Positions 1 to 56,949 of a stretch of 56,949 bases of DNA are shown one piece after another. The position numbers and the translations under genes are program-made. The stretch comes from Clostridia bacterium. Its GTDB lineage: Bacteria; Bacillota; Clostridia; Oscillospirales; CAG-272. The stretch's first letter is position 1. Each line of letters begins with the position of its first letter. Location: positions 1 to 56,949 of the forward strand of contig JAFVZL010000023.1 of NCBI GenBank assembly GCA_017508195.1, read 5' to 3'. The notes beneath the pieces are model-generated. The model was not told the origin of the DNA and searched no databases. It worked only from the letters and a program-made list of their open reading frames with translations.

Positions 1-211
1 CGGTTACAGACCTCAGTTCTACTTCAGAACTACCGACGTTACCGGTATCATCAACCTTCCTGATGACGTTGAGATGTGCCGTCCCGGCGACAACGTAAAC
101 ATGAACGTTGAGCTTATCACTCCTATCGCTTGCGAGAAGGGTCTTCGTTTCGCTATCCGTGAGGGTGGCCGTACCGTTGGTTCGGGCGTCGTTTCTGAGA
201 TCCAGGAGTAA
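1..211 (+). CDS. tuf: elongation factor Tu, C-terminal end (partial)
   Basis: Only the last 69 codons are in the window, read from base 2 to the TAA at 209-211. The translation begins [15 protein letters not shown] and ends [11 protein letters not shown], which is the conserved C-terminal beta-barrel (domain III) of EF-Tu, including the GRTVGSG turn. EF-Tu delivers aminoacyl-tRNA to the ribosome in the cytoplasm as a GTPase; the GTPase domain lies outside the window. A rho-independent terminator follows about 40 bases after the stop, so tuf ends its transcription unit here, as at the end of a str operon (rpsL-rpsG-fusA-tuf), which is inferred rather than seen. Confidence 0.97.
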
Positions 212-248
212 TTGAATTACCGTAAGGTTATTTGATTAGCTGATATCA

Positions 249-286
249 ATGCCCGACGAGTCTTTGGACTTGTCGGGCATTATTTA
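249..286 (+). terminator. rho-independent terminator after tuf
   Basis: A 14-bp stem (249-262 with 267-280, one G-T wobble) with a 4-base loop is followed by TTATTT. It lies directly after tuf and before the riboswitch leader of ribU. Confidence 0.85.
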
Positions 287-319
287 AAATTCGGCACCCC
301 GTGACGAATAAATAACTAA

Positions 320-523
320 ATATTCTTTGGGAATGGTGTAATTCCATACCGGCAGTGTGCGTGAGTGCCTGAATGAGCTGCTTAAATCGACCCCGTGTTG
401 AGTTTCGGGGTAGTATATTTTGGCTCATCCTCGATTTACAAGCGTTAAGTCTGCGAAGAGCTGCGGCTCCCGACGGGGTGAGACTCCCCGACCGACGGTA
501 CAGTCCGGATGAGAAAAGAAGTT
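320..523 (+). ncRNA. FMN riboswitch (RFN element)
   Basis: Hallmark FMN aptamer blocks are present in order: GGAATGGTGTAATTCC then ACCGGCAGT (about 330-356), AGTCTGCGAAGAGCTGCGG (about 450-468), GGGGTGAGACTCCCCG and CCGACGGTACAGTCCGGATG (about 475-510). The ends ATTCTTT and AAAGAAG can form the closing P1 stem. The peripheral domain after the GGCAGT block is long (about 95 bases) and contains its own GC-rich hairpin. The aptamer is followed by a terminator hairpin and then ribU, so FMN binding is expected to switch off riboflavin uptake by premature termination. The mechanism is inferred from the layout and from known FMN riboswitches. Confidence 0.93.
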
Positions 524-541
524 GCAGTTTATATCCACTGT

Positions 542-567
542 ATTCCCGCTTTTGCGGGATTTTTTTC
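542..567 (+). terminator. expression-platform terminator of the FMN riboswitch
   Basis: The stem TCCCGC/GCGGGA with a TTTT loop is followed by seven T residues. It lies about 20 bases after the aptamer and 40 bases before the ribU start, as expected for transcription attenuation. Confidence 0.85.
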
Positions 568-607
568 TCTATAACGACAATAATGATTATGTAGAGAAGG
601 AACAAAA

Positions 608-1297
608 ATGAGTAATAAAGATAATCAACAAAGAACCGCTCTCGACACAAAGAGACTCGTCGGCATTGCCGTCTTTTCTGCGCTTGCGTACGTTATAGCG
701 CTTGTATGCCAGATAATACCCGCGATACAGGGCTTCCTCTCGCTTGACTTCAAGGATGCGGTTATTGCTATGGCATCATTTATCTATGGACCGATTGCTT
801 CGGTCATAATATCTCTTCTTGCCGCATTCTTAGAGCTTGTGACCATCAGCTCAACGGGATGGTACGGATTTATAATGAACTTCGTCTCCTCAGCGGTATT
901 TTCACTTACCGCTTGCCTTATATACAGAAAAATGAAGAGCATAAACGGCGCGCTCATCGGCTTTTTCTCGGCTATTGTTGTGACGACGGGTGTGATGCTC
1001 TTGCTCAATATATTCGTAACACCTTTATATATGGCTCAGGTGGGCATACCGCTTGACAGTGCGGGGGTCATCAATATGATCCCGGGTATTCTTCTCCCGT
1101 TCAACTTCTCAAAGGCACTTTTAAACAGTGCGCTCGCGATGCTTATTTATAAGCCTCTTTCCAACGCTATGCGCCGTATTGGATTCGCCTCGGGAGATGC
1201 AAAAAAAATGGAGTTCAACCGCGGTACGGTCGTCACGCTTTCTGTCGGAACCGTCGCGCTTATCGCAGCAGTGATTATCCTGTTTATCATCGCATAA
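608..1297 (+). CDS. ribU: riboflavin ECF transporter S component RibU
   Basis: This 229-residue very hydrophobic protein has about six membrane segments, the layout of ECF transporter substrate-binding (S) components. After a short polar N-terminus, segments run from about residue 17 (VGIAVFSALAYVIA) through the central IYGPIASVIISLLAAFLEL helix to a final C-terminal helix (about 210-228). The motif FLSLDFKDA at about residues 43-51 is typical of RibU. It should bind riboflavin at the outer face and associate with a shared EcfAAT energizing module, which is not in this window. Its control by an FMN riboswitch independently supports riboflavin as substrate. The start has a GAGAAGGAAC ribosome site upstream. 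It is a single-gene unit ending in a strong terminator. Confidence 0.93.
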   Translation: MSNKDNQQRTALDTKRLVGIAVFSALAYVIALVCQIIPAIQGFLSLDFKDAVIAMASFIYGPIASVIISLLAAFLELVTISSTGWYGFIMNFVSSAVFSLTACLIYRKMKSINGALIGFFSAIVVTTGVMLLLNIFVTPLYMAQVGIPLDSAGVINMIPGILLPFNFSKALLNSALAMLIYKPLSNAMRRIGFASGDAKKMEFNRGTVVTLSVGTVALIAAVIILFIIA

Positions 1298-1343
1298 CGC
1301 TTAATTGATGACGATTATATAAATATTTATTTACATATATATT

Positions 1344-1378
1344 AAAAACCACTCACGAACAACCGTGAGTGGTTTTTA
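1344..1378. terminator. bidirectional terminator between ribU and RNHCP gene
   Basis: A perfect 14-bp stem (1344-1357 with 1364-1377) with A-run and T-run flanks can act for both ribU (plus) and the convergent RNHCP gene (minus). Confidence 0.88.
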
Positions 1379-1379
1379 A

Positions 1380-1736
1380 TTAATCTCTTGGCGCAGTAAG
1401 CCTGATGATAAGGTCGGTATCGTCGGGTTGTACCTTTGCCTCGTGCGCAGTTTTGTTACGCACGGTGGCACCGCATCTGTCGCATCTGTGAGTTATAATG
1501 TAACCGCGCTTTGGATCGGGCTCGGTCCTTATCGGACGGAGTATGCCGCCGCATGGGTTGGCTCTGTCGCCCGGATTTATATCAACGTGGAGAGAGCAAA
1601 GACAAAATGGGCAGTGATTGCGTGAGGTATAGCCTAGAGGCAGAACCTCTTTTCCGCAGTTCTTACATATAAATCCGCTATCGTTCTTTGAAAATCTCTT
1701 GCCTGAGTGAGGAATTCTTTCTTCCATATTATTCAC
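1380..1736 (-). CDS. RNHCP domain protein (zinc-ribbon type)
   Basis: The 118-residue protein carries the eponymous RNHCP string within TSRNHCPFCLCSLHVD, plus a first CxxC knuckle (CKNCGK, about 24-29) and a second pair at RCDRCG (about 86-91). This pattern defines the RNHCP family of small cysteine-rich proteins, whose function is not established. Four CxxC-like pairs suggest one or two bound zinc ions and nucleic-acid contact, but that is inference. It lies downstream of mnmE on the same strand with a 247-bp gap, so it may be a separate unit. It ends in the bidirectional terminator shared with ribU. Confidence 0.85.
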   Translation of the reverse strand: MNNMEERIPHSGKRFSKNDSGFICKNCGKEVLPLGYTSRNHCPFCLCSLHVDINPGDRANPCGGILRPIRTEPDPKRGYIITHRCDRCGATVRNKTAHEAKVQPDDTDLIIRLTAPRD

Positions 1737-1808
1737 CGTTCGTATTATTTTCTTTCTCTCGGTAAAAATAAGCTATGATATTGATCGGCTATGCCGTATG
1801 GAGTGCTT

Positions 1809-1943
1809 ATGAAGAGAATGATAGGTATAATAGGTATAATTGCCCTCACGCTTATGCTCGGCGTGAGTATAGGATGGTGTAAAGAGGAGGATGTAAGCCT
1901 CGTATCCGATCTGCCCTGTGCCATCAGCTTCGGTGAGGGCTGA
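1809..1943 (+). CDS. possible 44-residue membrane-anchored small protein
   Basis: In the gap between RNHCP and mnmE, antisense to both neighbours' direction, an ATG at 1809 opens a 44-codon frame. It starts MKRMIGIIGIIALTLMLGV, a basic N-terminus plus one hydrophobic helix, and ends with a short polar tail (about residues 25-44). GGAG sits about 5 bases before the ATG and a hairpin with a T-run follows the TGA, so the frame has a gene-like frame on both sides. A candidate -10 box TATGAT lies at 1774-1779 but no convincing -35 is seen. No family is recognised. A short random frame with a hydrophobic stretch remains possible. Confidence 0.35.
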   Translation: MKRMIGIIGIIALTLMLGVSIGWCKEEDVSLVSDLPCAISFGEG

Positions 1944-1962
1944 TGCCCTCTACATATTTTTT
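1935..1962 (+). terminator. possible terminator after the 44-residue frame
   Basis: The hairpin GAGGGC-TGAT-GCCCTC (1935-1950) is followed by TACATATTTTTT. It works only on the plus strand, which weakly supports a plus-strand transcript here. Confidence 0.45.
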
Positions 1963-1983
1963 AAAGGAGTAGATATGTGCCCT

Positions 1984-3372
1984 TTACTTTCCAACGCAGA
2001 AGCGAGAGAATATGTCCGAGACGACCTCGTCGCTGACAGCCCTTCCGTCCACCTCTCCTATCGCACCGAGACAAAGCTCTATGTCAGAGGATGCCGCATC
2101 GGCAGGGATGCCGAGCCTGTATGCCTCGATTGCAGTGTTTATAAAGTCAAGAGCTGCACAAAGCGCCCCATGCTGGCGCGCAGAGGCTATAATAGCATCG
2201 GAGGAGGTGTCTATCTTCTCGTCGGTAAAGAGACGCTCTACGGTGTTTGTGATAAGCTCGATCGTACCATCGGGGTCGCTGAGTGCCGAGACCGAAATAA
2301 TCTCATCGAAGTGTCGGCTTAACTTATCTTTTAATTCTGAACGCTCTAAGTCGGTCTTTGTGATCACGGCAACCGCTGTTGCAGACGAGTCCTTAACCAG
2401 CTCGATGATCCTCATATCCTCATCGGATATCTCGTCCCCAGCATCAAACAGAGCCAGCACGAGCTCTGCCGTAGCGAGCCTTCCGAGTGTTCGCTCAATG
2501 CCTATTTTTTCAACCGTATCAGTTACATCCTCCGTGTGCACGCCTGCCGTATCGGTCAGATGCAGTAGCACTCTTCCGAGCGGCACCGTTGCCGAGAGGG
2601 TATCGCGCGTCGTGCCCGGGATATCGGTAACTATTGCCGCATCCTCTCCGAGAAGAAGGTTATAGAGGGTCGATTTTCCTACGTTCGGTTTGCCGACAAG
2701 GACGGTCCTTATCCCCTCGTTTATCGCTCTGCCCGTGCGGTAGGTCGATATAAGATGGGAGAGCGATGCTCTTATCGATACAAGCTCGCGGAGTATCTCC
2801 TCGTCCCCGAGCTCCCCGAGGTCCTCCTCGGGGTAGTCTATTCTTGCATACACAGATCCGAGAAGCCTCGTCAGTGAGTCGCGTATCTCGGATATTTTGT
2901 TTTTCAGCCTCGAGCGTGAGTCCTCGGAGAAGAGCTTCAGCTGCTCGGTGCTTTTTGCCTCGAGAAGATCGCCTATTGCTTCAACCTCGGTCAAAGAAAG
3001 TCTGCCGTTCAAAAATGCCAGACGAGTGAATTCGCCTGCCTCGGCGGGTATCGTCCCCATCTTATAGAGCAGCTCCAGCACCGTGCGCGTGACGAGAACT
3101 CCTCCGTGGATTGATAGTTCAACGGTTTCCTCGCCTGTGTAGGATGCGTTTTTTATAAAATAGGTTGCCATGCCGTCATCGATGACACGGCCGTTTTCCA
3201 TTATCCTTCCGTATACCTGCATGCGTGGCGGATAGCTCGAGAGAGCCTTTCCCGAGATGGGGAAGAAGACACGCTCCGCGATGCCGATAGCACCGTCTCC
3301 ACACATACGGATAATCGCAACCCCACCCTTTCCGGGTGGGGTTGAAATCGCCGAAATAACACCTTGGCGCAT
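1984..3372 (-). CDS. mnmE: tRNA modification GTPase MnmE
   Basis: With its partner MnmG, MnmE installs the aminomethyl-type modification on uridine 34 of tRNAs reading split codon boxes. The 462-residue protein shows the N-terminal tetrahydrofolate-binding domain (about 1-118), a helical domain, and an inserted GTPase with Walker A GKPNVGKST (about 227-235), switch II DTAG and an NKXD-like TKTD. The C-terminal CVGK carries the catalytic cysteine of the CxGK signature. It starts one base after the jag stop, so it is the last gene of the rpmH-to-mnmE operon. mnmG, often next in Bacillota, is absent here. Confidence 0.97.
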   Translation of the reverse strand: MRQGVISAISTPPGKGGVAIIRMCGDGAIGIAERVFFPISGKALSSYPPRMQVYGRIMENGRVIDDGMATYFIKNASYTGEETVELSIHGGVLVTRTVLELLYKMGTIPAEAGEFTRLAFLNGRLSLTEVEAIGDLLEAKSTEQLKLFSEDSRSRLKNKISEIRDSLTRLLGSVYARIDYPEEDLGELGDEEILRELVSIRASLSHLISTYRTGRAINEGIRTVLVGKPNVGKSTLYNLLLGEDAAIVTDIPGTTRDTLSATVPLGRVLLHLTDTAGVHTEDVTDTVEKIGIERTLGRLATAELVLALFDAGDEISDEDMRIIELVKDSSATAVAVITKTDLERSELKDKLSRHFDEIISVSALSDPDGTIELITNTVERLFTDEKIDTSSDAIIASARQHGALCAALDFINTAIEAYRLGIPADAASSDIELCLGAIGEVDGRAVSDEVVSDIFSRFCVGK

Positions 3373-3373
3373 A

Positions 3374-4369
3374 TTATTCCTCGCTCGTCTCGACGGTTGC
3401 TTCGGTTGCTTCAGCCTCTTCGGTGAAGATCTCCTCGGGCTTCTTGTCTACGAGGTAAATGACGATCTTACGGTTGTTATCCGATCCGATGGAGTTGGTG
3501 GAAACACCCTCAATTCCCTGAATCTCGGAGTGGATGATCCTTCTCTCGTATGCGCTCATGGGCTCGAGCATAACGCTTCTCTTGTTGCGGAGCGCCTTCT
3601 CTGCCATTCTGCGTGCGAGTGCGCGGAGAGTGTCCTCTCTCTTTGCTCTGTAACCCTCGATATCGATCGTTACGCGGCTCTTGTCGCGCTCACCGTTCGC
3701 ATTCTTTCTTGCAGATGCAAGGTTTGCAAGGTACTGAAGGGCATCGAGAGTGTCACCGTGATGACCGATAAGAACCGATGCGTCCTCGCCCTTGATAGCT
3801 ATTCTTCTTGTGCCGTCCTCGCAGGAGTAAAGCTCTGCGTAAGCGTTAAGACCGATGTCCTTGATAAGACCGTTTATGAAGTCGAAGGGCATATCCTCGC
3901 CCTCACTAACCTCGCGGAGCTCCATCTTAAGCTCTGCCTCGGGGATAACCTCGCTCTTGGGCTTGGATACGGTCTCAAACTCGGTGGGAATGTTCTCCTC
4001 GTGACGCTTGCCGCCCTTTCTTCTTCTGCGATTTCTTCTGTGCTTGGGAGCGCCCTCGCCGCCCTCGGTATTCTCAGCGCCCTCAGCCTCGTTCTCTGCT
4101 GCGGTATCTGCCTTGGGCTCGTTTTTGTTTTCACGGCTCGGTCTTTCTCTTCTCGGGCGTCTTTCCTCTTTGTCGGGAACCTCGACCTCGATATATGCTC
4201 TTACTTGCGCGGGCTTAACTCCAATAATGCCGAAGATTCCGCGGCTACCGGTGTGGAGAACCTCGAACTTAACGTCGTCGAGCTCACTCGCACCGAGGAG
4301 CAGTCTGGCATTTTCCTTTGCCTCAGCGACGTCCTTGCCCGCCGCGATCTTTTCTCTGATTTCTATCAT
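3374..4369 (-). CDS. jag: Jag/KhpB RNA-binding protein
   Basis: The 331-residue protein has an N-terminal Jag domain (about 1-55, with the GSRGIFGIIGVKPAQV signature), a long charged linker (about 60-150) rich in K/R/E and alanine, a KH domain (about 175-245, with IGHHGDTLDALQYL) and a C-terminal R3H-type domain (about 255-315, with RRIIHSEIQ). The family, also called KhpB or EloR, binds RNA and influences cell elongation in other Firmicutes. Location directly after yidC is the conserved arrangement. The highly charged linker differs in length between relatives and is likely disordered. Confidence 0.95.
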   Translation of the reverse strand: MIEIREKIAAGKDVAEAKENARLLLGASELDDVKFEVLHTGSRGIFGIIGVKPAQVRAYIEVEVPDKEERRPRRERPSRENKNEPKADTAAENEAEGAENTEGGEGAPKHRRNRRRRKGGKRHEENIPTEFETVSKPKSEVIPEAELKMELREVSEGEDMPFDFINGLIKDIGLNAYAELYSCEDGTRRIAIKGEDASVLIGHHGDTLDALQYLANLASARKNANGERDKSRVTIDIEGYRAKREDTLRALARRMAEKALRNKRSVMLEPMSAYERRIIHSEIQGIEGVSTNSIGSDNNRKIVIYLVDKKPEEIFTEEAEATEATVETSEE

Positions 4370-4423
4370 TATAAAACTCCAATTCTATTGTTATGATAAC
4401 AAGTCTTTACAAAATATGGCTTC

Positions 4424-5653
4424 TTAGTCCTTGATTTCCGGGACGTCGCTGCTCATGGGCGAGTCTTTTCTCTTCGTGCTCTCGTTCTGGGGAGCCTCGG
4501 GGAGATCATCATAGTCGTCCTCGTCGATGTAGTGAAGCGAGCGGTGACGGGTATTCTTCGCTGCGGCTCTCGCCTCCTTCTCAGCTTCCTTTTCACGTCT
4601 GTGAAGCTCGCGTATTTCCTCCTCGGTCATATGAGGGATCGGCATAACGCGTGAGACGATGAAGGTCTGAAGCAGTCCGAGCAGTGATTGAATTACCCAG
4701 TAAAGGCCAAGCATGCCCGAGAAGTTGAATGCGATCCAAAGAGTCATGAGGGGCATAATGAGATCCATGATCTTCATAGACTTTGCAGTCTGATCGTCCT
4801 CGGTGCCGCCTGCCATAGAGGGGCTGCCGTTGATCTTCTTCGTCAAGAACATGGAGAGCCATGAGGAGATCGCAGCGAGGAAGGGAATAATGAGGATGAT
4901 AGACGGATTCATGATATCCGGGGTCTCGGCAAGGTTAGTGCCGAAAAGACGGAACTCGGGAACCGTATTCCACTGGATACCGGCTCTCTCGATGACCGCT
5001 ACCTGCTCTGCCTTCTCATCTCCGTTCTCGTCGTAAACGTTCTGGTACATTTTGCTTATGAGCATGATCTCGTTTTTCTTCTCGTTTTCGTCAAGACCGT
5101 ATATCTCATAGAGCTTGCTTATGGGGTTGATCTTTACTCTTATGGGAGCATTATTTGCGTATTTGACGTTGCCGTCCTGATCCTTCTCATAGAGGTCGTC
5201 ACCGTAGAGTTTTTCCAAGCTCTCGGGGGTAACGTATGAGGAGTCGGAGTATTTCTCGTTATATTCGCGTACGAGGTCTGTCTCGCTTGCAATATAGGAG
5301 AGGGGGTTCTGAATTACTGCATACAGAAGCATGATGATGGGGAGCTGGATGAGCATGGGCATACATCCGGAGCAGCCGTTGTAGCCCTCCTTCTGCTGGA
5401 GCTCCATGATCTCCTCCTGCATCTTCTGCTGGGAGCGTTGGTCGGTTCTGCCCTTGTATTTAGCCTTTATAAGCTGGATCTTCGGGGCAAGTCCCGCCAT
5501 CTTGATCTGATTTTTCTGCTGCTTGATGGTGAAGGGAATAAATACGATCTTGAATATCAGCGCATACATTGCGAGCGCTGCTATATAGCTGCCCGTGATG
5601 CTGCTGAAGAACGCCATCATCATACCGAGCAGATCAAATAACCAATCGAACAT
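4424..5653 (-). CDS. yidC: membrane protein insertase YidC/SpoIIIJ
   Basis: This 409-residue inner-membrane protein inserts and folds membrane proteins with or without SecYEG. It shows the Oxa1/YidC core: a first helix around 15-40 with the PFTIKQQKNQIKM cytoplasmic entry, a conserved hydrophobic segment around MPMLIQLPIIMLLY (about 99-112), and later helices ending in MLGLYWVIQSLLGLLQTF. There is no lipoprotein signal. A roughly 130-residue polar loop (about 120-245) separates the second and third core helices, longer than in Bacillus SpoIIIJ. The C-terminal tail is highly charged, as expected for ribosome contact. Confidence 0.95.
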   Translation of the reverse strand: MFDWLFDLLGMMMAFFSSITGSYIAALAMYALIFKIVFIPFTIKQQKNQIKMAGLAPKIQLIKAKYKGRTDQRSQQKMQEEIMELQQKEGYNGCSGCMPMLIQLPIIMLLYAVIQNPLSYIASETDLVREYNEKYSDSSYVTPESLEKLYGDDLYEKDQDGNVKYANNAPIRVKINPISKLYEIYGLDENEKKNEIMLISKMYQNVYDENGDEKAEQVAVIERAGIQWNTVPEFRLFGTNLAETPDIMNPSIILIIPFLAAISSWLSMFLTKKINGSPSMAGGTEDDQTAKSMKIMDLIMPLMTLWIAFNFSGMLGLYWVIQSLLGLLQTFIVSRVMPIPHMTEEEIRELHRREKEAEKEARAAAKNTRHRSLHYIDEDDYDDLPEAPQNESTKRKDSPMSSDVPEIKD

Positions 5654-5678
5654 TTTCTGTTTCCTTTTTCTTAGTTAG

Positions 5679-6041
5679 TTACACCGGGGGTGAATTCTCA
5701 CCCGACACGTTTTCCCCACAGGCTGTGTCAATGCCATCCTTCGTGAGATGCGCCTTCGTATACACGCTATCGCATTCCTCGGGGATATCTCTTACGTGCG
5801 GTACTCTCAGCTTCGGGTTGGTGAGTCCGTGCTCGGGCACCGGGTCGTAGCCTCCCTTTGAGAAGGGGTTACACCTGAGGACTCTCCATACTGTCAGAAT
5901 GAATCCTATGAAAAAGCCGCGCTTCTCAAACGCCTCTATTGCATAAGCGGAGCAGGTCGGTGTAAACCTGCAGCAGGGGGGCTTGAGAGGAGAGATATAC
6001 TTTCGGTATAGGCGTACGAGCCATATCATTACGTGCTTCAT
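5679..6041 (-). CDS. yidD: membrane protein insertion efficiency factor YidD
   Basis: The 120-residue protein has the YidD signature: basic amphipathic N-terminus ([12 protein letters not shown]), then [15 protein letters not shown] and [17 protein letters not shown]. It is a small peripheral inner-membrane protein that helps YidC-dependent insertion. Its ATG overlaps the rnpA stop (ATGA), indicating translational coupling. About 40 residues beyond the conserved core form a polar tail. Confidence 0.95.
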
Positions 6042-6427
6042 ACATCCTGTCCTTTTTTAAACATGTCCAGCTTGCCTAAGGCATATTCAAGCTGGCGCTT
6101 TACCTCGTCGCACTTTAAGGGTATTATGCCGTGTCTTGCCGCAATTACTATCAAAAAGCCGACCTTCATAGGTCTTTCCTTGATCACAAGGCGCATTGCC
6201 TCGCGGATAAGGCGGCGGCATCTCGAGCGTATAACGGCTCCTCCGAGTGCCTTTGAGGTGGTCAGACCGATACGGTTGACCGTAATTTTCTGCGGATGGG
6301 CTTTAGCTAGCCGCTTTGCCGCATAGTCGGGAAGTATATATACAGCGAGAGCCGATGTCACTGCTCTCTTTCCCTTCGAATACGCTTTTGAATAAAGGTG
6401 ATTTTCCGTTATTGCCGTGAATTTCAT
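6038..6427 (-). CDS. rnpA: ribonuclease P protein component
   Basis: RnpA is the protein subunit of RNase P, which trims the 5' leader of precursor tRNAs. The frame could open further upstream, but the ATG at 6427 is preceded by CCGGAGG at proper spacing and begins [19 protein letters not shown], the family start. The product is 129 residues. The RNR-like helix is visible as [17 protein letters not shown], and the first half carries the loop [10 protein letters not shown]. It lies between rpmH and yidD, the classic order. Confidence 0.94.
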
Positions 6428-6589
6428 ATAAATCCTCCGGTACGAGTAGTCTCGGTGAGAAATGTCCCACTCAAACAAAAACCCCGATAAATGCCGAAGA
6501 AATGGGCGACTTATCGGAGGTTTTGTATGTCACTATGTGACCGTCACAGTGCGTGACCGATGTGCACCGAGTGGTTGTCCCACGTCGAA

Positions 6590-6724
6590 TCAATAGGTGA
6601 GCTTAGCTCTTCCCTTGGCGCGTCTTCTCTTAAGAACTTTTCTTCCGTTAGCGGTAGCCATTCTCTTTCTGAAGCCGTGTTCCTTGTTTCTCTGTCTCTT
6701 CTTAGGCTGATATGTTCTCTTCAT
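6590..6724 (-). CDS. rpmH: 50S ribosomal protein L34
   Basis: A 44-residue, strongly basic protein starting [19 protein letters not shown] and ending KGRAKLTY. This is L34 at full length. A GGAGG site precedes the ATG at 6724 by about 8 bases. It is the first gene of the leftward operon rpmH-rnpA-yidD-yidC-jag-mnmE and has a near-perfect sigma-A promoter. Unlike most Bacillota, dnaA is not upstream; hpt is divergent instead. Confidence 0.98.
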
Positions 6725-6794
6725 GACAAGCACCTCCTTTTATAAGAATTAACATCGAGCGTATTCGTTTGTAAAACATACTAACGCAAAGTAT

Positions 6795-6823
6795 ATTATA
6801 ACCGAACACCCACCGTTTGTCAA
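6795..6823 (-). promoter_or_regulatory. sigma-A promoter of rpmH operon
   Basis: On the minus strand TTGACA (6818-6823), a 17-base spacer and TATAAT (6795-6800) match the consensus at all positions. It lies about 70 bases upstream of the rpmH start. Confidence 0.92.
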
Positions 6824-6873
6824 GAGTAAATCAAAATATTTTTCTTTTTGTTATTATATAATAGTAGACACTC

Positions 6874-6902
6874 TTGACAAGACGGGGTAAATTTGATAGA
6901 AT
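6874..6902 (+). promoter_or_regulatory. sigma-A promoter of hpt-mtaB-glyQS-luxS-mtnN
   Basis: TTGACA (6874-6879), a 17-base spacer and TAGAAT (6897-6902). The -10 box rules out an upstream start codon at 6893 for hpt and supports the ATG at 6950. Confidence 0.88.
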
Positions 6903-6949
6903 ATCGGTATGTAAAAAAAATCCCGCAACGGACCTTTTTGGAGGGCAGA

Positions 6950-7492
6950 ATGAGCGATATTGCAAGGATTCTTATTTCGGAAGAGGAGATCGAGAGAGCT
7001 ACGGAGCGCATAGCGGCGGAAATAGACCGCGACTATAAGGATGCGGACGGCAGAATAGTGCTCGTGTGCGTGCTTAAGGGCTCGATCGTCTTTATGGGTG
7101 ACCTTATGAAAAAGGTGACGGTACCCGTGGAGATAGAGTGTGTGAGGGTGTCCTCATACGGCTCGGGAACGACCTCGGGCGGAAATATCGATCTGATTCT
7201 CGACGTTGACCGCCCCGATATCCGTGATTGCCATCTTATAGTCGTCGAGGATATCATTGACAGCGGAAACACGCTCACCTTCCTTGTGAAGCATTTGCTG
7301 AATAAGGGTGCTAAGAGTGTACGCACCGTTACTCTTTTGGACAAGCCCTCGCGCCGAAAGGTAGAGTTCAAGACCGATTACGTCGGCTTTGAGATCCCCG
7401 ATGAGTTCGTCATAGGATACGGTCTTGACTACGATGAGAAATACCGCGCCCTGCCTTATATCGGTGTTCTCGACCCCTCGGTTTATTCGTAA
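6950..7492 (+). CDS. hpt: hypoxanthine (guanine) phosphoribosyltransferase
   Basis: The enzyme salvages hypoxanthine or guanine using PRPP. The 180-residue product has the PRPP-binding loop VVEDIIDSGNTL (about 97-108), the LKGS pyrophosphate loop (about 43-46) and the family motif FVIGYGLDYDEKYR near the C-terminus. The ATG at 6950 is chosen because GGAGGG precedes it and the promoter -10 overlaps the longer frame. Its TAA overlaps the mtaB start codon by one base. Confidence 0.95.
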   Translation: MSDIARILISEEEIERATERIAAEIDRDYKDADGRIVLVCVLKGSIVFMGDLMKKVTVPVEIECVRVSSYGSGTTSGGNIDLILDVDRPDIRDCHLIVVEDIIDSGNTLTFLVKHLLNKGAKSVRTVTLLDKPSRRKVEFKTDYVGFEIPDEFVIGYGLDYDEKYRALPYIGVLDPSVYS

Positions 7493-8793
7493 TGCCGTCC
7501 GTTGCTCTTTATACCCTCGGGTGCAAGGTCTCTCAGTATGAGAGCGAGGCTATTGCCGAGCTATTCCTTGAGGGCGGATTCAGGGTAGTTGACTCCGGAT
7601 GCGTAGCAGATGCTTACGTTATCAACACCTGCACGGTCACGGCGGAGTCGGACAGAAAATCCAGGCAGGTCATCCGCAGACTCCGTTCTAAGAATGAAAG
7701 CGCGGTGATAGCGGTCATAGGCTGCTACAGTCAGCGCTCACCCGAGGAAATAGAAAGGCTTCCGGTTGATATAATCATAGGAACAGAGAATAAGCTCTCG
7801 GTTGTTGATCTTGTTATTGAGGCTTTAGCTCGGAAGGAAAGAACACAGTCGGTTTCGGTGACCGATCTTTCATCCGCTTGCTTTGAGCCTATGACGATAA
7901 AGAGTGCACCGAGGACGCGTGCCTATGTTAAAATTGAGGACGGATGTGAGGCAAAATGCACCTATTGTGCTATCAGCGCCGCGCGCGGACCTGTCAGAAG
8001 CAAGCCGAAGGACGAGGTTATTTCCGAGGTCGAGGGCTTAGCGAAAAGCGGTGTGCGAGAGATAGTTTTAACGGGTATTGAAACCGGATCCTACGGTAGA
8101 GATTTCAACACGGGGTACGGCTTAGCCGACCTTATATGCGAGCTTGACTCGCGTGGGAGCGCCGAGAGGATAAGGCTCGGATCGCTTGCACCCGAGCTTG
8201 TCGGGCGCGAGTTTGCCGATAGGATACGCGGAGTTGGAATATTGACACCGCATTTTCATCTTTCTATGCAGTCGGGTTCTGATTCCGTGCTTCAAAGAAT
8301 GAAAAGAAGATATAACCGAGCGATGGCACTCAGGAATATCGAGGCGCTTCGCGATGCGGCACCGGGTGCGTGCTTCACGACCGACCTTATGGTAGGCTTC
8401 CCGGGTGAGACCGAGGAGGATTTCCTCGATACCATAGATTTTGTCAGACGGGCGCGCTTCATTGCCTGCCACGTCTTTGCATATTCGCGGAGGGCGGGTA
8501 CTCCCGCAGCGGACTATCCCGACCAGATTCCCGAGAGCGTCAAGCGTGAAAGATCCGCGGAGCTTATACGCGTCTCGCACGAGGTGAGAGACGAGGTCTT
8601 AGCCGAGCGCGTAGTGTCGGGTGAGCCGCTAAGATGCATACTCGAAACATACTCCGATGGGATGTACACTTCTCATTCGGATGAGTTTATCGAGGTGTGC
8701 TGCGAGGCAGATATCGGTCGCGAGGGTGAAATCGTGTTGGTAAGGCCTCTGAAATCTAAAGGCGGCGTTATATATGGCGAAATAATCGAATAA
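7492..8793 (+). CDS. mtaB: tRNA t6A37 methylthiotransferase MtaB
   Basis: This radical SAM enzyme converts t6A37 to ms2t6A37 in tRNAs decoding ANN codons. The 433-residue protein shows the N-terminal UPF0004 domain with cysteines in TLGCKVSQYES, NTCTV and GCYSQR, which bind an auxiliary 4Fe-4S cluster. The radical SAM core begins at CEAKCTYCAISAARG (about 153-167, CxxxCxxC). A C-terminal TRAM-like segment ends the protein. The lengths and the GCKVSQYE motif point to MtaB rather than MiaB or RimO. It is translationally coupled to hpt. Confidence 0.94.
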   Translation: MPSVALYTLGCKVSQYESEAIAELFLEGGFRVVDSGCVADAYVINTCTVTAESDRKSRQVIRRLRSKNESAVIAVIGCYSQRSPEEIERLPVDIIIGTENKLSVVDLVIEALARKERTQSVSVTDLSSACFEPMTIKSAPRTRAYVKIEDGCEAKCTYCAISAARGPVRSKPKDEVISEVEGLAKSGVREIVLTGIETGSYGRDFNTGYGLADLICELDSRGSAERIRLGSLAPELVGREFADRIRGVGILTPHFHLSMQSGSDSVLQRMKRRYNRAMALRNIEALRDAAPGACFTTDLMVGFPGETEEDFLDTIDFVRRARFIACHVFAYSRRAGTPAADYPDQIPESVKRERSAELIRVSHEVRDEVLAERVVSGEPLRCILETYSDGMYTSHSDEFIEVCCEADIGREGEIVLVRPLKSKGGVIYGEIIE

Positions 8794-8827
8794 GTAAATA
8801 ATTATTGACAAACGGAGATATAAAAAC

Positions 8828-10219
8828 ATGGAAAACAGCAAAAAGACAATGGAAAAAATCGTTGCGCTTTGCAAAACGCGCGGTTTTATTTTCCCCGGCT
8901 CTGAGATCTACGGCGGTCTTGCAAACTCCTGGGACTACGGTCCTCTCGGTGTTGAGTTCAAGAATAACGTAAAGAGAGCCTGGTGGAAGAAGTTCGTTCA
9001 GGAGTCGAGATACAACGTCGGCCTTGACGCGGCTATCATAATGAACCCTGAGACCTGGGTTGCATCGGGTCACGTTGGCGGATTCTCTGATCCTCTTATG
9101 GACTGTAAGGGATGCAAGGCTCGTCACAGAGCAGATAAGCTCATCGAGGAATATGCCTTCCAGAACGGAACTAACGACAATCCCGCAGGCTGGAGCTTTG
9201 AGGAGATGGCAAACTTTATCCGTGAGAAGGGAATAGTATGTCCCGAGTGCGGCGGAAAGGACTTCACCGATATCAAGAAGTTCAACCTTATGTTCAAGAC
9301 CTTCGTCGGTGTAACCGAGGATTCCTCTAACACCGTTTATTTAAGACCCGAGACCGCGCAGGGTATCTTCGTTAACTTCCCCGCGGTTCAGCGTTCTATG
9401 AGAAAGAAGCTTCCCTTTGGCGTATGCCAGATAGGTAAGTCCTTCAGAAACGAGATCACGCCCGGTAACTTCGTATTCCGTACGCGTGAGTTCGAGCAGA
9501 TGGAGCTTGAGTTCTTCTGCAAGCCCGGCACCGACCTTGAGTGGTTCAACTATTGGAAGAACTTCTGCCACAAGTGGCTGCTCGACCTCGGTATGAAGGA
9601 CGAGAACCTCAGACTCCGCGATCACGATCCCGACGAGCTCTGCTTCTACTCCAAGGCTACTACCGATTTTGAGTTCCTCTTCCCGTTCGGATGGGGCGAG
9701 CTTTGGGGCGTTGCCGACAGAACCGACTATGACCTTGGTCAGCACAGAGATCACTCGGGCAAGGATCTTACCTACTTCGATCAGGAGACTGGTGAGCACT
9801 ACATTCCTTACGTTATCGAGCCCTCGCTCGGTGCGGATCGTGTTGCTCTTGCTTTCCTTATCGATGCATATGACGAGGAGACACTCGGAGAGGGTGACGT
9901 TCGTGTAGTTCTTCATCTTCATCCCGCGCTTGCACCCGTTAAATGTGCGGTTCTTCCTCTTTCTAAGAAGCTTTCCGAGAAGGCTCTCGAGCTTTACGAC
10001 GAGCTTAGTAAGGAATTCCCCGTTGATTTTGACGAGACCGGCTCTATCGGTAAGAGATACCGCCGTGAGGATGAGATCGGTACTCCCTTCTGCATTACCT
10101 ACGATTTTGATACCGAGAACGACGGCTGCGTAACCGTTCGTGACAGAGATACGATGGAGCAGGTAAGAATTCCTCTCGGTGAGGTCAAGGCTTACATTGC
10201 CGAGAGAATCAAGTTCTGA
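8828..10219 (+). CDS. glyQS: glycyl-tRNA synthetase, dimeric type
   Basis: The 463-residue class II synthetase is the single-chain alpha2 type rather than the bacterial glyQ/glyS tetramer. It begins near [21 protein letters not shown] and carries class II motif 2 ([25 protein letters not shown], about 204-228) and motif 3 ([12 protein letters not shown]). A zinc-binding pair set CKGCK and CPECGG is present in the insertion after motif 1. The C-terminal anticodon-binding domain includes [13 protein letters not shown]. The luxS ATG overlaps its stop by one base. Confidence 0.95.
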
Positions 10220-10680
10220 TGAAAAGAATTGCATCATTTTCGGTAAATCACGATTATATAGACGAGGGTATCTACGTCTCTCGCATAGACGGTGATATTA
10301 CTACCTACGATCTCAGATGCCGCGTCCCGAACGCCGGGGACTATATGGATAACCTTACGATGCACTCGGTAGAGCACTTATTTGCCACCTTTGTCCGTTC
10401 GAGCGAGATAGGCGAGAGAGTCATCTACTTCGGACCTATGGGCTGTCAGACAGGCTTCTATCTTTTAGTCCGCGACGCGGAAAATGCCGAGGTACTCTCC
10501 GTTGTGCTTGACGTTCTCGGAAAGATAGCGTCATATGACGGTGCTATGCCCGGCGGCAGCCGCGAGGAGTGCGGAAACTACAAAAATCTGAGCGTTGAGT
10601 ATGCGCGCATCGAGGCGCAGCGTTATCTTGAAATTCTGAAGAGCCGCGAGTGCGACTTCAAGTATAAGGAGGGCGTATGA
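10219..10680 (+). CDS. luxS: S-ribosylhomocysteine lyase LuxS
   Basis: LuxS cleaves S-ribosylhomocysteine to homocysteine and DPD, the precursor of autoinducer-2. The 153-residue protein has the metal-binding HSVEH (HxxxEH) at about residues 52-57, the following LFATFVR and the third-ligand cysteine in REECGNY. Length is normal. Together with the next gene, mtnN, it completes the two-step recycling of S-adenosylhomocysteine. Whether AI-2 is used as a signal cannot be judged from this window. Confidence 0.95.
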   Translation: MKRIASFSVNHDYIDEGIYVSRIDGDITTYDLRCRVPNAGDYMDNLTMHSVEHLFATFVRSSEIGERVIYFGPMGCQTGFYLLVRDAENAEVLSVVLDVLGKIASYDGAMPGGSREECGNYKNLSVEYARIEAQRYLEILKSRECDFKYKEGV

Positions 10681-11378
10681 CGGCTTCCTACGATATAGGC
10701 ATTATCGGTGCCATGGACGGTGAGGTCTCGGCTATCATAGATAAGCTTGAAAACAGAGAGGAGCTTCTCGTCAGCGGCATAAAATTTAACACGGGTAGCC
10801 TTTTCGGCAAGCGTGTTGTAATAGCTAAGTGCGGTATCGGCAAGGTCTTTGCCGCTATATGCACTGAGGCTATGATATTGAAATTCGCTCCCCGACTTAT
10901 AGTGAATACGGGAGTTGGCGGTGCGCTGGATCCGAAGCTCCGTCCTCTAGATATAGTCTTTGCCGACAGGCTCTGTCAGCACGATATGGATACCTCAGCT
11001 ATCGGAGACCCAAAGGGTCTCGTGTCGGGCATCAATATGATATACTTTGATGCCGATGAAAGGGCAGTATCCATGCTTCGTGAGTCAGCAGAGCAGCTTT
11101 CCTTGAATTATCTTGTCGGTACCGTTGCATCGGGTGATAAATTCGTTGCCGAGGCTGCCGATAAGAGCCGTATAAGGGAAGATTTCGGTGCATCCGCCTG
11201 TGAGATGGAGGGCTGTGCCGTGGCTCAGGTCGCATACGTTAACTCTACCCCCTTTGCTGTTGTGAGAGCAATTTCCGACTCAGCCGACGGTGATGCCGGT
11301 ATGGATTATATGACCTTCCTGCCCGAGGCGGTAAGGATATCGACTGCGCTTACACTGTCGCTTGTTGAAAAGTATTGA
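10677..11378 (+). CDS. mtnN: 5'-methylthioadenosine/S-adenosylhomocysteine nucleosidase
   Basis: The 233-residue enzyme hydrolyses MTA and SAH, supplying S-ribosylhomocysteine to LuxS. Visible motifs are IIGAMDGEVSAI at the N-terminus (catalytic Glu), NTGVGGAL at about 78-85, and CEMEGCAVAQVAY with VRAISDSAD near the C-terminus (catalytic Asp). It overlaps luxS by four bases (ATGA), so the pair is translationally coupled. A strong terminator ends the unit. Confidence 0.95.
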   Translation: MTASYDIGIIGAMDGEVSAIIDKLENREELLVSGIKFNTGSLFGKRVVIAKCGIGKVFAAICTEAMILKFAPRLIVNTGVGGALDPKLRPLDIVFADRLCQHDMDTSAIGDPKGLVSGINMIYFDADERAVSMLRESAEQLSLNYLVGTVASGDKFVAEAADKSRIREDFGASACEMEGCAVAQVAYVNSTPFAVVRAISDSADGDAGMDYMTFLPEAVRISTALTLSLVEKY

Positions 11379-11394
11379 TCTTAATAAAATATCA

Positions 11395-11432
11395 ATAGCA
11401 CCCGACGAAAATATGTCGGGTGCTATCTTTTG
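11395..11432 (+). terminator. terminator after mtnN
   Basis: A 12-bp perfect stem (11395-11406 with 11415-11426) is followed by CTTTTGTTT, closing the hpt-to-mtnN unit. The 11433-11561 gap between this and the end of the convergent helicase gene shows no gene. Confidence 0.88.
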
Positions 11433-11561
11433 TTTACAAACGCTGCTGTTTTATCTCGTTTTTGGATTGATTTATGTTTTTCTCATCCATCGTTTCCGCG
11501 GATCTTGCAGACGGGGATGGTTGGGAAATCAGGCTTAGATAGATTGATAAATCAAAGCTGT

Positions 11562-13970
11562 TTATCGGGTACTGTCTTCAAGGTCTATTTCGCGCCAGAA
11601 GTCCTTAATGCGCTCGTTGAGCTCCTTTAAGTCACCTACGTATTCCATACCTCGCCAGAGCGCGGGTATGGTTTTTTTGTATAAAGGATCGCGGAAGCGG
11701 TCGTCAATGAGCACGATAACTCCGCGGTCATTTTCGTGTCTGATAACTCTTCCCGCCGCTTGCAGAACTCTGTTCATACCTGGGTAGATGTAAGCGTACT
11801 GCTTTCCCGCCTCGAGCTTTTCCTCATAGTACTCGGCTATCGCCTCCCGCTCGTATGACAGAGCCGGCATTCCTATGCCCACCACCACCGAGCCGATAAG
11901 GCTTTTTCCGACGAGGTCGATGCCCTCGGAGTAGATTCCGCCAAGCACGCAGAATCCGACGAGATAGCCCTCGCGCTCACGCTCGAACTCGGCTAAAAAC
12001 GCCTCTTTTTCAACACGGGTCATGTCCTTTCGCTGTTCGAGGACCTTTATCTTGGGGTATTTTTCGCGAAAGCTTCCGGCAAGCATCTCGAGGTATTCAA
12101 ACGAGGGTGCGAATACCATGTAGTTACCTATTCTCGGCGAGAGGGTGGCGGCTATCGCTCTTGATACCGCGGGTAGCGTTCTTTCGCGCTCGGAATAGCG
12201 AGTGCTGATAGAGTCTATGATGGATACCGAAAGCGCCTCGGGCGCAAATGGTGAGAGAGCCTCGAGCGTGTCTGATGAGCCGTCGCCGCCGAGCACTGAT
12301 TTATAATACTCGAGAGGTGAGAGCGTGGCTGAGAAGAATACGGTTCCGTGTCCCTTGCTCAGTATTCTTTTTATCACCGAGCCGGAGTCTACCGAAAACA
12401 GCTTCAGGGTAAGCCTTCCCGATTCGTAGAATATGAAGGTTCGGTAGCATTCGTCATAGCGCTCGACGGTATCGTACACGCGCTTTATCTCATAGAAGAG
12501 CTCTTTTAAATATTCGGTCCTGTCGTGAGTTAGCTCGTCCTTTTTTCTGTAGCTATCCCTGAGGGCAGTATCGAGAAGGAGAGCAAGCTCACCTATCGGC
12601 TCGTACAGCTCCGAGGGCAGCTCGGCAAGGTGCGTTGCACCCGATTCGGCTCCATCCTTATCTTTCCTTATCTCGTCCTTCAGATACTCGAAAAGCGACT
12701 CTTTGGTGCGTAAAATTATATCGGGAGCGTATGTTCTCAGCTCCGAGGTTGGCTCTATAAGCGGGTTGTCGAGCTTTTCGAGAAAAGTATCAAGCGATAG
12801 CTCTGCTGAATACATTTCCCGAGCTCGCTCAGCGAGGTTGTGAGCCTCGTCAATGAGAAATGCGTATCTGCCGCCCTCATCAAAGTATCTTCTGATGTAC
12901 ACGCGTGGGTCGAAAAGATAATTAATGTCGCATATTACGGCGTCGCATAGCTCGGAGTACGAGAGTGCGAGCTCGTATGGGCATACCGAAAACTCACGCG
13001 CTACCTCGCGCACCTCGGATAGCGTGACCACGGTAATATTCTTGTCATAGAGCGCGAGGGTGGCATCCGGCAGCCTTCTTGCATCAGAGAGCTTGCATAG
13101 CATCGCACTTTTTTTGCAAATGAGCCCCTCAGGGCAGGAGCGCTCCTTCGAGGAAAGGGAAATTGCCCTTATTCTCGCGCCCGCCTCCGACAGAAGCATA
13201 AGACATTCGCGTGCAACCTCGGCTGTGGTGGTCTTTGGGGTCAGATAAAATACCTTATCCTCCTTACCTTCACCGATAAGCCTTATCGCAGGGTAGAGAA
13301 CGGATACGGTCTTACCCGTTCCGGTAGGTGCACAGGCATATAAGGATTCACCTCTTGCGAGCGTTCTGTACGTTGCTCTTACAAGCTCGCTCTGACCGTC
13401 GCGTATCTGTTCAAAGGGAAACCTGAGCTTTGCCATAGAGGGTAATCTTTCGGTGACTCTCTCGACCTCGGGACGGGCATATTTTGCAAGAGTGCCGAGG
13501 CATCTCAGATGAAATTCGCGGAGCTTCTTCAGCGTGACTTTTTCCTCACGGGTGTCAAAATCACCGCTTCTCTCACTGGCATAAACGATTTTGAGTGCGA
13601 CCTCATCGAGCCCCTCGGTCATGGCGTACATATAGCCGAGAGTAAAGGCTCTGCCGCGCGAGATCTCGAGCTCCTCGCGCCTTGGCTTCTTTGGGTTGAG
13701 CTCTACCGTATAGAGTAGAGTTATCTCACCGTTTTCAACGATATCTGCGTGACCCACGAGCCGGAAGGTGTATTCGCCTTCCTCGAAGCTGTAATGAAGC
13801 GGTATTTGCTCGTGATCACCGAGTATTTTTTTTGAAAGGACTGCTGACGGTGCTTCAGAGCATGGCTCGAGCTCGTCATTCGGAGCGATCCTTGATATTC
13901 CGCGCCTTGATACAGAGACAAATTCATCGAGCGATACGACTATTTCATTCGCATCCTTATTATACTTCAC
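11562..13970 (-). CDS. DinG/Rad3-type iron-sulphur helicase with nuclease-like N-domain
   Basis: The 802-residue protein is a superfamily 2 helicase of the DinG/XPD class. Walker A is APTGTGKT (about 214-221), Walker B is LIDEAHNLAERAREMY (about 370), and the Fe-S domain is suggested by cysteines near CPEGLICKKSAMLC and FSVCPYELALSYSELC. Motif VI-like LQAAGRVIRHENDRG lies near the C-terminus. The N-terminal 170 residues resemble the PD-(D/E)xK nuclease domain fused to such helicases in other Firmicutes, with GHADIV and TVELN in place of GxxD and E-x-K, so the catalytic lysine looks replaced. The GTG start is preceded by AAGGGGGTG. It likely acts in DNA repair; its own promoter is seen. Confidence 0.82.
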   Translation of the reverse strand: MKYNKDANEIVVSLDEFVSVSRRGISRIAPNDELEPCSEAPSAVLSKKILGDHEQIPLHYSFEEGEYTFRLVGHADIVENGEITLLYTVELNPKKPRREELEISRGRAFTLGYMYAMTEGLDEVALKIVYASERSGDFDTREEKVTLKKLREFHLRCLGTLAKYARPEVERVTERLPSMAKLRFPFEQIRDGQSELVRATYRTLARGESLYACAPTGTGKTVSVLYPAIRLIGEGKEDKVFYLTPKTTTAEVARECLMLLSEAGARIRAISLSSKERSCPEGLICKKSAMLCKLSDARRLPDATLALYDKNITVVTLSEVREVAREFSVCPYELALSYSELCDAVICDINYLFDPRVYIRRYFDEGGRYAFLIDEAHNLAERAREMYSAELSLDTFLEKLDNPLIEPTSELRTYAPDIILRTKESLFEYLKDEIRKDKDGAESGATHLAELPSELYEPIGELALLLDTALRDSYRKKDELTHDRTEYLKELFYEIKRVYDTVERYDECYRTFIFYESGRLTLKLFSVDSGSVIKRILSKGHGTVFFSATLSPLEYYKSVLGGDGSSDTLEALSPFAPEALSVSIIDSISTRYSERERTLPAVSRAIAATLSPRIGNYMVFAPSFEYLEMLAGSFREKYPKIKVLEQRKDMTRVEKEAFLAEFEREREGYLVGFCVLGGIYSEGIDLVGKSLIGSVVVGIGMPALSYEREAIAEYYEEKLEAGKQYAYIYPGMNRVLQAAGRVIRHENDRGVIVLIDDRFRDPLYKKTIPALWRGMEYVGDLKELNERIKDFWREIDLEDSTR

Positions 13971-14012
13971 ACCGTCACCCCCTTCGTTAATCTTAAGTTA
14001 AAATCTATTAAG

Positions 14013-14041
14013 ATTTTATCATAAACCCGAGCCTTTGTCAA
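14013..14041 (-). promoter_or_regulatory. sigma-A promoter of the DinG-type helicase gene
   Basis: Minus-strand TTGACA (14036-14041), 17-base spacer, TAAAAT (14013-14018). It is about 45 bases upstream of the GTG start, so the helicase is transcribed separately from the phage cassette ending upstream of it. Confidence 0.85.
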
Positions 14042-14117
14042 TTCTTTAGATGGAGCATACGGCGGTGACTGATAAAGGTTATCATACTTCTTTGAGTGCG
14101 TAAGCGACGGAGTGCTT

Positions 14118-14157
14118 GGGGCAGAAAAGAATGGGTGAGCACAAAAAGTGCTCACCC
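14118..14157 (-). terminator. terminator of the phage-particle cassette
   Basis: A perfect 10-bp stem (14133-14142 with 14148-14157) with an AAAAA loop. On the minus strand it is followed by ATTCTTTTCT. It sits 35 bases after the last cassette gene. Confidence 0.75.
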
Positions 14158-14191
14158 GGGTGCTTGAAGCTATCGCTTCGGACCGCTTTTA

Positions 14192-15031
14192 TCATTCCGT
14201 GATGGTGCTGGTATGCTCTTTAAGAAATGCATCAAGCAGCTTCGTTTTGGTATCGAGCCATCCTGCAAGCACCTCGCGGGCATAGGTGTAGCCCTGAGAA
14301 TAACCCTTAAGCCCGATTATCGGAAGTGTTCCGAGCTTTACGATACCGCTGATTATCTCTCCTGCATCCATGCCGCTTTTCGCGCTTATCATCATAGAAA
14401 CGGTGAAAAGCATACATAACGTTGAGGGCAGAAGCTTCAAGAGAAGCACACAGAGCTTGTGGCGCGTAGGGTCATTAAGCTCACCGCCGGAGCTTCGCAT
14501 CTTCTCTCCGAGAAGCGACTTTGGGCTGATCTCAACGGGCTTCATCTTGTCAATGCGTTTTAGTGCTCGCGCTGTCTTTTTATCCTTGATCCTCCCGGCT
14601 CTGTAATTATCGAGATCATCCTCACCGAATCCCTCGGCAAGGAGAGCGGTGCGCTTTCTGTATTCGAGCTCGCGCTCAGAGTATTCGAGAGTAAAGCGTC
14701 TTAGCTCGCCGATCATATCTCCCGTGATGCTTTCGCTTGCCGCAATGTACTTTTCGCGCGCTTTGACGTACTCCACGCTTTCCTTTCCCAAGCCCTCGCC
14801 TGCATCCTCGAGCGAAAAATATATTATATAGGATGCTATGAGCATAACTATAAGCTCACAGGTCAGCTCCGAGGTTATGAGAGAAGGCAGTGTTATATCG
14901 GTAAAGGTTAGAAGTACGGCAAGCACTGCGGTTACAAGCGCGATTATCTTGCCCATATTCTCGTTTAAGAATGAGTAGCCGCGCCTCATAATATTACCGC
15001 TTTCAAGCAGCGCATCGTCAAGCTTCGTCAT
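14192..15031 (-). CDS. cassette membrane protein, four helices, unknown function
   Basis: This 279-residue protein has two hydrophobic segments near the N-terminus (about 29-46 and 56-74), a long charged, probably helical middle (about 78-185, rich in E, K and R), and two more hydrophobic segments (about 195-215 and 225-240). No family is recognised. It is last in the phage-particle operon, right after two other membrane proteins, with a good AAGGAGGGGG ribosome site. A role in particle release, in host-envelope interaction, or in immunity are all possible; none can be shown from sequence. Confidence 0.7.
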   Translation of the reverse strand: MTKLDDALLESGNIMRRGYSFLNENMGKIIALVTAVLAVLLTFTDITLPSLITSELTCELIVMLIASYIIYFSLEDAGEGLGKESVEYVKAREKYIAASESITGDMIGELRRFTLEYSERELEYRKRTALLAEGFGEDDLDNYRAGRIKDKKTARALKRIDKMKPVEISPKSLLGEKMRSSGGELNDPTRHKLCVLLLKLLPSTLCMLFTVSMMISAKSGMDAGEIISGIVKLGTLPIIGLKGYSQGYTYAREVLAGWLDTKTKLLDAFLKEHTSTITE

Positions 15032-15377
15032 TGTCCCCCTCCTTTGCCCCTCCTATGCGGTAGAGTATAGCACCTATGACGTTCGATACCGTTCCGACAA
15101 AGGATATAACCACCATTTCATCGGCTATGCGCGATAAAGCGAAAAAGATGATGAACGATATGAGCCACATCACCCATGCGCTCGGTGAGGAGAGCATACG
15201 CTTCAGTAGGTTGATAATAGGTATAACTGACAGAACGATGAGGAATGCGGTAAAGCCCGAGAGCACTGCCTCGGTGCCGCGCTCACGCCAGAGAGGGAAG
15301 TAGCATAGCACCGCAATAAGAGGTGACGCTACGGATACTCCTACACCGAGTGCCTTGAATATCACCTTACGCATCAT
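15018..15377 (-). CDS. cassette small membrane protein (holin-like in shape only)
   Basis: The product is 119 residues from the ATG at 15377, or 123 from a GTG at 15389; GGTGG upstream favours the ATG. It has three or four membrane segments (starting FKALGVGVSVASPLIAVLC) and a short acidic tail (GAKEGDNDEA). Small multi-helix proteins at the end of phage late operons are often holins, but no holin family signature is seen and no endolysin gene is next to it. It overlaps both neighbours (14 bases with the 279-residue gene, 11 with the upstream gene), so the three are translationally coupled. Confidence 0.65.
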   Translation of the reverse strand: MMRKVIFKALGVGVSVASPLIAVLCYFPLWRERGTEAVLSGFTAFLIVLSVIPIINLLKRMLSSPSAWVMWLISFIIFFALSRIADEMVVISFVGTVSNVIGAILYRIGGAKEGDNDEA

Positions 15378-16110
15378 TTCGTTCGCCACCGCCTACGAGC
15401 ACCGATCTCATAGATTGCACTCTCTCGCCTACGGCATCCTTCTGATACTGAGGAAGTGCCGAGGTCATGAAGATATCGTATAGCATATCTATCTGTGCAG
15501 TTAGCACCGTCCTCATTTGCTCGCGCCAATTGACATTTGCTTCTTCAGCCTCGAGCGCCGTGCTCATTTTTGCGACAGCAGCATTAAGCTCGGTGATAAC
15601 ATTTTCGGCACTTTCGAGCCTCTCGGTGAGAGCTGAGCTGACCCTTTCGGCATTTTCCTCGGACGCCGCTACGTTTTCTTTAAGCTTGCCGATAGCACCG
15701 AGCACACCCGTGAGAGTTTTCTCTATGAGAGGGGAGAGCCCGAGCTTGTACGCGATAGCAAGAATGATCGAGCCGATAAAGGCAAGGAGCGAAGTGATCT
15801 GTGCCGAATATTTCTCGAAGCCCGCGTAGATATCCTCAAAAATATTTCCGCCTTTATCTATGTTGTCAGTGCCTTCTGTGGGGTTGTCCTCTGCGTCCTC
15901 GCCTTTGCTGTTACCCTCGGTGATATCACCGACACTCTCCGTGTCATTCTCGGAGTCGGTAGCAATATCCTCATACATACCGTTTTCGTTGACTTGGTAT
16001 GTACCCGTGTCGATTTTTTCGTCACTCGCAGCGCTGATACCAAAAGCGGATGCACAAAGCAGCACCGTAATTGCGACTATCACTGTGATGATTTTGTAAT
16101 TAAGCTTCAT
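15367..16110 (-). CDS. cassette exported/membrane protein with coiled coil
   Basis: A 247-residue protein starts with a clear signal peptide (MKLNYKIITVIVAITVLLC, then ASAFGISAASDEK). An acidic, Thr/Asp/Glu-rich stretch follows (about 30-85), then one membrane helix (ITSLLAFIGSIILAIAYKLGL, about 102-122) and a heptad-like segment (about 130-195) before a conserved-looking end LPQYQKDAVGERV. The most likely topology is outside N-domain, one crossing, inside coiled coil. A Sec signal is unusual for a virion protein, which suggests it works in the producing cell's envelope. No family is assigned. Confidence 0.65.
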   Translation of the reverse strand: MKLNYKIITVIVAITVLLCASAFGISAASDEKIDTGTYQVNENGMYEDIATDSENDTESVGDITEGNSKGEDAEDNPTEGTDNIDKGGNIFEDIYAGFEKYSAQITSLLAFIGSIILAIAYKLGLSPLIEKTLTGVLGAIGKLKENVAASEENAERVSSALTERLESAENVITELNAAVAKMSTALEAEEANVNWREQMRTVLTAQIDMLYDIFMTSALPQYQKDAVGERVQSMRSVLVGGGERNDA

Positions 16111-16125
16111 TGATTTTTCCTTTCC

Positions 16126-16524
16126 TTATTTGAATAGGGTATGAGGTGCAGATATTTCCTCAAGCCTTAAAACTCGTTCCTCGAGCTCTGAGAGCTTTGA
16201 CTCGATGGAATCGAGCCTCATTCTTTGCTGGCGTTTCATGTTCGGGTCGTTTTCTGCAAGCGTTATTCTGCCCGCCCACTTCCTTATCCCCTCGAGAGGT
16301 ACAGTCTCACTGTCTCTATGTAAGAGTGGGGTGTAGTCACCGTCGGGAAGCGTCGAAAGAGAGAGCCTTGCGACTCCGCGTTTAAGTCTTGCAGATACGC
16401 CGCCAACAGACACGGCACCGTCATCTGCTCCGTCAATTTGTATTCTGACTGTAACTGCATCGTTTGCGTGGATTTTTTCGCACTGTCCTACGTCTGACTT
16501 GATTTTGTAAAGTATGGTAGTCAT
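16126..16524 (-). CDS. cassette protein, beta-rich N-half with C-terminal coiled coil
   Basis: This 132-residue product has a short beta-strand-rich first half (about 1-75, with alternating V/I and polar residues) and a heptad-type helix near the end (LDSIESKLSELEERVLRLEEI, split here as LDSIESKLSEL and EERVLRLEEI). Such small proteins lie among tail-appendage genes of Firmicutes phages. Its ATG overlaps the stop of the 78-residue gene (ATGA). Function is not assigned. Confidence 0.6.
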   Translation of the reverse strand: MTTILYKIKSDVGQCEKIHANDAVTVRIQIDGADDGAVSVGGVSARLKRGVARLSLSTLPDGDYTPLLHRDSETVPLEGIRKWAGRITLAENDPNMKRQQRMRLDSIESKLSELEERVLRLEEISAPHTLFK

Positions 16525-16757
16525 TTATCGCCTCCCGTGACTTGATAAACGCTTCTTATAGAGTCTCCGTCATCAACGTAACTGATGTCGAGCCTTTGCC
16601 CGAGCTTAAGAGTCGGAGCATCTCCGAGAAGGATGGGCTTATAGCCTGCCTCGCGCATTGATGACTCCTTTGGGTTCGTTATTAAGGTGTTGCCTATCTT
16701 GATATAGCGCTTGCGGTATATCTCAAGGGTACCGTTTTCTTTAATTCTTCCGTACAT
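16521..16757 (-). CDS. small phage tail-region protein
   Basis: The 78-residue product begins MYGRIKENGTLEIYRKRYI and continues with NPKESSMREAGYKPIL. This resembles small proteins found beside tail-fibre genes of many Firmicutes phages (pattern: MYGRI, a short strand, NPTEE, GYKPL). Their function is not known to me. A strong AAGGAG ribosome site precedes the ATG. It is downstream of the 385-residue appendage gene with a two-base gap. Confidence 0.6.
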   Translation of the reverse strand: MYGRIKENGTLEIYRKRYIKIGNTLITNPKESSMREAGYKPILLGDAPTLKLGQRLDISYVDDGDSIRSVYQVTGGDK

Positions 16758-16759
16758 AT

Positions 16760-17917
16760 TTACTCCTTGCTTTTATACTTTACCGTCACTATCGGGTAGG
16801 TTGATGAGCACACCTCGATAATATGTCTTCCCGCTGACAGCTCGTCTCCGCTTATGCTCGGTTCTACCGTTTCAATAATGGGGTTTTTCAGGGTGTAGAT
16901 GACTTTTTTGCCTACGATATCGCTTTTTAGCTGATCTATCGTATATCCCTCTTGCGAGCCGTTGAGTATAAGTCTTGTTCCCGACGGATCCATGACCATA
17001 GTATAGTTATTGTCATAAAAATACTCGGTGCTTTCCTCATATGAAAATGGATCGAGCTTAACTATATATCCGTCTGTCGGGCTTTCAAGATCTATGAAGT
17101 AGCAGGCAAATCCCTCGTAACTTCCGCTTGTGATCACAGTGTCTTCTGTGATGCTCATGCATCCTATTCTTCTTGTGAGCACACCGCTGATGCATTCCAC
17201 CTCGTCAGCGATTTCCCCTTCCGGTATAGCCATAAGCGGCTTGCCGAGCTTTTGCTTTACGGTTATTCCGTTGTATCCTTCATCAAGCACCGCGTTTCCA
17301 ACGTAGAGTCCTACCGACTCGGTAATTATTGGAAGCTCCATGGCATTACCCGTCGGAATATGGTAGATTCCGTTATATTTTGCCGCGGAGGGCTTCGTGC
17401 CCATCAGCTCACACTCTCCGATGTTTCCGGGATCCTTCGCTATTGCCGAGGTTTTTGTTCTGTTGTATTTGAAGTGAAGTCCCGGAATAAGCGCCTCGCC
17501 CTCTGCGATCTGCTCGGTAACGAGTGCCGTCATTTTCATCGTGTGAACACCGGTGCCGAGCATCATGTGATCGGTGCTGATGACTGCGCTTTCTTCCGTC
17601 GCACTTGCGGAATATATAAAGCATCCGTCCTCTCTTTCCCCACCGTATACGGGCGCATCCGTTTCCTCGAGTATCTTTACGAGCTCATCGCCGTCAAGAA
17701 CGCAGTCTCCGTGGATACGAATATTTAATACGTATTCTCCCGAGTCCACATATCCGGCACCCGTGTCACCTGTATTATACGAGTTATCGGTCTGTCCGCT
17801 TATAGTGAATGCGGTTATCTGTGCCCCCGCTTCAATTGCTCCGAGATCGAGAATACCGTTTGCGCTCGCTGTGATCGCGCCGGTGCCGGTATCGGCGTCG
17901 TCGGTGATGAGAAGCAT
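16760..17917 (-). CDS. putative tail appendage protein
   Basis: The 385-residue product is acidic and beta-rich, with repeated short strands separated by Gly/Asp turns, the texture of phage baseplate or receptor-binding proteins. No catalytic motif is visible. The ATG at 17917 is chosen because GAGG lies six bases upstream; a longer frame opens with GTG at 17935 without a properly spaced site. It begins MLLITDDADTGTGAITASA. It is translationally linked to the Mtd-N-like gene: TAAAATG. Confidence 0.5.
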   Translation of the reverse strand: MLLITDDADTGTGAITASANGILDLGAIEAGAQITAFTISGQTDNSYNTGDTGAGYVDSGEYVLNIRIHGDCVLDGDELVKILEETDAPVYGGEREDGCFIYSASATEESAVISTDHMMLGTGVHTMKMTALVTEQIAEGEALIPGLHFKYNRTKTSAIAKDPGNIGECELMGTKPSAAKYNGIYHIPTGNAMELPIITESVGLYVGNAVLDEGYNGITVKQKLGKPLMAIPEGEIADEVECISGVLTRRIGCMSITEDTVITSGSYEGFACYFIDLESPTDGYIVKLDPFSYEESTEYFYDNNYTMVMDPSGTRLILNGSQEGYTIDQLKSDIVGKKVIYTLKNPIIETVEPSISGDELSAGRHIIEVCSSTYPIVTVKYKSKE

Positions 17918-17918
17918 T

Positions 17919-18392
17919 TTATTCCTCATAAACACCTCTGACGTGGCAGTTCATTTTGTCACTCTTCCAGAATATCAGAGTATAGTGCATACATACATCG
18001 GGCACGAATACACCATCCTCGATGCTCGCACCGCTGAATCTTATATTCTCGTAGTTTTCAAAGCTGACGGTCGGCGGATAGTCGTAGGTCTTGAAGCTGA
18101 TCATCGAAAAGTATGGGGATGAGTCAGAATGCTCGAGTGATATGCCCAGGTTCTCAATGTAAGCGAGGCTGATCTCCTCGTTGTTTCTGAGCGAAACGTT
18201 CATATGCTCCTCTTCGGTTTCGGTGAGGATACCACCTACGGGGATGAGATCAAAGAACTCCGTCTCTCCGTCACCGATCACTGCATCGTATCCTGTGCTT
18301 CGCTTGATTAGCGCGATCTCTCCGTCGGGTATAACGGGGTTTGCTTCCTGCCATACGCTCTCGCTTGCGCGCCTGTGTTGTACTTTTGTCAT
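17919..18392 (-). CDS. Mtd-N-like tail fibre protein
   Basis: The 157-residue protein opens with QHRRASESVWQEANPVIPDGEIALIK and then VIGDGETEFFDLIPVGG (about 12-55). This matches the pattern 'W...nPvLpeGEig.e..tg..KiGDG.t.w.dLp' of the N-terminal domain of major tropism determinant and many other phage fibre proteins, which attaches the fibre to the particle. The remaining ~100 residues are beta-rich with many aromatics and could form the distal part. No diversity-generating retroelement (reverse transcriptase or template repeat) is seen nearby. Confidence 0.65.
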   Translation of the reverse strand: MTKVQHRRASESVWQEANPVIPDGEIALIKRSTGYDAVIGDGETEFFDLIPVGGILTETEEEHMNVSLRNNEEISLAYIENLGISLEHSDSSPYFSMISFKTYDYPPTVSFENYENIRFSGASIEDGVFVPDVCMHYTLIFWKSDKMNCHVRGVYEE

Positions 18393-18414
18393 TGTTTTCT
18401 CCTTTTAATGATTT

Positions 18415-19281
18415 TTAGGATAAAAGATCGTCGGGCGATCCGCAATCGATAACTATGAGTGCATCCTCTCCGATGCCCGAGATATCGGTTGATCCTGTGC
18501 CCGCGCTGATACCGTCGATCCTTGCCGACAGCTCGTTATAGCTAGAATCTACGCGATTTTCAAGGCTTTCGACGTCGGATCTGATGCCTTCTATCTCACC
18601 ATCAAGTCTTGTACCGAGTGCGTCGACGGACTCGGTGCACGAGGACTTCGCCTCCTCAAGAAGGCGCTCGAGGGTAGAGAGGCTCTCCCTGTATTCGATA
18701 AGAAGCAGATCGAGCTGTTCGGCATACATCTGTGTCGAGCTTGTGGTGGCGTAGAGCACCTCGATATCCGAGTTGATCGTACCTATGGTCGCACCCTGTG
18801 TAGCTATCGAGCTCTTTACCGTATCTATAACCTCGAGAATCGATGCTATCTCACCCTCCAGCTCGTTTATCCTCTCCTCGGACACTTCGATGCCGTCGGA
18901 ATTTTCTCCAAGCCCCACCCTTACCGAGGCTATTGCCGATTTGATATCAAGAACGGTTTCGGAGAGCGTCTTACCGAGCACGTTAAGATAGTCCGAAAAT
19001 GCCCCGGATCTGATATCCTCGAGCAGGTTTCTTAAGCTATGTCCGTCTCTTATACCGCTCGGGATAGCGCCGTCCACACCCTCACCGTCGGAGCGGCAGA
19101 GGTCATCGAGCAGTGCGTTGAATCTTGAGATGATGAAAAGAGGGAGCTTGTCAAATGCCTCCTTCATCTGCCTCGCCGTATATCCGGCACCTCCGAACGA
19201 GGTGGGAGCGGTGGGACGCGAGGGAAGAGAAGCGACCCTCAGACTCCTGATATCGGCTTCGTTGATTTTTGTTACTGTCAC
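18415..19281 (-). CDS. putative tail appendage protein with long coiled coil
   Basis: The 288-residue product starts with a GTG (AAAGGA upstream). Its first 60 residues (LPSRPTAPTSFGGAGYTARQMKEAFDKLP; here noted in two pieces, LPSRPTAPTSF and GGAGYTARQMKEAFDKLP) resemble N-termini of tail-fibre-region proteins in Firmicutes phages. Residues about 90-260 are nearly all helix-forming with heptads of I/L/V, likely a trimeric coiled-coil shaft. A short Gly/Ser/Asp-rich C-terminus follows. It sits between the nozzle gene and the Mtd-N-like gene. Confidence 0.6.
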   Translation of the reverse strand: MTVTKINEADIRSLRVASLPSRPTAPTSFGGAGYTARQMKEAFDKLPLFIISRFNALLDDLCRSDGEGVDGAIPSGIRDGHSLRNLLEDIRSGAFSDYLNVLGKTLSETVLDIKSAIASVRVGLGENSDGIEVSEERINELEGEIASILEVIDTVKSSIATQGATIGTINSDIEVLYATTSSTQMYAEQLDLLLIEYRESLSTLERLLEEAKSSCTESVDALGTRLDGEIEGIRSDVESLENRVDSSYNELSARIDGISAGTGSTDISGIGEDALIVIDCGSPDDLLS

Positions 19282-19314
19282 TTTTTTTCCTTTCTGCAGG
19301 CTTATCCTGCCTTA

Positions 19315-21975
19315 CTAACTGCGTTTGATCCTGCCCTTTACGGTATAGCGGTAAGCAATGCTCGCCACACCGATAGGTGCCGCATATCCCTCGGTGTAGA
19401 GGGCTATCTGCTTTTCTATCCATCCCTTTTCCTTTTCTGCAATAGGAAGAGTCTGATAATCAGCTACCGAAAGCGCAAGCGATCCGAGATTGACCTCGGA
19501 GAACGACAGGGGTGACATCGGGAAGCTTGTTATCTCCGAATAGTCCGAGCTCTCCGTTCCGACCTCGCAGTGTATCGGAGCATCGGAATAGCTTCTGCAC
19601 TTAAGGACGAGGGAATGCTTTACTGTGGATTTTGCAAGGTGAGGAATATCGCAGTTGTCATATGCGGTCTTTATGGCGTATCTTACGGCGTGACCGTCGT
19701 GCGAATAGTATTCAGGGTGTATTCTTCGCCCCATGATATCTGCGTAAAGAAGAGGATCGAAGTCATCCACCCCTCTGAGATTATCGGGAGCAATACCGCG
19801 CTTATCGTTGTTGAATACCATGAGAGCACCGCTCTCCGTTCCAAAGAACAAAAGATCCTCAACACCGAGTGCACAACACGCAGGTGAAAATACGCCTCCT
19901 CTGCGTTCTCCGGTCTTGTAGAGGCTGTATTTTATACCGTCAACAATGCCGTAGAGCAAAACTCGGCCGTCGTTATCCACCTCGCTTATCGCATCCCCTA
20001 AGAAAATATCACCCTCACTCGGGTGGGCCTTAATATCCCCGTTCTCGAAGCTGTCAAAGCGGTATACCGTAGAATCCCCCTCATAGCTGCCGATGCCCGT
20101 CAGTACAAACCACTCGTATTCTCGTCCTCCGGTGCGGTGCGTGAATGTCATCCTTGAGTCTGCAAGGTATGCGGTGCTTCCCGTAAGGATAACAAGATAT
20201 CCGCACCACTCGGTAAGTATTGCGCGGTTTAAAGCCTCGTTAAGTAAACTATAATTTACATTATGCGACCTACACACGACATTTCTGTCATAATTGATAG
20301 TTCTTTTGTCGAGCGCATACAGACCGAGTTTAGTTATAAATACCGGGTCATCCATAAATGAAAATGCCTCTCCAACAGCGGATATACCCGAGTGTATATA
20401 GCTCTTTGGGTATACCCTGGGCAAATAATCGCTGTCGGTGCTCGTGGGCGTGTGATAGAAGATGCTGCCGGAGCCGTCGTCGCCCTTTTTGAATACTGCA
20501 AGCGAGTCGCCCGCAGCAAGCAGGGCAGATACTCCATAGCCACCTATACCGTCAGAGAAGTAACTCATCGCACCGAAGTATAGTCGGTTAGCACCGCCTT
20601 CGGATATCGGAGTTGAATAGAATACGGTGTTAGGGAGAGTTGGGTTTCCCGACAGAAAAACGCGGTTGTCAAACACTTCCGCAAGAGTGCAACCGAGAAT
20701 AGCCTCCTTGCCAGGGACCGATACGTCGGCATCTCCGAAGCTATATTCCTTTTCTGCGCCCGATATTTCGATAAGATAATTGCACGGCTCCTCGTATATG
20801 GAAGTACTGACGAGGCGCACCGCGCTGAGCCTGCCTTCGTTATCGAAGATTTGCTCAAATTCAATCTCCTTGCCGTTTTCCGTAATGCTTAGCACCTCTC
20901 GGGAATCCTCGGGTACAGCAAGCTCGATGCGGGCACGGATATCCTCGCTGTTAAAGATCAGATTATAGCCGTCGAGAACGCTGTTACCCTCTACGGATTC
21001 GAGCTGCTCTGCCGTGCCGCCGTAGTGAACGTTTTTAAGCTCTTTACATTCGACGAAAGCTGACACGGGTATGGATGTCAGTCCGACTCCGAGATAAACG
21101 TCGGTCATTGATACACAGTCCTCAAAAACCGCGATGCCGATCTCTCTCACCGTGCGGGGAAGCGAGATCACCTTTGCTGACGAACAGAAGTTGAACGCCC
21201 ATTCTCCTACGACCTCTACGCCCTCTGCTACATAAATGGCGGTTGCCTTATCGCAGAGGCTGAACGCGTGAGGGAATATCTCGGTTACTCGGTACTGTCT
21301 GCCGTGAAGTGTAGTATAGCCGGGCACGTATATTTCTCCCTCGTAGTAACGGTCCATGCCCGATACCGCGCAGACTCCTATCGACTCGTCTGTTACGGTA
21401 AATACAAGCCCCTTAGTGCCGACAAAGTACTCTCTCGGGTCTGCTATTATGTATCGCGCCATCAGCTTGTCCGTCAAAAGATTGCGCTGCTCGTGCATTG
21501 CTCCGTTCAGAGTAAGCGACGGTATGTAGGGCATAGCACCCTCCTCACCTACGCGCAGCACGGCACCGTCTCTTGTTATTTCGCTTATGTAGTCACCCGT
21601 GACGAAAAATACGCTGCCCCCCACAGAAAAGTGAGGGCACTTTTTATCCGGCATCTCCTCTATCGGGTCGCTCATCAGATAGCTGTCGCGCTCGGATATT
21701 CTCATGCGGTAGAGTGACGTGCCAGCATGGATAAGAAGATAGTCGCTATCCTCTGCCGTGCTTTGTCTTACGATGGAATGTATCCTCTTTCCGAAGCTTG
21801 CTATCCTCCTGAAGCCCGGTACGCTTTCGATAATTCCTCCGCCGTCACCGTCGTAGTCACGGTAAACGTTTTCTGCGTATGCAAGTCGACTCTTGGATAT
21901 TTCCGAGCCGCTGCCACCCAGCTCAACTCCTCTGAAGTCGCTATAGAGGCGTGTATATCCTGTAGCTTTGCTCAT
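19315..21975 (-). CDS. nozzle/tail-stabilisation-like protein with BspA-type LRR insertion
   Basis: At 886 residues this is the cassette's largest protein. The start (YSDFRGVELGG, then AENVYRDYDGDGGGIIESVPGFRRI) resembles the beginning of podovirus tail nozzle or P22 gp10-like DNA-stabilisation proteins, which seal the packaged genome. Repeated strands with HAGTSLYRM and FVTGDYISEITRDG suggest a beta-propeller. Between about residues 188 and 325 a leucine-rich segment of BspA/LRR_5 type is inserted, for example VEVVGEWAFNFCSSAKVISLP and REIGIAVFEDC. BspA repeats mediate adhesion in gut and oral bacteria. Related nozzles are roughly half this length. Functional assignment is inferred from position and N-terminal pattern. 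Confidence 0.6.
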   Translation of the reverse strand: MSKATGYTRLYSDFRGVELGGSGSEISKSRLAYAENVYRDYDGDGGGIIESVPGFRRIASFGKRIHSIVRQSTAEDSDYLLIHAGTSLYRMRISERDSYLMSDPIEEMPDKKCPHFSVGGSVFFVTGDYISEITRDGAVLRVGEEGAMPYIPSLTLNGAMHEQRNLLTDKLMARYIIADPREYFVGTKGLVFTVTDESIGVCAVSGMDRYYEGEIYVPGYTTLHGRQYRVTEIFPHAFSLCDKATAIYVAEGVEVVGEWAFNFCSSAKVISLPRTVREIGIAVFEDCVSMTDVYLGVGLTSIPVSAFVECKELKNVHYGGTAEQLESVEGNSVLDGYNLIFNSEDIRARIELAVPEDSREVLSITENGKEIEFEQIFDNEGRLSAVRLVSTSIYEEPCNYLIEISGAEKEYSFGDADVSVPGKEAILGCTLAEVFDNRVFLSGNPTLPNTVFYSTPISEGGANRLYFGAMSYFSDGIGGYGVSALLAAGDSLAVFKKGDDGSGSIFYHTPTSTDSDYLPRVYPKSYIHSGISAVGEAFSFMDDPVFITKLGLYALDKRTINYDRNVVCRSHNVNYSLLNEALNRAILTEWCGYLVILTGSTAYLADSRMTFTHRTGGREYEWFVLTGIGSYEGDSTVYRFDSFENGDIKAHPSEGDIFLGDAISEVDNDGRVLLYGIVDGIKYSLYKTGERRGGVFSPACCALGVEDLLFFGTESGALMVFNNDKRGIAPDNLRGVDDFDPLLYADIMGRRIHPEYYSHDGHAVRYAIKTAYDNCDIPHLAKSTVKHSLVLKCRSYSDAPIHCEVGTESSDYSEITSFPMSPLSFSEVNLGSLALSVADYQTLPIAEKEKGWIEKQIALYTEGYAAPIGVASIAYRYTVKGRIKRS

Positions 21976-21986
21976 AATACACCGCC

Positions 21987-22823
21987 TTACGCCCAGCCGT
22001 TGGTGAGATAGGGCGCGCCCGTCTCCTTCGGCATAAATCTCATGAGAGTGCCCATACCGTCCCTGTACAGCGCGCGGTATAGATCCGACTTGTCGGGATC
22101 ATCGTCAAGCCATATGTAGCTTGCTAAAAGAAGGGGTAAAAGCTCGGCACATTCCAGGGGGACATCGATAGGCTCGTCATCCTCGTATCCGCTCGGCATA
22201 ATCGGTGCTCTGCGGTAGGTAAGTACGATAGGACCGTAGTGATTTTCAGGCACGTGCATGACTCCGTCTATAACGTAAGCTCCTGCTATCGGAGTACCTG
22301 AGATGCTTTCCGGTTGCTTGTAAGGTCCGAGATAATCTCCGAGCGCCCTTTTGAGGTCGGTCGTCAGTCTTTCATCCCAGAGCGGAATATCCTCGGGTCT
22401 TTCGCTCGTAAGCTCATCGCAAACCGCAAGATTGTATACCGTATAACCGTAGTCTCCGATAAAGCTTACCGTTACTCCGTCACCGATGAAGCTTCGCACC
22501 TCCGATAGCTCGGAGTCAAAGCTATGCTCGCGTACGATATCTGCTACGGAGTATACATAGCTTCCCTTGCCGGAAACTGTAAAGGACAATGCCCGTCCGA
22601 CGGCGGTATAGCTTTCGGTACCTCCGGGGCGGTGATGTATTTCCTTTGCAATAAGCCTGATGCTTTTATCGGGTCTTGGCAGTCTTACGGTCTTAAGCAC
22701 GGGTCTGTCAAGAAAGAGCGTGTGGAGTGAGCGTCTTAACGCTGGTATCAGATCCGCCGTGTCGTCGAGCTCTCGCTCGAAGCCGAGCGCAAGCACGGAG
22801 CGCTTTAATTCTCCGAATGTCAT
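21987..22823 (-). CDS. putative portal-tail adaptor protein
   Basis: The 278-residue product starts MTFGELKRSVLALGFERELDD and contains ALRRSLHTLFLDRPVLKTVRL (about 28-48), and an acidic C-terminus with LPLLLASYIWLDDDPDKSDLYRAL (reported in pieces: LPLLLASYIWLDDDPDKSD, LYRAL). The helical ends around a beta-rich middle, and the place between capsid and nozzle genes, fit a head-to-tail adaptor. No specific family motif is certain. The ribosome site AAAGGAAA precedes the ATG. A strong hairpin separates it from the capsid gene. Confidence 0.5.
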   Translation of the reverse strand: MTFGELKRSVLALGFERELDDTADLIPALRRSLHTLFLDRPVLKTVRLPRPDKSIRLIAKEIHHRPGGTESYTAVGRALSFTVSGKGSYVYSVADIVREHSFDSELSEVRSFIGDGVTVSFIGDYGYTVYNLAVCDELTSERPEDIPLWDERLTTDLKRALGDYLGPYKQPESISGTPIAGAYVIDGVMHVPENHYGPIVLTYRRAPIMPSGYEDDEPIDVPLECAELLPLLLASYIWLDDDPDKSDLYRALYRDGMGTLMRFMPKETGAPYLTNGWA

Positions 22824-22852
22824 ATAAGTATTTCCTTTCTCTATTTTAGATA

Positions 22853-22878
22853 GGGCTGCCGCAAAGGCGCGGCAGCCC
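22853..22878 (-). other. strong hairpin between capsid and adaptor genes
   Basis: A perfect 10-bp GC-rich stem (22853-22862 with 22869-22878) with a 6-base loop lies 45 bases after the capsid stop. No clear U-run follows on the minus strand, so it may be a partial terminator or mRNA 3'-end stabiliser that raises capsid expression over downstream genes. Confidence 0.6.
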
Positions 22879-22923
22879 GTGGTGCCATTCAGGCTATAAT
22901 CGCACCTTAATGTAAAGTATGGA

Positions 22924-23979
22924 TTACAGCTTGGTGGCTCCGTCGATGGCGGAAGCGGAATCTACCGCCATGAGGATGTGCTTATAAGTGCCGAATCCGA
23001 CTCCGAATCTGCATCTGCCGCACCACATATAATTACCGGTGTGGTTGTCCACCCAGTTGGATACGGTGAGGGGAACACGGTTGAAGAACATGTTACCGCT
23101 GAGGTTCTTGTTTGCCTCGCTCGACATGATCATAACGCGGTCATCGCTCGGCTGCCAGTTAGGCATTACCACGATGTTCCAGTTGCCGAAATGAAGGTTG
23201 ATATCGTTGTAATTACCGCCGAGCGCACCCTCTGAGCCGGCTACCTTCTTTGCTATCTGCTCGGCTACGGGTCTGTTACCGGGGAGAATGATGGTGTCGG
23301 CGGTATAGCCGAGGACCTCACCGTTCTCGTCCTTCATGTTACGGAGCTTAACGGACAGCTCGGAGAGAGCCTCCTCAAAGGCTGCGGTCGAAGCAGTTCT
23401 GTTCGTTCCGCTCTTGAATATATCACCCCAGAAGAGGTTGGACTGAGTGCCGTTTGCACCGTTTGTACCGCCCCACTTGTGGTTCGATGCGAAGAGTGCA
23501 AGGCCGTCGGGTGCGGATAGGTCGAGAGCCGCCTTAGCAAAGGTGCCCGTGGTTGAGGTACCGTTTGCAAGCGCGTACTCACAGATCTTGTGCATGGTCT
23601 TGTAATAGGCTCTCGTGAAGTTCTCGGCTCTGCGCTTTGCATCCTGTGCAACACCGTAGTTCGCATCCTCCATCATCTCGGCTGTGATAGTGAACTCCTT
23701 CATGAACTGGATATGCTCGATGAACTTGCGATAGGTCTCGCTTATAGTATCGGACTCTGCCGCAGCACCCTCGCTTGCGGCGCGGAACACATCAAACTCG
23801 TTCTGACCGATTATGGTCTCACCGAACTTACCGCTCTTTTCTACGTTGAAGAGCCAGTCGCAAATGCCGCCCTTCTTGGTGAGAATATCGCTCTCGTGCT
23901 CGATGACCATCTTAATGGGTGTCTCGAGCTTGCCTATTGCTGCGTTCGAGAAGCCCGAATTTTTAGAATAGATTATCAT
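22924..23979 (-). CDS. major capsid protein (HK97-fold type, Mu gpT-like)
   Basis: The 351-residue protein lies after a scaffold-like gene and before the adaptor. Its middle resembles Mu gpT-like/HK97-fold capsid proteins: ITAEMMEDANYGVAQDAKRRAENFTR (in pieces ITAEMMEDANYG and RRAENFTRAYYKTMHK) as the helical spine, LFASNHKWGGTNGANGTQSNLF as a typical head-protein segment (split), then ADTIILPGNRPVAEQI and VVMPNW. No N-terminal prohead-protease extension is apparent. AAAAGGAG precedes the ATG. The shell would package DNA delivered by the terminase. Confidence 0.82.
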   Translation of the reverse strand: MIIYSKNSGFSNAAIGKLETPIKMVIEHESDILTKKGGICDWLFNVEKSGKFGETIIGQNEFDVFRAASEGAAAESDTISETYRKFIEHIQFMKEFTITAEMMEDANYGVAQDAKRRAENFTRAYYKTMHKICEYALANGTSTTGTFAKAALDLSAPDGLALFASNHKWGGTNGANGTQSNLFWGDIFKSGTNRTASTAAFEEALSELSVKLRNMKDENGEVLGYTADTIILPGNRPVAEQIAKKVAGSEGALGGNYNDINLHFGNWNIVVMPNWQPSDDRVMIMSSEANKNLSGNMFFNRVPLTVSNWVDNHTGNYMWCGRCRFGVGFGTYKHILMAVDSASAIDGATKL

Positions 23980-23996
23980 TTGTTATCTCCTTTTTA

Positions 23997-24473
23997 TTAA
24001 ACGCTTACCTTTTTATAAAGGCTGTGGAGCTCGGCGTCGCCAAGGCCCGGGAACAGATCTCGTGCGCGCTCAAGCTCGGTACGGGACATCGACCCGGTGG
24101 GTCCGCCTGCTCCGCGTGGAACGGCTGAGGAAAGATGACTGCGGTTATCCGTGTGGAGCCTTCTTTCCGTTGTTGCAAGATATGCCTCAGCCGGGGTGAG
24201 TCCGAGGTCGCGGAGTGTCGCATACCTCAACGGATCCTCGAGCTCGGTTATATATCTGATTCCCCTGAGCTCGGAGAATCTGGCACGAAGCTCGTTAAGA
24301 TCCGACTCGACAATAAGAGCGTAATCGGGAGCTTCGGCTGCCGTATCGGATAAGTCCCTTGCATCGTCGGAGGTGTTCTCCGTGCTCGTCTCGGGTACCG
24401 ATTCGGTGAGCTCTGTGCTCTCATCTCTCTCGGGTACAAGCTCGGTCTCTGTATTCAGTACGTTCTCGCTCAT
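23997..24473 (-). CDS. scaffold-like head protein
   Basis: The 158-residue product has a very acidic, low-complexity N-terminus (about 1-50, rich in E, S, T), a helical middle (LRARFSELRGIRYITELED), the motif RDLGLTPAEAYL (about 85-98), and a conserved C-terminus MSRTELERARDLFPGLGD (about 130-147). Proteins with this shape sit just upstream of capsid genes in Firmicutes phages and are taken as scaffolds. No protease motif is visible. Its ATG overlaps the stop of the 48-residue gene. Confidence 0.7.
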   Translation of the reverse strand: MSENVLNTETELVPERDESTELTESVPETSTENTSDDARDLSDTAAEAPDYALIVESDLNELRARFSELRGIRYITELEDPLRYATLRDLGLTPAEAYLATTERRLHTDNRSHLSSAVPRGAGGPTGSMSRTELERARDLFPGLGDAELHSLYKKVSV

Positions 24474-24616
24474 TTCTTACCGCTCCTGAGATCGCCGCCC
24501 GAGGTTATCCTCGATGCCTTAGGCTCCTTTGTACTCTTAACGGGCGCTGTGATCTTCTCAAGACTGTGGGTACGATAGGGTGCACTTACAGTGCTGTTTT
24601 CCTTGTTTTTGTTCAT
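24470..24616 (-). CDS. 48-residue basic phage protein
   Basis: A short frame MNKNKENSTVSAPYRTHSL ... SGGDLRSGKK fills the gap between the 246-residue gene and the scaffold-like gene. It is 48 residues, basic and polar, with no cysteine. GAAAGGATC precedes the ATG, and its TGA overlaps the next gene's ATG, so it is very likely translated. No family is recognised. Confidence 0.65.
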   Translation of the reverse strand: MNKNKENSTVSAPYRTHSLEKITAPVKSTKEPKASRITSGGDLRSGKK

Positions 24617-24631
24617 TTTTTGATCCTTTCT

Positions 24632-25372
24632 TTATTCGATACGGTCGATTCCGCCGTACATAGTATCTCCGAGCTTATCGAGGTAGTCGAGGTACTGGCT
24701 GCCGTACATCGCATATTCGAACTGCAGCCTTTCGGTAGCCTTCTTTATCTCCTTTACGTCCTCCTCGGTAAGGCCGATGGCTCTTGCGTACGATGCCGCC
24801 ATATCGGGTGTGAAGTAGTGGTCGTTTATCTTGCTGAGGATTTCTACCTTGAGCTGATTTCTGACCGCGTTGTAAACGGCACTCACGGCTTCGGTTGCAT
24901 TTTTGTCATCGAGTCCTGCCTCCACCGCGTATTCGTATACGCGTACGGGGTCTATGACACGCTGTTGCGAGAGAGTTGAGGTTACTCTTCTTCTTACGTT
25001 ATCCTGCTTACTTTCAAAGCCCTCGAGATAATCAACGTATTTTCTTCTTTCGTTTGTCTCGTTTGCCTTACGGGTCTTTTCAATATCCAAAAGTCCCATC
25101 CTCGCATTCTCGCGTACCTTTTCCCTGAGGTAGTCCTCGTATCCGCCACCGTCAAGGCCGGATGCTCTCAGCGATGCGGCACTCCTTCCCGTTGACATAC
25201 CGGCTGCCGCGTTTTTCAATAAGAGGGCCTCTGCCGCTCTTCCCGCGGTGCTGTTGTAATGCTCGCCCTCGCCGACAACGTATTCGGTGAAGGTCTTTTT
25301 TCTGTTGCCGAGCTCGAGCTTTTTAACGTAATCGTCAACGAAGCCTTTGAAGCTCGTATCCGTCTTCGCCAT
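24632..25372 (-). CDS. phage head-region protein of unknown function
   Basis: The 246-residue product is strongly helical and charged. The ATG at 25372 is chosen because GAGGAGGTG precedes it by seven bases; the frame upstream is only the overlapping portal sequence. Its start overlaps the portal gene's end by 38 bases. Two features stand out: an Ala/Gly/Ser-rich stretch (about 46-75) and long helices with alternating E/R/K (about 75-115). Position after the portal suggests a minor head or ejected internal protein, but I cannot assign a family. Confidence 0.6.
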   Translation of the reverse strand: MAKTDTSFKGFVDDYVKKLELGNRKKTFTEYVVGEGEHYNSTAGRAAEALLLKNAAAGMSTGRSAASLRASGLDGGGYEDYLREKVRENARMGLLDIEKTRKANETNERRKYVDYLEGFESKQDNVRRRVTSTLSQQRVIDPVRVYEYAVEAGLDDKNATEAVSAVYNAVRNQLKVEILSKINDHYFTPDMAASYARAIGLTEEDVKEIKKATERLQFEYAMYGSQYLDYLDKLGDTMYGGIDRIE

Positions 25373-27140
25373 ATGCGACACCTCCTCTTTTTGCTTGTTC
25401 CACCTCGGCAAGGAAGTACTCAACGTTCTCTCTTGCGTGAGGGTAGTGTGCCCGCTCTTGGCTTTGCCAATAGCGCAGCAGTGTGATCGGGTTCTCAGGA
25501 TTTCCGAGAGTTCCTGCCTTAAGGTTCTCGAGATTTCTTTGCCACAGTGCCTCACGTTGATATTCAGAGCCGCCGTTCAGATCTACCGAGAACAGGTAGT
25601 CGTCATCGTAGAAGTATTCGTTAAGCTTCGGGTCATATTCGAGAAAATCGTATCGGTTGAACTCCTGTGAATGGACTCTGCCGTAGGCATCCTTGTATGA
25701 CAGACGTCTAGGCTCGTCTGCAAATGCGAGATAGAGTGTAAATATGATGCGATCGAGCTCAGCGTACGCTGTGTGCTTCATTTTTCTCTTTGACTCGAGT
25801 CTGCCCGATGCCTGGGATATTCGGAGCTGCCTTGCGACACCCGATTCGTGTGCCGCCTGATCTATGCCCTGATACGCATCGGATATACCGATTACCCTCT
25901 TCGCATGGTCGTACAGTCTTTCCGCCTCGGCAATATCCTGGGATATATCGGGTGTTGTATCGACCTTTCCGTACTGTGCGACACTCTCGCCCGGCTTCAG
26001 CTTTATTACCTGACCGAAGACGGAGTTGTTGGTCGTGACCGTCGCATCCTCGGGGACTATCGGCGTAACCGCTGCACGCAGCAGCTTTTTGAGTATCCTT
26101 GACTCGACCTTGTTGATTGCTTGCTGCTCGGGTCTTATGTAATCGCAATCCGACTGACCGAACAGCGTATTCTCACCCGAGGTGTTCTTCCTTATTACTA
26201 TGGGGAATCTTTTCGGAGTGTAGTAGGGAATAGTGGTTCTTTTGGGGATGACTGCTCCATCGGCTCCCTCGGCAAAGGCGAAGGCGGGGATCGTATCACC
26301 CGATGGGAGAATGATATCTCTCATTATCCGTTCTCTCGTGATCTCTCCTATCCTGCGCTTTGCACCGCAGGCACAGCCGGAATCGCTGCCGCAGATCGGG
26401 CAGATCTCACCCTTTCTCATATAGTATCTCGGCAGATCCGATAGAGTTACCTCTCCGGAATATATGAATCTTCCTACCTCACCGTCCGGGTCGCGGTAAA
26501 AGCAGATGATGACGGCGACGGTGTCACCCTCCTCGCTTCCCGTGCGGTACTCGTACTCACAGTCGAGCTTGTCAATATCCTCATCCTTTACACCGTATTT
26601 TCTCATGACCTCACCGCGCGTTGTGGTGAAGCGGAGAAAGCAGTATTCCATATCGGTGATATTGTATATACCCGGCTGAGGAATAAAATCGCGCGGAGAG
26701 ATGCAGTGTACTCTTACCGTTCCAACCTCTCCGAGATGCTCCTCTGAGTTGTCCCACTCGGCATACCAGATGCTGCCGCCGTAGATGTATGTGTATCTCT
26801 CGTCGATATCATTCATCTGCTCAAAGGGGAGCTTATCTCTTAAGGATCTGAGAAGCCTTTCAACATTCTCCGCGTTGCGGCTTCTCGTCTCGCTGTACGA
26901 GGATGCGTCTGTCTTCGGCATCGGTATATCCGAGGATATCTGGCTTTCGATAAGCTCATAGGTGATATTTCTCACTGTGGCAGCCGCTTCGTCCGAGCCG
27001 TCGATCTCAGTTGAGCCCTTATACTGGTTCATGCGTCTGTCGAGAGCCTCTCTGATTTCTGCCGAGCTCATCCTTGCCGATTCATAGAGAGCACTGAAGA
27101 ACTCGAGTCGTCCCTCTTTTGTTGTATTAGTGATGTTCAA
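25335..27140 (-). CDS. portal protein
   Basis: The 601-residue product follows terL directly and has a typical portal layout: mixed N-terminal half, then helical stem. A zinc-ribbon-like insert, CPICGSDSGCACGAKR (about 255-270), lies mid-protein. The segment IDQAAHESGVARQLRISQASGRLESK (in pieces IDQAAHESGVARQLRIS and QASGRLESK) is the long helix seen in P22-like portals. The start is a TTG at 27140 overlapping terL's TGA (TTGA), with GGAG eight bases upstream; longer versions would lie inside terL. Portals form the dodecamer through which DNA is packaged. Confidence 0.82.
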   Translation of the reverse strand: MNITNTTKEGRLEFFSALYESARMSSAEIREALDRRMNQYKGSTEIDGSDEAAATVRNITYELIESQISSDIPMPKTDASSYSETRSRNAENVERLLRSLRDKLPFEQMNDIDERYTYIYGGSIWYAEWDNSEEHLGEVGTVRVHCISPRDFIPQPGIYNITDMEYCFLRFTTTRGEVMRKYGVKDEDIDKLDCEYEYRTGSEEGDTVAVIICFYRDPDGEVGRFIYSGEVTLSDLPRYYMRKGEICPICGSDSGCACGAKRRIGEITRERIMRDIILPSGDTIPAFAFAEGADGAVIPKRTTIPYYTPKRFPIVIRKNTSGENTLFGQSDCDYIRPEQQAINKVESRILKKLLRAAVTPIVPEDATVTTNNSVFGQVIKLKPGESVAQYGKVDTTPDISQDIAEAERLYDHAKRVIGISDAYQGIDQAAHESGVARQLRISQASGRLESKRKMKHTAYAELDRIIFTLYLAFADEPRRLSYKDAYGRVHSQEFNRYDFLEYDPKLNEYFYDDDYLFSVDLNGGSEYQREALWQRNLENLKAGTLGNPENPITLLRYWQSQERAHYPHARENVEYFLAEVEQAKRGGVAYGEDGYELQRLR

Positions 27141-28501
27141 ATTGGTTCTCCGTATTTTTGCTTCAGATATTTCTTTCCCTCGTCGTCTGCCGTGCGGTAG
27201 TCCTCCCACATATCCCTCGTCCAGACGGTGCGCCGCATTTTATCGGCTGCCTCGGCGGGTCGCGTATGAAAGATGGCAAATCCGCGCAGTGCATCGGGGG
27301 CGTGCGTGATCTCGTGGGGCTCTGTCGCACAGTCTGTGGGGCGTATCTTATCGACCGTAAGGGCGGGCAGACATTTGATCAGCTCAGAGCAGTTTTCAAA
27401 TATTCTGAGCCTCGGCTCGCCATCCGTATGGCAGAGCAACTCCTTCACCGCGAGCCATCCGCATTCGCGGTCGTTCGAGCTTTTAGTGAAGGTGACTCCG
27501 TACTCTTGAAAGAGGCTCGCCTTGGTCTTTCCCGTCTCCTGCGTTCTCGACCAGAGGTCGGGCGGCGCCAGAGTGGCGTAAATATCCTCGCCCTTCGGAG
27601 TTCTATCGGTTATCGCCCTCGCTGCCTGACTGATCGGGAGTCCCGACTCGCAATATTCTCTGTAAACGTAGACCGCCCCGTCGGGGGCGATAGCTATCCA
27701 CAAGACGGCAAGGCGGTCAAGACCGTAGTCGAGGGTTCGGTATTTTCTCCACGAGGCCGGTATCTCGAAGGGCTTGACCACGTGAGAAGCGCGGTCAAAC
27801 TCTGTGAAATACTGTCCCTCGAAGATATCCCAATCTCCGTACAGAAGTGCGCGCTTCTCGCGCTCGGGCAGAGCAAGCAGCCTTTTTCTGTATTCGGGGT
27901 CGCCCTCACTTAAAAAGCTGTTTTCATCGAGCAGAGAGGGAATGAATATACGGCTCATTCCGTCAGAGCCGACAAAGGGCGTATCCTTCGGTGCGGGGTC
28001 GACAAACCTTGCCTTGACCCAGGAGTGCCCCACGCCTCCCGGGTTGGTGGATGATTTTATCTGCTTAGGATAGCCGTTCGCACCTCTGACTCTTGATAGC
28101 ATGTAGACGTACTGTGCCTCGGTAAAATGCGTCAGCTCGTCAAAGCGGATGCAGTCGTATTCTGCCGATTGATACTGATAGACGTCATTCTCTGTGGCAC
28201 AGTAGCCGAAATCTATGCATGAGCCGTTTTTGAATCTGCCCGTGTGGGTTGAGGAGTTGAAGGTGAATACCGATCTCGGATAAAGCGCGAGAGCGGTACG
28301 GATGAGAGATTTATCAAGCTCGGCAAAGCTTCGTCTCATTATCAGCTGCTTGGAGCCCGGGTAAATGAGGGCGAAAAGGAGTGCATCGACTACCTGACCG
28401 TAGGACTTTCCTCCGCCTGCCGCGCCGCCGAACAGGACCTCTGATTCGACTGCGTCAATAAATCTCTTTTGCTTTTTAGTCACCGACAGTGAAAGCTTCA
28501 T
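27137..28501 (-). CDS. terminase large subunit
   Basis: The 454-residue protein is a phage DNA-packaging ATPase-nuclease. Walker A is FGGAAGGGKS (about 24-33), Walker B is CIRFDELTHF (about 116-125), followed by the coupling motif SSTNPGGVGHSW (about 150-161). The C-terminal nuclease has acidic residues in TLDYGLD and the final HAPDALRGFAIF. All catalytic positions look intact, so the motor is probably functional. It overlaps the terS stop by four bases and the portal start. Retained integrity argues against simple decay of the cassette. Confidence 0.93.
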   Translation of the reverse strand: MKLSLSVTKKQKRFIDAVESEVLFGGAAGGGKSYGQVVDALLFALIYPGSKQLIMRRSFAELDKSLIRTALALYPRSVFTFNSSTHTGRFKNGSCIDFGYCATENDVYQYQSAEYDCIRFDELTHFTEAQYVYMLSRVRGANGYPKQIKSSTNPGGVGHSWVKARFVDPAPKDTPFVGSDGMSRIFIPSLLDENSFLSEGDPEYRKRLLALPEREKRALLYGDWDIFEGQYFTEFDRASHVVKPFEIPASWRKYRTLDYGLDRLAVLWIAIAPDGAVYVYREYCESGLPISQAARAITDRTPKGEDIYATLAPPDLWSRTQETGKTKASLFQEYGVTFTKSSNDRECGWLAVKELLCHTDGEPRLRIFENCSELIKCLPALTVDKIRPTDCATEPHEITHAPDALRGFAIFHTRPAEAADKMRRTVWTRDMWEDYRTADDEGKKYLKQKYGEPI

Positions 28502-28839
28502 CTGTCGATCACCTCTAGCGTGATATCAATTTTCTTTTCGTCATCGCCGATATCCTCTCCCATCCTGTATTCGCTTGTGAGAAGAAATTTCGTGAATGAC
28601 GGATCAAACCGCTTTGTCAACGCGTTGTCAATAAGATAATCTCTTCGGATTTCGTTACATTCGCGATAGGCTCTGTCAAACTCGGAATATCTTCTGAAGG
28701 CCTCGACCTCGGCGAGTGTCACACCTATGCTCCTGGCAAATTTCCCGAAGCTCGGCGCACCGTGGTCAGTATAGGATAGGAAAAAGGTATACAGGCGGTG
28801 CGGCATATCATTCGTGTATCTTACTCGCTTTTTTCTCAT
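28498..28839 (-). CDS. terminase small subunit
   Basis: The 113-residue, first gene of the cassette. It has an HTH-like start (FARSIGVTLAEVEAFRRY, about 35-52), then EFDRAYRECNEIRRDYLI (oligomerisation helices) and FTKFLLTSEYRMG followed by a short strand ITLEVIDR, the pattern of small terminases. It recognises the DNA to be packaged and hands it to TerL. AAGGGGACG precedes the ATG. Confidence 0.8.
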   Translation of the reverse strand: MRKKRVRYTNDMPHRLYTFFLSYTDHGAPSFGKFARSIGVTLAEVEAFRRYSEFDRAYRECNEIRRDYLIDNALTKRFDPSFTKFLLTSEYRMGEDIGDDEKKIDITLEVIDR

Positions 28840-28844
28840 CTTCG

Positions 28845-28959
28845 TCCCCTTTTCCCGTCGGATAGGGTGATCTGCCCGTCGGCATCCTCACCGGGTGTGC
28901 TCCGCGGTCGTCACACCCTCCGACAAGCCCATTATAGCAGTGCGGCACTCCCCTGTAAG
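28845..28959 (-). promoter_or_regulatory. promoter and structured leader of the phage-particle cassette
   Basis: Minus-strand TGC-TATAAT (extended -10; core at 28931-28936) with -35 CTTACA (28954-28959) and a 17-base spacer. The leader of about 85 bases can form a hairpin with a GGGTGTG/CACACCC stem (about 28890-28917). Two direct copies of CCGACGGG (28854-28861 and 28875-28882, minus strand) are 21 bases apart, two helical turns, just before the ribosome site. They could bind a regulator. No repressor gene lies next to it. Confidence 0.55.
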
Positions 28960-29015
28960 TATGATGTGGTTCCAAAAAAATCGCCATAAAAGAGCCGAAG
29001 CCTTGTGCAACTATT

Positions 29016-29050
29016 ACAAGAAAAATGCAAGACGTCGAGCTCCGTCTTGC
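29016..29050 (-). terminator. second terminator downstream of ABC-F gene
   Basis: The stem GCAAGACG/CGTCTTGC (29027-29034 with 29043-29050) is followed on the minus strand by ATTTTTCTTG. Confidence 0.7.
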
Positions 29051-29086
29051 AAAATAAAAAAGCTCCCTCCGTAGGAGGGAGAAGCT
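29050..29086 (-). terminator. terminator downstream of ABC-F gene
   Basis: The stem CTCCCTCC/GGAGGGAG with a 3-base loop (29063-29081) is followed on the minus strand by CTTTTTTATTTT. TGCAAGA occurs on both sides of it, allowing alternative pairings with the neighbouring hairpin. Confidence 0.82.
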
Positions 29087-29183
29087 CTTGCATTTTTAAA
29101 ATACCGGATCAAGGTCGTTTTGTGCGATAATACCACTTTTTATCGGGTGCACGGTGGCTGTGGATGTTACTCACGACACACGG

Positions 29184-29232
29184 CAAAAAAAGAGGCGCAG
29201 CCAAGTCCTTTAAGGTAGTGACTAACGCCTCT
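29184..29232 (-). terminator. first terminator after ABC-F gene
   Basis: The stem AGAGGCG/CGCCTCT (29191-29197 with 29226-29232), with a 28-base loop, is followed on the minus strand by TTTTTTT-GCCG. Between it and 29097 no gene or further structure is seen. Confidence 0.7.
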
Positions 29233-29300
29233 GTTTTATAAAATCATTGATGTAATAACGTTGGAACTGTAAAAATGAAGGCAGGAGCATCCCGAAAACA

Positions 29301-31229
29301 TCACATAGTAATTTCGTAAAGCTCCATCAGCTCCACCTCGAGCTCTTCCTTCCTTTTTTCTATTTCAGCCGCGCGCACGTAATCGGTTGCCGCCTCTCCG
29401 AAAAGCTCGGCATCGAGCTGTTCGATCTCCTTTTCGATCTCGGGGATGCGTGCTATCGCGCGCTCGATCCTTCGTTTTTCTCCGCGCGCCTTTGCGTTCT
29501 CGCGCTTCTTTGCCTCGTACTCCTCGCGCGCATCCGCGTTTTTCTTTTCCTCGGGCTTTGGCATCGTGCTGCGCACGCGCTCGCGGAGTCTGAGATATTC
29601 CGCGTAAGCGTCGTCGTAATCCTCGAGTACACAGTCGAACATTCCGTGATCGCTGTCGGGTGCAAGCTCGATTATTCTCGTTGCAATGCTATTGATAAAG
29701 TATCTGTCGTGCGATACCGCGATTATCGTGCCGGGGAACGCGGTAAGTGCCGTCTCGAGTGCCTCGCGTGAGCCGATATCAAGATGGTTTGTCGGCTCGT
29801 CGAGAACGAGAAGATTGACCTTTTTGAGAATCAGCTTCGCGAGCGTGAGCCTTGCGCGCTCTCCGCCCGAGAGGGTAGAGATGGGCTTGTCGATATCGTC
29901 GCCCGAGAATAAGAAGAGTGCAAGAGTGCTTCTGAGCTCCAGGTCTTTCTTTTCGGGATACTCATCGTGCATCTCCTCAAAGACGGTCTTGCTCTCGGTA
30001 AGACCTCTGTTCTCCTGATCGTAATAACCTATTTTGATGTTATATCCGAGGGTGATTTTACCGGTGCTCGGTGCGAGGCGCGAGCTTATGAGCTTCATGA
30101 GCGTGGACTTGCCCGATCCGTTAGGTCCGAGGAACATAACGCGCTCACCGCTTCTTATGAGGAATGAGAGATTGTTTATCAGCCGCTTTCCGCCGTAGGA
30201 GAAGCCGAGGTCCTTGACCGTGATGACGTCGCCTGCCGATTCGTCAAGCGATGCGAAGGACATTCTGATATCCTTCGGTGCCTTCGGTGCAAGCTCGATC
30301 TTTTCCATTCTTTCTATCTGCTTTTCCTTTGAGCGGATGGTGACGAAGTTGTGCTCTCTGTTGCATCTGCGCTGGAATTCTATGTTCGCTCTTATGCGAG
30401 CTATCTCGCGCTGCTGCTCCTTATATCTCTTTTCGAGTGCTTCCGCTTCGCTCTCCATCATAGCCTTTGCGCGTGTGTAGGGGGCGGGGTAGAGCCTCGC
30501 CTTGCCGTAAAGAACGTGGAGCGTCTTGTCGGTGGTTTTGTCGAGGAAGTATCTGTCGTGCGAAATGATGAGTACCGTTTTCTTGTAGGATGCAAGATAT
30601 CCCTCGAGCCACGAGAGTGCATCTATATCGAGATGGTTGGTCGGCTCGTCGAGCATGAGAATATCCGGCTCGGTTGCGAGAAGCCTCGCGAGTGCAAGTC
30701 TCGTATACTGTCCGCCCGAAAGGGTGGAGAGCTTCTGCTCTATCATCACCTCGTCAAAGCCGAGCCTTTGAAGCATGCTTTTACACCTCGCACGGAACTC
30801 GAGACCGCCCCCCTCAGCGTAACGCCTGTTCTGCTCGGTGAGTCTTGTCGAGAGGGAGAGAAGCTCGCTCTCGTGTCCGAGCCTCGATGCTTCTGCCAGC
30901 TCCGCCTCGGTTCTCGATATCTCGCGCTCAAGGTCTGTGAGATGGGGAAAGGCGGTGTACATATATTCGAGCGAGCTCATATTACCGGGCAGTGCGGTAA
31001 GGTTGGGATTCTGCTCGAGAATACCGACGGTGTGACCCTTCTGAATATATACCGAGCCCGAATCGGGCTTGTACTCACCGGTAATAACTCTGAAAAGAGA
31101 GGTCTTTCCCGCACCGTTGACACCTATAATGCCGACTCTGTCACCGTCGTTTACCGAAAATGTGATGCCGCGCAGTATTTCTTCGGCACCGAAGCTGAGT
31201 GATATGCTGTCTGCCGATAATGCTATCAT
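29301..31229 (-). CDS. ABC-F family ATPase
   Basis: The 642-residue protein has two ABC domains in one chain and no membrane segments, the ABC-F layout; members act on the ribosome (translation factors or antibiotic-resistance proteins). Walker A copies are GVNGAGKTS (about 36-44) and GPNGSGKST (about 350). Signatures LSGGQYTRL and LSGGERARL, and both Walker B with DEPTNHLD, are intact. A C-terminal coiled coil (about 545-640) resembles the Uup/YdiF group. The ATG at 31229 is chosen over an upstream one since AAGGAGG precedes it and the promoter lies about 60 bases upstream. Which ABC-F subgroup is uncertain. Confidence 0.9.
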   Translation of the reverse strand: MIALSADSISLSFGAEEILRGITFSVNDGDRVGIIGVNGAGKTSLFRVITGEYKPDSGSVYIQKGHTVGILEQNPNLTALPGNMSSLEYMYTAFPHLTDLEREISRTEAELAEASRLGHESELLSLSTRLTEQNRRYAEGGGLEFRARCKSMLQRLGFDEVMIEQKLSTLSGGQYTRLALARLLATEPDILMLDEPTNHLDIDALSWLEGYLASYKKTVLIISHDRYFLDKTTDKTLHVLYGKARLYPAPYTRAKAMMESEAEALEKRYKEQQREIARIRANIEFQRRCNREHNFVTIRSKEKQIERMEKIELAPKAPKDIRMSFASLDESAGDVITVKDLGFSYGGKRLINNLSFLIRSGERVMFLGPNGSGKSTLMKLISSRLAPSTGKITLGYNIKIGYYDQENRGLTESKTVFEEMHDEYPEKKDLELRSTLALFLFSGDDIDKPISTLSGGERARLTLAKLILKKVNLLVLDEPTNHLDIGSREALETALTAFPGTIIAVSHDRYFINSIATRIIELAPDSDHGMFDCVLEDYDDAYAEYLRLRERVRSTMPKPEEKKNADAREEYEAKKRENAKARGEKRRIERAIARIPEIEKEIEQLDAELFGEAATDYVRAAEIEKRKEELEVELMELYEITM

Positions 31230-31285
31230 AGTCGGAAAGCCTCCTTTATAATTAGTATTCGGGCGTGCCCGTGAATTACCTAGAT

Positions 31286-31314
31286 ATTTTACCACCTTCG
31301 TGCGAGAAAGTCAA
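31286..31314 (-). promoter_or_regulatory. sigma-A promoter of ABC-F gene
   Basis: Minus-strand TTGACT (31309-31314), a 17-base spacer and TAAAAT (31286-31291). The leader contains a small GC hairpin (CGGGC...GCCCG, about 31259-31271) of unknown role. Confidence 0.8.
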
Positions 31315-31383
31315 TACGGCAGCCTTTTCCTTGCACGCGAGGCTTTCTCACCAGGCGGAGCAATGTACATAAACGCATGAATA

Positions 31384-31515
31384 TTCGCATAAATATTCAT
31401 AATATGACATAAAAATTCAACGTTTTAGTGAAAATATGCATTAATTATTACTTAAAAATGGGTGAAATTTGGTTTCAATGAATAAAAAAACAAATTTTAT
31501 GAATAATTTTTCAAA
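31384..31515. promoter_or_regulatory. cluster of ARG-box-like operators upstream of amino-acid transporter
   Basis: Several 18-bp sites resemble the ArgR ARG box (TNTGNATWWWWATNCANA). Site 31384-31401 (minus) reads TATGAATATTTATGCGAA with one mismatch. Site 31498-31515 reads TATGAATAATTTTTCAAA with one mismatch. Site 31477-31494 has two mismatches, and around 31414-31431 a half-match ATAAAAATTCAA occurs. The proximal site ends seven bases before the -35 box. Repeated ARG boxes are typical of ArgR-controlled arginine genes; no argR gene lies in the window. Confidence 0.55.
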
Positions 31516-31521
31516 AACCTA

Positions 31522-31550
31522 TTGACAAACGCAATTTGCTTGTGTATAAT
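31522..31550 (+). promoter_or_regulatory. sigma-A promoter of amino-acid ABC transporter operon
   Basis: TTGACA (31522-31527), a 17-base spacer and TATAAT (31545-31550), a perfect match. A short hairpin GGCGG/CCGCC (31571-31586) lies in the leader before the GAAAGGAA ribosome site. Confidence 0.93.
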
Positions 31551-31608
31551 AGGTTCATCACAAAAAACAAGGCGGCAGAAACCGCCAAACGAAAGGAAAT
31601 TTTTTAAA

Positions 31609-32511
31609 ATGAAAAAGATCGTATCACTTCTTATTGCCGTAGTGCTTTGCTTCGGCTGCGTGTTCACTCTCGCATCCTGCTTCGCTCCCGAGGATAAGGA
31701 TGCCGTTAAGGTTATCGACATCGCTCTTACCGAGGAAGAGTATGCTTTTGCAGTTGCAAAGGGCAACGACGCTCTCCTCGCTTCGGTTAACGAGCTTATG
31801 ACCGAGATCAAGGCAAACGGTAAGTTCGACGAGATCGTTGACAAGTACTTCGGCGACGGTACTCCTACCGAGGTAGTTTCCGCAACCGAGATGAAGACTG
31901 ACGGTAGCCAGCTTATCGTTGCTACCAACGCTGCATTCGCTCCCTTCGAGTACAAGGAAGGTGCTAAGTACTATGGTCTTGACCTCGAGATCATGGCTCT
32001 TCTTGCTGAGAAGCTTGACAAGGAGCTCTACATCTACAACATGAACTTCGACGCTGTTTGCCTTGCGGTTTCCGAGACCGGCGGCGACTACGACGTTGAC
32101 GGTGAGTTCGTTGAGAGCGGCGTTGCTGACATCGCTGCAGCAGGTCTTACTGTAAACGACACCCGTAAGCAGATCCTCGACTTCTCTCAGAGCTACTACA
32201 ACGCATCTCAGATGCTTATCGCAGCTGCTGACGATACCACCTTCGACGAGTGCAAGACCGCTGCTGACGTAGAGGCTATTCTTGCTACCTTCGGCACTGA
32301 CGTTGTTGTAGGCGTTCAGACCGGTACTACCGGTGAGTTCTACTGCAAGGGCGATGAAGGTTGGGGCTTTGACGGCTTCGGCTTCACCACTAAGTGCAAC
32401 CTTAACGGTGCTCTCGCTGTTCAGGATATCGTAAACGGTAACGCTAAGTACGTTATTATCGATGAGGGACCTGCGAAGTCCATCGTTGCCAGCGTAAACG
32501 AGGCTAACTGA
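31609..32511 (+). CDS. amino-acid ABC transporter binding lipoprotein, circularly permuted
   Basis: The 300-residue protein has a lipoprotein signal (FTLASC, lipid Cys24); the ATG at 31609 is fixed by GAAAGGAA and by the promoter. It belongs to the polar-amino-acid binding family SBP_bac_3, but the parts are out of order. Residues about 34-76 (VKVIDIALTEEEYAFAVAK ... EIVDKYFG) match the normal C-terminal end of the family. After a linker the normal N-terminal lobe follows (LIVATNAAFAPFEYKEG, then ADIAAAGLTVNDTRK). The chain stops after YVIIDEGPAKSIVA, where a normal protein would continue into the missing segment. Substrate is perhaps arginine or a related amino acid, because of the upstream ARG-box-like sites. 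Confidence 0.9.
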   Translation: MKKIVSLLIAVVLCFGCVFTLASCFAPEDKDAVKVIDIALTEEEYAFAVAKGNDALLASVNELMTEIKANGKFDEIVDKYFGDGTPTEVVSATEMKTDGSQLIVATNAAFAPFEYKEGAKYYGLDLEIMALLAEKLDKELYIYNMNFDAVCLAVSETGGDYDVDGEFVESGVADIAAAGLTVNDTRKQILDFSQSYYNASQMLIAAADDTTFDECKTAADVEAILATFGTDVVVGVQTGTTGEFYCKGDEGWGFDGFGFTTKCNLNGALAVQDIVNGNAKYVIIDEGPAKSIVASVNEAN

Positions 32512-32594
32512 TAATATTCGAGTTGGGGCGGGAATACCGCCCCAACTTGTGACGTTTTACGGATATTTTTATTACAGATAATTAAGGATAAGTA

Positions 32595-33404
32595 ATGACA
32601 AAGATCAAGGATTTTTTTAAGAAGCATTGGATCGATATGATCGTAATTACGGTCGTTATCGCTCTTCTCGCGCTTCTTTGTGCAAGCATATACGTTCAGT
32701 TTAATTTTGAAAAGAAGCTGAACATTTTCTACAAGAATTTCATCGATAACGAGGGCTATAAAGAGGTTCTCAAGGGCCTTGGAAACACGGCGACGATCGC
32801 TGTGCTCGGCCTTATTATCGGTATCGTGATAGGTACCTTTATCGCTGTGATCAAGGTTATTCCTCCCTACAAGCGTATCGTCAGATATATGCAGAAGGCG
32901 GTCAGCATTTACGTTGCCTTCTTCCGCGGTACTCCTATCGTAGTTCAGCTTCTTGTCGGATATTTCATCATTTTCCCGCTTCTCCGTATGAAGATAGCAC
33001 CCGTAGATGCCAGTGTATGGATCTTCGGTCTTAACAGCGGTGCTTACATTTCCGAGATCATGAGAGGCGGTATCAACTCGGTAGATAAGGGTCAGCTTGA
33101 GGCAGCGCGTGCCGTAGGTATGCCTTTCTCGACCTCAATGCTCAAGATAGTTGTTCCGCAGGCGGTTAAGAATATTCTTCCGACTCTCGGTAATGAGTTT
33201 ATTGCCCTTATCAAGGAGACCTCTGTCGTAGGTTACGTTGGTGCCGTTGACGTTACGATGGCGTTCCAGTACCTCGGCTCCAGCTCTTATGAGTATATGA
33301 TACCATATCTGGTAATGGCTCTGATTTATATTATTCTCGTTGCGGGAATATCTCTGATAGTCAAAATTATAGAAAGGAAGCTTGCCAAGAGTGAAAGACA
33401 GTAA
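32595..33404 (+). CDS. amino-acid ABC transporter permease
   Basis: The 269-residue inner-membrane protein is a HisM/GlnP-type permease. It has an N-terminal membrane helix (about 13-33), then the family core beginning [16 protein letters not shown] (about 61-76), [13 protein letters not shown] (about 110-122), [13 protein letters not shown] (about 149-161) and the EAA loop [23 protein letters not shown] (given in parts [10 protein letters not shown] and KIVVPQAV). The EAA loop contacts the ATPase encoded next. The N-terminal helix and short loop are an addition to the family core. It probably works as a homodimer with the binding protein and ATPase. Confidence 0.93.
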
Positions 33405-34236
33405 TAAGGTAATAATTGAAACAAAGCAGCTCACTAAGAAATATGGCGATCTTCTTGTTCTTGACTCGATAGACGAGGTTATTTACGAGGGCGAGCAGGT
33501 TGCGATCATCGGCCCCTCGGGTAGCGGTAAGTCTACCTTCCTTCGCTGCCTTAACTGTATGGAAGACCCCACGAGCGGATCGATCTATTTTGAAAATGTA
33601 GATATAGCAGACACGAGAGTTGATATCAACGTTCACCGTGAGCATATAGGAATGGTATTCCAGCAGTTTAATCTCTTTAACAACAAGACGGTTATAGAGA
33701 ACATAATGCTCGCTCCCGTATACGTTGCAACAAAGAAGCTTAACAAGGAAAAGAGAATTAACTTCTTCAGAAAAATCGCAAATGTTTTCCGCAAGGAGAA
33801 AAAGCCTCTTATCGAGATCACCGCTACCAAGAAGAGTATAATAGAGAACGCAAGAGAGAATGCTATCGCACTTCTTCAGCGTATCGGTCTTGAGGATAAG
33901 GCTGACGTTTACCCCTCTACACTCTCGGGCGGACAAAAGCAGAGAGTTGCTATCGTCAGAGCCCTTGCGATGAATCCGAAGGTTATGCTCTTTGACGAGC
34001 CTACCTCGGCGCTCGACCCCGAGATGGTCGGTGAGGTTCTCGATCTTATGCGTGACCTTGCAAAGGACGGAATGACGATGGTTATCGTTACTCACGAGAT
34101 GGGCTTCGCACGAGAGGTTGCCGACAGAGTTCTGTTTATGGACGGCGGAGTGATAGCTGAGCAGGGAACACCCGAGGAGATATTCAAAAATCCGAAAAAC
34201 CCGAGGCTTCAGGAATTCCTCTCGAAGGTTCTGTAA
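33391..34236 (+). CDS. amino-acid ABC transporter ATP-binding protein
   Basis: The 281-residue ATPase has Walker [10 protein letters not shown] (about 42-50), Q-loop VFQQFNLF, signature LSGGQKQRV, Walker [14 protein letters not shown] and the H-loop VTHEMGFA, all intact. A GTG at 33391 is preferred: AAAGGAAG lies about ten bases before it, while a TTG at 33382 is too close. It overlaps the permease by 14 bases. About 30-35 extra residues ([18 protein letters not shown] ... KKSIIENA, about 115-150) interrupt the helical domain compared with GlnQ/HisP; their role is unknown. A perfect terminator follows. Confidence 0.93.
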
Positions 34237-34260
34237 ATTCAGGTGTACCCATATCTTATG

Positions 34261-34306
34261 AAAAAACAGAGTAAGAGCTTGTAGCTCTTACTCTGTTTTT
34301 TGCTTT
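34261..34306. terminator. bidirectional terminator after amino-acid transporter operon
   Basis: A 19-bp perfect stem (34261-34279 with 34283-34301) with a 3-base loop and A/T flanks serves both the transporter operon and the convergent rluD. Confidence 0.93.
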
Positions 34307-34335
34307 TATTTGCCGTGGTGATACTATCATCAAGC

Positions 34336-35277
34336 TTAGCCGAATTCCTTATCAAGAATATCGAGCACCGCCTTGAAATTCTCGGGCAGCTCACACTCGA
34401 AGGTCATTCGCTCTTTCGTTCTCGGGTGGGTGAGCGTCAGCCTTTTTGCGTGCAGCATCTGACCGTCAAAGAGCCGTGGATGCCTCTTTTCGATCTGCGT
34501 TTTAGTCTGGGGCCCGTATACCTCGTCACCGAGCAGGGCGTGACCCGTGTGCGACATATGCACCCTTATCTGATGCGTTCTTCCTGTTTCGAGCTTGAGC
34601 TTAAGATAGCTTATCTGCCCGTATGATCGCAGCAGCTCGTAGTGCGTTACCGCCTCTCTTGCGGATGCGCCGGGGGTGAGTATAACCGCCATTTTCTTTC
34701 TATCGACGGGGTGTCTGCCTATCGGAAGATCTACCGTACCGCTCTCACTTTTGAAGCCACCGCGCACTATCGCATGATATTCGCGGATGATGCCGTGATA
34801 GCTTAACTCCTCAGAGAGTGCTGCGTGCGCCATATCCGACTTTGCAACGACGAGCAGACCCGAGGTATCCTTATCTATTCTGTGTACTATGCCGGGACGC
34901 ATAACTCCGCCGATACCGGATAAGGAGTCCTTGCAGTGGTAGAGCAGTGCATTTACCAAAGTTCCGGAATAATTTCCCGGTGCCGGGTGCACCACCATTC
35001 CCGAGGGCTTATTAATAACTATTATGTCGCTGTCCTCGTAAACGATGTTAAGCGGTATATTTTCGGGCAAGCATTCGTATTCTACAGGCTCGGGTTGAAC
35101 GATCTCGATGGTGTCACCTGCCGATACCGAGTGCTTTTTCTCGACACGCCCCCCGTTTACCGTGACATCGCCCGACTCTATGAGCTTTACTGCCGCACTG
35201 CGTGATAACTCACCTACGCGCGCGACGAGAGAATCGAGCCTTGATCCCGCATCGGAGTCTTTCACGGTGTAGATCAT
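34336..35277 (-). CDS. rluD: RluA/RluD-family rRNA pseudouridine synthase
   Basis: The 313-residue enzyme makes pseudouridine in RNA, most likely 23S rRNA helix 69 by analogy with RluD; the exact sites are unproven. An S4 RNA-binding domain (about 12-70, DSLVARVGELSRSAAVKLI) is followed by the synthase core with catalytic Asp in HRIDKDTSGLL (about 134-144) and GRTHQIRVHM (about 222-231). Its ATG overlaps the lspA stop (ATGA), so the longer upstream frame is a shadow. Last gene of the ylmE-sepF-yggT-lspA-rluD cluster. Confidence 0.9.
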   Translation of the reverse strand: MIYTVKDSDAGSRLDSLVARVGELSRSAAVKLIESGDVTVNGGRVEKKHSVSAGDTIEIVQPEPVEYECLPENIPLNIVYEDSDIIVINKPSGMVVHPAPGNYSGTLVNALLYHCKDSLSGIGGVMRPGIVHRIDKDTSGLLVVAKSDMAHAALSEELSYHGIIREYHAIVRGGFKSESGTVDLPIGRHPVDRKKMAVILTPGASAREAVTHYELLRSYGQISYLKLKLETGRTHQIRVHMSHTGHALLGDEVYGPQTKTQIEKRHPRLFDGQMLHAKRLTLTHPRTKERMTFECELPENFKAVLDILDKEFG

Positions 35278-35861
35278 TCCGCATCCTCCGAGTCCTCTCT
35301 GTGGGCGTTGACCGAGGCTTGTCTTTCTTCTTCCTCCGCCTTTTTCTTGTTCTCTCGTGATTCGTTTACGATCTCGAGAATGAGCGCGAGTATAAGCAGT
35401 CCCGCTCCGACACAAACCAAGGAGTCCGCGCCGTTGAATACAGCGAAATTGATAAGCCTGAAATCGATAAAGTCAACTACGTAGCCGAGAGCAAGACGGT
35501 CGATCATATTGCCGATACCGCCGGAAATGATCATCGCAATGGATATTTCATAAAGCCTTCCGTTAGCGTGGCCGAGGAAGAGGTATAAAAGCATAGCAAC
35601 GATCGCAATAGTTGAAAAGGTGTTGAATACCCACGGTGCATCCTTCAGCATTCCGAATGCTGCGCCCGTGTTCTCAACGTAAGTAAGGTGAATTACCCCC
35701 TCAATAAGAGGGATCGTAGGCACAGGCTTGACGAATGCGACAGCGAGCACCTTGGTCAGCTGGTCTATGACCACACCGCCGATGAGTACCGCTATGTACA
35801 GAATATAATCTATAAGTCGCCTTTTTTTGAATGAGCGTGATAGTAGATCCTTGATTTTCAA
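35274..35861 (-). CDS. lspA: lipoprotein signal peptidase LspA
   Basis: LspA cleaves the signal peptide of lipid-modified prolipoproteins. The 195-residue product has about four helices with catalytic Asp motifs GGIGNMIDRLALGYVVDFID (about 120-139) and FNGADSLVCVG. The start is ambiguous: a TTG at 35861 has GGAGG at six bases, whereas an ATG at 35873 has only AAGGTG close by. I chose the TTG. A C-terminal tail of about 35 charged residues (ESRENKKKAEEEERQAS ...) is unusual in length. The neighbours yggT and sepF are cell-division-related. Confidence 0.9.
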   Translation of the reverse strand: MKIKDLLSRSFKKRRLIDYILYIAVLIGGVVIDQLTKVLAVAFVKPVPTIPLIEGVIHLTYVENTGAAFGMLKDAPWVFNTFSTIAIVAMLLYLFLGHANGRLYEISIAMIISGGIGNMIDRLALGYVVDFIDFRLINFAVFNGADSLVCVGAGLLILALILEIVNESRENKKKAEEEERQASVNAHREDSEDAE

Positions 35862-35918
35862 TAAATCCTCCATATAGCACCTTACCGCCATACTGAACAA
35901 AGCGTGGCGGTAAAGAAA

Positions 35919-36194
35919 TTATATTATGGGTAAAAACATAGTGAGTCCGGTTAATGCAAGATATGCAACCATAAAGGGAACGTCGAGAGGTGAATTCTCT
36001 GCAATATTAAACTTTGCAAATAAAAGACGGAAGGGAATTACTATCGGCTCCGTCAGAACCACGCAAAGCGAATAGAGCTTGTTCTCGGTGATGTCTACGA
36101 AGAATTGAAGCAACACGCGCATCAGCATCGCGAAGGACATCAGTGAGAGAAAAATCTCGACAACTTTGGCTATTATGTAAAGAACTGTTTCCAA
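35919..36194 (-). CDS. YggT family membrane protein
   Basis: The 91-residue protein has two hydrophobic segments (about 4-28 and 67-90) separated by the family motif LTEPIVIPFRLLF (about 49-61). YggT proteins are small membrane proteins of unclear function that occur next to sepF and ylmE. No divIVA gene is seen on its other side, unlike in many Bacillota. Confidence 0.88.
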   Translation of the reverse strand: METVLYIIAKVVEIFLSLMSFAMLMRVLLQFFVDITENKLYSLCVVLTEPIVIPFRLLFAKFNIAENSPLDVPFMVAYLALTGLTMFLPII

Positions 36195-36273
36195 ATTACA
36201 CTCTTTCTACGCTCCGTTTAAGAAATGTTGCTGATCGGGGCGAAATGAATTAGCAGATAAACAGAGTCTGTTA

Positions 36274-36684
36274 TCAAAGGTCGGAAACGTCAACTCCGGT
36301 GTGAGGGGTGATAATAAAGGTGGTCTTAGCAACCTTCTTGATCTCTCCGTCGGTGCAATAGGTCACACCGTTGACGAAATCGAGCATCCTTCCGATAGTG
36401 GCGCGGTCGAGAGCCTCGACGTTGAGTACGACGGTGCAGCCTGCGAGAAGACTGTCGGCTACTCCTGCGACATCCGCATAGGACTCGGGTCTGATGACCT
36501 TGAGCTCTACGCTCTCGTTCTTAGCCTCTATGCTCGCGTTTGCCTGCGCGTGCTCCTCAATCGTTTCGTTGGTGACGGTGGGAGTGGTGGGGTTGCCCGT
36601 GGACTCCTCGAATGGCTTGAATTCGATCTCCTCCTCCTTGGGCTCCTCACGTCTTGAAAATCTTCTTCTGAGTTCTTCAAACAT
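36274..36684 (-). CDS. sepF: cell division protein SepF
   Basis: SepF binds FtsZ filaments at midcell and can replace or assist FtsA. The 136-residue product has a charged N-terminus that may form the membrane-binding helix (MFEELRRRFSRRE), a Glu/Thr-rich linker (about 14-60) and the conserved domain starting LKVIRPESYADVAGVADSLLAG (parts: LKVIRPESYADV, AGVADSLLAG) and including FVNGVTYCTDGEIKKV. The domain is typical length. AAGGAG precedes the ATG. ftsZ is not in the window. Confidence 0.94.
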   Translation of the reverse strand: MFEELRRRFSRREEPKEEEIEFKPFEESTGNPTTPTVTNETIEEHAQANASIEAKNESVELKVIRPESYADVAGVADSLLAGCTVVLNVEALDRATIGRMLDFVNGVTYCTDGEIKKVAKTTFIITPHTGVDVSDL

Positions 36685-36704
36685 CGTATATATCTCCTTG
36701 AATT

Positions 36705-37394
36705 TTATCTTTTTTCAAATATTTTGTGTCCGATTCTTACTATCGTGGCGCCCTCTTCAATGGCTATGCGGTAGCTGTCCGACATACCCATGGACAGTGT
36801 GGGCTCTCCGCACCAACCGTGCTTTTCTCCGATGATGTCAAACAGCTTACGGGTGGCTCTCAGATACGGTCTGATATCCTCGGGATCCTCGCATACGGGG
36901 CCCATAGTCATAAGACCGGATACAGTGAGATGCGGCAGCTCCTTTACCTTAAGGTAAAATTCCTCGGCATCCTCAGGCATGATGCCGCCCTTGTTCGGCT
37001 CTCTTGCCGAATTTATCTCGATAAGCACGGGGATATTTCTGCCTATTGCCGCCGCACGCTTTTCTATCTCCAGAGCGAGCTCGTAGGATGAAAGCGAGTG
37101 GATCATATAGACGCTTTCTATTATTTGTCTGACCTTGTTTTTTTGCAGATTGCCTATCTCGTGGAGCCTCGGTGAGAATCCCGACTCCTTAAGTAGAGCT
37201 CCGCGCCTTACAAGCTCCTGCGGTCTGTTTTCGCCGATATCCGTGACTCCAAGTGCCGCGAGCGCAAGCAGCTCCTCATCCGTGCCGCTTTTCGTTACGG
37301 CAACGAGCGTGACGCTCTCCCTGCCACACCTCGATGCAAGCTCGCGCAGCTCGTCTGTCAGGCGTGCGTGGTTTTCTTTTATGTAGCTATACAA
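36705..37394 (-). CDS. ylmE: PLP homeostasis protein (YggS/YlmE family)
   Basis: The 229-residue protein is a PLP-binding protein of the YggS family that buffers pyridoxal phosphate. Motifs are VTLVAVTKSGTDEEL with PLP-lysine Lys (about 35), IGENRPQEL (about 55), HEIGNLQKNKVRQI, and SMGMSDSYRIAIEEGATIVRIG, split here SMGMSDSY and AIEEGATIVRIG. A TTG start at 37394 is supported by GGAGGTC at four bases. It is first in the ylmE-sepF-yggT-lspA-rluD cluster, with its own promoter. Confidence 0.92.
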   Translation of the reverse strand: MYSYIKENHARLTDELRELASRCGRESVTLVAVTKSGTDEELLALAALGVTDIGENRPQELVRRGALLKESGFSPRLHEIGNLQKNKVRQIIESVYMIHSLSSYELALEIEKRAAAIGRNIPVLIEINSAREPNKGGIMPEDAEEFYLKVKELPHLTVSGLMTMGPVCEDPEDIRPYLRATRKLFDIIGEKHGWCGEPTLSMGMSDSYRIAIEEGATIVRIGHKIFEKR

Positions 37395-37451
37395 GCCTGA
37401 CCTCCGAATTCTTTGTCCAACGTTTACGGGCAGTATTTTCTGCTATCTCTT

Positions 37452-37480
37452 ATTATACCAAAAGGCGGAACTCAAATCAA
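37452..37480 (-). promoter_or_regulatory. sigma-A promoter of ylmE-sepF-yggT-lspA-rluD
   Basis: Minus-strand TTGATT (37475-37480), a 17-base spacer and TATAAT (37452-37457), about 55 bases before the TTG start. Confidence 0.85.
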
Positions 37481-37553
37481 GACCTTTCTGTAAAAAAATG
37501 CAGCGCGCTCGCGCAATTATTCGTAGAAGTATTTTCACACGCGCGTAAATATC

Positions 37554-37582
37554 TTGACAAAACGCTCACAGTCCTATATAAT
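37554..37582 (+). promoter_or_regulatory. sigma-A promoter of 37650 gene and probably its downstream genes
   Basis: TTGACA (37554-37559), 17-base spacer, TATAAT (37577-37582). A small hairpin TGCCG/CGGCA followed by TTTTA (about 37599-37617) lies in the leader and could be a weak attenuator. Confidence 0.9.
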
Positions 37583-37649
37583 ATATGATGTAGTATTGTG
37601 CCGATAAACGGCATTTTACATTATCAAGTGCTGAAGGAGGACTGCGAGT

Positions 37650-38696
37650 ATGAGTAAGAGCGTGCGAAGCTTGATTATTATTATCGTAGCATCTGTGCTA
37701 GTTGTGAGCATGATCACGATTGCCGCAGTATATTCCGTCGGTGCTGCGCTTGAGCATGAAAGGTACAGAGAGATGCTTGAGCGAGTGACTCCTCTCGAGG
37801 ACGAGCGCCGTGATCTCACGTTATACCTTGAAAATATGGAGAAAAAGCTGTCCGAGCCTATTCCGGGCGGAGCAACGATGACTATCTCGCTTCTCGATCT
37901 TAACGAGGAGATGTACAGTCTGTTGTATCCGATGTTCCTCGATGCGGGTGACTTCAGAGAACCTGATGAGAATACGGGAAAGCGGGTCATGACCGCGACG
38001 CTGTGTCTTAGCCCCGAGGAGCTTCCCGGACTCGAGGGGAATATGACCCGTGATGAGTTTGACGAGATGATTTCCGCGGGCTTTTCTTCTGCGGTGTTTG
38101 TTAATCAGAGTAGTGCGGGTAATCTTTTCGGCTACCTTTACTCCTTCAGAAAGACTCTTGCACAAATGTCGATAGATATGCCCTCTGTGGCGTATTTCTC
38201 TACCGATCTTTATTCTCCCGAGCTCCACGATGCGACGCTTCTTGAATTTGGCATCGATGCTGTGATACACGAGGAGAACGATACAGAGAATCTTATAGGA
38301 CAGGATCTGGACAGCGATATATGGCGCATCGGTGCAGTTGGATGGAGCGGTGCGCAGGGCTCGAGTCTTAACGCCTTTAACGCACTTCTTATAGCAAACG
38401 GGGGTCTTTCGTTCGGTGTGGCTATCCACTACGCCTCAAGGCAGTTTGCTACTCATTTTGTGCCCGGTGACAGTGAGATGTCCTTCCGATCCATGCTCGG
38501 AACCTTTGGTTCTTCGGTAGAGGCGGGCGAGCTCCACGTTGACGGTGCTATCGAGGGCAGAGAAAATTACAGAAACTACCTCGAGCTTTATGCCCTTGCG
38601 ATGAAGGATTTTGAGCCTGAGAGACTTAAAATGCTCGCTAGAATTGACGAAATAGATGCGGCACTTGACGCAGTTTACAAGGAATACGAAAAATGA
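37650..38696 (+). CDS. membrane-anchored deacetylase-fold-like protein, catalytic residues apparently lost
   Basis: The 348-residue protein has one N-terminal membrane helix (about 7-32) and a large outside domain. The pattern MTISLLDLNEEMYSLLYPMFLDAG (given as MTISLLDLNEE, MYSLLYPMF), then VMTATLCLSPEEL, GNMTRDEFDEMISAGFSSAVF (parts GNMTRDEF, MISAGFSSAVF) resembles the start of NodB-type polysaccharide deacetylases, where the first strand normally ends in a Asp-Asp pair and MTWDQLKEL follows. Neither the Asp pair nor the HxxxH metal site is visible, so enzyme activity is doubtful. The fold call is inference and needs structure comparison. The AAGGAGG ribosome site is strong. A short C-terminal coil (about 325-348) ends it. 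Role unknown, maybe cell-wall binding. Confidence 0.5.
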   Translation: MSKSVRSLIIIIVASVLVVSMITIAAVYSVGAALEHERYREMLERVTPLEDERRDLTLYLENMEKKLSEPIPGGATMTISLLDLNEEMYSLLYPMFLDAGDFREPDENTGKRVMTATLCLSPEELPGLEGNMTRDEFDEMISAGFSSAVFVNQSSAGNLFGYLYSFRKTLAQMSIDMPSVAYFSTDLYSPELHDATLLEFGIDAVIHEENDTENLIGQDLDSDIWRIGAVGWSGAQGSSLNAFNALLIANGGLSFGVAIHYASRQFATHFVPGDSEMSFRSMLGTFGSSVEAGELHVDGAIEGRENYRNYLELYALAMKDFEPERLKMLARIDEIDAALDAVYKEYEK

Positions 38697-38778
38697 TTTC
38701 TATTCCGATACTGTTAATTGTTGCTGTTGCAATACGAGAATTAATTACAGTTTCGGTTAAATCTAAAACGGAGAGAAT

Positions 38779-39183
38779 ATGCACGAAAAGATAATGGGGG
38801 CGAGCCTGCCCTCTGTAATGGCTCTTGCCTATCTCGGTGATGCGAGGCACGCCTTGTATGTCAGAGAGATGTTAGTAAAATCGGGGCTCTCAAAGCCTAA
38901 GGACCTGAACCTTCGCTCTCTCGACTACGTGACCGCAGAGGCTCAGGCAGAGATGTACAGAAGAATAGAGCATCTGCTCACCGAGGACGAGCTCGACATT
39001 GTAAGGCGCGCGGGCAACTCTGGGCATCTTAACCGCCCAAAGCACGCATCCCCCGCTGATTACAGGGCGGCAACGGGCTTTGAGGCACTCGTGGGAATGC
39101 TTTATTATATTAACGATAACGAGAGGCTGACGATGCTTCTCGATCTTGCACATAAGACAAGTGATGAAGGAGAAGAAAAATGA
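38779..39183 (+). CDS. mrnC: Mini-ribonuclease III
   Basis: Mini-RNase III matures 23S rRNA in Bacillota. The 134-residue protein lacks the dsRNA-binding domain, as expected. It shows LAYLGDARHALYVRE (about 15-29), matching the family's LAYxGDAxYExYVRE with the catalytic Asp, KPKHASPADYRAATGFEALVGMLYY (parts: KHASPADYRA, TGFEALVGMLYY) with the second acidic residue, and a helical C-terminus. Its TGA overlaps hisS. The preceding 38697-38778 stretch holds no gene. Confidence 0.93.
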   Translation: MHEKIMGASLPSVMALAYLGDARHALYVREMLVKSGLSKPKDLNLRSLDYVTAEAQAEMYRRIEHLLTEDELDIVRRAGNSGHLNRPKHASPADYRAATGFEALVGMLYYINDNERLTMLLDLAHKTSDEGEEK

Positions 39184-40427
39184 TTCAGAGAATTAAGGGT
39201 ACTATGGATATTATGCCCGATGAAACACCGCTGTTCCGATATATAGAGGGCATCATGCGCGAGGAGGCGGAGAAGTACGGGTACGGAGAGATCCGAACTC
39301 CCACCTTTGAAAATACCGAGCTTTTCGTACGCGGAGTCGGTGACACTACCGACGTTGTGCAGAAGGAGATGTACACCTTTGCCGATCGCGACGAGCACAG
39401 ATCCATATCATTAAGACCCGAGGGCACCGCATCCGTTGCCAGAGCTATTATCGAGAACGGTAAGTGCTCGGACCCCATGCCCCTGAAATATTATTATATC
39501 ATCTCCTGCTTCCGTCACGAGAAGCCCCAGGCGGGCAGAAGCCGCGAGTTCTTCCAGTTCGGTACCGAGACCTTCGGTTCGGACAGCCCCGCATCCGATG
39601 CTACCGTTATCGCGCTTGCGGCATCGGTGCTTCGTCGACTCGGGCTCACCAACGTGAAGCTCCATATCAATTCCATAGGATGTAAGGAGTGCCGTCCGAA
39701 GTACCGCGAGGCACTCGTAGAGCACTTTGGTGCAAAGAAAAGTTGTCTTTGCGACACCTGCAAGGAGCGTCTTGACAAGAATCCGCTAAGACTTCTCGAC
39801 TGTAAAAATCCTGATTGTAAGGCTATTGCCGAGCTCGCACCCAAGACTGTCGAGCATCTTTGCGAGAGCTGCGAGAATAAATTCAAGATGCTTACCGCAG
39901 CACTTGACGCTATGGGCATAGAGTATGTGGTAGACCCCTCTATCGTGCGCGGTCTTGACTACTACACGGGTGCTGTGTTTGAGTTCATAGCAGAGGGCAT
40001 CGGTGCGCAGTCCACCGTCTGCGGCGGAGGCAGGTATGACGGACTTGTCGAGTCTCTCGGCGGTCCTAAGCTTTCCGGTATCGGCTTCGGAATGGGTATC
40101 ACGAGGCTCATTCTCGCCATGCGAGAGCTCGGTGTTGCGGATGTAGCACCCAAGCTTCCCAAGCTTTATATTGCTGCTCTCGGTGAGCGTGCTATGATAA
40201 AGGCTCTTGAGATAACCGAGAGACTGCGCCGCCTCGGAAGCTACGTTGAGTGCGACGTTGTCGGCAGAAGCCTTAAAGCGCAGATGAAGTATGCAAATAA
40301 GATAGGTGCTGAATACACCCTGATTATCGGTGATTCCGAGATAGACGCGGGTAAGGCTCAGCTTCGTAACATGAAGGACGGAGAGCAGAGAGAGGTCCTG
40401 CTCGATTCATTTGAGTTAGCATGGTAA
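39180..40427 (+). CDS. hisS: histidyl-tRNA synthetase
   Basis: The 415-residue class II synthetase has motif 2 FRHEKPQAGRSREFFQFGTE (about 110-129), the histidine-specific loops RGLDYYTGAVFEF (about 255-267) and GGGRYDGL, and motif 3 GIGFGMGITRLI (about 300-311). A zinc-ribbon-like cysteine cluster CLCDTCKERL ... CKNPDCK ... CESC (about 185-225) is inserted, as in many Clostridia. The anticodon-binding domain ends the chain. It overlaps mrnC by four bases and the next gene by seven. Confidence 0.95.
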   Translation: MIQRIKGTMDIMPDETPLFRYIEGIMREEAEKYGYGEIRTPTFENTELFVRGVGDTTDVVQKEMYTFADRDEHRSISLRPEGTASVARAIIENGKCSDPMPLKYYYIISCFRHEKPQAGRSREFFQFGTETFGSDSPASDATVIALAASVLRRLGLTNVKLHINSIGCKECRPKYREALVEHFGAKKSCLCDTCKERLDKNPLRLLDCKNPDCKAIAELAPKTVEHLCESCENKFKMLTAALDAMGIEYVVDPSIVRGLDYYTGAVFEFIAEGIGAQSTVCGGGRYDGLVESLGGPKLSGIGFGMGITRLILAMRELGVADVAPKLPKLYIAALGERAMIKALEITERLRRLGSYVECDVVGRSLKAQMKYANKIGAEYTLIIGDSEIDAGKAQLRNMKDGEQREVLLDSFELAW

Positions 40428-42673
40428 CTAAAAGACGCGAGGATTTCCTGCCCGTATCGGCAGAGGACGTCCATGACCGTGGATGGTCAGAGGTTGATTT
40501 CGTTTACGTGACGGGTGACGCATACGTCGATCACCCGTCTTTTGGCGTTGCAATAATATCGAGAGTGCTCGAGTCGCACGGCTTCCGCGTGGCTATTCTG
40601 TCACAGCCCGATTATAGGAGTGCCGATGACTTCAAGCGCTTTGGAAGACCGAGGCTGGGCTTTCTTGTGACAAGCGGTAATATCGACTCGATGGTCGCGC
40701 ATTATACCGTTTCAAAGAAAAAGAGAACAAGCGATTATTACTCGCCCGGCGGAAAAATGGGAGCAAGGCCCGACCGTGCCGTCATAGTATACACTAACAG
40801 GATAAGAGAGGCATACGGAGATGTTCCGATCATCATAGGCGGTCTTGAGGCATCGCTTCGCCGTTTCGCTCATTATGACTACTGGGACGATAAAGTCAGG
40901 CGCAGTGTGCTCGTTGATTCGCGCGCGGATATCCTCTCCTACGGAATGGGTGAGTCTAGCATTGTCAGGATTGCCGAGCTTCTCGATAAGGGCGTACCCG
41001 TGCGCAAAATTCGCGACGTTAAGGGTACCGTATGGCTAGGTAAGCGCGGTGATACCGTTCACTTTGATAAGATCGAGCTGCCCGACTATGACGTTATAAA
41101 AGAGGACAAGCGCGCTTATGCGCGCGCCTTTGCGATACAGTATAAGAACACCGACTCGGTACACGGCTCTGCCGTTGTCGAGTATTACGGTGACAAGATG
41201 CTTGTCGAGAATCCGCCGATGCCCCCTCTTTCGAGAGAGGAGTTGGATGCGGTCTACGCTTTACCCTACGCACGCGACTATCACCCCGATTACGAGTCTC
41301 AGGGCGGTGTACCCGCAATAACCGAGGTCAAGTTCTCCATCACGCATAACCGCGGGTGCTTCGGTGCCTGCAATTTCTGTGCGATAGCCTTCCATCAGGG
41401 ACGCGAGGTGCGCTCGAGGAGCGAGGAGAGTGTAATAGCCGAGGCTAAGAAAATAACCGAGATGCCGGATTTCAAGGGATACATAAACGACGTTGGCGGC
41501 CCGACCGCAAACTTCAGATATCCGTCCTGCGCCGAGCAGGCAAAGTGCGGTGTCTGTCCCTCAAAAAAGTGTTTAGCACCAACCCCGTGTAAGAATTTAA
41601 GGGTCGATCACACAGAATACGCCCATCTTCTTCGCGAGATAGAGAAGCTCCCGAAGATAAAGAAGGTATTCGTGCGCTCGGGTATCAGATTTGATTATCT
41701 TATGCTTGACGATGATGACACCTTCTTCCGTCAGCTGGTTACTCATCACGTTTCGGGGCAGCTTAAGGTTGCGCCTGAGCACTGCGCGCACTCCGCACTA
41801 ATGATGATGGGCAAGCCCGATATAGACGTCTTTGAGGCGTTCAAGAAGAAGTTCTTCGAGATCAGCCGTGAGGCAGGACTTGAACAATACCTCGTTCCTT
41901 ATCTTATGTCGAGCCACCCGGGAACCACTATGCGCGATGCGGTTGATATGGCACTGTGGCTTAAGGAGTGGGGCTATTCACCCGAGCAGGTGCAGGACTT
42001 TTACCCGACTCCGGGTACGATTTCTACCGTAATGTATTATACGGGTATTAACCCGATGACGGGCAAGAACGTCTACGTTACTACCGATTATCACGAAAAG
42101 CAGCTGCAAAGGGCGCTGCTTCAGTACTCGAGACCCGAGAATGCAAATCTTGTTCGCGAGGCTTTGACCCTTGCGGGCAGAGAGGATCTTATAGGCACAG
42201 GTCCCGAGTGCCTTGTCAGACCTACGAGGTCGGGCAGTGGTGAATATAAGCCTAAAAAGGGAAGGGGAGCTACCCCTAAGAAAACGGGCAACAAGCCCGA
42301 CAGACGCACTAGAGGAGAGTACGGTGATTCAACGGGCGTAAGAGGAAATGGCGCCGCTATGCAAACTAAAGGTGGCAAAAGTCGCACAAAAGACGCATCT
42401 TCGCGTTCCCGTTCGATGGGTGCGCGCCAAGATGAAAGGTTCTACCAACCTATCCTCGATGCTAAACGCCCGAAAAAGACCAAGCTCGAAAGAATATTCG
42501 GTGATGAGGCTACCGCCATCATGAGAGAGGCGGAAAGACTCGGCAGAGAGAGTAAGTCCTCGAAAAAGCGCGCCAACGGCAGCGCAGATAAGCACTCACG
42601 CACGGGCGAAGGTGCGAGATCAAAGTCGGGCGACGGAAGGAAGGGCCGCTCGGGCGGTGGAAGAAAACGCTAG
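40421..42673 (+). CDS. YgiQ family radical SAM protein
   Basis: The 750-residue protein is of the YgiQ type (UPF0313). The N-terminal half has a cobalamin-binding-like region (DFVYVTGDAYVDHPSFG, GFRVAILSQPDY), then the radical SAM cluster CFGACNFCAIAFHQGR (about 310-325, CxxxCxxC). Its biochemical role is unknown. The last 140 residues (about 600-750) form a very basic Lys/Arg/Ser/Gly-rich tail, about 100 residues more than the usual core, and probably disordered; RNA or nucleic-acid contact is a guess. It overlaps hisS slightly. Confidence 0.9.
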   Translation: MVTKRREDFLPVSAEDVHDRGWSEVDFVYVTGDAYVDHPSFGVAIISRVLESHGFRVAILSQPDYRSADDFKRFGRPRLGFLVTSGNIDSMVAHYTVSKKKRTSDYYSPGGKMGARPDRAVIVYTNRIREAYGDVPIIIGGLEASLRRFAHYDYWDDKVRRSVLVDSRADILSYGMGESSIVRIAELLDKGVPVRKIRDVKGTVWLGKRGDTVHFDKIELPDYDVIKEDKRAYARAFAIQYKNTDSVHGSAVVEYYGDKMLVENPPMPPLSREELDAVYALPYARDYHPDYESQGGVPAITEVKFSITHNRGCFGACNFCAIAFHQGREVRSRSEESVIAEAKKITEMPDFKGYINDVGGPTANFRYPSCAEQAKCGVCPSKKCLAPTPCKNLRVDHTEYAHLLREIEKLPKIKKVFVRSGIRFDYLMLDDDDTFFRQLVTHHVSGQLKVAPEHCAHSALMMMGKPDIDVFEAFKKKFFEISREAGLEQYLVPYLMSSHPGTTMRDAVDMALWLKEWGYSPEQVQDFYPTPGTISTVMYYTGINPMTGKNVYVTTDYHEKQLQRALLQYSRPENANLVREALTLAGREDLIGTGPECLVRPTRSGSGEYKPKKGRGATPKKTGNKPDRRTRGEYGDSTGVRGNGAAMQTKGGKSRTKDASSRSRSMGARQDERFYQPILDAKRPKKTKLERIFGDEATAIMREAERLGRESKSSKKRANGSADKHSRTGEGARSKSGDGRKGRSGGGRKR

Positions 42674-43188
42674 TCTGTTCGGGCTTTAGCTCGATTTGTG
42701 GAAAAAAGAGCCCAAAAATGGGCTTGTGTGTCAATACTTTAATTGAAAATTCGCTCTTTTTACGACCTTGTCCAACGAGAAAAATAAGGGCAGATTTGAG
42801 TTTGTGTAGCTTTTGAATAAAAGCACCTGTTTTGTGCTGTTTTGCCGAAATAACGGAAAAGTGTATTTTTTAAAAAATACTTAAGATATAACTCCTTGAA
42901 GTCGGCAAAATGTTGAAAACTTGTTGGTTCCGATTGTCAGCACGGGAAAATCCTTGAAAAATCGTTCTTTTTCGACAGAAAGTTTTCAACATTTTCAACA
43001 TTTTAAAATGTGGAAAACTCAAATATCACTTCTCTGAAACGGTCTCGTAAAACGGAAATAAGGCATAAATCGAGGCATTTAAACGGCATTTTGCACTGCC
43101 TTAAAAGAGCGAAATATTGTAACCGCTTAAAAAAACAAAGAGTAAAATTTACGAACACTTGAAGATAAAGTGTAAAGGATAAGAAAAA
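42674..43188. other. 515-bp AT-rich gap with DnaA-box-like motifs
   Basis: No gene is seen between ygiQ-type and pcrA. The stretch holds TTTTCCACA on the minus strand (42697-42705 and 43009-43017) and TTTTCAACA or its complement at 42911-42919, 42983-42991 and 42992-43000. These resemble relaxed DnaA boxes (TTWTNCACA). A near-perfect 26-bp inverted repeat, one mismatch, spans 42992-43017. A weak hairpin GCCC/GGGC (about 42709-42722) could end the upstream operon. Most of the rest is AT-rich sequence without clear features. Function unknown. Confidence 0.5.
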
Positions 43189-45618
43189 ATGGCTTTAACA
43201 GATACCGAAAGAGAGTTTTTATCTATAAAACGAAAGCTCTTCGATAAGGTTTACGGTGAGATGTTGAACGCTGAGCAGAGGCGCGCGGTGTTTACTACTA
43301 AAGGTCCTCTTCTCGTTCTTGCGGGTGCGGGAAGCGGTAAAACCACCGTCTTAGTTAACAGAATAGTTTACCTTATTAAGTACGGAGACGCATATTTTAC
43401 CGATCATGTACCCGAGGGAGTGGATAAAAATACCGTAGAGGCTTTGCGCTATGCGCTTGAAATGACACCCGATGAGATTGACAGTATACTCCCTCAGTTC
43501 ATTCACGAGCCCTGCGCTCCTTGGTCGATTCTCGCCTTCACCTTTACGAATAAGGCTGCGGGTGAGATTAAGGATCGACTTCTTTCAAAATTCGGTGATA
43601 AAGAGCTTGCTAATTCGGTTTGGGCAGGAACCTTCCATTCAATATGCTTAAGGATTCTCAGAAAGTACGCAGACAGACTCGGATACCGTGAGGGCTTCTC
43701 GGTCTATGATGCAGACGATTCGAAGCGTATGATAGCACAGTGCATGAAGGAGCTCGAGATCGATGAGAAAAGACTCGCACCGAAGGCTGTAGCATCTCTT
43801 ATCAGCCGTGCTAAGGATAGACTTGAGGACCCCGATGCGTATGAGATAACGAATGACCCTCGCTCGCGTGACGTGCGCGCGATATATCAATTATATAAGA
43901 AGAAAATGCTTGCCAATAACGCGGTCGATTTCGATGATATAATTCTTGAGACCGTAAGGCTGCTCTCCGAGCATGAGGATATCAGGGAATATTATCAGCA
44001 CAAGTTCAGATACGTGCTTGTCGACGAGTATCAGGATACCAACCACGCGCAGTTCGTTCTCACCACGCTGTTATCGGGCGGATATCGCAACATAATGGTC
44101 GTTGGCGACGATGACCAGAGCATCTACCGCTTCCGCGGTGCGACAATCGAGAATATCCTCGATTTTGATAAGACCTATCCCGATGCCACCGTGGTAAAGC
44201 TTGAGCAGAACTACCGCTCGACCGCAAATATACTCGGTGCTGCGAACGCGATAATCAAAAATAACGACGAGCGTCACGAGAAGATGCTTTGGTGTGAGCG
44301 CGGTGACGGAGAGCCCGTCACGGTAAAAGAGGCGTATGATCAAAATGCCGAGGGTAAGTGGATAGTAGAGCAGATCATAGGCTCGGTATACAAGGAAAAA
44401 CGGTCATATTCGGATTTTGCCGTGCTTTATAGGCTCAATGCCCTCGGAAGAACGCTTCAGACCGCTTTCGCGAAGAGCGGTATCCCGTTCAGGGTCGTAG
44501 GAGATCTCGGCTTCTACGAGCGCAAGGAGATAAAGGATATGATAGCATACCTGTCGGTCGTATCATATCCCGGTGATAACCTCAGACTGAAGAGAATAAT
44601 AAACGAGCCTAAGAGGGCGATAGGAAATAGCACGGTCAGTGCTGTCGAGGAGCTCGCGACTATGAACGGACTTTCGATGTTCACCGTAATGGAACGGGTT
44701 GAAGAGTACCCCGTGTTAAGTAAAAGCGCCGAAAAGCTTAAGAAGTTTGTGGACCTGATAAACGGGATCAAGGAAGAATATGAGCTTCCGTCAGCCATAC
44801 TCGAGGCTATATACGAGCGCTCCGGATATAAGGAGATGCTCGAGGCTGAGGGATTCGAGGGCGAGGGAAAGATAGAAAACATCGGAGAGCTTATCTCTGC
44901 TGCGGTTGAGTACGAAAGAAAGATGACCGAGTCAGAGAGCGAGCCAACGCTTCTCGGATTTCTCGAGGAGGTCGCGCTCATCACATCTGTTGATAAATAC
45001 GATGAAAATGCAGATGCGGTCGTGCTTATGACCGTCCACGCTGCAAAGGGTCTGGAGTTCCCGGTGGTGTTCCTTGCCGGAATGGAGGATGGAATATTCC
45101 CCTCGGAGTCTGACAGAAACGATAAGAGCGAGATGAACGAGGAGCGAAGACTTGCCTACGTTGCGATAACGAGAGCCAAGGATAAGCTCTATATTTCCTA
45201 TGCAAAGTCGAGAATGATGTACGGAAGAACGGTCTACGGAATGCTCTCCTGCTTCATCCGCGAGGAGGTGCCCGAAAAGTTCATCAAGCGCGATATGCCT
45301 AAGAAGGAGCCACCGAGGTCGGGGCTTGATTACGGTACGAGAAGTAATAACGGATACCGTCGTGAGAGTCTTCCCCAGTCGAGCGAGATGAGAAGATCTG
45401 TTACCCAACCGCGCACACAGTCACAAACGAAGCGCGGCGCGGAGCAGTTCGGCGTCGAGAGATTTTCGGCGGGTACGCGTGTATCACACAGCATTTTCGG
45501 GGCGGGAGAAATCGTCAGCGCAAAAGATATGGGCGGAGATATTCTTTACGAGGTGCGCTTTGATAGCGGTGCTACTAAGAAGCTTATGGCAACCTTTGCA
45601 AAGCTTAAAAGAATGTGA
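43189..45618 (+). CDS. pcrA: UvrD/PcrA-type ATP-dependent DNA helicase
   Basis: PcrA unwinds DNA in repair and rolling-circle replication. The 809-residue protein has motif I AGAGSGKTT (about 45-53), motif II VLVDEYQDTNHAQF, motif IV-like VVGDDDQSIYRFRGA, QNYRST, and VVLMTVHAAKGLEFP. Between motif I and AFTFTNKAAGEIK a segment of about 40 residues (HVPEGVDKNTVEALRYALEM ...) is inserted, seen in several gut Clostridia helicases. The C-terminus ends with a short Tudor-like segment that in PcrA contacts RNA polymerase: GTRVSHSIFGAGEIVSAKD. Start ATG has AAAGGAT upstream. Confidence 0.94.
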   Translation: MALTDTEREFLSIKRKLFDKVYGEMLNAEQRRAVFTTKGPLLVLAGAGSGKTTVLVNRIVYLIKYGDAYFTDHVPEGVDKNTVEALRYALEMTPDEIDSILPQFIHEPCAPWSILAFTFTNKAAGEIKDRLLSKFGDKELANSVWAGTFHSICLRILRKYADRLGYREGFSVYDADDSKRMIAQCMKELEIDEKRLAPKAVASLISRAKDRLEDPDAYEITNDPRSRDVRAIYQLYKKKMLANNAVDFDDIILETVRLLSEHEDIREYYQHKFRYVLVDEYQDTNHAQFVLTTLLSGGYRNIMVVGDDDQSIYRFRGATIENILDFDKTYPDATVVKLEQNYRSTANILGAANAIIKNNDERHEKMLWCERGDGEPVTVKEAYDQNAEGKWIVEQIIGSVYKEKRSYSDFAVLYRLNALGRTLQTAFAKSGIPFRVVGDLGFYERKEIKDMIAYLSVVSYPGDNLRLKRIINEPKRAIGNSTVSAVEELATMNGLSMFTVMERVEEYPVLSKSAEKLKKFVDLINGIKEEYELPSAILEAIYERSGYKEMLEAEGFEGEGKIENIGELISAAVEYERKMTESESEPTLLGFLEEVALITSVDKYDENADAVVLMTVHAAKGLEFPVVFLAGMEDGIFPSESDRNDKSEMNEERRLAYVAITRAKDKLYISYAKSRMMYGRTVYGMLSCFIREEVPEKFIKRDMPKKEPPRSGLDYGTRSNNGYRRESLPQSSEMRRSVTQPRTQSQTKRGAEQFGVERFSAGTRVSHSIFGAGEIVSAKDMGGDILYEVRFDSGATKKLMATFAKLKRM

Positions 45619-45777
45619 TATAGCGTTGAATAAAGCAAGGTTTTATTGTAAAAAAAAGAGGTTGCGCTACTGACTGAAACGGATTGCAAAACGATCGGAT
45701 GCGCCAACTTGATGTAAACAATAATTATAATAATCCGCATTTTCAACGTTGAATAATGCAGTTTGGAGAAAAGCAAG

Positions 45778-46434
45778 ATGTCTAAATGTGTAATATTTGA
45801 TCTTGATGGAACAATACTTGATACCATTGAGACGATAACCTATTACGTTAATTTAACCTTTAAGGAAGTGGGGCTCGAGCCGATACTTGTTGAGGACTGT
45901 AAGTACTATGCCGGTAACGGTGCGCGTAAGCTGATAGAGCGCGCGCTTGCCTCGCGAGGTATAACGGATGAAGATAGTATCTCGAGAATTCTTGAGATAT
46001 ACAAAAAGCTTTATGACGATGCGCCCCTCTATCTGACAAAGCCTTTTGACGGTATAGCGGAGATGCTCGAAAAACTCCGTCGTGACGGATATAAGCTTGC
46101 GGTAGTATCCAACAAGCCCAACACCGCATCTTATCCTATCGTAAAGCATTTCTTCGGTGACGCGTTTGACGTTATTTCGGGAGCTCTTGACGGTGTACCC
46201 GTCAAGCCCGATCCGACGCTTCCTCTCTATGTACTCGATAAACTTTCATTGAAACCCGATGACTCCATCTTTGTCGGTGATACCTACGTTGATATGGAAA
46301 CGGGAAGGAATCTCCATTCATCGAAGGTAATAGGTGTGCTTTGGGGCTTCAGAAAAAAGGAGGAGCTCGATGGGGCCGGTGCTGACATTACGGTTCATAC
46401 TGCCGATGAGCTTTATAAGGCAATAACAGAATGA
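45778..46434 (+). CDS. HAD hydrolase, phosphoglycolate phosphatase-like
   Basis: The 218-residue HAD phosphatase has motif I VIFDLDGTILDT (about 5-16) with catalytic Asp pair, motif II in VVSNKPN (about 110), and motifs III/IV in KPDPTLPLYVLDKL and FVGDTYVDMETG. The cap domain is of the Gph/PGMB type. The ATG at 45778 is chosen because GGAG precedes it; the TTG at 45763 is less likely. Its stop overlaps the start of the lipoprotein gene by four bases. Substrate is unproven. Confidence 0.9.
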   Translation: MSKCVIFDLDGTILDTIETITYYVNLTFKEVGLEPILVEDCKYYAGNGARKLIERALASRGITDEDSISRILEIYKKLYDDAPLYLTKPFDGIAEMLEKLRRDGYKLAVVSNKPNTASYPIVKHFFGDAFDVISGALDGVPVKPDPTLPLYVLDKLSLKPDDSIFVGDTYVDMETGRNLHSSKVIGVLWGFRKKEELDGAGADITVHTADELYKAITE

Positions 46435-46976
46435 GGGTCAATTTACAAAAAAGTCCGTTTATAAGGCTTGTTACGGTTGTTTTGCTCATGGCGTTAGCTT
46501 TTAGCTTGGTGTCCTGTGCCGAGGAGAAAATCTTCGGTCACTGCGAGATAACTCTATCTCTGCCCGATACTTTTAATGAGTACGATTCCGAGAAAACATA
46601 CGATAAGGCTTATACGGACGGTGAGATGATAGTAGGAATACTCAGAATATCATATTCCGCTTGTTCCTCCGAGGGAATCCCCACAACTATGACTCCGAGA
46701 AAGCTTGCCGATTACTATAAGGACCGCGCTCTTTCGGGCGCTGAGGTCACAGACGTCGAGGTTGATGGAGATCTCGTTTATTATAGCTATAAGCTTGGCG
46801 GTGAGATTGACAGCGGTTATACCTATCTTGCCACCTTCTACTTTACTCCGTATGCATATTTTGTTATAACCTATATCGCAGCTGATGAGAGCTTTGATGC
46901 TCTTATTCCAAAGATGCTCTCATATGCGAGAACCTTCCGCATCACTCCGGAGTGGTCCTCAAATGTGGAAAAATGA
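46431..46976 (+). CDS. putative lipoprotein of unknown function
   Basis: The 181-residue product begins MRVNLQKSPFIRLVTVVLLM, followed by FSLVSC; the cysteine at about 29 is a good lipobox. The mature part has alternating beta strands (GHCEITLSLPDTFNEYD) and ends with YARTFRITPEW, a texture like PsbP-type or DUF-family extracytoplasmic proteins, but no family is certain. It overlaps the HAD gene (ATGA), so it is in the same operon. Confidence 0.7.
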   Translation: MRVNLQKSPFIRLVTVVLLMALAFSLVSCAEEKIFGHCEITLSLPDTFNEYDSEKTYDKAYTDGEMIVGILRISYSACSSEGIPTTMTPRKLADYYKDRALSGAEVTDVEVDGDLVYYSYKLGGEIDSGYTYLATFYFTPYAYFVITYIAADESFDALIPKMLSYARTFRITPEWSSNVEK

Positions 46977-47102
46977 TCACCCGTACCTCTTCCCGGTGCT
47001 CTTTTGCACGGGGAAGCAAAAACTGTAAAAACATAATCAGCAGCCTTGTTATTTCTTAGAAATATAACAAAACAAAGAATTTGTACCTTGATGGTACACC
47101 TT

Positions 47103-47160
47103 TTCATAACAAAAAAGTCTGCCTGAATCCGATCTTCGGGCAGACTTTTTTGTTATCTTG
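47103..47160. terminator. bidirectional terminator
   Basis: A long stem (about 47106-47123 with 47138-47156), perfect or nearly so, with A- and T-rich flanks serves the plus-strand lipoprotein operon and the convergent parvulin gene. The 46977-47105 stretch before it contains a smaller hairpin and no gene. Confidence 0.9.
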
Positions 47161-47169
47161 TTATTACGA

Positions 47170-47913
47170 TCAAAGAAGATCCACGGGATACATGATCTTT
47201 AGCTGGTTTATCTTTGACTCGTATGCCTTGCGTCTCTTCTCTCCGAGAAGCATCTCGCCGAGCTGCTCCTTTATCTCTGCAAGCGGAGCGACCTCTGCTG
47301 CGTTCTTGGCGTTAAGCTTTATGATATGGAATCCGAACTGAGTCTGTACGGGCTCCTCGGTGATCTCACCGACCTGCATAGCGAATACCGCCTGATCAAA
47401 CTCGGGAACCATCTGACCCTGAGTGAAATCGCCAAGCTCGCCGCCGTTTTCCTTGGAGGGACATGAGGAGAACTGCTTCGCAGCATCCTCAAAGCTCATC
47501 TCACCCGACTTTATCTTCGCGAGTATTTCGAGTGCGAGCTCCTTCGTTTCTACAAGTATGTGGCTTGCGTTAACGCTTTCCTCGCCGATGAATCTTTCCT
47601 TATTCTCGTTATAATAGTCCTCGATCTCCTTGTCGGTTATTGAAATTCCGCCAAGCACCTTTTTGCCTGCGTAGCTTACGAGAAGGCTATCCTTAAGCTT
47701 TGCGAGCTCAGCTCTGAACTCCGCTTCACCCTCGTAGAGGTTTCTCCTTGCATCAAGTAAAAGGAGCTTGTTGCCTATGAGCTGCTCGAGTATGATCTTT
47801 CTGCCCTCAGGATTGTTGTATGCCTGTGCTCTCTGACCGAGTCCCTGAAGGAATTCCTCGACCTCAGCCTCGGTTACTGTAAGAGTACCGACTCTTGCAA
47901 GAATTTTTTCCAT
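47170..47913 (-). CDS. parvulin-type peptidyl-prolyl isomerase (PrsA/SurA-like), no signal peptide
   Basis: The 247-residue protein has an N-terminal helical chaperone domain (about 1-105) and a parvulin rotamase domain (about 113-205) with NASHILVETKELAL, GGELGDFTQGQMVPEFDQAVF (parts GGELGDFTQGQMVPEF, DQAVF) and TQFGFHIIKL. Unlike PrsA or SurA it lacks a signal sequence and membrane helix, so it appears cytosolic, a parvulin-type foldase seen in Clostridia. It may serve new polypeptides in the cytoplasm. Confidence 0.88.
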   Translation of the reverse strand: MEKILARVGTLTVTEAEVEEFLQGLGQRAQAYNNPEGRKIILEQLIGNKLLLLDARRNLYEGEAEFRAELAKLKDSLLVSYAGKKVLGGISITDKEIEDYYNENKERFIGEESVNASHILVETKELALEILAKIKSGEMSFEDAAKQFSSCPSKENGGELGDFTQGQMVPEFDQAVFAMQVGEITEEPVQTQFGFHIIKLNAKNAAEVAPLAEIKEQLGEMLLGEKRRKAYESKINQLKIMYPVDLL

Positions 47914-47947
47914 TTTTGATTTTTCCTCACTTTATATTATAATTATT

Positions 47948-49315
47948 TTATTTATTACGGAGTCCCTTGGGATAATGATTCTTTATTCTGCCCCCCGAGA
48001 CCTTTCCGCCGCCGAGCGCGACCCCACAGTATAGCACCGCACACCATCCGTTTTTTGCTTCCTTTGCTTCTATCTCATTACCGTCAAGGTATGACATTAC
48101 GCGGCTGTCGTTTTGTGCCAGATCTTCGCGGTTCTTAAAGAGTGCTCCATATGCAGAGAAAAGCTGGTGAGATGGGTGTAAAATACCCTTTCTGACGTCA
48201 CCGACAAGAACTCCCGCCATAAATACAGAACGACTTGGAACGGGGCAGTCGTGCGGTATCAGTACGATGTTTTCTCCGACCTTTGCAAGCCTTCCCTCGG
48301 GTACACGATCGAATACTTCTCTGAAAAATGCCAGTACGGTGCGTTCTTCATCCTTACTTAATTTCTTCGTCGAATCCTGATATACGAAATGTCTTTTTAC
48401 GCTTCCTTCGCCGAGCTTTTCTAAAAGAGCAACGTATTGTCCCTCTCCCTCGGTTTTGTGAGGGTAGCATCTTCTTGTGTATGCAAGCTCATGCCTTCCT
48501 TCGATCATCACACCGTTTGACGTTGCCGAATTTAGCGCGTCCTTTACGGGAATAACCTTCATATCGGGGTAATTATCTATCATATTCAGTACGGTCATCT
48601 CGTTTTCCTCGAGCGACCAGGTGCAGGTCGAATATAAGAGCTTTCCGCCGGGCTTCAGCATTCTGTATGCGTTTTTCAATATCTCGCTCTGCCTCTTTGC
48701 GCAGATTTTTGGCGCATCGGGAGTCCACTCTTCGATTGCCTCGGAGTTTTTTCTGAACATCCCCTCGCCTGAGCAAGGAGCATCTACCACAACGACGTCG
48801 AACACCTCTGTATACAGATCCGCGAGATCCGACGTATCCATAGATGTTACGATAGCGCGAGTAACACCGAGCCTCTCGAAATTGCTGACGATGATCTTGG
48901 CACGCTTCGGAACGTACTCGTTTGACAAAAGAAATCCCCCCTCACCGAGTCTTTCGTAGACCTGTGAGGATTTTCCACCAGGTGCAGAGCATAGGTCGGC
49001 GACCCATGCATCGGACGGTATATCGAGTGCGGCGAGCGCAGACATTGCACCGGGATCCTGAATGTATATCATACCCGAGTGGTGCGCGGGATGCCTTCCG
49101 ACGGCTCCGTCACCCTCAATGATGTATCCGTTGTCGACGTAATCAAGAGCAGTATGCGTGTATCCGTCGATTAGCGGCATCTCGCCGCCTTTGCACTTTA
49201 CGAGGTTGACTCTTGCGCCTCTTACGGGCGGTCTGTTTTCTAATGCGTTTAAAAATTCCTCATACTCATCGTCGAGTATAAGCTTCATTCTGTCGAGAAA
49301 AGATTTATCGAGCAT
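47948..49315 (-). CDS. RsmF/RsmB-NOP family rRNA (cytosine-C5) methyltransferase
   Basis: The 455-residue protein starts with an N1-type domain, then a Rossmann methyltransferase with AdoMet loop DLCSAPGGKSSQV (about 106-118), the catalytic Cys in DAPCSGEGMFRKN (about 176-188) and the second Cys in YSTCTWSLEENE (about 231-242). The C-terminal ~150 residues carry a PUA-like and RsmF-type extension. It probably methylates 16S or 23S rRNA; the site is not determined by sequence. It is followed by a minus-strand gap and preceded by a strong promoter shared divergently with the M16 gene. Confidence 0.9.
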   Translation of the reverse strand: MLDKSFLDRMKLILDDEYEEFLNALENRPPVRGARVNLVKCKGGEMPLIDGYTHTALDYVDNGYIIEGDGAVGRHPAHHSGMIYIQDPGAMSALAALDIPSDAWVADLCSAPGGKSSQVYERLGEGGFLLSNEYVPKRAKIIVSNFERLGVTRAIVTSMDTSDLADLYTEVFDVVVVDAPCSGEGMFRKNSEAIEEWTPDAPKICAKRQSEILKNAYRMLKPGGKLLYSTCTWSLEENEMTVLNMIDNYPDMKVIPVKDALNSATSNGVMIEGRHELAYTRRCYPHKTEGEGQYVALLEKLGEGSVKRHFVYQDSTKKLSKDEERTVLAFFREVFDRVPEGRLAKVGENIVLIPHDCPVPSRSVFMAGVLVGDVRKGILHPSHQLFSAYGALFKNREDLAQNDSRVMSYLDGNEIEAKEAKNGWCAVLYCGVALGGGKVSGGRIKNHYPKGLRNK

Positions 49316-49357
49316 AAGTCACCGCCTCTTTTGTTTTGACTTACATAGACTCATATA

Positions 49358-49386
49358 ATTATATACTAATATAAAGCTAAAGTCAA
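49358..49386 (-). promoter_or_regulatory. sigma-A promoter of RsmF-type methyltransferase
   Basis: Minus-strand TTGACT (49381-49386), a 17-base spacer and TATAAT (49358-49363), 43 bases before the ATG at 49315. Confidence 0.9.
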
Positions 49387-49405
49387 TTAAAAATCTCACT
49401 TTCTA

Positions 49406-49434
49406 TTGCTAAAAAGACGGAAGTGTGGTAGAAT
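49406..49434 (+). promoter_or_regulatory. sigma-A promoter of M16 peptidase gene
   Basis: TTGCTA (49406-49411), a 17-base spacer and TAGAAT (49429-49434). It is divergent from the minus-strand promoter, with a 20-base gap between the two -35 boxes. Confidence 0.75.
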
Positions 49435-49467
49435 AATGTTAGTACGAATATAAGGAGGTGAGGCAGA

Positions 49468-50727
49468 GTGGAAAGAGAGCATATCGGAAGATCCGGAATA
49501 CCGGTATACAGCTATACGAATCCGGCTCAGCATTCCTTTTTTATTTCCCTGATTCTTCGTGCGGGCAGCATGTTTGAGAACGAGAGCGGTATCACTCACT
49601 TTTTCGAGCACGTGGCTATACGCAATATCAATTATAAGATGTCCGGAAAGCTCTATGCGGTCCTGGATAAATACGGACTTGAATTCAATGCCTCGACCTC
49701 AAATGAGATGGTGCAGTTTTATATCACGGGAGCAAAGGAGCACTTCAGACTCGGTGCGGAAATTCTTACACGGGTCCTGTCTAACATAGAATTACCCGCA
49801 TCCGAGGTTGACCGTGAGCGCGATAGGATACGCGCCGAGATACGCGAGGTGGACGAGGCTTCGTCTTTGGCAGGCTTTACCGCCGAATGTATATGGGAGG
49901 GCACGACTCTTGCGAGGCCGATAACAGGTACTCTCGGCTCTGTGAGAAAGATAGGAGTGCGCGCCCTCGAGGAGTTCAGAAAAGCGACTCTCGTTCGTGA
50001 GAATATGTTCTTTTATGTGACGGGTAACGTCGCCGAGTGCGACTGCGAATACCTTCTTTCACTTGTCGACAGATATAACGTTCCTTCGGGGGAAAAGAAC
50101 GTTAACCTTGCACCCGTGCCGAATAAAATGGGTCAGCGCGGTGCTCTTGTACTGATAAAAAATGCTGATTTCACAAAGGTCAGATTCAATTTTGATATAG
50201 ATATGTCCACGTGCACTCTCCCGGAGCTTGATCTGCTTTATGATCAGCTGCTCGGCGGATATAACTCCGACTTCTTTATCGAGATGTCAGAGCACCGCGG
50301 TCTGTTTTACGACCTCTCGGGCTCGGTCGATCGTTATTCAAACGTCGGCTCCTTTTCCTTTAGTTTTGAATTAAGAGAGTCGAAGCTTCTTGAGGCTATT
50401 GGCGTTACCGTTGATATCCTGCGTGATTTCAAGGAGAATGTTTTGCCTCGCGACAAATTCATAACCGCCGGTTATATCGACAACGCTATGATGCTTTATG
50501 ACGATTCAAGAGAACTAAACTTTACATTTTCTTATGATAATCACATTATGGAGTGCGGATATAGGGATATCGCTGCCCGAAAAATGGCGTACGAAAACGT
50601 ATCTCCCGAGAGGATCCGCGAGGTAGCCGCGTCCATATTTACTCCTCTTAATCTCACCCTTACAGTCAAGGGCAAGCGAGCAAGACTCGATGCCGATGCT
50701 ATAAGAGATGTTCTTTTGAAGCTGTGA
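49468..50727 (+). CDS. M16 family zinc metallopeptidase
   Basis: The 419-residue protein starts with GTG, AAGGAGGTG at 9 bases upstream. It has the inverted zincin motif HFFEH (about 47-51) followed about 75 residues later by the third ligand region with RAEIREVDE (about 115). The C-terminal half contains a second M16-like domain without the active motif. This is the single-chain insulinase/processing-protease type. Most Bacillota code a pair (YmfF/YmfH-like) but only one is here, so it may be a homodimer or have a distant partner. Target peptides are unknown. Confidence 0.88.
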   Translation: MEREHIGRSGIPVYSYTNPAQHSFFISLILRAGSMFENESGITHFFEHVAIRNINYKMSGKLYAVLDKYGLEFNASTSNEMVQFYITGAKEHFRLGAEILTRVLSNIELPASEVDRERDRIRAEIREVDEASSLAGFTAECIWEGTTLARPITGTLGSVRKIGVRALEEFRKATLVRENMFFYVTGNVAECDCEYLLSLVDRYNVPSGEKNVNLAPVPNKMGQRGALVLIKNADFTKVRFNFDIDMSTCTLPELDLLYDQLLGGYNSDFFIEMSEHRGLFYDLSGSVDRYSNVGSFSFSFELRESKLLEAIGVTVDILRDFKENVLPRDKFITAGYIDNAMMLYDDSRELNFTFSYDNHIMECGYRDIAARKMAYENVSPERIREVAASIFTPLNLTLTVKGKRARLDADAIRDVLLKL

Positions 50728-50784
50728 CGGGCTCTGTAGGTTGTAACGGTGTTTACCTTTCATGATGATTGGATTTCTTATTAA

Positions 50785-50826
50785 GAAAAAACGCGTGCTA
50801 TCCGCTTGGGATAACACGCGTTTTTA
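50785..50826. terminator. bidirectional terminator between M16 gene and 50850 gene
   Basis: A long near-perfect stem, AAAAACGCGTG...TATCC with GGATA...CACGCGTTTTT (50786-50826), and a 4-base loop. It serves the two convergent genes. Confidence 0.9.
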
Positions 50827-50849
50827 TATGTAGCTTTTAAACTCCGATA

Positions 50850-51413
50850 TTACCAATCGACGCTGTAGCCGTTGGCTCTCAAATTGTCCGCGAGATGCTT
50901 ATCTATACCGAAGAGCTTGCGCATGGCAAGTGCGATAAGAGCGATGAGCACGGACGGTACGACGACTAATCCTATGTACAGAGCCGCTATTCCGCCAATT
51001 ACGTATAGTCCGTCAGTCAGCATAGCGGGGTCGAGTATAGCTGCTATTACTACGAGTACTATAAGAGGAATAATTATGTACCTTGCGAGCGACATAACGA
51101 GTCTTCTTATGAATGAGAATATACCGCTGAGCCACTCGAATATGGCAAAGATGGGGTTAAAGGTGAAGGGGCTTACACGGTAGAAGTCCTGATAGGTTCT
51201 CCATCCCGTCTTTCTTTCGGTGGTATGCTCTGTGACATCCCACTCTACACCGTCGTGATACTCGGTGTAATTTCTTGTGGAGTGCTCGTCGTACTCGTAC
51301 GACTCGTCATGCTCTCCGTCCTTCTTCCAGCCGAAGCAGGATTTCTCGAGGTTTACGAGCCATCCGTCAAGGAAAACGATCGGCACCGAAACTGTTTTGT
51401 AAACGTATTTCAT
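50850..51413 (-). CDS. membrane protein of unknown function
   Basis: The 187-residue product has a conserved-looking start (MKYVYKTVSVPIVFLDGWLVN), a hydrophilic acidic and aromatic middle (about 33-85, rich in D, E, H, Y, T), then two or three membrane helices (about 112-165) and a basic end. The ATG at 51413 is chosen because GGAGG is six bases before it. No family is recognised. It follows prfB by 18 bases and likely shares its transcript. Confidence 0.65.
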   Translation of the reverse strand: MKYVYKTVSVPIVFLDGWLVNLEKSCFGWKKDGEHDESYEYDEHSTRNYTEYHDGVEWDVTEHTTERKTGWRTYQDFYRVSPFTFNPIFAIFEWLSGIFSFIRRLVMSLARYIIIPLIVLVVIAAILDPAMLTDGLYVIGGIAALYIGLVVVPSVLIALIALAMRKLFGIDKHLADNLRANGYSVDW

Positions 51414-51443
51414 TCTATCCTCCAAAGTATATATTAAATGGTA

Positions 51444-52565
51444 TTACGCGTCATTTTCTTCGCCCGAAAGTTGCTTGAGGTAGGCGTTAATGAAGCCGTC
51501 GATCTTACCGTCCATGACCGAGTCGATGTTGCCGTCCTCATAGCCTGTTCTCGTGTCCTTTGCAAGCGTGTAGGGCATGAATACGTAGCTTCGTATCTGA
51601 CTGCCCCATTCGATGTTTGCCTTGTTACCCTGAATATCCTCGATCCTGTCGAGCTTCTCGCGGATCTTTATTTCCATAAGCTTTGCGCGGAGCATCTTGA
51701 GCGCGGTCTCCTTGTTCTGGAGCTGGCTGCGCTCGGTCTGACAACCTACGACGATACCCGTGGGCTTATGCACGATACGGATAGCCGAGTCGGTCTTGTT
51801 GATGTGCTGACCGCCCGCACCGCTCGAGCGGTGCGCCGTGATCTCGAGATCCTCGTCACGAAGAACTATTGTGTCATCGTCATCAAACTCAGGCATTACC
51901 TCGACCGAGGCAAAGGACGTGTGACGTCTTCCCGATGAGTCGAATGGCGACACTCTTACAAGACGGTGTACACCGTTCTCACTCTTTAAGTATCCGTATG
52001 CGTTTATACCTTCTATCATGATGGTGGCGGATTTGAGACCCGCCTCGTCACCGTCGAGCCAGTCGACGAGCTTTACGTTGAAGCCGTGCGCTTCGCCCCA
52101 TCGGGTATACATTCTGTAAAGCATGGATGCCCAGTCCTGCGCCTCGGTACCGCCTGCACCGGGGTGGAAGGAGAGTATTGCGTTATTTTTATCATAAGGA
52201 CCCGAGAGAAGAACCTCGATCCTCTTTCTTTCAGCCTCTTCCTCAATAAACTGAGTTTCGCTGACGACCTCCTCGACAGAGTCCTCGTCATTAGCCTCAA
52301 TAGCCATCTCGCAAAGCGCATAGGCATCCTCGAGCCTTGCACATAGCTCCTCGTAGCTCTCTACCTTATCCTTAAGCTGCTTGATTTCTCTTAGCTTCTT
52401 TGAGGATTTATCGGCATCAGCCCAGAAATCCTGAACCTGTGTCTCTCTTTCGAGGTCTGCCGCTCTTTCGCGAGCCTCCTCGATGCGGAGCTGGTTACCG
52501 AGCTCCTTCAGTATATCCTCGAGTGCGACGAGCCTTCTTTTCGACTCCTCAAGCGCTACTATCAT
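51444..52565 (-). CDS. prfB: peptide chain release factor 2, without programmed frameshift
   Basis: RF2 ends translation at UGA and UAA codons. The 373-residue protein has the SPF tripeptide (VSPFDSSGRRH, about 208) that reads the stop codon and the catalytic GGQ in GAGGQHINKTD (about 247). The complete protein is in a single frame from the ATG at 52565; there is no in-frame UGA near codon 25 and no +1 frameshift site, unlike E. coli and most bacteria. Autoregulation by frameshifting is thus absent here. Confidence 0.95.
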   Translation of the reverse strand: MIVALEESKRRLVALEDILKELGNQLRIEEARERAADLERETQVQDFWADADKSSKKLREIKQLKDKVESYEELCARLEDAYALCEMAIEANDEDSVEEVVSETQFIEEEAERKRIEVLLSGPYDKNNAILSFHPGAGGTEAQDWASMLYRMYTRWGEAHGFNVKLVDWLDGDEAGLKSATIMIEGINAYGYLKSENGVHRLVRVSPFDSSGRRHTSFASVEVMPEFDDDDTIVLRDEDLEITAHRSSGAGGQHINKTDSAIRIVHKPTGIVVGCQTERSQLQNKETALKMLRAKLMEIKIREKLDRIEDIQGNKANIEWGSQIRSYVFMPYTLAKDTRTGYEDGNIDSVMDGKIDGFINAYLKQLSGEENDA

Positions 52566-52659
52566 ACTAAAATCCCCTTAAAATGTACCTATTCTGTGAA
52601 AAACAGTTATATTTTAACACAACTGTAATGAAAAGTAAATAGTAAGTTTAAAATATATA

Positions 52660-52688
52660 TTGATTTTTCCCGATGTATATGATAAAAT
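52660..52688 (+). promoter_or_regulatory. sigma-A promoter of DUF1858-trmK-nif3
   Basis: TTGATT (52660-52665), a 17-base spacer and TAAAAT (52683-52688). It drives the three overlapping genes downstream. A weak candidate -10 TAAAAT for the divergent prfB is also in the 52566-52721 gap. Confidence 0.8.
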
Positions 52689-52721
52689 ACGAATATAAAT
52701 AGATAGTTTTCGGAGGAAAAA

Positions 52722-52922
52722 ATGACTGTAACCAAAGATACCCTTATCGGTGATATTCTCGATTTTGACGTAGACTGTGCAAAGTTCTTCTTTGAGATCG
52801 GTATGCACTGCCTTGGCTGCCCTCATTCGAGAGGTGAGTCCATCGCGGAGGCTTGCGCCGTTCACGGCACCGATGCGGACGAGCTTGTTAAGAAGATCAA
52901 CGCACATCTTGCTGCAAAATGA
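52722..52922 (+). CDS. DUF1858 domain protein
   Basis: This 66-residue protein matches DUF1858: start TVTKDTLIGDILDFDVDCAKFF with the CxGCP-like motif GMHCLGCPHSRGESIAEAC (about 28-46). Small proteins of this type sometimes sit beside hybrid-cluster or redox proteins; their function is unproven. The conserved cysteines may bind a metal or form a persulfide. It overlaps trmK by four bases (ATGA). Confidence 0.88.
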   Translation: MTVTKDTLIGDILDFDVDCAKFFFEIGMHCLGCPHSRGESIAEACAVHGTDADELVKKINAHLAAK

Positions 52923-53623
52923 AAGACACGGCGCTTGACGCAAGACTGATGTCGGCGGCTGGGTTTGTCAGGCAGGGCGCTATCTTTGCCGATATCGGCA
53001 CCGACCACGCGCACCTGCCTGTTTTTTTGCTCGAATCGGGTAAGATCGAGCGCGCGGTGCTATCCGATGTGAATGAAGGACCGCTTGCCTCCGCACGAAG
53101 AAATATAGAGCATTACGGCTACTCCGACAGAGTGACACTCCGACTATGTGACGGTGCCGAGGAGCTTTCGGGGCTTGGCGTGACAGATTATGCGATCTGC
53201 GGCATGGGAGGAGAGCTTATTCGCGATATTATAGCGAGAGCACCGCATCTTGCAGAGGTGGGAATCCGTCTTATCCTTCAGCCGATGACGAAGCAGTCGA
53301 CTCTCCGTGAATACCTTTTCGGGGCGGGATTTGCCATCCTTTCCGAGCGCTATTCATACGCAGACGGAAAGTATTACGTTACTATGGTCGCGGAGTATTG
53401 GGGAGAGCGTAAGTCCGTTGATCCGATATCGCTTGAGCTCGGCATGATGCCCGATAAGGACGGGGGGCGTGTCGAGTATATCGGCTATCTGGAAGTAAAG
53501 CTGCGTGCCTACAAAAGGGCACTTGCGGGTAAGGCTCGCGGCGGTGAGGATACCACCGATGAACAAACGATGATAGAGGCTATCGAAGAAAGAATTAATG
53601 AAATCAGGGGGTCGATACAATGA
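52919..53623 (+). CDS. trmK: tRNA (adenine22-N1)-methyltransferase TrmK
   Basis: TrmK methylates A22 in tRNA using AdoMet. The 234-residue product has the Rossmann motif ADIGTDHAHLPVFLL (about 24-38) and ICGMGGELI (about 93-101), both characteristic of this family. It overlaps both the DUF1858 gene and nif3, as commonly found together with a Nif3-like gene in Bacillota. Confidence 0.92.
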   Translation: MKDTALDARLMSAAGFVRQGAIFADIGTDHAHLPVFLLESGKIERAVLSDVNEGPLASARRNIEHYGYSDRVTLRLCDGAEELSGLGVTDYAICGMGGELIRDIIARAPHLAEVGIRLILQPMTKQSTLREYLFGAGFAILSERYSYADGKYYVTMVAEYWGERKSVDPISLELGMMPDKDGGRVEYIGYLEVKLRAYKRALAGKARGGEDTTDEQTMIEAIEERINEIRGSIQ

Positions 53624-54384
53624 CCGTAAGAGAAGTATATAACAAGCTGTGCGAAAGAATTCCCGAGAGTCTTCGAGAGCCGTGGGACAACGACGGACTC
53701 ATGTGCGCCTCGGACGATACCCGTGAGGTACATCGCGCTCTCGTAACGCTCGACGTTACTGAGGAGGTCGTTGATTACGCGATAGCAAATCGCTTTGATC
53801 TTATTCTCTCGCATCACCCGCTTATTTTCAAGCCCCTCGGCTCTCTTTCCGAGGACTCTCACGTTGCGAGAAAGGTAATAAGACTTATCAAGAGTGATAT
53901 TGCGGTCATCTCGTTGCATACCCGTGCCGATAAGGTCGAAGGGGGAGTCAACGACACGCTTTGTGACGTCGTGGGTATAAAGGGCGCGATTCCTTTCGGC
54001 GAGGGTGATCTCGGAAGAATAGGTACCCTTGACGAGGAATATAATATGGAGGACTTCTCCTATATGCTGAAGGATGTGCTCGGCTGCGACGGCATCCGTG
54101 TTGCCGACGCCTGTATTCCCATTCAGCACGTTGCCGTAGTTGGCGGTGACGGAAAGAGCTACGTCCGCGAGGCACTTGCCATGGGCGCAGATACCTACAT
54201 ATCCGGCAGGATCGGTTATAACGTTATGACCGAGGCGAGTGAGATGGGCATCAACCTTATCGAGGCGGGTCACTTTTTCACCGAGCAGCCCGTGACCGCC
54301 TTCTTCCAGTCGCTCCTTATGCGCATGGATGCGGATATGTATATTGAGATACTCGACTCTAACGTGATAAGGCTCGTTTACTGA
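53620..54384 (+). CDS. Nif3-like dinuclear metal centre protein
   Basis: The 254-residue protein is of the Nif3/YqfO family (UPF0135), which binds a dinuclear metal centre and forms hexameric rings; some members are GTP cyclohydrolase-like. Metal-site motifs are LILSHHPLIFKPL (about 65-77) and SLHTRADKVEGGVND (about 98-112), then EAGHFFTEQP near the C-terminus. It overlaps trmK by four bases. A perfect terminator follows. Confidence 0.92.
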   Translation: MTVREVYNKLCERIPESLREPWDNDGLMCASDDTREVHRALVTLDVTEEVVDYAIANRFDLILSHHPLIFKPLGSLSEDSHVARKVIRLIKSDIAVISLHTRADKVEGGVNDTLCDVVGIKGAIPFGEGDLGRIGTLDEEYNMEDFSYMLKDVLGCDGIRVADACIPIQHVAVVGGDGKSYVREALAMGADTYISGRIGYNVMTEASEMGINLIEAGHFFTEQPVTAFFQSLLMRMDADMYIEILDSNVIRLVY

Positions 54385-54407
54385 CGAGGCGTGTTGAGTT
54401 TTTTGCA

Positions 54408-54458
54408 GAAAATACCGCGCAAGCATCTTTGGGGTGGCCTTGCGCGGTATTTTCTTTT
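54408..54458. terminator. terminator between nif3 and dapA
   Basis: A 15-bp perfect stem, AAAATACCGCGCAAG/CTTGCGCGGTATTTT (54409-54423 with 54439-54453), is flanked by A and T runs, so it can act on both strands for the convergent genes. Confidence 0.92.
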
Positions 54459-54473
54459 CATGAATTACAGCAC

Positions 54474-55364
54474 TTAAGCGCCTCTTTGCGCCTCGTAGGC
54501 AAAAAGCGCATCGCGAACCTTTTCCTTTACGTCATCCTCAACCTCGTACATAGGCAATCTCATCTCGCCACTGCATAGCCCGAGAAGTGACATAGCATAT
54601 TTAAGCGGTGCAGGGTTGGTATCTAAGAAAAGTGAGTTGATGAGCGGCATAAGTATATTGAGAATCGCGGATGCCTTATCCTTCTCTCCGCGCAGATATG
54701 CCGAGGTCAGATCATGCATGTCATCGGGATATATGTTTGAAACGACCGATATCACGCCAAGGCCGCCGCTATCCATAACCGTAAATACGTCCTTGTCGTT
54801 TCCGGCGTATATTCCCAAGCCCTTGATCAGTGATAGCTCGCGCATCCTCTCTGTACTTGCTATACCGGCCTCCTTGATTGCTACGATGTTTTTGATTATT
54901 GCGAGCTCTTCTATTGTGCTGATGCTCAGATCAACGCCGGTTCTTGATGGAACGTTGTAAACTATTATTGGCAAAGCAGTCGAATTTGCTATGAATTCGT
55001 AGTGCTTTTGCACTCCGAGACGGGTTCCTTTGTTGTAATACGGAGTAACTATCATAACCCCGTCACAACCGATTCTTTCTGCCATTTGCGTATATCTGAC
55101 AGTACTCTGTGTGCAATTTGTACCCGTTCCGAAGATGAGCTTACATCTTCCCCCCGTCATTTTCTTTGCCTCACGGAAAAGCTCACACCGCTCCTTCTCG
55201 AGAAGTGTTGATGCTTCTCCGGTCGTACCGCCTATAACGATAGCCTCAACGCCTGCGACTATCTGCCTTTCAATCAGCCATTCGAGAGCCGTATAATCTA
55301 TTTTTCCGTCGCGTAGCGGTGTTATAAGTGCCGTCCCGACCCCACGGAATAACTCGGTTTTCAT
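54474..55364 (-). CDS. dapA: 4-hydroxy-tetrahydrodipicolinate synthase
   Basis: DapA condenses pyruvate with aspartate semialdehyde in lysine and diaminopimelate synthesis. The 296-residue TIM barrel has GGTTGEASTLLEKER (about 44-58), the active-site Tyr in IVTPYYNKG and the Schiff-base Lys in VAIKEAG (about 162). C-terminal dimer helix is present. AAGGAGAG precedes the ATG. It has no dap neighbour here; it is transcribed alone. Confidence 0.95.
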   Translation of the reverse strand: MKTELFRGVGTALITPLRDGKIDYTALEWLIERQIVAGVEAIVIGGTTGEASTLLEKERCELFREAKKMTGGRCKLIFGTGTNCTQSTVRYTQMAERIGCDGVMIVTPYYNKGTRLGVQKHYEFIANSTALPIIVYNVPSRTGVDLSISTIEELAIIKNIVAIKEAGIASTERMRELSLIKGLGIYAGNDKDVFTVMDSGGLGVISVVSNIYPDDMHDLTSAYLRGEKDKASAILNILMPLINSLFLDTNPAPLKYAMSLLGLCSGEMRLPMYEVEDDVKEKVRDALFAYEAQRGA

Positions 55365-55392
55365 AATTAACTCTCCTTGTTTGTCTTTCCTC

Positions 55393-55421
55393 TTGAAAAA
55401 TTATTAAAAATATTATATAAT
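55393..55421 (+). promoter_or_regulatory. sigma-A promoter of queA
   Basis: TTGAAA (55393-55398), a 17-base spacer and TATAAT (55416-55421). It lies about 90 bases before the queA start. The dapA promoter on the other strand is not clear. Confidence 0.82.
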
Positions 55422-55509
55422 ATAAAAATGATATCGCATCTTATCACCTTCATTGTATGCTTTTTGGAGCTTTTCTGTTAAGATGCTCAAATCTGAAAGA
55501 GGAAATTTG

Positions 55510-56592
55510 ATGGAGAGTAAGCAGATCGAGATCACGAATGAAAGAGCTCATACGGATCTCACAACACATGATTTTTACTACGATCTTCCCGAGGAGCTGA
55601 TAGCGCAAGCACCCAGCGCGGAGCGCGACGGATGCCGCCTTATGGTTCTTGACCGCGAGGCAGAGTCGATAGAGCATAAGATATTCCGCGATATAATTGA
55701 TTATCTTCGTCCCGGCGATGTTCTTGTTGTAAACTCATCAAAGGTCATACCGGCAAGACTTCTCGGCACTACCGAGAAGACAGGCTCTCCGATCGAGCTT
55801 TTACTCCTTCGTATGGATGATAGCGGAGAATGGGAGACTCTTGTACGACCCGGTAAGCGCGCTAAGGTAGGCGCATCCTTCGACTTTGGCGGAATACTTA
55901 AAGCCATAGTTACCGATATAGTTGACGGTGGAAACCGTAAGGTCAGATTCGAGTACGATACCGACAAATTTAAAAATATATACGAGGTTTTGGATGCCGT
56001 AGGCAATATGCCTCTGCCGCCATATATCACAAAGAAGCTCGAGCGCAAGGAAGATTATCAGACCGTCTACGCTAAGACCGAGGGCTCTGCCGCCGCTCCT
56101 ACCGCAGGTCTGCATTTTACGACCGAGCTCATCGAGCAGATAAAGGCTAAGGGCGTCGGATACGTTGAGGTCACTCTCCACGTAGGACTCGGCACCTTCA
56201 GACCCGTAAAGGTGGATAAAATAGAAGAGCACCTGATGCATAAAGAGCATTTCATCATAGATGAAGATGCCGCAAAAATGATAAACGACAGACGAAATAA
56301 AGGCGGTAGAATAATAGCCGTAGGCACCACCTCGTGCAGAGTCCTCGAAAGCGCCTCATCCGAAGACGGAACAGTCAACGCCATGGAGGGCGAGACCTCG
56401 ATCTTCATCTACCCGGGCTATAAATTCAAGGCCGTAGATGCCCTCATCACAAACTTCCACCTCCCCGAAAGCACCCTCATAATGCTCGTAAGCGCCCTCA
56501 GCACCAAAGAGTTTATTATGAGGGCTTACGAGGAAGCGGTGGAGAAGAGGTATCGATTTTTCTCTTTTGGCGACGCGATGCTGATTGTATAA
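55510..56592 (+). CDS. queA: tRNA ribosyltransferase-isomerase QueA
   Basis: QueA transfers and isomerises the ribosyl moiety of AdoMet to preQ1-tRNA, making epoxyqueuosine. The 360-residue product has the family start [22 protein letters not shown] (parts: [21 protein letters not shown]), [11 protein letters not shown] (about 270) and [20 protein letters not shown] (about 322-341). The ATG at 55510 has AGAGGA at about 7 bases; a longer frame from 55453 has no site. tgt is not adjacent. The stop codon merges with the start of the 127-bp tandem repeat. Confidence 0.94.
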
Positions 56593-56949
56593 ATTCCGCA
56601 ATACTGCGTTGCTCCTGTGACTCCTCGTCTCGCAGTAGGTAACTACAGCTTCGACTGCGGTGCTCGGTGCGCCTTGTCTTGCGAAATTTCTACTAATCAG
56701 CATACTGCTGATGCATAAATTCTTGAAATACTGCGCTGCTCCTGTGACTCCTCGTCTCGCAGTAGGTAACTACAGCTTCGACTGCGGTGCTCGGCGCGCC
56801 TTGTCTTGCGAAATTTATACTAATCAGCATACTGCTGATTCATAAATTCTTGAAATACTGCGTTGCTCCTGTGACTCCTCGTCTCACAGTAGGTAACTAC
56901 AGCTTCGACTGCGGTGCTCGGTGCGCCTTGTCTTGCGAAATTTCTACTA
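56588..56949. repeat. 127-bp tandem repeat, at least three copies, running off the window
   Basis: Copies start near 56588, 56715 and 56842; the marker GCTCCTGTGACTCC occurs at 56611, 56738 and 56865, an exact period of 127. The copies differ at a few bases only. Each contains CGCAGT...ACTGCG with an inner GTAG-GTAA-CTAC hairpin and ATCAGCA-TAC-TGCTGAT as a 7-bp stem. As 127 is not a multiple of three, it is not a repeated coding domain. The first copy begins at the queA stop codon. The third copy is cut by the window edge. Confidence 0.9.

Follow-up and report, generated by a model that had tools for sequence, protein, structure and literature searches.

An operon in the chromosome of a ruminant-gut genus of Clostridia probably constitutes the particle-making locus of a podovirus-derived, viriform-like gene transfer agent (GTA); the probability of this reading, which is drawn from sequence, is put at roughly three in four. 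Comparison across the genus shows that a temperate podovirus's late module, minus the integrase, the replication genes and the giant virion-type polyvalent protein, makes up the operon, that the host chromosome carries it as a fixed part, that it has diversified alongside the host under continuing purifying selection, and that in the inner clade of the genus it has a promoter in common with solitary replication-type and barnase/barstar genes. It is not a stray prophage, given a capsid gene matched in 57 of the genus's 69 genomes (among the good ones, in 19 of 22), the order of its core genes, its congruence with rpoB and dN/dS values below 0.6.

The window, meaning the whole stretch of DNA that was analysed, comprises 56,949 nt of Clostridia bacterium (GCA_017508195.1, contig JAFVZL010000023.1, positions 1 to 56,949, forward strand), placed by GTDB in Bacteria; Bacillota; Clostridia; Oscillospirales; CAG-272. 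Within it, 14192-28839 forms a single, tightly packed minus-strand unit of about 17 genes encoding TerS, TerL, a portal, a scaffold-like protein, a capsid, adaptor- and nozzle-like proteins and appendage proteins; the ORF list for this interval has 16 entries on the minus strand, 78-886 aa long, plus a short one of 48 aa (24470-24616). This list and the profile matches confirm the phage-particle operon of about 17 packed minus-strand genes recognized in the initial annotation, and they likewise uphold its claim that integrase, repressor and replication genes are absent; the element thus lacks the integrase or excision, control and replication genes that a functional prophage would hold within itself. 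In the window's own genome, tyrosine integrase was matched twice, each time on a contig other than that of the operon (C33 and C7). The GC content of the operon is 0.510, against 0.491 for the remainder of the window. The features, all on the minus strand, are as follows.

29301..31295, minus: host flank, ABC-F ATPase gene (phrog_293)
29026..29081, minus: two terminator-like hairpins between ABC-F and the operon promoter, from a consensus scan alone
28931..28976, minus: operon promoter, TTTGG-N10-TACTTAC-N18-TATAAT, exact match
28498..28839, minus: TerS, small terminase, 113 aa; phrog_3064 at E 2e-8; homologues in 45/59 loci scanned
27137..28501, minus: TerL, large terminase, 454 aa; PF04466 at 7e-10, phrog_979 at 3e-46; Walker and nuclease residues kept
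25335..27209 (true start possibly 27173), minus: portal protein; P22_portal 4e-8, SU10_portal 2e-8, phrog_156 3e-34
24632..25372, minus: g4, 246 aa, no assigned role; homologues in 38/59 loci and in a related phage (L128)
24470..24616, minus: 48-aa ORF between g4 and the scaffold gene; ORFs similar in size and place in other loci
23997..24473, minus: scaffold-like protein, 158 aa, preceding the capsid gene; homologues in 56/59 loci
22924..23979, minus: major capsid protein, 351 aa; phrog_371 at E 2e-6; 57/69 genus genomes
21987..22823, minus: g8, adaptor-like by gene order; homologues in 58/59 loci
19315..21975, minus: g9, nozzle-like, with a BspA-type LRR stretch (LRR_5, E 1e-14 at 231-322) and a propeller-like match
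18415..19281, minus: g10, coiled-coil-like appendage protein (weak coiled-coil matches); homologues in 52/59 loci
17919..18392, minus: g11, tail-fibre-like; N-terminus matches phrog_6049 at E 1e-4
16760..17935, minus: g12, variable appendage protein; homologues in 9/59 loci
16521..16757, minus: g13, small variable protein; homologues in 12/59 loci
16126..16524, minus: g14, 132 aa; homologues in 47/59 loci
15367..16110, minus: g15, membrane protein, N-terminal hydrophobic segment; two segments in 43/50 homologues, one in 7
15018..15389, minus: g16, holin-like membrane protein; four hydrophobic segments in 38/47 homologues, three in 9
14192..15031, minus: g17, membrane protein, final gene; 2-4 hydrophobic segments in 46 homologues
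14133..14157, minus: terminator-like hairpin 3' of g17, 10 pairs (7 GC), from a consensus scan alone
11562..13970, minus: host flank, helicase gene (phrog_2488 DNA helicase), presumably DinG-like by name; downstream in 21/59 loci

The catalytic motifs of TerL had been described as intact, which holds for its Walker A/B residues and for three putative nuclease aspartates alike; the same residues are kept in 45-46 of the 46 TerLs of the genus, the exception being a gap. By-eye comparison of TerS with that of related phages, omitting one candidate TerS of a distant phage (L131), suggests that an HTH-like stretch is kept and that just an N-terminal segment is missing. The capsid matches phrog_371 at 2e-6 for the entire protein, no individual stretch passing 0.01, and neither capsid nor portal matched a solved structure at E 0.1. 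Gene order suggests the identities of the scaffold, adaptor and nozzle; the profile of the g9 family gave a further match, to designed beta-propellers (E about 1e-8, profile positions 680-736), in keeping with the nozzle role. For g12-g17, no Pfam family scored above cut-off. The 3' end is occupied by a conserved set of membrane-protein genes: g15 has one or two hydrophobic segments, g16 has three or four and the size of a holin, and g17 has two to four. The earlier statement that lysis genes are absent is thus not secure, holding insofar as profile searches found no endolysin domain among the window's operon proteins.

Across the genus, all ten core genes were found at 42 of 54 loci, in the canonical order at 41 of these 42, and operon length ranged from 9.3 to 16.2 kb (median 12.7); gene order is near-constant across loci with a mean rpoB distance of 0.22. 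Of frameshifts, named in the initial annotation as grounds for abandoning domestication, the capsid matches give no sign, none of the 64 having an internal stop codon. The selection test that it had called for yielded dN/dS values of 0.03-0.58 for 13 pairs and 13 operon genes (g11-g13 being left out), such that every scorable comparison fell below 0.6 and selection was purifying, strongly so on terminase, portal and capsid. It is hardly credible that the operon is what is left of an old prophage, surviving by chance or decaying slowly: the genes required by a prophage are missing and one host clade has apparently lost the operon, but dN/dS lies well below 1 in every scorable comparison, on which, together with the stop-free capsid matches, decay was rejected, with the near-constant gene order pointing the same way. 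The clade in question comprises three near-complete genomes (G219, G235 and G253) with no capsid or portal match.

Inheritance was followed with a concatenated tree of 44 genomes having at least six of eight genes, 33 of which also had rpoB, and with an rpoB set of 49 sequences used from 53 genomes matched. The operon and rpoB trees have 18 of 30 splits in common (shuffles: mean 0.3, maximum 4), 16 of them at support of at least 0.9; in two places a well-supported operon split is at odds with rpoB. Nine of the ten core genes gave rank correlations with rpoB distance of 0.47-0.77, g17 the highest, and the capsid gave -0.07. The proposed check against host phylogeny was borne out by the operon tree and only in part by the capsid, whose distances do not track those of rpoB although the two trees agree in 10 of 38 splits (shuffles: 0.2). 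Given these shared splits, exchange of capsids between hosts is not favoured as the main cause of the flat correlation, and uneven rates would be the likelier explanation.

Location was also considered. Flanking genes are common to host subclades, and outer-clade loci lie at different sites; of the patchy occurrence with different insertion sites that had been named as a possible objection, only the latter part was seen, and only in the outer clade, presence being near genus-wide and the site common within host subclades. Coordinates put ABC-F and the operon on one contig in 18 genomes, about 5 kb or less separating the gene from where the operon starts; in G247 ABC-F is on the opposite strand. 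An active phage lineage integrating repeatedly at the same site, with shared flanks as a site preference, would accommodate the outer-clade loci at other sites but is very unlikely, since the operon tree agrees with that of the hosts and the phage-like relatives occupy contigs of up to 42-45 kb, the one that was read having an integrase and a giant protein that are missing here. No empty ABC-F/helicase junction was seen in the seven genomes that have both genes and no capsid or portal match, a point weakened by contig breaks, the two genes being on different contigs. Repeated hot-spot insertion was rejected on the agreement of the operon tree with rpoB and, subject to the same weakness, on the lack of an empty site.

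A capsid-forming satellite is, as we understand the term, a mobile element with an integrase that takes its tails from a helper. The operon does not answer to this description: it has tail-type genes of its own, no recombinase relative turned up in the loci queried, and its inheritance is vertical. The related possibility that it is a helper-dependent mobile passenger, relying on resident prophages for replication and excision, draws on a second, diverged capsid locus fetched from five genomes (L275-L279, excluded from core counts and trees), of which the G229 copy has a tyrosine integrase at a distance of 23 kb. Against this possibility speak the vertical inheritance of the operon and flanks that stay the same within a host subclade, and we regard it as highly improbable. 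An integrase nearby had been named as a further objection to domestication: no relative of a related phage's serine recombinase was found in 58 fetched loci with one phmmer query, while among the matches listed, inspected by eye, one genome (G228) has a tyrosine integrase on the operon contig, about 6 kb past g17, many contigs being short.

A point of comparison for domestication is a temperate podovirus contig of 41.8 kb, IMGVR_UViG_3300029705_000297, whose late genes run terS-terL-portal-g4-(giant)-scaf-mcp-g8-g9-...-g14-g17 and whose TerL and capsid are 69% and 52% identical to those of the operon. It differs in having a serine integrase upstream of terS, a DnaC-like loader, a reverse transcriptase and a giant LPD38/LPD3 protein of more than 2600 aa; the operon's promoter motif was not found in the two pieces of it that were read (L128 and L376).

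The promoter described as host-like in the initial annotation is present, but it turns out to be a special, conserved motif. At up to three mismatches its sole occurrence in the window is the operon site (0.02 expected in shuffles), and ACTTAC with a -10 at the operon spacing lies 5' of terS at 28 of 45 loci. A motif scan found 76 sites where the reversed control found 5, and 24 of 27 close non-operon sites precede phage-type replication-initiator or barnase/barstar genes (19 of 25 two-mismatch sites were left out of the fetched set, and of five two-mismatch sites grouped with an initiator-type family one, L498, joined via shared upstream sequence only and is counted as unassigned). In the inner clade, these solitary chromosomal genes encode phage-type replication initiators or helicase loaders, and a barnase-like RNase or barstar inhibitor. 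In the outer clade the operon is present and the motif was not found; it occurs in only 6 of the 22 good genomes. One genome with no capsid or portal match, G204, retains a motif-initiator gene (L496), and hence operon and motif genes are not strictly tied. That one promoter is common to the operon, in one large clade, and to solitary genes looks new; the literature search, which was on the operon, found no published report of it. The motif names a regulon, and thereby offers a route to the inducer and the missing parts.

Membership was judged by the GTA definition of Kogay et al. (2022; PMC9662315), which also specifies particles that enclose mostly random host DNA and deliver it to other cells, and a GTA genome that cannot be packaged whole. 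Profiles and phage relatives point to particle proteins from a caudoviricete ancestor; distance correlations and trees point to vertical inheritance and co-diversification with the host; and stable flanks, no recombinase relative found beside the operon in the query made and dispersed genes of predicted role behind the same promoter point to a genome fully endogenised, at several loci as GTA genomes often are. The GTA would then work as follows. A regulator would fire the operon and solitary-gene promoters together in some cells, replication proteins would amplify chromosomal DNA, and TerS/TerL would load host DNA into small heads in headful fashion; the g15-g17 membrane proteins, perhaps with the RNase, would bring about release, and a short tail with its LRR-bearing nozzle would deliver the DNA to kin. 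A more specific version is tentative and rather doubtful: several orphan phage-type initiators and helicase loaders, placed at different points of the chromosome and fired from the promoter that the particle operon has, may start local over-replication at many places, amplified samples of the whole genome being packaged and a co-induced barnase-type RNase helping to end the producer. Origin-like iterons at the orphan initiators were dropped as a candidate: 9-mer repeats reach three copies in 4 of 24 regions, against a shuffle maximum of two, but the other 20 do not exceed shuffles, which leaves the run-off-replication idea without real repeat support.

Counted against the GTA reading were the HTH-like region of TerS, the flat capsid correlation, the clade without capsid or portal and the two conflicting splits, as well as the outer clade without the motif, its presence in 6 of 22 good genomes, G204 and the absence of any endolysin match. 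Rather unlikely, in our estimate, is a domesticated particle that is not a GTA, with heads and tails that perhaps hold host DNA and that kill or signal to competitors as in PBSX. The operon's appendage genes are variable (g12 at 9 and g13 at 12 of 59 loci), an RNase with immunity protein co-occurs, and the same question is left open for FpGTA in the published account (PMC12946183); but the kept terminase residues and the selection on terminase, portal and capsid would be needless in a pure killing device, and a promoter held in common with replication-type genes points to DNA. PBSX of Bacillus subtilis is likewise a domesticated phage-like particle of a Gram-positive host. Its tail type and origin presumably differ from those of the operon. 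PBSX is described as not injecting its packaged DNA and as acting as a tailocin (PMC12946183).

Returning to the GTA reading, the operon can be set beside established systems. BaGTA of Bartonella (Bartogtaviriformidae), with its run-off replication, is likewise a GTA tied to phage-derived replication genes; here several initiator-like genes at separate places are preceded by the operon's promoter motif, and origin activity is putative. To our knowledge, few GTA gene clusters occur outside Alphaproteobacteria and Spirochaetia. RcGTA of Rhodobacter capsulatus (Rhodogtaviriformidae) is siphovirus-like, and we take its cluster to be similar in size to the operon. It differs in phage origin, and the operon's TerS seems to retain the HTH-like region that the RcGTA TerS does not. 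As reported, RcGTA is like the operon a host-inherited cluster with more genes scattered and with co-diversification (PMC9662315), and the BaGTA locus is described as lying in an 80-kb segment that also holds a single run-off origin cassette (PMC6899734). GTA-like packaging has been noted in several Clostridia without a named gene cluster (PMC12946183).

Strong support for the podovirus-derived, domesticated particle proposed at the outset comes from its occurrence across the genus, trees congruent with that of the hosts, a conserved location within host subclades, purifying selection and an integrase-bearing phage outgroup, but the suggestion that it is a new kind does not stand: FpGTA of Faecalibacterium, published in January 2026, is already a podovirus-like GTA-like element, and the present operon is not the first (PMC12946183). 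What it offers is a sequence-defined, genus-wide case alongside phage relatives, in which domestication is readable gene by gene. By the published description, FpGTA (I and II) resembles it as a podovirus-like GTA-like element in related bacteria; FpGTA I has ten ORFs in 10.5 kb, its TerS is described as having no obvious DNA-binding domain, and its fibre, holin and endolysin genes are placed in a second operon (PMC12946183). Here, tail and membrane genes stand together in one 14.6-kb operon, TerS seems to retain an HTH-like stretch, and the partner genes dispersed elsewhere code for replication initiators and an RNase. A search for FpGTA with the portal profile gave matches in 19 of 247 genomes of Fournierella's family; the 11 examined, none of them assignable to Faecalibacterium, showed two gene orders.

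The operon at 14192-28839 lies on contig C10 of a genome of 2.02 Mb (54 contigs, completeness 87.9%) and comprises 16 ORFs of 78-886 aa together with one of 48 aa. Profile matches identified TerS, TerL and portal and, more weakly, the major head protein; hydropathy marked g15, g16 and g17 as membrane proteins. The initial annotation had described a particle operon devoid of integrase, repressor and replication genes, and profile searches of the operon proteins likewise recognized none of these within it. The relevant features are:

11562-13970, minus strand: helicase gene, flanking the operon
14192-28839, minus strand: the operon
19315-21975: g9, with a BspA-type LRR stretch at residues 231-322
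29301-31295, minus strand: ABC-F gene, flanking the operon

The nozzle proteins of podoviruses are propellers, and the LRR stretch of g9, together with a beta-propeller-like match, is compatible with such a nozzle. Two unknown PHROGs matching the LRR block were hit by 24 of 26 and 23 of 26 relatives, and the block is perhaps a receptor-binding insert.

Conservation was assessed in 54 loci (58 fetched capsid regions, minus five second-copy loci, plus the window) using ten core genes: terS, terL, portal, scaf (scaffold-like), mcp (capsid), g8 (adaptor-like), g9, g15, g16 and g17. All ten were found in 42 loci, in canonical order in 41 of these, and the complete operons span 9.3-16.2 kb (median 12.7). 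The other 12 loci are without one to seven core genes, several of them ending at contig breaks; g16 and g17 were undetectable in three genomes (G211, G196 and G259) despite the presence of sequence downstream. The Walker and putative nuclease residues are intact in 45-46 of 46 TerLs of the genus, as had been claimed for the window. In one genome (G172, L241) the operon is permuted, with terS-terL-portal placed behind g17; in another (G239, L269:14638-19881) a 1747-aa protein without a Pfam match at 0.01 directly follows g17. A tyrosine integrase lies approximately 6 kb past g17 in G228 (L268, C14:195065), the only one on an operon contig among the matches listed.

Within the genus, a capsid protein match was obtained in 57 of 69 genomes and in 19 of the 22 good ones (completeness of at least 90%, contamination of at most 5%). 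None of 64 capsid matches, a few of which are fragments, contains an internal stop codon. Portal was present in one of the 12 genomes without a capsid match (G236), and hence some part of the operon occurs in 58 of 69. On the rpoB tree, the three good genomes without a match (G219, G235 and G253) group together as a clade, pointing to a single loss. In a contig from a viral database (L114), the operon adjoins the ABC-F gene; this is therefore a piece of host chromosome catalogued as virus.

Sequence comparisons demonstrate that this particle operon is inherited with the host and is under selection. rpoB was matched in 53 of the 69 genomes, and 49 sequences were used; a concatenated tree of eight operon genes, leaving out the capsid, covered 44 genomes, 33 of them in common with the rpoB tree. 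The two trees share 18 of 30 splits, against a mean of 0.3 and a maximum of 4 in 300 label shuffles; 16 of the common splits have support values of 0.9 or higher in each tree, and two well-supported operon splits conflict with rpoB. Rank correlations with rpoB distance were 0.77 for both TerS and g17, 0.72 for TerL, 0.63 for portal and 0.47-0.66 for scaf, g8, g9, g10, g15 and g16, values that were reached in none of 199 permutations. They were 0.30 for g4 and -0.07 for the capsid, the tree of which nevertheless has 10 of 38 splits in common with rpoB despite this flat correlation. For the flanking genes, the correlations were 0.52 (ABC-F, 12 genomes) and 0.57 (helicase, 15 genomes). Flanks are common to host subclades, with a linked group of 20 genomes downstream (helicase side) and of 15 upstream (ABC-F side), and smaller subclades have separate flank groups of their own.

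Values of dN/dS were calculated for 13 operon genes (g11-g13 left out) in 13 pairs of close relatives, several saturated comparisons giving no value. Every scorable comparison was below 0.6, which counts against neutral decay. The ranges were 0.03-0.16 for the capsid, 0.05-0.20 for TerL, 0.06-0.19 for portal and, the highest, 0.19-0.58 for g14, with 0.03-0.10 for ABC-F and 0.08-0.10 for the helicase.

Viral contigs with capsids 49-52% identical reach 42-45 kb in length. Besides a DnaC-like loader and a reverse transcriptase, one of 41.8 kb, read as two pieces (L128 and L376), encodes a serine integrase immediately ahead of terS. Its late genes run terS-terL-portal-g4-(giant)-scaf-mcp-g8-g9-(1160 aa)-g14-g15-g16-g17, the giant protein exceeding 2600 aa and bearing LPD38 and LPD3 domains. 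The genus operon therefore corresponds to the late module of such a temperate podovirus, minus the integrase, replication genes and giant polyvalent protein. TerS is 95-144 aa long in the operon form (45 loci) and 126-187 aa in five different related-phage candidates, the latter lengths being taken from the first possible ATG and some perhaps over-long; by eye, the operon TerS is missing an N-terminal stretch, and the following HTH-like part is seemingly retained. In the phage, at L128:2558-3733 and 4188-5335, the reverse transcriptase adjoins a pair of phrog_9958-type genes, of which one matches DUF6273; the arrangement is reminiscent of a diversity-generating retroelement.

In the wider family, 23 of 246 genomes gave a capsid profile match: six of the same genus, five of a sister genus and 12 from scattered genera. 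Among the scattered loci examined, those of G285, G005 and G081 have a giant ORF ahead of the scaffold gene, as in the related phages; the layout is compact in a fourth (G281) and in the sister genus. The loci of the latter (L423-L427) carry their own terS-terL-portal-scaf-mcp-g8-g9; they have no giant protein, their TerL differs considerably, and they may represent a second domestication. G192 belongs by its placement to another genus; its contig C32 (L006, L334) carries a TerL at 66% and, approximately 25 kb away, a capsid gene that matches closely, explicable by transfer, permutation or mis-binning.

At the level of sequence, the promoter motif of the operon (TTTGG-N10-TACTTAC-N18-TATAAT) co-occurs with solitary replication-type genes. 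ACTTAC followed by a -10-like hexamer precedes terS in 28 of 45 loci, at a spacing of 18 (26 loci) or 19 bases (two loci); TTTG lies ten bases before TACTTAC in 24 of the 28, and TTTGG in 21. The 17 loci without the motif are 16 from the outer clade and G216, which has a looser form. An exact copy stands at 28931-28976 in the window (0.02 expected). At up to two mismatches, 34 of 69 genomes, among them six of the 22 good ones, have 76 sites in all, the reversed pattern used as control giving 5, and no site was found in 25 related-phage, prophage, second-copy and sister-genus loci, one of which has it at three mismatches. At up to one mismatch there were 51 sites, 24 at operons and 27 elsewhere, and the surroundings of all 27, and of six of 25 two-mismatch sites, were read. 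Counted from the motif sites, 24 of the 27 precede the following kinds of gene:

11 of 27 sites: winged-helix proteins similar to RepO/DnaD-type initiators of phages
8 of 27 sites: DnaD-like helicase loaders
2 of 27 sites: barnase-like RNases
3 of 27 sites: barstars, two of them 138 and 234 bases from the motif

The remaining three (L486, L504 and L477) were assigned to none of these kinds, the site of L477 being identical letter-for-letter to that of L478. Four of the six two-mismatch sites precede initiator-type genes; L498 and L505 do not. Family searches with ten motif-gene proteins gave PHROG initiator/loader matches down to 4e-43, Ribonuclease at 8e-10 and Barstar at 1e-16. The genome of the window itself has a solitary 126-aa winged-helix, phage-initiator-like gene immediately behind an exact motif (L473:1138-1518, contig C45). 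Pairs of barnase-like RNase and barstar genes lie downstream of the motif at L474:1062-1947 and L495:1080-1952. In one of the two RNases examined, the phage Mu F-like head domain was matched weakly at the N-terminus (E 3e-4), so carriage of the RNase in the particle is conceivable. A metagenome contig (L113:1284-2520) bears two motif copies, one ahead of terS and one, with two mismatches, ahead of a RepO-like gene that sits immediately before the operon.

The operon and the motif-bearing solitary genes may be co-induced; host DNA would then be amplified, packaged by the headful, released via g15-g17 and delivered. The coupling of a gene transfer agent (GTA) to phage-derived replication has a precedent in the Bartonella GTA, BaGTA (PMC6899734). 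A scan of the initiator genes for origin-like repeats gave no convincing result. Three of six GTA features given in PMC9662315 are found here, the other three being matters of experiment. No description of a regulon under the shared promoter was found in the literature searched on the operon, the motif itself lying outside those searches. A domesticated particle of podovirus origin had been thought new, but the kind is already known, since PMC12946183 presents a podovirus-like, GTA-like element of Faecalibacterium, FpGTA. Compared with that element, the present operon belongs to a separate genus, is arranged differently and has a traceable phage relative.
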